Virus record (IMG/VR): IMGVR_UViG_3300032092_004790
Span: 1-22,106 of that record
Length of the DNA: 22,106 nt
DNA from: a virus
Strand: one strand, 5' to 3'
A model generated the notes under the pieces. The model searched no databases. It saw only the letters and a program-made list of their open reading frames with translations, and was not told where the DNA came from. Positions 1 to 22,106 of this stretch are shown here, piece after piece (positions within the stretch are counted from its first letter, which is position 1; each line of letters begins with the position of its first letter). The translations under genes were made by a program, and so were the position numbers.

Positions 1-1
1 A

Positions 2-547
2 TCACATTTCTTTGTATGTGAAGATGATATGCTTATAAAAGATGTTAATATATTCGACAAATATATTAGTGCGAGTAAAATAAGCGGAATACAATATTTC
101 ATATATACTTCTGTAGCATGGGATAGTGGACAAAAAGGAGAACGCACTCCTAAAGCTGTAGTTGAATATCCAGATAATACTAGAATTAAATTCAATTATA
201 ATATGTGTAATGAATTTACATATAAAACAAAAAACTTGATACAAAATGTAGGGTTATATGACGAAAATTTTCGTTATCTATTTGATGTAGACTATGCATA
301 TAGAGTATCTCAATATACTCACAATCCTTTTTGGTATTTTTCCGATTTGTTAGAATCTGATAATTTAATAGATAATAATTCAGAAGCTACATCTCGATTA
401 GATGCAGGTGGTCAACGATCATCAAATCTTCAACCAGAGCATAATAAATTTTATAATAAACATGGAATGTATATAGGTAATATACCTTCTTTAAATAAAA
501 ATGTATTAATTGATAGACTAAAAGATCTTAGAAATAATGTCAGATAA
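2..547 (+). CDS. Glycosyltransferase, GT2-like, C-terminal part (5' end outside window)
   Basis: The frame is open from the first bases of the window, so the gene starts upstream and about 181 codons are visible. The first visible residues read FFVCEDD, which resembles the acidic metal- and sugar-nucleotide-binding strand of GT-A glycosyltransferases. Further on, the segment IQNVGLYDENF followed by an acidic D-V-D-Y-A-Y-R stretch matches the acceptor-side pattern of GT2 proteins (G-x-x-D-E-x-F ... D-x-D-x-x-x-R). A similar NIGLYDERF segment occurs in the gene at 4833. It probably transfers a sugar from a nucleotide donor in the cytoplasm. It overlaps the next gene by 11 bases, so the two are likely translated from one mRNA. 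An ATG at 29 lies inside the conserved strand and is unlikely to be the start. The family is fairly clear; donor and acceptor are unknown. Confidence 0.65.
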   Translation, partial: SHFFVCEDDMLIKDVNIFDKYISASKISGIQYFIYTSVAWDSGQKGERTPKAVVEYPDNTRIKFNYNMCNEFTYKTKNLIQNVGLYDENFRYLFDVDYAYRVSQYTHNPFWYFSDLLESDNLIDNNSEATSRLDAGGQRSSNLQPEHNKFYNKHGMYIGNIPSLNKNVLIDRLKDLRNNVR

Positions 548-1415
548 TATAAAAATTCTAATTCTAACAAATACTTTTGGAAAATATAAAAGACAGGATA
601 TAGCAGTAGAATCCTTTTTATATCTTAAGAAACTTTATCCAGAAAACATAGATATTTTAAATGTTCAGTTTAAAGATGAAAAAGACAGTTTTCAAAATGT
701 ATATAGTGATATTCCTGTAGATTTTTGTTTAGATATTTCTAGTAAAAAATATATTTCAAGTTGTTCAAAAAAACTTCCAAGTATTTCAGAAATTATTTTT
801 CGAGGTTTTCGTAATGATTATTACGACTATGTAGTTTATGTAAATTCTGATGTTATACTTTTACCAAGATTAGTAGAAATTATTCTTAATGAAAAACCAG
901 ATTGTATGACAGGTCCAAGGTTAGACATTGATGATATAGATTCTTTTCAAGATGTTTTACAAGAGAAGATCAAACCCATTCGCACAGAAATTGCAGGATA
1001 TGACTATTTTGTTTTTGAGAAAAAATGGTTCAAAGAATATAAACAATATTTTGTTAGTAAATTTTTAATAGGTAAACCGCTTTTTGATGTAGACTTTGCA
1101 GGTTTAATGGTATTATTCGGACGAAAAACTATTATAGCAAACGACTATCCACTTTCAGCACTGCATATATATCATGGTAATTCTTCTGTGACTGATGATT
1201 GTTTGGAAAAAACACATAACGAAAAAACACATAATGAAAATCCGTTGTTTACTATAGCCAATAATGTTATGTATTATAATTTACAGTATAATCTTTGTCG
1301 AAGAAAACCTTGGGGAGCATTTATTAATCCTGAGAAAAATGAAAAAGAATTTCAAAAAAATTTCTTTGATTCTATGAATATTCATAGCAATAATAATATT
1401 AAATATATCGAATGA
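537..1415 (+). CDS. Putative GT-A-fold glycosyltransferase
   Basis: This 292-residue protein opens with a beta strand (IKILILTNTFGKYKRQD) of the kind seen at the start of nucleotide-sugar transferases. Near residues 98-107 it has VVYVNSDVIL, where N103-S104-D105 occupies the place of the DxD motif. A later G-Y-D-Y-F-V-F segment and a conserved-looking H-I-Y-H fit an acceptor region. No membrane segment is visible. A 15-base tandem duplication at 1206-1235 adds a second EKTHN near residue 228. It overlaps the upstream gene by 11 bases and the downstream gene by 4 (ATGA), typical of translational coupling. I recognise the fold type but not a named family, so the transferase role is inferred from the motif and the neighbours. 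Confidence 0.55.
   Translation: MSDNIKILILTNTFGKYKRQDIAVESFLYLKKLYPENIDILNVQFKDEKDSFQNVYSDIPVDFCLDISSKKYISSCSKKLPSISEIIFRGFRNDYYDYVVYVNSDVILLPRLVEIILNEKPDCMTGPRLDIDDIDSFQDVLQEKIKPIRTEIAGYDYFVFEKKWFKEYKQYFVSKFLIGKPLFDVDFAGLMVLFGRKTIIANDYPLSALHIYHGNSSVTDDCLEKTHNEKTHNENPLFTIANNVMYYNLQYNLCRRKPWGAFINPEKNEKEFQKNFFDSMNIHSNNNIKYIE
1206..1235 (+). repeat. 15-base tandem duplication inside a coding region
   Basis: Two adjacent 15-base units (1206-1220 and 1221-1235) differ only at the last base and each encodes EKTHN. The frame is kept. It looks like a recent slippage duplication in a surface loop of the glycosyltransferase. Confidence 0.9.
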
Positions 1416-2050
1416 AAGTATATACGTTTTTTACTGATAGTCATCGAGAACTACTTAAAATTTTTCAAGATAATTTTCCTTATGCAGAAGCGGAACTTAA
1501 TACAAAATGGTTTCCGCAAGAGTGTAAAACAGGAAGTTTTATGTCTGATGGTTGGAATTCTACCATGAAAAGAAAAGTCGAATATATTTTACAGTCATTG
1601 AATGAAACATCAGAAAATGAGTGGTTTGTTCATTCAGACTGTGATATTGTTTTGTTTGATGGTTGGACAGATATTCTTGAAAGACATAAAGATAATGTTG
1701 ATATGATGATTCAGAATGATCATCCACTTTTATGTGCTGGATTCTTTTTTTGTAAATCTAATACTCATACTAAACTACTATGGGGTAGAGTTTTAAGTGA
1801 TTTGCATAAATTTGAACATGACCAAGTTGCAATGAACTTTTTTATAAAGCAAATGCCTGAATTAAAGGTTGGAGTTTTACCTGATAGCTACTTCACATAC
1901 GGTGCATTTAAAAAAGGTGTTTGGAGTGGTGAAAATTTTGTTGTCCCTGATGCATCTAATTTAAAGATGTATCATGCTAATTGGGCAGAAGGAGTCGAAA
2001 ATAAGAAAAATCTTATTGAAAATATTATCCGTCAAAAAAATGGTTTATGA
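1412..2050 (+). CDS. Nucleotide-diphospho-sugar transferase (Nucleotid_trans / GT77-like)
   Basis: This 212-residue protein carries the ordered motifs of the Nucleotid_trans family. HSDCDIVLF contains the DxD metal site (D76-C-D78). LLCAGFFFCKSN corresponds to the G-F-x-x-x-K strand, HDQVAMN to the D-Q-x-x-x-N acceptor motif, and LPDSYFTYG to the late L-x-x-x-x-F element. Members transfer galactose, arabinose or xylose to glycan or glycoprotein acceptors in other organisms; the substrate here is unknown. There is no signal peptide or membrane helix, so it acts in the cytoplasm. The start overlaps the previous stop as ATGA, which supports this start and translational coupling. Its end overlaps the next gene by 11 bases. 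Confidence 0.7.
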   Translation: MKVYTFFTDSHRELLKIFQDNFPYAEAELNTKWFPQECKTGSFMSDGWNSTMKRKVEYILQSLNETSENEWFVHSDCDIVLFDGWTDILERHKDNVDMMIQNDHPLLCAGFFFCKSNTHTKLLWGRVLSDLHKFEHDQVAMNFFIKQMPELKVGVLPDSYFTYGAFKKGVWSGENFVVPDASNLKMYHANWAEGVENKKNLIENIIRQKNGL

Positions 2051-2891
2051 TTTTAAATATTTGAGGCCGTATCCTCCAAAGTATCCAGCTTATCCACCGT
2101 ATAGTAATATTGAAAACTATATGGAACATTATTTCTTTGATTATTATAAAAAGAATATTGAAGACTTTAAAAAAATAGATCGTCAATATCTTCCTATTTT
2201 CTGGACAACTCTTTATAACGATCATATTCATGTCAACACAGCAGAATATTTAAATGCATTAGACCAAACAAAAAAATATTTTACAGTTAATCAACATGAT
2301 GATGGTATAAGATATTCTCTTCCACAAGATACAATTGTATTCTCTGCCTCCGAAAATGGACACGGAAAAATATATCCAATACCTTTATTAACAAGTCCTA
2401 TACCTAATATAGGCGAAAATTTAGATAAAGATATTTTATGTTCATTTGTCGGAACTATTACACATCCTTTAAGAATAGCATTATATCAACTTTATGGAGG
2501 AAAAGAAAATTTCTATTTTTCTGAAATGAAAAATTGGTCGCCTGTTATTACAGATGATAAATTTGAAGAATTCAAAACTATTACAAAGAGATCTAAATTT
2601 TCTCTTTGTCCAAGAGGAAATATAATTCAATCTTTTCGTATCTATGAAATATTACAATTGAATAGTGTACCAGTTATTATTGCAGATAAATTTACCTACC
2701 CATTTAAAGATTTACTAAATTGGGAAGATTTTTCTATTATAGTTAATGATCCTAGAGAATTAGAGTCTAAATTAATGTCTGTAACAGACGATGAGTATGA
2801 TAAATTATTGAATAGAGGTGAAGAAATATATCAAGAATACTTTACTTTAGAAAAAATGTGTTTAAATATTAAAAAAATATTATGCGATTAA
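2040..2891 (+). CDS. Exostosin-like glycosyltransferase (GT47-type), first copy
   Basis: The 283-residue protein has the C-terminal exostosin core. FSLCPRGN (C190-P-R-G-N194) is followed by SFRIYEIL, then SVPVIIADKFTYPF and LLNWEDFSIIV. These are the UDP-sugar binding and acidic-loop elements of the family. I chose the ATG at 2040. A longer frame opens at 1974, but it would overlap the previous gene by 77 bases, and its extra residues are lysine-rich with no family resemblance. With 2040 the overlap is 11 bases, as at the other junctions here. The N-terminus has a Pro/Tyr-rich stretch (PYPPKYPAYPPY). Two more exostosin-like genes lie at 6667 and 7613. Family good, substrate unknown. Confidence 0.7.
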   Translation: MVYDFKYLRPYPPKYPAYPPYSNIENYMEHYFFDYYKKNIEDFKKIDRQYLPIFWTTLYNDHIHVNTAEYLNALDQTKKYFTVNQHDDGIRYSLPQDTIVFSASENGHGKIYPIPLLTSPIPNIGENLDKDILCSFVGTITHPLRIALYQLYGGKENFYFSEMKNWSPVITDDKFEEFKTITKRSKFSLCPRGNIIQSFRIYEILQLNSVPVIIADKFTYPFKDLLNWEDFSIIVNDPRELESKLMSVTDDEYDKLLNRGEEIYQEYFTLEKMCLNIKKILCD

Positions 2892-3445
2892 TAATAGACG
2901 TAGGATGCAATGTATTGGAAGGTTTTAAAAAATTAAAATCTGTTGAAAATATAAATGAAAATGATAGGAAAGTTTTTGTAGAAGCTAATCCTGAATGTTG
3001 GAATTTTTTAGAGAATGAAATATCTAAAATACAAAACAGTGAATTTATAAAAAAGGCACTTGATACAACTAATAGAACTGTCGAGTTAATAACAAGAGCA
3101 GATAAAAGAACTGATACCGCTGCTACTATTTTAGGTAGAAAATTTATTGAAGACAGTTTAAATAGATGGAATATAAAGGTTGATAATTATTTAACCTACT
3201 ATGTTTCCACAGTAACAATTCAAGAAATTATAGAAAGTCAAAAAGAAAAATTTGATGATATAGTATTAAAACTCGATGCCGAAGGTGTAGAATATACAGT
3301 TCTCCAACAGATTTTAGATAATAATATTCATATAGATAAGATATATTGTGAATTTCATGTTCATAATGTAGAAGATGAAAATAATAAAAATATTTTAATT
3401 CAAAAACTTAACGAAAAAGGTATTTCTATTCTTAATTGGGATTAA
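2882..3445 (+). CDS. FkbM-family SAM-dependent methyltransferase
   Basis: The 187-residue protein has the Rossmann-type SAM site IIDVGCN (residues 4-10) as motif I, the acidic end of strand 2 as VEANPE (around 33-38), and the FkbM signature LKLDAEGVEYTVL near residues 129-141. FkbM proteins O-methylate hydroxyls on polyketides, sugars and similar molecules. Next to this many glycosyltransferases, a capping or decorating methylation of a sugar is the natural reading, but that is inference. It is somewhat short for the family. It overlaps the preceding gene by 10 bases and is followed 4 bases later by the HAD fusion gene, so it belongs to the same operon. Confidence 0.75.
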   Translation: MRLIIDVGCNVLEGFKKLKSVENINENDRKVFVEANPECWNFLENEISKIQNSEFIKKALDTTNRTVELITRADKRTDTAATILGRKFIEDSLNRWNIKVDNYLTYYVSTVTIQEIIESQKEKFDDIVLKLDAEGVEYTVLQQILDNNIHIDKIYCEFHVHNVEDENNKNILIQKLNEKGISILNWD

Positions 3446-3449
3446 AAAT

Positions 3450-4817
3450 ATGGCTATAAAAGCAATATTATTTGATTTGGATGGTGTTATAATAGACGCT
3501 AAAAAAATTCATTTTAATTCTTTAAATGATGCTATTAGAATATATGACCATCGTTGTATAATCTCATATGAAGAACATTTACAAAAATACGACGGTTTAA
3601 AAACAGACCAAAAATTAAAGATTCTGACAAAAACTAAAGGTTTGTCAGAATCTTTATATAAAGATATTTGGAATAAAAAACAAAAATTAACTATAAAATA
3701 TTTAAATAAACTTGTTCCAAATCCAGAATTGATAAAAACATTAGAACGATTAAAATCCGAAAATTTTAAAATAGCATGTTGTACTAACAGTATCAAAGAT
3801 ACTGTAATGTTTTCATTAGAAAAAATGAATATTAAACATTATTTCGATTTAATAATTTCTAACCAAGATGTTAAAAATTCAAAACCTAGTCCAGAGATTT
3901 ATTTAAAAGCTATTTTAGAATTTGGAGTTAATCCAGCGGAAGTTTTAGTTGTAGAAGATTCACCACATGGTTTACAAGCTGCATATTTAGCTAACACTAA
4001 TATTTTAAGAGTCGAATCTCCTGATAGTATAAATTTTGAATTGATAAGAAATTATATTAACCATATAAATAGAAATATGATTCCTAAGTGGCAAAATAAG
4101 AAAATGAATATTTTAATTCCTATGGCAGGTGCAGGTAGTAGATTTGAAAAAGCAGGTTATGTTTTACCTAAACCTCTTATTGATGTCAACGGAAATCCTA
4201 TGATTAAAACCGTAGTAGATTGTTTAAACGTTGATGCTAATTTCATCTTTATTGTACAAAAATCCCATAACGAAAAATATAATCTAAAATCTATGTTATC
4301 TTTGATAGCACCAAATTGCTGTGTTGTAGAAATTGACGGTATAACAGAAGGTGCTGCTTGTACAACTCTTTTAGCAGAACACCTTATTAATAATGACCAA
4401 CCTCTTCTTATAGGTAATTCTGATCAATATATAAAATGGAATTCTAATGAATTTTTCTATAAAGTACAAGAGCAACAAATAGATGCTAGTATATTAACAT
4501 TTAATGCTAACCATCCGAAATGGTCTTATGCTAAAGTTGATGATTATGGTTTTGTAACAGAAGTAGCAGAAAAAAATCCTATTTCTGATTTAGCTACAGT
4601 TGGCATATATTATTGGAAACATGGAAAAGACTATGTTCGATATGCAAAACAAATGATCGAAAAAAACATAAGAGTTAATAATGAATTTTATGTGTGTCCA
4701 GTTTTTAATGAAGCTATAAACGACTCCAAAAAAATAACAACATACAATGTAGATGAAATGTGGGGTATAGGAACTCCAGAAGATTTAGAAAACTTTTTAA
4801 ATAAAAGCGATATATAA
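3450..4817 (+). CDS. Fusion: HAD-superfamily phosphatase + sugar nucleotidyltransferase
   Basis: This 455-residue protein joins two enzymes. Residues 1-205 are a HAD hydrolase of the beta-phosphoglucomutase/phosphatase type: FDLDGV with D9 and D11 (motif I), CTNS with T112 (motif II), K145 in KPSPEIY (motif III), and VVEDSPHG with E169-D170 (motif IV). Residues from about 219 are a GlmU/RmlA-type nucleotidyltransferase with the P-loop-like signature P-M-A-G-A-G-S-R-F (224-232) and LPKPL (239-243). GNSDQY near residue 325 is the metal-binding strand. Together they could dephosphorylate or isomerise a sugar phosphate and make an NDP-sugar or CDP-alditol. The exact substrate cannot be read from sequence. 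An in-frame ATG at 4104 opens the second domain. The first domain contains a perfect 16-bp inverted repeat (3616-3656). Confidence 0.8.
   Translation: MAIKAILFDLDGVIIDAKKIHFNSLNDAIRIYDHRCIISYEEHLQKYDGLKTDQKLKILTKTKGLSESLYKDIWNKKQKLTIKYLNKLVPNPELIKTLERLKSENFKIACCTNSIKDTVMFSLEKMNIKHYFDLIISNQDVKNSKPSPEIYLKAILEFGVNPAEVLVVEDSPHGLQAAYLANTNILRVESPDSINFELIRNYINHINRNMIPKWQNKKMNILIPMAGAGSRFEKAGYVLPKPLIDVNGNPMIKTVVDCLNVDANFIFIVQKSHNEKYNLKSMLSLIAPNCCVVEIDGITEGAACTTLLAEHLINNDQPLLIGNSDQYIKWNSNEFFYKVQEQQIDASILTFNANHPKWSYAKVDDYGFVTEVAEKNPISDLATVGIYYWKHGKDYVRYAKQMIEKNIRVNNEFYVCPVFNEAINDSKKITTYNVDEMWGIGTPEDLENFLNKSDI
3616..3656 (+). repeat. Perfect 16-bp inverted repeat inside the HAD domain
   Basis: Bases 3616-3631 are the exact reverse complement of 3641-3656, with a 9-base loop. 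In RNA this makes a 16-bp stem in the middle of a coding region. No U-tract follows it, so it is not a standard terminator. It encodes roughly KILTKTKGLSESL. Confidence 0.9.
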
Positions 4818-4832
4818 AATTATCTAATTTTG

Positions 4833-5642
4833 ATGAAAATAAAATTATATATTAATACATATAATGCTAATAACTTATTAAATGATTATTGTTTAAAAAG
4901 TTTATTTGAAAGCGATTTTGATCAAGATAATACTTTTGTTAATGTAGTTGATAACCACAGTAACGTTTTTATAGAAGAAGAATATAATAAAAAGGTAAAT
5001 GTAATACATAATCAGTTAAGACCAGACTTTTCTACAGGTCATTTATCAAGAAGTTGGAATTTATGTTTGATAAATGGATTTGTAGATTTAGAAAATCCAG
5101 ATTGCGACATTGTAATTTTATGCCAAGTTGATAGTTTTTTAAACAAACAATGGTTTTCGAATGTATTAAACCTTAAAAATACATATAAATTAGATTATGT
5201 TACATATGGATCAGGCGATCAGTTTCAATATTTTACTCCCGAAGCTATAAAAAATATAGGATTATATGACGAAAGATTTTGTAATATTGGTTATCAAGAG
5301 GCTGATTATTTTTTAAGAGCAGCAAAATATCATCCAAATAAAACATCAATAAACGATGCCGCGCATGGTAGAGTTTTTAACAATTTAAATTTAAATTTTC
5401 TAGACACAGAAAAACTTCATACAGGATTTGTAAGAAAAGAGCAGAGTCATATAGAATCATTAAAATATCACGGATTTTCGTTAAATATGTTCAATCATAA
5501 ATGGGACGCTATACCACAGCATTGGCAACCTAACACCATTAGTAACGCAAAGCTTAAAACCAATAATTATATTTTATATCCATATTTTGAAAATAAAATA
5601 TTAAAAGAAACCCTAATACAACAAAATTATATAATACCATAG
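4833..5642 (+). CDS. Glycosyltransferase, GT2-like
   Basis: The protein has 269 residues from the ATG at 4833. A TTG three bases earlier is a possible but less likely start. The order is GT2-like. An N-terminal strand IKLYINTYNANN leads to the helix DYCLKSLFESDF. VNVVDNHSN is the first acidic site, HLSRSWNLCLINGF is the helix seen in GT2 proteins handling nucleotide sugars, and ILCQVDS (D100) sits where DxD is expected. IKNIGLYDERF ... QEADYFLRA matches the acceptor motif, in which E and D usually occur as ED. There is no membrane helix, so it is a soluble transferase. The previous gene ends 15 bases upstream and the next starts 2 bases after its stop. The DxD is reduced to QVD, so activity is probable but not certain. 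Confidence 0.65.
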   Translation: MKIKLYINTYNANNLLNDYCLKSLFESDFDQDNTFVNVVDNHSNVFIEEEYNKKVNVIHNQLRPDFSTGHLSRSWNLCLINGFVDLENPDCDIVILCQVDSFLNKQWFSNVLNLKNTYKLDYVTYGSGDQFQYFTPEAIKNIGLYDERFCNIGYQEADYFLRAAKYHPNKTSINDAAHGRVFNNLNLNFLDTEKLHTGFVRKEQSHIESLKYHGFSLNMFNHKWDAIPQHWQPNTISNAKLKTNNYILYPYFENKILKETLIQQNYIIP

Positions 5643-5644
5643 TT

Positions 5645-6061
5645 ATGATTTTAATTTCACATAGAGGCAACTTAAATGGTCCCAGCATTTATGAAAATGT
5701 TCCACATCATATTCAAAAATGTTTAAATGATGGTATTGAATGTGAGATAGATGTATGGAAAATTCAAGATGCTTTTTATCTGGGTCATGATGACTCAGAA
5801 CATGAAGTAGATTTTTCTTTTTTAACACAAAAAGGCTTATGGTGTCATGCTAAGAACCTTGAAGCATTGAATGACATGCTGAAACAAAATATAAATTGTT
5901 TCTGGCATCAAGATGATGACTTTACGCTTACGTCTTCTGGTTTTATATGGACATATCCTAATAAGAGAGTTTTAGATAACTCTATAATAGTGGATAATGA
6001 TCCAAATTGGAAGGAAAAAAATTATCAATGTTATGGAGTATGTAGTGATTATATTTTATAA
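5645..6061 (+). CDS. Minimal GDPD/PLC-like phosphodiesterase
   Basis: This 138-residue protein opens with ISHRGN (H6, R7), followed by EN at 17-18, the metal pair E34 and D36 in CEIDVW, and LGHDD with H48. That is the active-site order of glycerophosphodiester phosphodiesterases (H-R-G ... E-x-D ... H). Full-length GDPD TIM barrels are about 240-300 residues, so this is roughly half size. The second half (FLTQKGLWCHAKN, CFWHQDDDF) still follows barrel-like strand spacing. It could hydrolyse or transfer a phosphodiester in glycan assembly; that role is inferred only from context. It sits 2 bases after one transferase and 2 bases before another putative one. No signal peptide is visible. Confidence 0.65.
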   Translation: MILISHRGNLNGPSIYENVPHHIQKCLNDGIECEIDVWKIQDAFYLGHDDSEHEVDFSFLTQKGLWCHAKNLEALNDMLKQNINCFWHQDDDFTLTSSGFIWTYPNKRVLDNSIIVDNDPNWKEKNYQCYGVCSDYIL

Positions 6062-6063
6062 TT

Positions 6064-6663
6064 ATGATAGCAGTATGCATAACTGGACAATTTAGATCTT
6101 GGGATCGTGTTAAAGATAATATTCTACAAAATATTATCAGAGATAACACTGACGTTTTTTTTGTATGTGATGAAGATTTATCAATACCTAACGTCAATCA
6201 TGAAATACTAAAAGACCCTCAATCAATTTACGACGAATCTGTTTTACAATCCTTTCGGTCTAGAAATGAATGTGTAACACCTATAGAAAATAGTGTTAAT
6301 ATGTTTTATAAAATAATGAAATGTAATGAATTAAAAAAACAATACGAAACCGAAAAAAATTTTAAATATGATATAGTTGTTCGACTTCGAACTGATACTC
6401 ATTTTCGAGAACCAGTTAGTTTCTCTGAAGAAAAAGATAAAATAACTGTACCTCATCATTTAGGTTATGGTGGAGTATGTGATCAATTTGCGTATGGTTC
6501 ATCAGATTTGATGGATATATTCTGTGATTTATTTCCTAATATGAAAAAATATTTTGATGAAGGACATATATTTCATCCAGAAAAACTATTGAAATATCAC
6601 TGTAATAAATTAGGTATAAATGTTGATGAACGTGATGTTGGTTATTTGGGTATTGTTAGGTAA
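6064..6663 (+). CDS. Glycosyltransferase-like protein with FKYDIVVRLRTD motif (paralog A)
   Basis: This 199-residue protein is paralogous to the gene at 8451. Both open with C-x-x-G-x-x-R-S (CITGQFRS here), and both have LKK-x-Y-E-x-E followed by NFKYDIVVR-x-R-x-D at about residues 99-111. D111 could be the metal or nucleotide ligand. A later F-A-Y-G-S-S-D-L-M-D segment matches FYFSNSENMDF in the paralog. I recognise this as a family found near glycosyltransferases but cannot name it confidently, so a GT-A-like role is inferred. The end is 3 bases from the end of the convergent gene on the - strand. Confidence 0.5.
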   Translation: MIAVCITGQFRSWDRVKDNILQNIIRDNTDVFFVCDEDLSIPNVNHEILKDPQSIYDESVLQSFRSRNECVTPIENSVNMFYKIMKCNELKKQYETEKNFKYDIVVRLRTDTHFREPVSFSEEKDKITVPHHLGYGGVCDQFAYGSSDLMDIFCDLFPNMKKYFDEGHIFHPEKLLKYHCNKLGINVDERDVGYLGIVR

Positions 6664-6666
6664 TAT

Positions 6667-7563
6667 TTACTCTAAATATTTTTCTATATTTTTCAAAAAA
6701 CCATGAGGTGAGAAATATTCTTCCCATAACTCTCTATTAGATTTTAGATCGAATTTACGTTCTTTAATTATAGAAGGAAGGTTTTTTATTTCTTCTGGAT
6801 TTATAAAAATTATATGCTTATCCCAGTCAATAATATTCTCTAGTGGTAGTATCGTGTCAGTATCTATTAATACAGGAACTCTACCAAAACAAAGAGTTTC
6901 GTAAAAACGATAAGAAAAATTACCGTTTCCTCTCATACAAAAAATATATTTGTTATCTGTCATATTTTTTATAAATTCTCTTTTACCCCTAAATTTAGGA
7001 AGTTCAGGGGACCAAAAACCAGATCGTATTATTTTATCAACAGGATAAACTTTTTCTATACTTTCTAGCATTTCTTTACGATTGCTATTATAAACACCAC
7101 AGAAACCTATAGAATCTTTACACTGTTCAGTAAAGATACAATCATCTGTTATAAGAGCAGGAAAAATCTTCTCTTTTTGAGTTATATTGCTTCTACCAAT
7201 ACTTGTTCTAAAAAGAATAAGATTATCGGGTAAATTATATTGTCTTTCGTCATCGTCATTATAAAAAGTTATAACTTTTTTATTGTACTTTTTAGCATAT
7301 TCGCAAATACTATATAATCTAGCATCATTAGGATTAAATTTAAAAGGAACACCTACATAATCACAATTTTCTATTTCAGTTTTTTCAAATAATGTTTGTC
7401 CTGAAAAAAATAATTTATTTAAAAGTCCATGATTCCAATAACCATATGAATTTATAGTTTCATTAAAAGCAACCTCATTCATAAAAGGTGCTACCCATAA
7501 AATTTCAGTAAACCCTTTGAGATCGTTCGGGGTTAAAATATTAAAATCTACATATATTTTCAT
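6667..7563 (-). CDS. Exostosin-like glycosyltransferase (GT47-type), second copy, opposite strand
   Basis: This is the only well-supported gene on the - strand. From the ATG at 7563 it encodes 298 residues; a longer frame to 7599 would run through its own promoter. The exostosin core is clear: FCMRGNGN (C209-M-R-G-N213), SYRFYETL, RVPVLIDTDTILPL and IIDWDKHIIFI. The N-terminal half has FNPNDARLYS and a DDDE run near residues 102-105, without an obvious match. It faces the gene at 7613 head to head, and their 49-base gap holds two mirror-image promoters. At its 3' end it converges on the gene ending at 6663 with a 3-base gap and no visible terminator. Family good, substrate unknown. Confidence 0.7.
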   Translation of the reverse strand: MKIYVDFNILTPNDLKGFTEILWVAPFMNEVAFNETINSYGYWNHGLLNKLFFSGQTLFEKTEIENCDYVGVPFKFNPNDARLYSICEYAKKYNKKVITFYNDDDERQYNLPDNLILFRTSIGRSNITQKEKIFPALITDDCIFTEQCKDSIGFCGVYNSNRKEMLESIEKVYPVDKIIRSGFWSPELPKFRGKREFIKNMTDNKYIFCMRGNGNFSYRFYETLCFGRVPVLIDTDTILPLENIIDWDKHIIFINPEEIKNLPSIIKERKFDLKSNRELWEEYFSPHGFLKNIEKYLE

Positions 7564-7568
7564 TAAAA

Positions 7569-7596
7569 TATTTAGAGAGTTGAAATTAAAAATCAA
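7569..7596 (-). promoter_or_regulatory. Promoter of the - strand exostosin-like gene (leaderless type)
   Basis: Read on the - strand: TTGATT (7596-7591), 16-base spacer, TAAATA (7574-7569), 5 bases, then ATG at 7563. It overlaps the + strand promoter and has the same geometry. Confidence 0.6.
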
Positions 7597-7607
7597 CATA
7601 TTAAATA
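7580..7607 (+). promoter_or_regulatory. Promoter of the gene at 7613 (leaderless type)
   Basis: TTGAAA (7580-7585), 16-base spacer, TAAATA (7602-7607), 5 bases, then ATG at 7613. The -35 elements of the two divergent promoters lie within each other's spacers, in a GTTGA ... TCAAC dyad (7579-7597). Confidence 0.6.
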
Positions 7608-7612
7608 TTTTT

Positions 7613-8443
7613 ATGTTTCAATATAATAATATATTTTCATCTGATCCTATAGAAAACTTTTGGGAAGGCGATTATCTTAACAACATTTTAGAGCCTTATA
7701 AGAATAAAAATATTAAAATTTTAATTTATTCAGAAAATACAAAAGATAAAGATTCCGTACTAAATTTTAAAATAAATTTTAAACCAGATTTGATATTTCA
7801 TATATCTGACGAATGGGGTAACTGGCATTGGCAAAAACTTATGTATGAAAATGTACCTTTAGTTTTTCGTCAATATATGTTTAAGCAATATCCTAAATTA
7901 TCAAATGTTTATCAGATTCCTCTTGGGTATATGAGTAATTATTTAAAACTAAAAAAACCTATAAAACAAATAAAGGATAGAGAAAATTTTTGGGGGTTTT
8001 GCGGAAATATAGAATCTAAAGAATGGCATATTTCTAAAAATAAAATAAAAGAACAAATTAGTAAATTTCCACACGAACATATATTCAGAACAGATCCAGA
8101 AAATATGTTTGATGTTTATAATAATAGTGTGTTTATGCCTAATAGAAGAGGTAATTATTCTTTAGACTGTTTAAGAATATACGAAGCATGTATGGTTGGT
8201 TGCATACCTATTATTGAAGGTTCACCAGATGAATTAACAGGATCATTTTCTTTTAATTTGAATAACAATAAAATTCCTTTTATCTTTATAGAAAATTACG
8301 AAAACTCGGTAGACAAGATTGAAAAATTATATAACGATAAATATAAATTACAAGAAATTTCTGAGTCGTGTATAGAATGGTTCTACCATCAAATAGATAG
8401 TATTCACTTTAAAATAAAAGAAATTTATAAAAATATAAAATAA
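7613..8443 (+). CDS. Exostosin-like glycosyltransferase (GT47-type), third copy
   Basis: From the ATG at 7613 the protein has 276 residues. The frame is open back to 7517, but that would cross the divergent promoter and the opposite gene's start. It has NFWEGDYLN near the N-terminus, an ISDEWGNWHW stretch, and the exostosin-like C-terminal core VFMPNRRGN (P176-N-R-R-G-N181), followed by LRIYEACMVGCIPIIEGS. It resembles the proteins at 2040 and 6667 in this core but not in the N-terminal half, so the three are probably not recent duplicates. A transferase role is inferred from the core. The next gene starts 7 bases after its stop. Confidence 0.65.
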   Translation: MFQYNNIFSSDPIENFWEGDYLNNILEPYKNKNIKILIYSENTKDKDSVLNFKINFKPDLIFHISDEWGNWHWQKLMYENVPLVFRQYMFKQYPKLSNVYQIPLGYMSNYLKLKKPIKQIKDRENFWGFCGNIESKEWHISKNKIKEQISKFPHEHIFRTDPENMFDVYNNSVFMPNRRGNYSLDCLRIYEACMVGCIPIIEGSPDELTGSFSFNLNNNKIPFIFIENYENSVDKIEKLYNDKYKLQEISESCIEWFYHQIDSIHFKIKEIYKNIK

Positions 8444-8450
8444 ATATAAA

Positions 8451-9149
8451 ATGAAAACAGCAATTTGTTTCTCTGGTGAATTAAGAAGTATTGATAAAAC
8501 TTATCATAAATTAAAAGATAAATTATTAGACCGATTTTCAGATTACGATATTTTCTATCATACTTGGAATGACGATCCAGATATTCATAAGTTACACTAT
8601 ATCGAAAAAGATAAAAATACTAAGAATATACTAATAGAAAATAGAGTAACTTTTCCAGAAAGAGAAATATTTCATAAAAATAAAAGACCAGAAGTTTTTG
8701 TTCAAGGAATGTTAAGACAACTATATTGTTTAAAAACGTGTAACGGTTTAAAAAAATTATATGAAAATGAAAACAATTTCAAATATGATATTGTTGTTAG
8801 AATAAGACCTGATTTACTTTTAGTAAACAACACTTCCCTTGAAAGGAAAATAGAGACATGGAATACTAAAAATTATATGTATACTACAGATCATGATGAT
8901 CACTCAGGTTATAATGATCGTTTTTATTTTTCCAATTCTGAGAATATGGATTTTCTTTCAGATAGATTAGATATATTAGATTACTATACAGATTTAGGAG
9001 GAGTTATTCATTATGAAACATTTTTTAAATTTTGTATAAAATATATTAACCTTGATGTAGCTCGTTCAAATATGCAATTTGTTTTATTAAGAAGTAATGG
9101 AGAAATGTCATCAAATTTATTGAAATATAATATAGACTTAGGTATATAA
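8451..9149 (+). CDS. Glycosyltransferase-like protein with FKYDIVVRIRPD motif (paralog B)
   Basis: The 232-residue protein shares with the gene at 6064 the opening CFSGELRS, the LKK-x-Y-E-N-E helix and NFKYDIVVRIRPD (F110 to D121), followed by NDRFYFSNSENMDF and a conserved-looking H-Y-E-T in the C-terminal part. The extra 33 residues include a YHTWNDD stretch near residue 40, another place where acidic residues could bind a metal. I infer a transferase or sugar-binding role from the motif and neighbours. Its 3' end carries the -35 and spacer of the following epimerase promoter (from 9120). TAAATA occurs 4 bases before the ATG, but no matching -35 is visible. Confidence 0.5.
   Translation: MKTAICFSGELRSIDKTYHKLKDKLLDRFSDYDIFYHTWNDDPDIHKLHYIEKDKNTKNILIENRVTFPEREIFHKNKRPEVFVQGMLRQLYCLKTCNGLKKLYENENNFKYDIVVRIRPDLLLVNNTSLERKIETWNTKNYMYTTDHDDHSGYNDRFYFSNSENMDFLSDRLDILDYYTDLGGVIHYETFFKFCIKYINLDVARSNMQFVLLRSNGEMSSNLLKYNIDLGI
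9120..9148 (+). promoter_or_regulatory. Promoter of the GDP-mannose epimerase gene (leaderless type)
   Basis: TTGAAA (9120-9125), 17-base spacer, TATATA (9143-9148), 5 bases, then ATG at 9154. The -35 lies inside the end of the upstream gene. Confidence 0.6.
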
Positions 9150-9153
9150 TAGT

Positions 9154-10146
9154 ATGAGTCAAAAGACAGCTTTAGTGTTAGGTGCTGGTGGATTTATCGG
9201 CAATCATTTAGTAAATCGCTTAAAAAGTGAAGGATATTGGGTTCGTGGTGTTGATCTTAAATACCCAGAATATCAAGAGAAAAGTAATGCAGATGATTTT
9301 ATAATTGGTGATTTGCGTGATGTAAAATTAGTTTCACTTGTAATGTGGTCCCCTCTTCAAAGAACTACAGAAGCGGGAAGCTTTGATGAAGTGTATCAAC
9401 TTGCTGCTGATATGGGCGGAGCTGGTTATATCTTTACTGGAGAAAATGATGCAAATGTTATGCATAACTCTGCAACAATCAATTTGAATGTAGTAGACTT
9501 TGCAGCAAAGTTTGGAGTTAAAAAGATTTTTTACTCTTCATCTGCTTGTATGTATCCTGCATATAATCAAGAAGATCCTAATAATCCAAACTGTGTAGAG
9601 AGTAGTGCATATCCTGCTGCACCAGATTCCGAATATGGTTGGGAAAAACTTTTTAGCGAACGCTTATATCTTGCATATAATAGAAACCATGGTCTTGATG
9701 TTCGTATTGCAAGATTCCATAATATTTTTGGACCTCTTGGAACATGGCAAGGTGGTAAAGAAAAAGCACCTGCCTCAATTTGTCGTAAAGTTCTTTCTGC
9801 AAAAGACGAGATTGAAATTTGGGGAGATGGCGAACAAACACGTTCTTTCCTTTATATTGACGAGTGTATTGAAGGTATTCGTCGTTTAATTAATGGTGAT
9901 TTCTCAGGTCCAGTAAATCTTGGCTCAGAGGAAATGGTTACTATTAATCAACTTGTTGATATTGCATGTTCTATTGAAAGTAAAAATCTTAAAAAGGTTC
10001 ATATCTCTGGCCCAACAGGAGTAAGAGGACGTAATTCAGATAATAAATTAATTAAAGAAAAACTAAATTGGGAACCGAATTATCCACTTTCAAAAGGTAT
10101 TCAAGAAACATATCACTGGATTAAGAGTCAAATGGAGACTAAATAA
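9154..10146 (+). CDS. GDP-mannose 3,5-epimerase
   Basis: This 330-residue extended short-chain dehydrogenase has the NAD motif GAGGFIG (10-16). Compared with the plant enzyme, the known catalytic and substrate residues keep one constant offset of 13: C132 in SSAC (C145), Y161 and K165 in YGWEK (Y174/K178), K204 in GKEKAP (K217), and R293 in GVRGRNSDN (R306). Long segments such as RFHNIFGPLGTW and GDGEQTRSFLYIDECIEG are typical. The enzyme turns GDP-D-mannose into GDP-L-galactose (and GDP-L-gulose) using enzyme-bound NAD. GDP-L-fucose synthase is the usual mis-annotation, but the conserved C/K/R set favours the 3,5-epimerase. It uses more CGT and CTT codons than the island before it. It would supply a GDP-sugar to a transferase such as the one at 12143. 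Confidence 0.88.
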   Translation: MSQKTALVLGAGGFIGNHLVNRLKSEGYWVRGVDLKYPEYQEKSNADDFIIGDLRDVKLVSLVMWSPLQRTTEAGSFDEVYQLAADMGGAGYIFTGENDANVMHNSATINLNVVDFAAKFGVKKIFYSSSACMYPAYNQEDPNNPNCVESSAYPAAPDSEYGWEKLFSERLYLAYNRNHGLDVRIARFHNIFGPLGTWQGGKEKAPASICRKVLSAKDEIEIWGDGEQTRSFLYIDECIEGIRRLINGDFSGPVNLGSEEMVTINQLVDIACSIESKNLKKVHISGPTGVRGRNSDNKLIKEKLNWEPNYPLSKGIQETYHWIKSQMETK

Positions 10147-10149
10147 GAT
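10121..10149 (+). promoter_or_regulatory. Weak candidate promoter of the small gene at 10157
   Basis: TTAAGA (10121-10126), 17-base spacer, TAAGAT (10144-10149), then ATG codons 4 and 7 bases later. The -35 departs from TTGA, so this is tentative. Confidence 0.3.
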
Positions 10150-10156
10150 TATTATG

Positions 10157-10354
10157 ATGACTACAGCGAAAGCATTTGGTATTACTCGTCCCGGCGATCA
10201 CATTGGGCAAACTCAAGCAGTTCCTGCTCAACCTTCTCCTCAACCAAACATTGAGGCAGAGAAATTTAAAATTCTTTCTGAAGCAATTCAGAAATTTATG
10301 AATAAACAAATTTCCAAAGGAGAACTAGAAACAATACAAAACTCGTTGAAGTAA
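10157..10354 (+). CDS. Small protein of unknown function (65 aa)
   Basis: This short protein starts MTTAKAFGITRPGDHIGQ, has a Pro/Gln-rich linker around residues 20-32, and ends in a predicted amphipathic helix (EKFKILSEAIQKFMN ... ELETIQNSLK). An ATG three bases upstream (10154) is equally possible. I do not recognise it. Codon use and amino-acid composition look like a real gene, and it fills the gap between the epimerase and gp46. Its 3' end carries the -35 element of the gp46 promoter and one arm of a 10-bp inverted repeat (10335-10365). Confidence 0.65.
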   Translation: MTTAKAFGITRPGDHIGQTQAVPAQPSPQPNIEAEKFKILSEAIQKFMNKQISKGELETIQNSLK

Positions 10355-10365
10355 TGAGTTTTGTA
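10335..10365 (+). repeat. 10-bp inverted repeat around the gp46 -35 element
   Basis: Bases 10335-10344 are the exact reverse complement of 10356-10365, with an 11-base centre that contains the -35 hexamer (10346-10351). There is no U-tract, so it is not a classic terminator. An operator or a 3' end hairpin for the small upstream gene is possible. Confidence 0.7.
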
Positions 10366-10374
10366 GTGTAAATT
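10346..10374 (+). promoter_or_regulatory. Promoter of gp46 (leaderless type)
   Basis: TTGAAG (10346-10351), 17-base spacer, TAAATT (10369-10374), 5 bases, then the GTG start at 10380. The fit supports GTG as the true start. Confidence 0.55.
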
Positions 10375-10379
10375 AAACT

Positions 10380-12122
10380 GTGAGTTCTAAAACAGTTCAG
10401 TTTCAAAAAATAAAAGTTCGTAATTTCCTATCATACGGTGACTCTCCGATTGAAGTTGAATTCAAAAACGGTATTACATTTGTAACAGGATACAATAAGG
10501 ATGAAGAATCTTACAATGGTGTTGGTAAAACATCACTTATTGTTGAATCTTTATCCTTTTTGCTTTTCGGGGAAACATACAGAGACATTAATCAAAAGCT
10601 TATCAAAAATAAGTTTGGTGGAAAAACGTGTATTGTAGAAGGATGGCTAAAAGTTAACAATGACGAATTATATATAGTTCGTAGTCTTTCTCCTAATAAA
10701 CTTATCTTAACTGTTAATGGTGATTCAGACAGCTACACAAAGTCTGTTCCTGAAACCACTAAATATATTATAGACAATATTGGTGTGTCAAAAACTGTGT
10801 TCACAAACACTATTGTTATGACCAACCGAGAAAGCATGTCTTTTTTAAATCAGAAAAAAGAAGTCAAAACAAAGTTTATTGAAGGCATTCTTGGTCTTGA
10901 AGCATTCGCTGAATTTCTTCGTCTTGCCAAAGATGAAGCAAAACTTGCTGATGATAATCGCGCAAAAAAGTTTCAAGAAAGTACTCTTGTGGAAAGAGAT
11001 TTGAACAATGATCAAACTTACTATACTCAATATGAAGAGAAAAAAGTTCGAGACGAAGACCTTATTAATCAAAAAATAATACTTTTAAAAGCAGTTCAAC
11101 CTGTTGATAATTCTGAAAAAATAAATCAACTACAAGAAGAAAAACAAATTTTAGAAGATTCTTTACCTGAAAAAGAAGAAAGGGTTGGTAAAGGCATTAA
11201 AAAGAAAATGGAACTTGATGCAGATAAATCACAAAAGGAAAAAACACTTCGTGCATTGTCTGGTAAACTCACAGAATGTCCATCTTGTAAAAGACCTTTT
11301 CTTGATCATAACTCTGATGAAATAGAAAACGAAAAAAAGGTTTTAAGAGATAGTATAAATGAACTATCAGTTCAAATTGAAAAGTTCTCAAAGGCTATTA
11401 ATAAAGTCAACTCTGATATTTCTGAAATAAAAACCAAAGTTCGTGAAACGACGAACAATATTCAAAATTTACAAAACGAGCAACAAAAGTTTCTTAAAAG
11501 TGAGATGGAAATAAACAATCTACTTCAACAATTAGAAACTGTTCGTAATAGTGAAAATCCTTTTGGAGAAAAAATTGAAAAAGCTAAAGAAAGACTCTAC
11601 AAGTGTAAAGAACAGTTAGATGTTTTTATCAAAGAATCAAAACTTGCTAACATTGTTAAAGAAGGTGCATCACCTACAGGTGTAAAAGCTCTTGTTATCA
11701 AAAAAGTTATTAACCAATTAAACAATCGCATCAATCATTATCTTGTTCGTTTACATTCACCTTTTCGTATTTATTTTGATGAATTTTTTGAAGAGAATTT
11801 TAAAAGTGTAAATGATGAAGAATACTGCTATGGTAGTTTAAGTGGTGGTGAAGCAAAGCGTGTAGATTTTGCTATGCTTTTTGCATTTCGAGATATAAGA
11901 CGCTTACAAAGCAATGTTCACATCAACTTAACTGTTATGGATGAACTTTTTGACAGTGCATTAGACAGTACAGGAATGAACGACATTATGGAACTCTTAA
12001 AAGAGAGTAAAGATGAGTGCTTTATGGTTGTTACTCATAGACCAGATAATATTGATAATTATGGTTGCAACATTATAGATTTAATCAAAGAAAATGGCAT
12101 CACACTCTTGAATAACTCATAA
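10380..12122 (+). CDS. 46: gp46-like recombination endonuclease subunit (SbcC/Rad50-type ATPase)
   Basis: This 580-residue SMC-like ATPase has an N-terminal P-loop N-G-V-G-K50-T51-S inside a longer SYNGVGKTSL, with the strand KVRNFLSYGDSPIEV before it, as in T4 gp46. A coiled-coil centre (about residues 190-430) is interrupted by the zinc-hook CPSC (C300 and C303). The ABC signature LSGGE (487-491) and Walker B TVMDELFDSALD (D521, E522) follow, with the switch histidine in VVTHRPD. With gp47 (Mre11-like) it would process DNA ends for recombination-dependent replication. The gp47 gene is not in this window, whereas in T4 the two are adjacent. The start is GTG. The next gene's -35 overlaps its 3' end. 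Confidence 0.93.
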   Translation: MSSKTVQFQKIKVRNFLSYGDSPIEVEFKNGITFVTGYNKDEESYNGVGKTSLIVESLSFLLFGETYRDINQKLIKNKFGGKTCIVEGWLKVNNDELYIVRSLSPNKLILTVNGDSDSYTKSVPETTKYIIDNIGVSKTVFTNTIVMTNRESMSFLNQKKEVKTKFIEGILGLEAFAEFLRLAKDEAKLADDNRAKKFQESTLVERDLNNDQTYYTQYEEKKVRDEDLINQKIILLKAVQPVDNSEKINQLQEEKQILEDSLPEKEERVGKGIKKKMELDADKSQKEKTLRALSGKLTECPSCKRPFLDHNSDEIENEKKVLRDSINELSVQIEKFSKAINKVNSDISEIKTKVRETTNNIQNLQNEQQKFLKSEMEINNLLQQLETVRNSENPFGEKIEKAKERLYKCKEQLDVFIKESKLANIVKEGASPTGVKALVIKKVINQLNNRINHYLVRLHSPFRIYFDEFFEENFKSVNDEEYCYGSLSGGEAKRVDFAMLFAFRDIRRLQSNVHINLTVMDELFDSALDSTGMNDIMELLKESKDECFMVVTHRPDNIDNYGCNIIDLIKENGITLLNNS

Positions 12123-12136
12123 AAAGGTTTTAAGTA
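12108..12136 (+). promoter_or_regulatory. Promoter of the GT4 gene (leaderless type)
   Basis: TTGAAT (12108-12113), 17-base spacer, TAAGTA (12131-12136), 6 bases, then ATG at 12143. The -35 lies in the last codons of gp46. Confidence 0.55.
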
Positions 12137-12142
12137 TTTGAA

Positions 12143-13495
12143 ATGCCTACAATCGTTTCAAATAATGAAGTTAAAAAAGTTCCGAATATAAAACCTTTAA
12201 ACGTCGGTTCTTTAAATAAAATAGAATTTTCTAATATAGTTTTTCCTTTTGGAAGAATTTTTGGTCCTAAAATATTTGGGGAATTGTCCCAAAAGTTGTC
12301 GGTATATTCGCCAAACAATAATGGTATAAAAATTCCTGTTCCTGGTGAAGGTCTTCCAAGAGTTATCAACTATTGTGCTGACCAAAGTGGTTGTGCTTTT
12401 TGGCGTATGATTTGGCCAGGAGATGAGCTTCTTGCAAATAACAGAGCAGTAGTAATGACACTTTATCAAATGGTTACACTTGGTCAATTTTATGGAGGAA
12501 TTGATGCAGTTCGTTTACAACGCCAATGCACTGAACCTCAACTCGAATTTATTAAATTTTTAAGAAATGTTTCAGATCAAATGAAACAACAAACAGGCAA
12601 AGGTTTCCGCATTATTTGGGAAGTGGATGATATTGTTTGCCCTGCGGTTGATATTCCAGACTATAATGTTTGCAAAACTGCATTTGAAGGCGACTCGGTT
12701 CATAACAATGTTAAGGAAATGATGAAGTATGTTGACGAGATGACTGTTGTTTCAGAACACATGCGTCAACATTATAAGCAACATTTAAATTTTGATAAAA
12801 TTACTGTTATTCCAAACTATGCACCAAAAAGTTGGATTGATCGTGGATTTGATGAAAAAGATATTCTTAGAAAATATAGTCGTAAAGGAAAGCCAAGAGT
12901 GCTTTATGCAGGAAGTGGAACACATTTTGATGTAAGTAATAAGGTTGGTCAAAAAGATGACTTTGGACATGTGGTTGATAAGATTATGGAAGACATTACA
13001 CTTCATAAAAAGTATGAGTGGGTATTCTTTGGCGCATTACCACTTAAACTAAAACAATTTATTGGAAAAGGAATTGAGTTCCATTCATGGACTTCTATTC
13101 TTGAATATCCGCAAAAGCTTCAAGAAATTGATGTTGATGTAGCAATCGCACCACTTCAAGACAATATTTTCTCTCGTTCAAAAGCAAATATCAAATTAAC
13201 AGAAGCAGGCGTTCAAGGCATTCCTTGTATTGCACAAAATATCGACTGTTATAATTCGGATGGTTGGAAATACTTGTTTAATACTGCTGATGAATTGTTT
13301 AATAAAATTGATGAAGTTTTAAAAACAGAAAATTCGTACATAGAAGCATGTCGTTTTGCACGCGAATATTCAGAGAAGTTTTTCTTACAAAATCATCTTG
13401 ATCAGTATATTCTACTCTATACAACAGAGTATGGCGATGAAAAACGAAAAGAGTGTAAAACATTCTTTAATAATAATAAAGAACAATTTCTATAA
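12143..13495 (+). CDS. GT4-type (GT-B fold) glycosyltransferase
   Basis: The 450-residue protein has a GT-B layout. After about 75 unique residues comes GCAFWRMIWPGDELL, the G-x-x-x-x-R-x-x-x-P opening found in phage GT4 proteins. Then come IIWEVDDI (acidic loop), MTVVSEHMRQH and ITVIPNY (end of the N-terminal domain), RVLYAGSGTH (start of the C-terminal nucleotide-sugar domain), VDVAIAPLQDN, and KANIKLTEAGVQGIPCIA, which carries the family's conserved glutamate region. It is flanked by its own promoter and a terminator, so it is monocistronic and sits between gp46 and gp43. Its codons match the replication genes, not the glycan island, suggesting long residence. Targets could be a virion protein or DNA bases; T4 also glucosylates its DNA, but this protein does not resemble the T4 enzymes to me. 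Confidence 0.8.
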   Translation: MPTIVSNNEVKKVPNIKPLNVGSLNKIEFSNIVFPFGRIFGPKIFGELSQKLSVYSPNNNGIKIPVPGEGLPRVINYCADQSGCAFWRMIWPGDELLANNRAVVMTLYQMVTLGQFYGGIDAVRLQRQCTEPQLEFIKFLRNVSDQMKQQTGKGFRIIWEVDDIVCPAVDIPDYNVCKTAFEGDSVHNNVKEMMKYVDEMTVVSEHMRQHYKQHLNFDKITVIPNYAPKSWIDRGFDEKDILRKYSRKGKPRVLYAGSGTHFDVSNKVGQKDDFGHVVDKIMEDITLHKKYEWVFFGALPLKLKQFIGKGIEFHSWTSILEYPQKLQEIDVDVAIAPLQDNIFSRSKANIKLTEAGVQGIPCIAQNIDCYNSDGWKYLFNTADELFNKIDEVLKTENSYIEACRFAREYSEKFFLQNHLDQYILLYTTEYGDEKRKECKTFFNNNKEQFL

Positions 13496-13500
13496 TAATA

Positions 13501-13525
13501 AAACCCAGTTTAAAAACTGGGTTTT
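13501..13525 (+). terminator. Rho-independent terminator after the GT4 gene
   Basis: Arms AAACCCAGTT and AACTGGGTTT with a small A-rich loop are followed by a T-rich run (TTTTCTCTT). It lies 5 bases after the GT4 stop and just before the gp43 promoter. Confidence 0.85.
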
Positions 13526-13528
13526 CTC

Positions 13529-13558
13529 TTGCAAGTGAAGAACTGAGTAGTATAGTAT
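13529..13558 (+). promoter_or_regulatory. Promoter of gp43 (leaderless type)
   Basis: TTGCAA (13529-13534), then TATAGT after 16 bases (13551-13556) or TAGTAT after 18 (13553-13558). The ATG follows 8 or 6 bases later at 13565. Being just after a terminator, this gene needs its own promoter. Confidence 0.55.
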
Positions 13559-13564
13559 ATCTGT

Positions 13565-16144
13565 ATGCTGAGAAACATTTATTATGACAAGAAAAAATCC
13601 ACGATTCATCACTGGTTATATGAAGAAAACGGCGAACCACTTCACCGAAAAATTCATTTCAAACCATACATTTATGTAAAGGCTGTTGATAAAAAAAGAG
13701 TTCACGGCTTTGGTATTGATGGTGAAGAACTAACTAAAATGGAATTTTCTTCTGAATGGGATAGAAATGACTTTCTTAAAACATATAGAGGACAGGTTTA
13801 TTTTAATCTTCCTGCAACACAGCAATATCTTTTAGAAAATTACTATACAAAAGATATTCAAGAGCTTACACGCTTTCCACTAAGAACATTCTATTATGAC
13901 ATTGAAGTTGTTGCAAACGAGTTTCCTGATCCTAAAGATGCGAAGTTTCCATTAACATCTATTACAATTTACGATAGCTTCTCAAAAAAGTATTATGTAT
14001 GGGGTGTTAAACCTTATGACAGTTATTCTTGTAAAGATCATTTAAAAGATATTGATCCAGAAGAAATTCGATACAGCTATTGTCCGACAGAAAAGGAATT
14101 ACTTTCACAGTTTTTAAAGTTCTGGAGAAAAAACTTTCCTGATCTTGTTGTAGGATACAACTCTTATTCTTTCGACTTACCATACATTGTTCATCGACTT
14201 GAAAAAGTTTTTGGCGAAGGTGAATCAGCTAAACTATCTCCTATTGGTAATATCTATGGTTATGAAAAAGAGAATAAATTTTCTCAAACATACACAGAGT
14301 ATAGTATTGCTGGTGTTTCACATTTAGATTATCTTGTGCTTTACAAAACATTTACTCCTGGTGAAAGAGAAAGCGATTCTTTAGGCTTTGTTTGCAAAGA
14401 AGAACTTGGAAGTGGAAAACTTGATTACGGCGATACATCTCTTAAAGACTTGTCTGAAAGTGATTGGAATCGTTTCATCAACTACAACATTTGGGACGTT
14501 AAGCTTATGGTTCTTCTTGAAGAAAAGAAGAAGTATCTGAACATTGCTGTATTCTCTGCATTCAGCGGTTTTTGTAACATCGACAAAGCTCTTGGTAAAG
14601 TTGCAATTATTGAAGGTATTGTTGCAAAACAAGGATTGCTGAAAAATCAATTTATCACAACACAAGATAACGGTGAACATCAGAAAATTCCTGGTGGTTA
14701 TGTTAAAAACCCTGAAGTGGGAATGTATGAAAATGTTATGGTAATGGACTTAAACTCACTTTATCCTAACACTATTATCACTTTGAATATTTCACCAGAA
14801 ACAAAGGTTGGTCGAATTGAAAATGAAGATGATAAAGTTGTTGCAGTTTATCTTTATAAGAAAAAACAGAGAGTTGATATTCCGAAAGAACGTTTTAAAG
14901 AAATCTTAAAAACTAAAAATTGGTGTGTTAGTGCAGCAGGAATTATTTTTGATCAAAATAAAAAAGGTCTTTGTGCAGAATTTGCAGACAACTTATATAA
15001 GAAACGTAAATTCGTAAAAAATCAAATGCTTGCTATTGAAACTAAATTATCTGATATGGATAAAAATAGTTCTGAGTATATTTCACAAAAACGACTAGCC
15101 GATCAACTAGACACAGAACAATATCTTTATAAGATTTTATTAAACTCGACTTATGGAGTTCTTGCTAATCGTTTCTTTGCTCTTTATGATTTAGATTGTG
15201 CAAAAAGTATTACTCTTACAGGTCAAGCACTTATTCGTCAAAGCGAACAAATAGCAAATGACTATATGCAAAAAGAATGGAATCTTTCTAAAAAAGATAG
15301 AGCAGTCGCAATGGATACGGACAGCACGATTTTATCTATTGATGACATTCTTAAAAAAACCAATTCAACAATCGTAGATGATAATGGAGACTTAACAAAA
15401 GAATTTATTGAAATCGAAAATAAAATTTGTGATAACTTAAACAAAGGAGTTGTTCAATGGGCAAAGGACACTCTTAACACAACTGATTGTCGTTTTGAAT
15501 TTAAACGTGAAAGTGCATGTCCTAAAGCAATTTGGGTTGCAAAAAAACATTACGTTATGCATATTCGAAATTCAGAAGGAGTAAAAATGGACAAGTTGAA
15601 ATACAAAGGTTTGTCTGTTGTTAAAAGCACTTATTCTGATAGCACAAAAGATATTACAAAAAATGTTGTAAAGGGTATTTTCACTGCGGCAGATAAAAAG
15701 AAAGCAGACGAAACATTTTTCAAGTCTTATGAAAAGTTTTTTGACTTGCCTACAAAAGACGTTTCTGTACGTTCGTCTATTAAAGTATTAAATCAGTATA
15801 TGAATGGCGGAGGCTTTAACACTGTAAAAGGTTGTCCTGCACATGTGAAATATGCGATTTATTATAACGAATTATTGAAAACACTTAATCTCTCTAATAA
15901 ATATCCATTGATTACAGAAGGTTCTAAAATTAAATTGATTGCGGTATCACCAAACAAGTATGGCATTGAAGGCATTGCATATCTCGATGAATTACCCGTT
16001 GAATTTGGTTTAGTTCCTGATAAAGTTCGAATGTTTGAGAAGTGTGTTGTGAAATGTCTTACTCCAATTTTCGATGCATTAAAATGGAATGTTCCAGACC
16101 CTAAAAAACAACATGAACTCTCATTGGAAGACCTTTTTAGATAA
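13565..16144 (+). CDS. 43: gp43-like DNA polymerase, family B, with 3'-5' exonuclease
   Basis: This 859-residue protein is close to T4 gp43 in size (898). Exonuclease site: D112 and E114 in YYDIEVV (Exo I, the same numbers as T4), D204 in NSYSFDLPY (Exo II) and D311 in YNIWDVKLM (Exo III). Polymerase site: motif A DLNSLYP with D395, motif B K523-I-L-L-N-S-T-Y-G, and motif C AMDTDST with D584 and D586. All catalytic residues are intact. It replicates the phage genome with sliding clamp and loader genes not found in this window. A terminator and promoter lie directly upstream, and no Shine-Dalgarno site precedes the start. The last 32 bases overlap the small gene starting at 16113. Confidence 0.97.
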   Translation: MLRNIYYDKKKSTIHHWLYEENGEPLHRKIHFKPYIYVKAVDKKRVHGFGIDGEELTKMEFSSEWDRNDFLKTYRGQVYFNLPATQQYLLENYYTKDIQELTRFPLRTFYYDIEVVANEFPDPKDAKFPLTSITIYDSFSKKYYVWGVKPYDSYSCKDHLKDIDPEEIRYSYCPTEKELLSQFLKFWRKNFPDLVVGYNSYSFDLPYIVHRLEKVFGEGESAKLSPIGNIYGYEKENKFSQTYTEYSIAGVSHLDYLVLYKTFTPGERESDSLGFVCKEELGSGKLDYGDTSLKDLSESDWNRFINYNIWDVKLMVLLEEKKKYLNIAVFSAFSGFCNIDKALGKVAIIEGIVAKQGLLKNQFITTQDNGEHQKIPGGYVKNPEVGMYENVMVMDLNSLYPNTIITLNISPETKVGRIENEDDKVVAVYLYKKKQRVDIPKERFKEILKTKNWCVSAAGIIFDQNKKGLCAEFADNLYKKRKFVKNQMLAIETKLSDMDKNSSEYISQKRLADQLDTEQYLYKILLNSTYGVLANRFFALYDLDCAKSITLTGQALIRQSEQIANDYMQKEWNLSKKDRAVAMDTDSTILSIDDILKKTNSTIVDDNGDLTKEFIEIENKICDNLNKGVVQWAKDTLNTTDCRFEFKRESACPKAIWVAKKHYVMHIRNSEGVKMDKLKYKGLSVVKSTYSDSTKDITKNVVKGIFTAADKKKADETFFKSYEKFFDLPTKDVSVRSSIKVLNQYMNGGGFNTVKGCPAHVKYAIYYNELLKTLNLSNKYPLITEGSKIKLIAVSPNKYGIEGIAYLDELPVEFGLVPDKVRMFEKCVVKCLTPIFDALKWNVPDPKKQHELSLEDLFR
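16079..16107 (+). promoter_or_regulatory. Weak candidate promoter inside the 3' end of gp43
   Basis: TTAAAA (16079-16084), 17-base spacer, TAAAAA (16102-16107), 5 bases, then ATG at 16113. The geometry matches the other promoters, but the -35 lacks the G. Confidence 0.25.
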
Positions 16145-16394
16145 CATAAAAAGAGTTTACCATATCATATTCAATAAGAGAAATATTGAAGAAATACGAA
16201 AAGATTATTTTGAAGAACGTTGGATTTCAAAAGAAGAATTGGTTCGTTTATTAGAACATGAAGAGAAACAATTTATTGAAAATTACACAACTCTTCAAAA
16301 AGATTATAACGATATGTTAAAATATTTTAATATGAATGCATTATCGAATTATTCGCTTTTAGAAAGAAAATATCAAGGAACTTTAAAAAAATAG
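16113..16394 (+). CDS. Small protein of unknown function overlapping the end of gp43 (93 aa)
   Basis: This highly charged, largely helical protein is rich in Glu, Lys and aromatic residues (for example EEIRKDYFEERWISKEEL and RLLEHEEKQFIENY). I take the ATG at 16113; the frame also opens at 16089. The 16113 start fits the promoter geometry seen at other genes and gives a 32-base overlap with the polymerase gene. I see no known domain. It covers what would otherwise be a nearly 300-base gap, and its amino-acid pattern looks like a real protein. In T4 the region beside gene 43 holds the translational repressor regA, but I see no sequence resemblance. Confidence 0.6.
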   Translation: MNSHWKTFLDNIKRVYHIIFNKRNIEEIRKDYFEERWISKEELVRLLEHEEKQFIENYTTLQKDYNDMLKYFNMNALSNYSLLERKYQGTLKK

Positions 16395-16403
16395 AGATTT
16401 TTG

Positions 16404-16433
16404 TTGAAAACTTACTATTACTTCTGTTAATAT
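16404..16433 (+). promoter_or_regulatory. Promoter of the gene at 16439 (leaderless type)
   Basis: TTGAAA (16404-16409), then TTAATA after 17 bases (16427-16432) or TAATAT after 18 (16428-16433), and ATG 6 or 5 bases later at 16439. Confidence 0.6.
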
Positions 16434-16438
16434 TATAT

Positions 16439-16807
16439 ATGGAAGAAAAAATAATAGGCATTCTTAAAAACGTCAGCGAATTAATCGTTGCAACTCTCGT
16501 CGAAGAAACAGACACAGCCGTAAAAGTTAAAAATCCTGCATTTCTAGGAATTAGCGGTCAAAATAATCAAATCAATATCAACTTCATTCCTTTGGAAATG
16601 CTTAGTTTACAACCTAGCGTAAATGTTAGAAACTTACTTGCAAATCCAGCAGAAGAACTTGTATATTCATTTGACAAAAACAGTGTTCTTAAATCAGATT
16701 TAATTCTTGCACAAAATGTTATTGACAACTACAAGAATTTAACAAACGGAAAACAAGCTCCAGCACCTAATAAAAGTGCAGAAGATAACATTGTAAAACT
16801 ATTTTAA
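16439..16807 (+). CDS. Unknown protein (122 aa), possible small beta-barrel
   Basis: The N-terminal half alternates hydrophobic and polar residues in a way that suggests beta strands (VSELIVATLVEE, AVKVKNPAFLGI, QININFIPLEML). The C-terminal quarter is a flexible Lys/Pro/Asn-rich tail (NGKQAPAPNKSAEDN) ending in hydrophobic IVKLF. A short hydrophobic end after a flexible linker is the sort of tail that can dock on a clamp or polymerase, but I cannot show that here. An Sm-like barrel is one possible fold. It has a good promoter and is followed 3 bases later by the next gene, so the two form a small operon closed by the terminator at 17091. Confidence 0.7.
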   Translation: MEEKIIGILKNVSELIVATLVEETDTAVKVKNPAFLGISGQNNQININFIPLEMLSLQPSVNVRNLLANPAEELVYSFDKNSVLKSDLILAQNVIDNYKNLTNGKQAPAPNKSAEDNIVKLF

Positions 16808-16810
16808 TAT

Positions 16811-17068
16811 ATGAGCGAAGAAAAACAAAAATCAGAATCAAAAATGTTAGAGTATAATATCTTTACATCAATTGTTGGAAATTATAATGGTCTTCCAATT
16901 CAATTTTGCCTAAAGGAATTTTTAGGTTGGGATGACTCTAAGATTGAAACTTTTTTGAAAGAATATAAAAAATCAAAAAAGGCAAGAGATAAAGAATTTT
17001 TATCTAATTGCTGCGATAGTACACCAACAACTCAATGCTGCGATAGTACACCAACAACTCAAGATTAA
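16811..17068 (+). CDS. Unknown protein (85 aa) with duplicated CCDSTPTTQ tail
   Basis: About 65 residues of a plausible small globular domain (YNIFTSIVGNYNGLPIQF, then LKEFLGWDDSKIETFLKEY) are followed by a Lys-rich stretch and a C-terminal tail made of two identical nine-residue units, C-C-D-S-T-P-T-T-Q. The two units come from a perfect 27-base direct repeat (17009-17062). I do not recognise the domain. Paired cysteines and a Thr/Ser/Pro-rich unit could mean metal binding, disulfide formation or modification, but none is demonstrable here. It starts 3 bases after the preceding gene and ends 22 bases before the terminator. Confidence 0.7.
   Translation: MSEEKQKSESKMLEYNIFTSIVGNYNGLPIQFCLKEFLGWDDSKIETFLKEYKKSKKARDKEFLSNCCDSTPTTQCCDSTPTTQD
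17009..17062 (+). repeat. Perfect 27-base tandem repeat, two copies
   Basis: Units at 17009-17035 and 17036-17062 are identical and in frame (nine codons). Complete identity at the DNA level points to a recent duplication. Confidence 0.95.
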
Positions 17069-17090
17069 TTTTTTATAAAAAAGTGTATTT

Positions 17091-17126
17091 AAAAAACGAG
17101 AAGGAAAATTCCTTCTCGTTTTTTTT
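17091..17126 (+). terminator. Strong rho-independent terminator before uvsX
   Basis: A perfect stem runs from 17091-17106 to 17109-17124 around an A-rich centre, with core ACGAGAAGGA and TCCTTCTCGT, and ends in a run of eight T. It also carries a run of A on the left, so it could work in both directions. Confidence 0.92.
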
Positions 17127-17128
17127 GC

Positions 17129-17157
17129 TTGAAACAATCATCTATATATGCTATATT
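17129..17157 (+). promoter_or_regulatory. Promoter of uvsX (leaderless type)
   Basis: TTGAAA (17129-17134), 17-base spacer, TATATT (17152-17157), 7 bases, then ATG at 17165. It lies directly after the terminator, so this is very likely where uvsX transcription begins. Confidence 0.7.
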
Positions 17158-17164
17158 ATAGTCT

Positions 17165-18172
17165 ATGTCGGACTTACTTAAAAAACTCAGAAAAAATACA
17201 GTATTAAAACCAGAAATACTAAAGAATAGTAGATATTTTACAAACGAAAAGTTTATTACAACAAATGTTCCATTGCTTAATCTTGCATTATCAGGCAAAT
17301 TAGATGGTGGATTACCAAAAGGTATTGTTCAAATCGCAGCACCGCCAAAGCACTTTAAAACTAATTTCATGATTGAAATTATTAAAGGCTTTCAAAAAGA
17401 AAATGAAGGACAAGATTATATCGTAGTTCTTTATGATAGTGAGCTTGGTAGCACACCAGCTTATTTTGAAAAAGCAGGTGTAAACACAGAACGCATTGAT
17501 CATCGTCCAATTCGCTCTGTTGAAGACTTAAAATCAGACGTTGCAAATCTTATGGAAGATATTTCCGAAGGTGACCGAGTATTGATTTGTGTTGACTCTA
17601 TTGGTATGCTTCGTTCTTTAAAAGAAACAGAAGATGCAAAAGATAACAAGCAAGTTGCTGATATGACGCGAGCAAAACAACTTAAGTCCTTCTTTCGTAT
17701 TATTACTGGTGAAGCAGCAATTAAGCAAATTCCAATGATTATTGTAAATCATTCTTATCAAACACAAGAGATGTATTCAAAAGAAGTTGCAGCAGGTGGA
17801 CGAGGCGCACAATATGCTGCTCATACACTTCTCTTTATTACCAAAGCACAAGAGAAAGAAAAGGTAGAAGGCAGAGATGCGCTTGCAGGCTTTCAATTTA
17901 CTCTTGTTGCGGGATTGTCGCGATATGTACGTGAGAACGCTAAATTCCCTGTTTCTGTGCGATTCGGAGAGGGTGTAGATCGTTACTCTGGTATCTTTGA
18001 TCTTGCAGTTGAACTAGGCTTTATCGACAATCCTAAGCAAGGTTGGTATATGCTCAAAGGTGATGAAAAGCAACGTCGTAAAGCTGATATTGAAGAAGAC
18101 GATGAACTTATGGAATCATTTATAAAAAACAAAGATTTTTGTAGTGCAGTAGAGAAAAAATATAGTCTCTAA
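17165..18172 (+). CDS. uvsX: UvsX-like RecA-family recombinase
   Basis: The 335-residue protein has the RecA core. GGLPKGIVQI leads into a P-loop A59-P-P-K-H-F-K65-T66-N-F, which parallels the unusual T4 UvsX P-loop. YDSELGS carries the catalytic glutamate E93, VLICVDSIG is Walker B with D144, and IPMIIVNHSYQT with GGRGAQYAAHT covers the DNA-binding loop region. The acidic C-terminal end (EEDDELMESF) resembles the UvsX tail. It forms filaments on single-stranded DNA and drives strand exchange for recombination-dependent replication, working with gp32 and gp41, both encoded here. It is shorter than T4 UvsX (391). The first P-loop glycine is alanine. Confidence 0.93.
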   Translation: MSDLLKKLRKNTVLKPEILKNSRYFTNEKFITTNVPLLNLALSGKLDGGLPKGIVQIAAPPKHFKTNFMIEIIKGFQKENEGQDYIVVLYDSELGSTPAYFEKAGVNTERIDHRPIRSVEDLKSDVANLMEDISEGDRVLICVDSIGMLRSLKETEDAKDNKQVADMTRAKQLKSFFRIITGEAAIKQIPMIIVNHSYQTQEMYSKEVAAGGRGAQYAAHTLLFITKAQEKEKVEGRDALAGFQFTLVAGLSRYVRENAKFPVSVRFGEGVDRYSGIFDLAVELGFIDNPKQGWYMLKGDEKQRRKADIEEDDELMESFIKNKDFCSAVEKKYSL

Positions 18173-18183
18173 TAAATAACATC

Positions 18184-18471
18184 ATGATTGAAGCAGTTAT
18201 TAAATCAACAGGAAATACAGTTGATAAACCCGTAGTTAATAGAATTATTATTGAAAACGAGAGTGATATAGCTGTTCGTAGAAAAAATGATGAAACAAAT
18301 AAGATCGAACAGTTCACAATTGGTGAACTGTTCGATTCTTATAATAAAAAATCAACATATCGCAGTAATGCGCCTGAATCATCTCTTTTTGAAGAGTGGT
18401 TCAGCGTCAAATATATTCGTGGAAGACACTTAGAAAGTCGTGTAATCAGTATCCAGTTTTACAGAGTATAG
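18184..18471 (+). CDS. Unknown protein (95 aa) between uvsX and gp41
   Basis: The protein has a beta-rich opening (VVNRIIIENESDIAVRRK), a central EQFTIGELFDSYNKK, and a C-terminal strand pattern (RHLESRVISIQFYRV). I see no known family. It starts 11 bases after uvsX with no promoter of its own in the expected place, so it is probably co-transcribed with uvsX. The coding sequence contains a perfect 14-bp hairpin (18304-18336), and its stop overlaps the G just before the gp41 -35. Confidence 0.65.
   Translation: MIEAVIKSTGNTVDKPVVNRIIIENESDIAVRRKNDETNKIEQFTIGELFDSYNKKSTYRSNAPESSLFEEWFSVKYIRGRHLESRVISIQFYRV
18304..18336 (+). repeat. Perfect 14-bp inverted repeat inside a coding region
   Basis: Bases 18304-18317 are the exact reverse complement of 18323-18336, with a 5-base loop. 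In RNA this is a very stable hairpin for so AT-rich a genome. No T-run of terminator type follows. Confidence 0.9.
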
Positions 18472-18472
18472 C

Positions 18473-18501
18473 TTGACTTTCCCCTCTAAGTATATGATAG
18501 T
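18473..18501 (+). promoter_or_regulatory. Promoter of gp41 (leaderless type)
   Basis: TTGACT (18473-18478), then GATAGT after 17 bases (18496-18501) or TATGAT after 14 (18493-18498). ATG at 18507 is 5 or 8 bases downstream. Confidence 0.5.
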
Positions 18502-18506
18502 GTTGA

Positions 18507-19859
18507 ATGGCGAAAATAGACCTTGATTTTTTTGAGAAGATTATTATTCAGCACTGTCTTAAAAAAGATTCCACTTATATAGCATCAATTATAGATTATC
18601 TTGATAAGAATCTTTTCAGAGATAGTAATATTTCTGAAATAATTGATATTATAAAAAGTTTTTATGTTGAACAAAATAGTGTTCCTACTCTTACAGAATT
18701 GAAGAGTAGAGTAAATACTCTAACATTAAAAGAGTGTTTAAAAAAAGTTGTTGGCTATATTCGCGAATTAGATTCAGAATATAACGAGAATGAACTTGTT
18801 AATAACACAGAGTACTTTATCAAGCAAAGAAAATACGCTTTGCTTATGGAAAAAGCGATTGATAATAAAGCTTCTAATAAAGAATTTAATCTTGAAGATA
18901 TTCAAAAAGAAAGCGAAAAAATTCATCAAATCACACTCATTGATAACTTTGGTTTAGACTATTTTAGTGACAATGAAAGAGTAGTAGATTATTTAAAACA
19001 AAAAGATAGTTTTATCTCCACAGGCTACCGAACTCTTGACGAAGCTTTTGGTGGAGGCTTTCAAAAAGAAGGTAAAGCAATTTATGACATTGGCGGAGAG
19101 ACAAATGTAGGTAAAAGCATTTTCTTAGCAAACATTGCATTAAACGTTGTATTACAAAATAAAAACGTTGTTATTATTTCTCCAGAAATGAGTGAAATGC
19201 GATATGCAAAAAGAATCTCTGGAATGCTCACAGGAATTGCGATTAACTTGCTTGGAGATAATATCGAGAAATACAAAAAGGATATTGAAGAATTTAAGAG
19301 AAAGTACTCTTCAAAATTTATCATTAAAGAAGTTCCTACAAAAGGTGTTTCTGCAAAAAATATTTATGCATATCTTAAAAAACTAAAAGATAAAAGAGGA
19401 ATAAATCCAGATCTTTTATGTATTGATGGTCATGCACTTTTAAAACCTTCTGTTTTGCAAAATTCTAAACATGCAGAACTTCAATATATTGTGCAGGAAT
19501 GTCGCGGCATATCTTATCAAATTGAAGCACCGATTTTAACTGTTGCGCAACTTAATCGCAGCAGTCACAAAGCTAGCAATCCTGGTCTTGATAACATGGC
19601 AGGCTCTTGGGATCAACTTGCAGATTTTGATGCACACGTTAATATTTGGCAAACAGATGAAGATCGTGAAGCAAGCATCATTAGATTTGGTGGTAAGAAA
19701 GTTAGAGATGGAGCTAAAGGTGGTGAAGGTTATCTTCAAATTAACTATGATACTTTAAGACTTTTTGAAGAAGATGAAATGTCTGAAACGGAACCACTCG
19801 ATAAAGAAACACCTCTTTCTAATATTTTAGACTTTGATTATTTAATGAATCATAATTAA
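18507..19859 (+). CDS. 41: gp41-like replicative DNA helicase (DnaB type)
   Basis: The 450-residue protein has a helical N-terminal domain (about 1-150) and a RecA-like motor. After STGYRTLDEAFGGGF comes the P-loop GGETNVGKS with K203-S204. VVIISPEMSEM is the strand carrying the catalytic glutamate, and LLCIDGHALL carries the Walker B aspartate D307. LTVAQLNRSS is the sensor motif, followed by the DNA-binding DNMAGSWDQLADFD region. It unwinds DNA ahead of the polymerase as a hexamer. In T4 it is loaded by gp59 onto gp32-covered DNA; candidates for both lie directly downstream. Its primase partner gp61 is not in the window. The stop overlaps the -10 of the next gene. Confidence 0.92.
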   Translation: MAKIDLDFFEKIIIQHCLKKDSTYIASIIDYLDKNLFRDSNISEIIDIIKSFYVEQNSVPTLTELKSRVNTLTLKECLKKVVGYIRELDSEYNENELVNNTEYFIKQRKYALLMEKAIDNKASNKEFNLEDIQKESEKIHQITLIDNFGLDYFSDNERVVDYLKQKDSFISTGYRTLDEAFGGGFQKEGKAIYDIGGETNVGKSIFLANIALNVVLQNKNVVIISPEMSEMRYAKRISGMLTGIAINLLGDNIEKYKKDIEEFKRKYSSKFIIKEVPTKGVSAKNIYAYLKKLKDKRGINPDLLCIDGHALLKPSVLQNSKHAELQYIVQECRGISYQIEAPILTVAQLNRSSHKASNPGLDNMAGSWDQLADFDAHVNIWQTDEDREASIIRFGGKKVRDGAKGGEGYLQINYDTLRLFEEDEMSETEPLDKETPLSNILDFDYLMNHN

Positions 19860-19862
19860 ATA
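19834..19862 (+). promoter_or_regulatory. Promoter of the gene at 19869 (leaderless type)
   Basis: TTGATT (19834-19839), 17-base spacer, TAAATA (19857-19862), 6 bases, then ATG at 19869. A TGATT ... AATCA dyad (19835-19852) includes the -35. Confidence 0.6.
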
Positions 19863-19868
19863 TAAAAG

Positions 19869-20135
19869 ATGTTTAATGATGAATTTATTTTTCCATGTGC
19901 TAATACCCAAATTGTAACCCAAGAACTCGAAGACTTAATAAACAAGTTTGGAAGTTTAATTACTCTTATTACCAATAAGCCGGTTTCTTGTGTTACAATG
20001 TTTATTGTAATTCAAAAAAATCCAGAACTTAAAAAGTTACTAGTTGAACTTTCTGAAACTTCATGGTACTCTATTGTAGAGTATATGGCATATCGTTATC
20101 CTGTTCTTAATAAATCTAAAAAAATTAAAAAATGA
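19869..20135 (+). CDS. Unknown protein (88 aa), in the position of T4 gene 33
   Basis: This small protein has an acidic N-terminus, a leucine/isoleucine-rich middle (LEDLINKFGSLITLI, then CVTMFIVIQ) and a basic tail (LNKSKKIKK). In T4 the order is 33-59-32, and here an 88-residue protein precedes a gp59-like protein and gp32. I see no clear sequence match to gp33, the late-transcription co-activator, so that reading rests on position only. It ends in an ATGA overlap with the next gene, so the two are translationally coupled. Codon use shifts back to the more TTA/AGA-rich style. Confidence 0.65.
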   Translation: MFNDEFIFPCANTQIVTQELEDLINKFGSLITLITNKPVSCVTMFIVIQKNPELKKLLVELSETSWYSIVEYMAYRYPVLNKSKKIKK

Positions 20136-20794
20136 GTTTATCGGAAAATCAAAAACAAATTTACAATCTTTATTTAAGAGCATTCAGAGTTAATAACAAT
20201 CAACCTTTCAGAGCAAAAAAAGATTTCTCTGATGTGGAAACAGACTTAGAAAAATTAACGAGTCTACAAAAAATAGAAAAGGTATTTTATAAATATCCTG
20301 CGTTTTTTAATAAAACATATTTTGATGCACCATATAAAATTTATAGTGATGAAAAGAAATATTACTCATTGAAATTTTTCGGTAGTCAGAAAGGAATAAG
20401 CACTTGTATATCATATTACAAAATTTTACTTCAAAGTAGTCCAGAAGAACAGCTCGATTATATAAAAGATTCTTTTAAATTTATAGCACAGTTTTGTGAA
20501 GGGAAACAAATTCCTTTAGAACTTTATACAAATCATTGCTCTGTTTCACAAAACGATTGTTTAATTCATCTTAAAGAACATAAAATTTCTTGGTATTCTG
20601 TTTTTGGAATTCCTGGATTTTTTGAAATGTTAAATGATTTACCAAAAGATGAATTTGAATTATATTATGGTTCAGATGTAGAATTAAATGTTTTATTAAA
20701 TAGATTTAGAAGTAGCCAAAAAACTACGGAATATGTTTCTGAACTTAAAAGAAAAATTTCAGGATATTTGCAAAAAAGACTTGCAGAAAAGTGA
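20132..20794 (+). CDS. Probable gp59-like helicase loader
   Basis: The 220-residue protein matches T4 gp59 in length (217) and place, directly upstream of gp32. Weak local likeness can be seen by eye. IYNLYLRAF parallels the VYKLYLMIK opening. A central SYYKILLQ ... DYIKDSFKFIAQF parallels VFYREYIGR ... EEDIRNIYYF. CLIHLKEHKISWYSVFGIPGFFEML parallels the C-terminal lobe IFKLLQSNIISFETFILLDSF. gp59 binds gp32-covered forks and loads the gp41 helicase; both partners are in this window. The protein is basic and helical, as expected. The assignment would fail if profile searches show no gp59 similarity. Confidence 0.5.
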   Translation: MSLSENQKQIYNLYLRAFRVNNNQPFRAKKDFSDVETDLEKLTSLQKIEKVFYKYPAFFNKTYFDAPYKIYSDEKKYYSLKFFGSQKGISTCISYYKILLQSSPEEQLDYIKDSFKFIAQFCEGKQIPLELYTNHCSVSQNDCLIHLKEHKISWYSVFGIPGFFEMLNDLPKDEFELYYGSDVELNVLLNRFRSSQKTTEYVSELKRKISGYLQKRLAEK

Positions 20795-20803
20795 AAAGTG
20801 TAG

Positions 20804-20811
20804 TATAAATA
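20804..20811 (+). promoter_or_regulatory. T4-type late promoter box upstream of gp32
   Basis: TATAAATA is an exact copy of the T4 late promoter -10 consensus. Transcription would begin near 20818, giving a leader of about 58 bases before the gp32 ATG. It is the only exact copy I noticed in a gap between genes. Confidence 0.5.
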
Positions 20812-20815
20812 TATG

Positions 20816-20875
20816 TAGCTGTTAGCGATAGTATCAAAACAGTTGATTAAGAAAAAATTAGAAAATTAGAAAAAT
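20816..20875 (+). promoter_or_regulatory. gp32 leader: hairpin plus A/U-rich stretch, candidate autoregulatory operator
   Basis: CTGTT (20819-20823) pairs with AACAG (20838-20842) and the stem extends to 8 bp with two G-U pairs (20816-20845). An alternative hairpin ATCAA/TTGAT (20833-20847) uses overlapping bases. From 20848 to the AUG the RNA is almost only A and U, with repeated TTAG units. In T4, gp32 represses its own mRNA through a structured 5' element followed by an unstructured A/U-rich stretch at the start site. The likeness is in design; function is inferred. Confidence 0.4.
20843..20871 (+). promoter_or_regulatory. Candidate second gp32 promoter (leaderless type)
   Basis: TTGATT (20843-20848), 17-base spacer, TTAGAA (20866-20871), 4 bases, then ATG at 20876. 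The -35 position fits the series, but the -10 is poor. Confidence 0.35.
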
Positions 20876-21811
20876 ATGTCATTAAACCTAGAAGATATTA
20901 TTAACCAAGTTAAAGCAGTTGAAGAAAATAAGATTCAAAAAGAAAAGGGAGGCTATAAAGGCGACCCAAGAATCTTAAAATTTAAGAAAAATTGTACGTA
21001 TGTATTACGTCTTCTTCCTTATATTAAGGATGTGAACAACACCTTTATTACATATAAAGAAGTAGGATTTAAAAGTTCTGTTGATGGAACATATGTTTAT
21101 GGTGGGCGTTCTCCACAAGACGCAGGTATTAAAGATGACCTCTTTAAAAAGACTCAATGGGATCTTTATTCTAAGGCAAAGGAAAGAGGCGACGAAGTTG
21201 AACAAAAAGCTTCATATAAGTTGCTTCCACAGCGCAAACAAGTAGTCAATTCTTATCTGATTTCTGTAGATGGAGATGATCCTGATGCAAAAGAAAAGAT
21301 TGGTGAAGTTGTTGCAGTTCCTTATCCAGCACAAGTTGATCGTGAAGGAGTTCCTATCAGCGACATTTATAAAAAAATCCACTCAGCGATTTTTGGCGAT
21401 ATGTCTAAAAAGATTGGTGCTAAGGCTCTTGACCTTTCAGAGAAAGGTCGTAGTCTAATTATTAAAGTCACTGAAAAGGCTGGATATAACAACTATTCAG
21501 AAACCGCTTTTGATGACGCAGAAGACCTTGGGCTTAGTCCATCACAAATTAAAGAAATTCTAAACAAAGCTCATGATTTATCAGAATTTATTCCAGAAGT
21601 AAAATCTCAGGATGAGATTCAAAAGATTCTCGACAAGCATTGGTTTGGAACATCTGCAACACCAGATGATGAACTTGAAGAAGAAGTAGAATTAGTTTCT
21701 CCAAAGAGAAAAATTAATCTAACAACTAAACTAGAAGATGATGAGATTCCTATGGGTAAATCAAAATCAGACGATTTAGATGATTTAGATGATCTTCTTA
21801 GCGAAGATTAG
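20876..21811 (+). CDS. 32: gp32-like single-stranded DNA-binding protein
   Basis: The 311-residue protein is close to T4 gp32 (301). It has a short N-terminal cooperative segment, a basic/aromatic core (KKNCTYVLRLLPYIK, FITYKEVGF, TYVYGGRSP, KQVVNSYLISV, IYKKIHSAIFG), and a long acidic tail ending DDLDDLDDLLSED that parallels the protein-docking tail of T4 gp32 (LDDLLNDL-like). It coats single-stranded DNA and organises UvsX, the helicase loader and the polymerase. The only cysteine visible is in KKNCTY. The T4 zinc site (three Cys and one His in the core) is absent, and the matching region reads VYGGRSPQDAG. The leader may carry autoregulatory structure. Confidence 0.9.
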   Translation: MSLNLEDIINQVKAVEENKIQKEKGGYKGDPRILKFKKNCTYVLRLLPYIKDVNNTFITYKEVGFKSSVDGTYVYGGRSPQDAGIKDDLFKKTQWDLYSKAKERGDEVEQKASYKLLPQRKQVVNSYLISVDGDDPDAKEKIGEVVAVPYPAQVDREGVPISDIYKKIHSAIFGDMSKKIGAKALDLSEKGRSLIIKVTEKAGYNNYSETAFDDAEDLGLSPSQIKEILNKAHDLSEFIPEVKSQDEIQKILDKHWFGTSATPDDELEEEVELVSPKRKINLTTKLEDDEIPMGKSKSDDLDDLDDLLSED

Positions 21812-21825
21812 TTGAAAATTTCAAC
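21811..21825 (+). repeat. 7-bp palindrome covering the -35 of the last gene
   Basis: GTTGAAA and TTTCAAC around one central A. It begins on the last base of the gp32 stop codon and includes the -35 TTGAAA. Confidence 0.75.
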
Positions 21826-21840
21826 AGAAGCGGCTAAATA
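21812..21840 (+). promoter_or_regulatory. Promoter of the last gene (leaderless type)
   Basis: TTGAAA (21812-21817), 17-base spacer, TAAATA (21835-21840), 5 bases, then ATG at 21846. This is one of the best matches in the series. Confidence 0.65.
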
Positions 21841-21884
21841 TGATTATGGACGATAATAGTGACATAGCCTTTTTAGCCGCTTCT
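21826..21884 (+). repeat. 13-bp inverted repeat flanking a start codon
   Basis: Bases 21826-21838 are the exact reverse complement of 21872-21884. The 33-base centre holds the end of the -10 element and the ATG at 21846. The arms are richer in G and C (core AGCGGCT) than the surroundings. Confidence 0.9.
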
Positions 21885-22106
21885 TGCGAAAGAGAAATGA
21901 AACAAACTCTTGCAGGTAGTGGTTTAAAATATAACCGAACCGACTTTAGAAGATTTTTAGGAAACAATGGAAATAATTTTCCACAACAACATTCTAATCC
22001 TAATCCACAACAGTACTATCAGCCTCCACAACAACAGCAGTACTATCAGCAGCAAGCTGCGCCCGCTTACAATAATATTCCAGTAGATCCGAATATTCCT
22101 GATGGC
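21846..22106 (+). CDS. Gln/Tyr-rich protein of unknown function (3' end outside window)
   Basis: Eighty-seven codons are visible. The first 40 residues (DIAFLAASCEREMKQTLAG, then YNRTDFRRFLGNN) look like a short folded or helical segment. From about residue 44 the sequence is low-complexity and rich in Gln, Asn, Pro and Tyr (PQQYYQPPQQQQYYQQQ), like a prion-type or flexible spacer region. An in-frame ATG at 21840 is an alternative start, but 21846 fits the promoter geometry. I do not recognise the protein. It follows gp32 by 34 bases and its start lies within a 13-bp inverted repeat, so it may be controlled separately from gp32. Confidence 0.7.
   Translation, partial: MDDNSDIAFLAASCEREMKQTLAGSGLKYNRTDFRRFLGNNGNNFPQQHSNPNPQQYYQPPQQQQYYQQQAAPAYNNIPVDPNIPDG

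Follow-up and report, generated by a model that had tools for sequence, protein, structure and literature searches.

The window analysed here, the whole 22,106-nucleotide stretch at positions 1–22,106 of IMG/VR record IMGVR_UViG_3300032092_004790, opens with a run of genes that appear to build a glycan, and the question that this locus raises is what the glycan is attached to. The DNA is a partial genome of a T4-like phage, in keeping with the phage origin assigned to it by an earlier sequence-only reading. To the right of the island it encodes gp46, a GT-B-type glycosyltransferase, a family B DNA polymerase, UvsX, a DnaB-type helicase (gp41) and gp32. The left 9.1 kb, with a G+C content of 26.5% compared with 31% for the core, holds 12 open reading frames (ORFs) that tile positions 2–9149, 11 on the plus strand and one (6667–7563) on the minus strand, and that overlap or are separated mostly by gaps of a few bases. 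A 13th island gene, at 9154–10146, lies beyond the 2–9149 limits used in the sequence-only reading, and the island is complete in the window except for about 78 residues of its first gene. Counts from a scan for the late-promoter motif (TATAAATA), as an indicator of expression timing, are mostly at or below chance, and those for sigma-70 promoters and terminators are near chance level; no tRNA genes that might point to a host were found in the window or the sister contigs.

The twelve-gene glycan-building set proposed for positions 2–9149 is confirmed by the ORFs, by Pfam and profile matches and by predicted folds, and comprises nine glycosyltransferase-like proteins, one FkbM methyltransferase, one HAD-nucleotidyltransferase (HAD-NTase) and one small GDPD-like phosphodiesterase. 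Six of the nine glycosyltransferase-like proteins match curated glycosyltransferase-type or DUF7796 families in Pfam, and structure prediction supports GT-A folds for the protein encoded at 537–1415 and for DUF7796, modelled on 8451–9149. The least secure assignment is that at 4830–5642.

All genes described here are on the plus strand unless stated otherwise. The first (2–547), whose 5′ end is cut by the window edge, encodes a GT2-like glycosyltransferase that is 259 residues long in its full copy in two further contigs, L022 and L023. It matches the phrog_2456 glycosyltransferases (E 5.4e-4), and its family profile matches both the glycosyltransferase 5tze (E 2.8e-5) and GmaR (22ao, E 2.6e-4), a protein glycosyltransferase that acts in the cytoplasm to regulate flagellin. 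Family searches gave no assignment for the next protein (537–1415), which is identified as a GT-A-fold glycosyltransferase by its AlphaFold model (pLDDT 62, moderate), by Foldseek matches to TarP, RmlT and PBCV-1 A064R (E about 1e-5) and by an alignment with a conserved NSD motif; it is kept in sister phages at 45–98% identity. It is followed by a member of the nucleotide-diphospho-sugar transferase family (1412–2050; PF03407, E 4.4e-14) and by an exostosin-type GT47 glycosyltransferase (2040–2891; PF03016, E 4.6e-19; EXT1 7sch, E 4.9e-9), the likely start of which is 2040 although its longest ORF begins at 1974. Next come an FkbM-type methyltransferase (2882–3445; PF05050, E 8.9e-8) and a fusion of a HAD phosphatase/phosphomutase with a sugar nucleotidyltransferase (3450–4817; HAD_2, E 6.6e-35; NTP_transferase, E 2e-9), which matches β-phosphoglucomutase structures and 4evw.

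The gene at 4830–5642, with a TTG start, probably encodes a glycosyltransferase; its match to phrog_2456 is weak (E 0.0028), and it shares 35–40% identity with island proteins of two relatives (L030 and L028). The short GDPD-like phosphodiesterase that follows (5645–6061) is recognised by HRG, ExD and HD motifs, whose residues are invariant or nearly so across 12 homologues, and by the match of its family profile to the GDPD structure 7e0v (E 0.0012); it is a recurrent partner of the HAD-NTase. Two DUF7796 proteins are encoded at 6064–6663 (PF25072, E 1.1e-10) and 8451–9149 (E 3.5e-16). The predicted fold of the latter (pLDDT 87) is nearest to GT6 enzymes (Foldseek BoGT6a 4ayl, E 1.3e-6) and identifies both as GT-A, GT6-like glycosyltransferases. 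Between them lie a second exostosin-type GT47 glycosyltransferase (6667–7563; PF03016, E 1.3e-10), the sole minus-strand gene of the island, which has a 70% identical homologue on the same strand and in a similar place in the sister contig G003, and an RXYLT1_C/GT47-like glycosyltransferase (7613–8443, likely start 7613; PF24785, E 4.2e-7). The 13th gene (9154–10146) encodes a close homologue of the plant GDP-mannose 3,5-epimerase (2c59, E 3.7e-98) that retains the motifs SSACxYP, YGxEK and KAPAxxCRK and, judged from its sequence, would supply GDP-L-galactose.

The right border of the island is formed by the gp46-like recombination nuclease subunit (10380–12122; SMC_N PF02463, E 9.5e-11, and synteny). 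The GT-B-type glycosyltransferase (12143–13495), identified by phrog_7162 (E 8.8e-25) and synteny, lies between it and a landmark, the gp43-like family B DNA polymerase (13565–16144; phrog_262, E 1.9e-194); the GT-B profile has no match in the PDB.

Upstream, L023, which matches the window at 99.9% identity along 968 bp, and L022, which does so at 97.4% along 2.9 kb, each reach 9.4 kb further left than the window. This flank encodes UvsW, a gp55-like sigma factor, gp47, glycosyltransferases that include the full first one, and an AAA ATPase. The island sits between gp47 and gp46, both DNA-repair genes. Membrane assembly genes directly upstream would have refuted the sequence-only reading; none is found in these 9.4 kb, the sister contigs G001 and G003 agree, and on this point the reading stands.

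Comparison with sister islands, which had been proposed as a check, reveals a conserved core with differing cargo. Across six sister contigs, identity mostly ranges from 59 to 100% for the core genes on the right of the island, and many inner island genes are unrelated. G003 has several glycosyltransferases and the epimerase in common with the window, with an asparagine-synthase-like enzyme and two methyltransferases in place of the FkbM, HAD-NTase and phosphodiesterase genes, and in G001 a GDP-mannose dehydratase, a GDP-fucose synthase and a GT11 enzyme take the place of the epimerase. A profile search of viral contigs with the GT-B found 193 relatives, and 79 contigs were then read. Every one of the 75 contigs testable for gp46 has it upstream of the GT-B, immediately adjacent in 56, and the DNA polymerase lies downstream in 76 of 76, immediately adjacent in 62. 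Of 44 contigs judged, at least 39 carry glycan-type genes ahead of gp46, possibly an underestimate because 242 of the 398 cargo ORFs are unlabelled; an empty site is seen in L124, in which gp47 overlaps gp46. The conserved core consists of GT2-like enzymes after gp47 and the GT-B after gp46, together with the 537–1415 GT-A protein in closer relatives. The variable cargo comprises tailoring glycosyltransferases, methyltransferases and nucleotide-sugar enzymes, and is exchanged between related phages at the position gp47–island–gp46. Among the isolates in the phage collection, none carries the 537–1415 protein or a closely related GT-B. A GT-B gene flanked by gp46 and gp43 provides a marker for finding phages with this locus.

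The likeness of the gene set to capsule loci had suggested that the island might have been gained from a host, but recent capture finds no support. In a tree of HAD-NTases the window copy groups with phage copies (93/97), apart from the four cellular sequences sampled, and the HAD-NTase/phosphodiesterase pair recurs upstream of gp46 in three relatives (L025, L082 and L125). The tree, although it includes few cellular sequences, and the recurrent pair together favour transfer from phage to phage over a recent acquisition from a host.

Bacterial capsule and O-antigen loci likewise bring together glycosyltransferases, nucleotide-sugar enzymes, methyltransferases and a HAD-NTase with a phosphodiesterase (as in L042), but those with the HAD-NTase have polytopic flippase- or polymerase-like neighbours and the phage loci have none. 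Each of four cellular HAD-NTase loci has at least one neighbouring protein of 7–12 helices, whereas polytopic neighbours are absent at 16 viral HAD-NTase loci. A Kyte-Doolittle scan of the genes at 2–9149 gave no convincing membrane helix, and a simple hydropathy scan of the 398 ORFs of the slot, drawn from partly redundant contigs, predicts at most two membrane helices for any of them. In two island-bearing relatives of 211 and 170 kb, read whole, the number of predicted helices per ORF never exceeds four. The flippase family PF01943 is found in none of 31 viral records (completeness uncertified), these two among them, compared with all four cellular genomes that carry the same HAD-NTase (controls positive in 13 of 14), and the prenyl-phosphate transferase family PF02397 in none of 31 compared with three of the four. 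The lack of flippase, polymerase and prenyl-phosphate transferase first noted at 2–9149 holds for the upstream flank, the 31 viral records and the two large genomes as well. The gene content, the fixed slot, the swapping of cargo and the absence of membrane assembly genes are demonstrated here.

From this absence the sequence-only reading had argued for a soluble acceptor. A soluble acceptor fits a locus that lacks membrane genes but is not thereby established, since soluble glycosyltransferases can extend host-made lipid-linked intermediates, and the absence is equally compatible with a lipid carrier supplied by the host. The phage enzymes might then remodel the host LPS O-chain or capsule during infection, acting on host lipid-linked intermediates that the host flippase, polymerase and ligase would finish; the purpose would be to exclude other phages or to avoid adsorption to debris. 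We consider this rather unlikely. A host carrier would account for the absent membrane genes, but known O-antigen-modifying phage systems bring their own membrane parts (gtrABC), and such parts occur in none of the 31 viral records. LPS remodelling is the published interpretation of the glycosyltransferase genes of pelagimyophages (PMC7029224); a cyanophage homologue of the HAD-NTase carries an LPS biosynthesis annotation, and flippase-like proteins in the loci of its cellular homologues point the same way. Against this, the diversity of cargo among close relatives would require a matching diversity of hosts, and complete modification of the abundant O-antigen within a lytic cycle is likely futile according to the BASEL authors (PMC11990801).

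The position of the GT-B, fixed within the replication module beside the polymerase, brings the phage DNA into consideration, with a sugar chain on a modified base giving protection from nucleases and the GT-B acting with the replisome. The T-even phages provide the model, their DNA glycosylation enzymes (alpha-GT, beta-GT and TAGT) also being encoded in a T4-type replication module. The conserved glycosyltransferase next to gp47 matches PF20691 (TAGT), the sugar-on-sugar glycosyltransferase of T-even DNA, below cut-off (E 3.2e-4). In that family, however, the TAGT match is seen in four of 28 members and a generic GT2 match in 12. The TAGT match, sub-threshold and the rarer of the two, was rejected as a diagnostic of DNA glycosylation. 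The alpha-GT of T4 is reported to act together with the replisome (PMC13216743). None of the window proteins scanned matches AGT or BGT. Further, neither of two enzyme families that could lead to a hydroxylated base was found: the thymidylate-synthase family (PF00303) is absent from 32 viral records (which may be incomplete) and the C5-methyltransferases (PF00145) from 22, each with positive controls. The 2OG-Fe oxygenase family PF13640 occurs in only three of 22 records, and Tet_JBP (PF12851) in none of 15, in a search run without a positive control. DNA is a weak candidate because, with neither a thymidylate-synthase-family enzyme nor a C5-methyltransferase, these phages have no known means of obtaining a hydroxylated base. 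Moreover, some ten glycosyltransferases plus methylation, together with nucleotide-sugar synthesis, go far beyond the T-even complement and the usual needs of DNA glycans. Modified DNA, which the sequence-only reading had offered as one possible acceptor, is thus disfavoured by the gene content of the large relatives, and we judge it improbable.

Still less probable is that the enzymes make a soluble glycoconjugate, or modify host proteins, to help the phage take over the cell, with no bearing on virion, DNA or LPS. Nothing specific points to it, although the family profile of the 2–547 protein does also match GmaR; cargo of this size would be without precedent, and the variation between close relatives suggests an exposed structure under selection.

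We favour, at a probability of roughly 0.4, a phage-autonomous cytoplasmic glycan-assembly locus with a virion protein as the most likely acceptor, in the manner of the chloroviruses. That different gene sets occupy the same spot in dozens of related uncultured phages suggests that these phages attach sugars to a target within the cell, most probably their own particles. We infer each of the enzymatic steps, and above all the acceptor, as follows. The epimerase probably turns host GDP-mannose into an unusual sugar nucleotide, and the HAD-NTase with its phosphodiesterase partner probably makes a second activated unit. The glycosyltransferases would assemble a short branched glycan directly on a cytoplasmic acceptor, most likely a phage virion protein, and the FkbM enzyme would methylate it, to give a phage-specific surface glycan. 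Mycobacteriophage virions are reported to be glycosylated, in work cited in PMC12619734. Virion proteins showed no tell-tale glycosylation site. The placing of the locus within the replication module, away from the structural genes, counts against a virion acceptor. Some other phages have the HAD-NTase cassette beside structural genes and others have it beside replication genes, so that its surroundings are uninformative about the acceptor.

The closest parallel to assembly on a virion protein is the chlorovirus PBCV-1, in which mostly soluble, virus-encoded glycosyltransferases act on the capsid protein, among them the xylosyltransferase A075L, first annotated as an exostosin (PMC9614988). 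Like the chlorovirus, the phage encodes soluble glycosyltransferases together with sugar-nucleotide enzymes, and the 537–1415 protein is similar in fold to A064R. PBCV-1 encodes a GDP-mannose dehydratase and a GDP-fucose synthase, as does the sister phage G001. PBCV-1 differs in being a eukaryotic algal virus with a proven acceptor, whereas the phage locus is known from its genes, and sequence similarity between the two is negligible.

Sets of glycosyltransferases in T4-like aquatic phages are already known. The pelagimyophages and cyanomyophages (Kyanoviridae; PMC7029224) are likewise T4-like and carry many glycosyltransferases, nucleotide-sugar enzymes and the same HAD-NTase, a combination found here too, and comparable runs with no annotated membrane genes occur in S-CAM9, S-PRM1, B23 and DSL-LC03. 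In those groups, however, the genes are described in a host-recognition cluster or as dispersed pairs and triplets, and in S-CAM9 and S-PRM1 near auxiliary metabolic genes, whereas here they occupy the gp47–gp46 slot with a GT-B after gp46; the window DNA polymerase shares only some 32% identity with those of cyanophages. A limited literature search found no report, for this lineage, of the slot, the locked-in GT-B or the absence of membrane assembly genes throughout the genome.

Glycosyltransferase genes of aquatic T4-like phages are usually classed as LPS auxiliary genes. Here, the combination of a conserved slot, swappable cargo, a locked-in GT-B and a consistent absence of membrane genes across the lineage makes a defined, testable unit. 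It is possible, if tentative, that a large uncultured T4-like lineage carries between gp47 and gp46 a swappable glycotype locus that coats its own particle with glycan, independently of membranes and host glycan machinery, and varies it between close relatives in an antigen-like manner. If true, such variable glycan coats would have consequences for adsorption, for recognition and for the stability of the particle, and bacteriophages would have an equivalent of the capsid glycosylation of chloroviruses.

Within the replication module, a GT-B-type glycosyltransferase (window 12143–13495) is placed between gp46 and the DNA polymerase gene. This placement is kept on the gp46 side in all 75 testable viral contigs, and on the DNA polymerase side in 76 of 76.

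A glycosyltransferase gene also adjoins gp47, on a contig that extends the window upstream (L023 7196–8050). Its product resembles TAGT, a T-even phage transferase that adds sugar onto sugar on DNA, with a score under the curated cut-off.

The sister phage G003 carries a second sugar cluster, apart from the island, comprising RmlD-, RmlB- and RmlA-like genes (12946–15523 of L013, which covers the initial 20 kb of G003). The same phage encodes a small 2OG-Fe(II) oxygenase (L013 5619–6098), judged by eye to be like prolyl hydroxylases; that it might hydroxylate acceptor residues is pure speculation.

The DnaB-type helicase of G004 (L017/L018, reversed, 13974–16364) carries ∼340 additional residues. 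In G001 (reversed, 40481–42049), a primase-like protein contains an intein-like insert with a CFSGDVKIL motif. In G005, the near-identical relative (L021/L052), a 359-residue open reading frame interrupts the DNA polymerase gene, and is likely to represent a mobile intron or intein with a homing endonuclease.

Follow-up and report, generated by a model that had tools for sequence, protein, structure and literature searches.

Bacteriophage T4 is the textbook model of phage gene expression, in which messengers carry untranslated leaders and Shine-Dalgarno (SD) sites, and its gene 32 is autoregulated through a leader in which A-rich repeats lie between a structured 5' element and the start codon. 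In the Thermus phages phiYS40 and P23-45 the middle and late mRNAs are leaderless. The T4 late promoter is an 8-bp box whose first base stands at -13, roughly a helical turn ahead of the RNA start (PMC2988020). In bacteria, leaderless (TA-led) genes have been called by a -10 element located some 12 bases upstream of the start codon (Zheng et al. 2011, PMC3160421, where a leaderless mRNA of lambda is also named), and this mark has been tested in Deinococcus (PMC12340547). A search of the open-access literature found no paper on leaderless T4-like phages.

The DNA analysed here, the window, is the whole 22,106-base stretch of IMG/VR record IMGVR_UViG_3300032092_004790 (29.7% G+C), in which the T4-type replication genes gp46, gp43, uvsX, gp41 and gp32 adjoin a glycan operon. 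Megablast gave no match among the INPHARED phages, and the best identity of the DNA polymerase, about 32%, was to polymerases of cyanophages. Relatives, mostly fragmentary, were found among IMG/VR contigs (G001, 42 kb; G002, 75 kb; G003, 24 kb; G007, 90 kb; G008, 90 kb; G009, 98 kb; G010, 44 kb), together with a wider group whose polymerases are 35-40% identical. Counts given for the clade refer to seven contigs with 544 genes. When the epimerase gene of the window was used in the search for a host, the matches were mixed, many coming from Alphaproteobacteria and Bacteroidota. One piece of G009 (20001-40000, L109) carries 19 tRNA genes within its 20 kb, with none in the searched pieces of the window, G001 and G002.

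Promoter elements at the start codon

The upstream regions of this uncultured T4-like clade make it very probable that its promoters are placed for transcription to start on the start codon, giving leaderless mRNAs, with gp32 as an exception. Gene starts were called by a hexamer coding score that is blind to upstream DNA, and dinucleotide shuffles (5000 for the window) served as background. TTGA occupied -36 to -33 in 10 of the 26 starts so called in the window, the shuffles giving a mean of 0.84 and a maximum of 5, in agreement with the first-pass annotation, which had expected this tetranucleotide to be rare at a fixed place by chance. The eleven TTGA sites that it listed as -35 elements of leaderless genes are all present, each offset by -33 to -36 relative to its start codon, as is the TTGCAA of gp43 at 13529 (offset -36). 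The list needs correction at 18507, where the -10 is GATAGT and not TAAGTA, and at gp32 (20876), which has no such promoter; two weaker cases, at 10121 and 16079, were unsupported as promoters. The genome-wide comparison with shuffled sequence that it proposed also yielded enrichment in the relatives, TTGA lying at -36 to -33 in 26 of 96 genes of G002 (3.3 expected) and in 122 of the 544 clade genes (18.2 expected, shuffle maximum 30). A generic sigma70 scan was uninformative (73 found, 73.0 expected), and hence the promoter signal resides in the fixed position. Genes without TAARTA (TAAATA or TAAGTA), once aligned on TTGA, displayed [C/G]TTGA[A/C]A and TATAAT separated by a spacer with its peak at 16-17 bp, inside the 16-18 bp spacing of sigma70 hexamers, and TATADT was likewise position-locked far above the shuffles.

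The lock of a second element was stronger than that of TTGA. TAAATA or TAAGTA started at -13 to -11 in 143 of the 544 clade genes, against 4.6 in shuffles, and TAAATA peaked at single-base resolution, with 15, 46 and 51 genes at -13, -12 and -11. An upstream TAA stop codon was considered as the source of the motif and rejected, only 23 of the 143 being upstream stops. The genes that have the box include baseplate- and tail-type ones in G002, mostly without TTGA, and as in TATAAATA-like T4 late promoters a -35 is not required, TTGA accompanying about a quarter to a third of the box genes. Over all genes the two motifs coincided in 41 cases with 35.7 expected, that is, near independence, and among TAARTA genes TTGA concentrated at -35 to -33. 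G002, G007, G008, G009 and others encode a gp55-like late sigma, and in the window, itself a fragment, no such gene was seen. The clamp candidate of G002 had phrog_12062, of unknown function, as its sole match, and no gp33 co-activator was identified. Given the geometry of the T4 late box (PMC2988020), TAAATA at -11 would place +1 on the A of the ATG.

Two promoter types locked to the start codon, a sigma70 type and a T4-late type, are thereby recognized from the motifs. The counts support a start-codon set wider than that first described, which would include late-type boxes and about half of the clade genes. In the glycan operon, whose genes were first described as lacking the motif, gene 1412 has no TTGA, but a TAAATA lies at -12, as it does in the G002 counterpart. 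The elements found in the window are collected in Table 1. The GTG start of gp46, rarer for leaderless mRNAs, is a point against the leaderless reading.

Table 1. Putative promoters, terminators and leader in the window, with their counterparts in relatives
Feature	Coordinates	Strand	Elements	Relatives and remarks
Glycan operon gene promoter	1400..1414	+	TAAATA 1400-1405, ATG 1412	Same element before G002 33678
Leftward gene (7563-6667) promoter	7561..7596	-	TTGATT 7596-7591, 16 bp, TAAATA 7574-7569, ATG 7563	G002 39171: TTGACA + TAAGTA
Divergent promoter	7580..7615	+	TTGAAA 7580-7585, 16 bp, TAAATA 7602-7607, ATG 7613	
Nucleotide-sugar epimerase promoter	9120..9156	+	TTGAAA 9120, 17 bp, TATATA 9143-9148, ATG 9154	G002 39243: TTGACA + TATATA
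gp46 promoter	10346..10382	+	TTGAAG, 17 bp, TAAATT 10369-10374, GTG 10380	TTGAAG overlaps upstream ORF end
Glycosyltransferase promoter	12108..12145	+	TTGAAT, 17 bp, TAAGTA 12131-12136, ATG 12143	TTGAAT within gp46 C-terminus; -10 is TAAATA in relatives
Intrinsic terminator hairpin	13500..13525	+		Directly before gp43 promoter
gp43 promoter	13529..13567	+	TTGCAA 13529, 16 bp, TATAGT 13551-13556, ATG 13565	
Conserved 122-aa gene promoter	16404..16441	+	TTGAAA 16404, 17 bp, TTAATA 16427-16432, ATG 16439	Kept in relatives despite diverged spacers
Intrinsic terminator	17093..17126	+		Directly before uvsX promoter
uvsX promoter	17129..17167	+	TTGAAA 17129, 17 bp, TATATT 17152-17157, ATG 17165	TTGA and -10 retained, spacer diverged
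-10-only promoter	18173..18186	+	TAAATA 18173-18178, ATG 18184	Absent from first-pass list
gp41 helicase promoter	18473..18509	+	TTGACT 18473, 17 bp, GATAGT 18496-18501, ATG 18507	-10 is GATAAT in some relatives
Promoter of gene at 19869	19834..19871	+	TTGATT, 17 bp, TAAATA 19857-19862, ATG 19869	TTGATT within gp41 C-terminus
Probable gp32 promoter	20781..20809	+	TTGCAG 20781-20786, 17 bp, TATAAA 20804-20809	Kept in relatives
gp32 mRNA leader	20817..20875	+	Helix 20817-20823/20838-20844, A-rich repeats to ATG 20876	
Promoter of gene at 21846	21812..21848	+	TTGAAA 21812, TAAATA 21835-21840, ATG 21846	Requires second in-frame ATG; relatives back that start

Shine-Dalgarno sites, terminators and the gp32 leader

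SD-like motifs were found at -18 to -5 in 37 of the 544 clade genes, a control interval giving 53 of 544. At uvsX, intrinsic terminators end just 5' of the promoter in the window, G001, G002, G003, G008 and G010, with different hairpins in that position in G003, G008 and G010, and at gp43 a terminator abuts the promoter in the window and G001; therefore, little room is left there for a leader with an SD. The best internal control for SD versus promoter position is the SD-using relative G019. Of its 19 genes with TAARTA on the start codon 18 had no SD, TAARTA at -42 to -20 came with SD in 26 of 31, and SD was depleted where TAARTA lies at -12 (Fisher p 2e-6). SD sites occur in 36-48% of the genes of G006, L045, L034 and G019 and in almost none of those of neighbouring groups; in the polymerase tree, noisy for small loci, the SD users lie close together and apart from the SD-poor groups.

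According to the mechanism proposed, transcription from the sigma70-type promoters would presumably be the work of the host RNA polymerase early in infection, and that from the TAAATA/TAAGTA boxes presumably of a polymerase with the gp55-like late sigma of the phage, with predicted leaders of 0-3 nt for both types. Ribosomes would load on the 5'-terminal start codon of the leaderless mRNA, and downstream operon genes would be initiated without SD in an A-rich context. The chances seem about even that early and late expression run on leaderless, SD-free mRNAs throughout the lineage, and that lineages of the wider superclade switched between leaderless and SD-led modes by sliding one and the same promoter relative to the start codon, probably following the translation habits of their hosts. 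T at -1 was tried as an initiator mark and discarded: being present in about 60% of genes both with and without a -10 beside the start codon, and thus common in all gene classes, it gives no evidence for an initiator. No phage-encoded IF3 was found among 18 relatives. Ribosomal protein S21 is phage-encoded in only two places among them (G012:C1:134233-134376 and G019:C1:182325-182483). Hence, no such factor accounts for the pattern.

The first-pass annotation had the replication genes made from leaderless mRNAs. Position-locked promoters without SD across the relatives point that way, with the exception of gp32, which is most likely leadered. The distance of its TTGA to the start codon varies among relatives, an extra copy of the leader repeat shifting it in G004, while the upstream promoter and a helix are conserved. 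The TTGA at 20843, misread as a -35, is part of this covarying leader helix of 7 pairs, which is 93% paired over eight sequences and has double changes at three pairs. The spacer of the upstream promoter is 17 bp in the relatives checked by eye, and the transcript would start near 20816.

Alternative readings of the locked motifs

Promoters at the start codon could exist and still contribute a minor share of the mRNA, most of it being supplied by upstream operon transcripts. Tight gene packing is compatible with this arrangement, as is gp32 with its separate upstream promoter and leader, and some genes may indeed be transcribed additionally from upstream promoters. However, read-through should be restricted by the terminators that lie directly 5' of the uvsX and the gp43 promoter, and upstream transcripts would likewise offer no SD, so that a predominance of operon messengers appears unlikely. 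Misplaced start codons are a much less probable source of the pattern. A wrong start call could put the -10 of a real promoter beside the called ATG, the transcript being leadered and translated from a downstream ATG with SD, but an in-frame ATG preceded by SD was present in codons 2-30 of only 2 of 255 promoter-class genes, and the protein similarity of orthologues runs mostly from the called start onward.

It is just as improbable that TAAATA and its A/T-rich context constitute a translation signal, for instance for S1-dependent non-SD initiation, instead of promoters. In its favour, SD is absent throughout, and starts are A-rich in the genes that show no promoter signal (A about 0.5 at each of -3 and -2). 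Nevertheless, the lock is as sharp as three bases and specific for the hexamer (TAA is followed by ATA in 112 cases, with 10 expected), the motif agrees with the T4 late box and in both T4 and Syn9 stands 25-36 bases upstream, the spacing between TTGA and TATAAT is 16-17 bp, and terminators adjoin some of the promoters. Finally, an artefact of chance or genome compactness (AT-rich DNA, TAA stops at typical gaps, protein-constrained gene ends) is hardly credible. TTGA does overlap the end of the upstream gene at 10380, 12143 and 19869, where conservation is better for the -10. Nonetheless, TTGA is present in 40% of the clade genes with the -35 place inside and the -12 place outside the upstream gene, in genes with both places outside other genes TTGA still reaches 28% and TAARTA 27%, the shuffles fall far below the observed counts, and among the 143 TAARTA sites there are 120 that do not coincide with the stop of any called upstream gene.

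Relation to known systems

If the leaderless reading is right, the untranslated leader has been lost as a regulatory layer in a widespread T4-like lineage, which predicts a host or an infection state favouring leaderless translation. Start-codon and promoter calls would then cross-check each other in the annotation of uncultured phages, and the reason why gp32 keeps its leader would become a testable question.

Bacteroidota promoters are of the TAnnTTTG type, and the clade promoters are dissimilar to this consensus. With lambda, phiYS40 and P23-45 the clade would share the placing of phage genes on leaderless mRNAs, but these are unrelated phages without T4-type gp55 promoters, and in lambda a single mRNA is concerned. 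The likeness to TA-led bacterial genes (PMC3160421; Deinococcus-Thermus, PMC12340547) resides in a -10-like signal about 12 bp upstream, above shuffles in the clade, and in the lack of SD; the clade differs in consisting of T4-like viruses with two promoter classes, one of which has a conserved -35.

The start-codon layout is absent or rare in T4 and in those of its cultured relatives that were checked. The Pelagibacter phage HTVC008M comes near it in one region (1-50000, L168), where TAAATA lies at -12 in 7 of 50 genes, 5 of them without SD, but a second region has 1 of 57 and about half of the HTVC008M genes have an SD. No position lock was observed in phiM12 and Cr30, and in Syn9 TAAATA lies at -33 to -25. 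The gp32 leader resembles that of T4 gene 32 in having a structured 5' element followed by A/U-rich, here A-rich, repeats before the start, as in gp32-type operators, and is probably autoregulatory; it differs in that it had no match in Rfam. With T4 late promoters (gp55, gp33, gp45) the clade shares a closely similar TAAATA box, the dispensability of a -35 and, in relatives, a gp55-like sigma. The T4 box, however, stands mostly at -36 to -30 with an SD between it and the start in most genes, whereas the clade box stands 11-13 bases before the start codon, with no SD.
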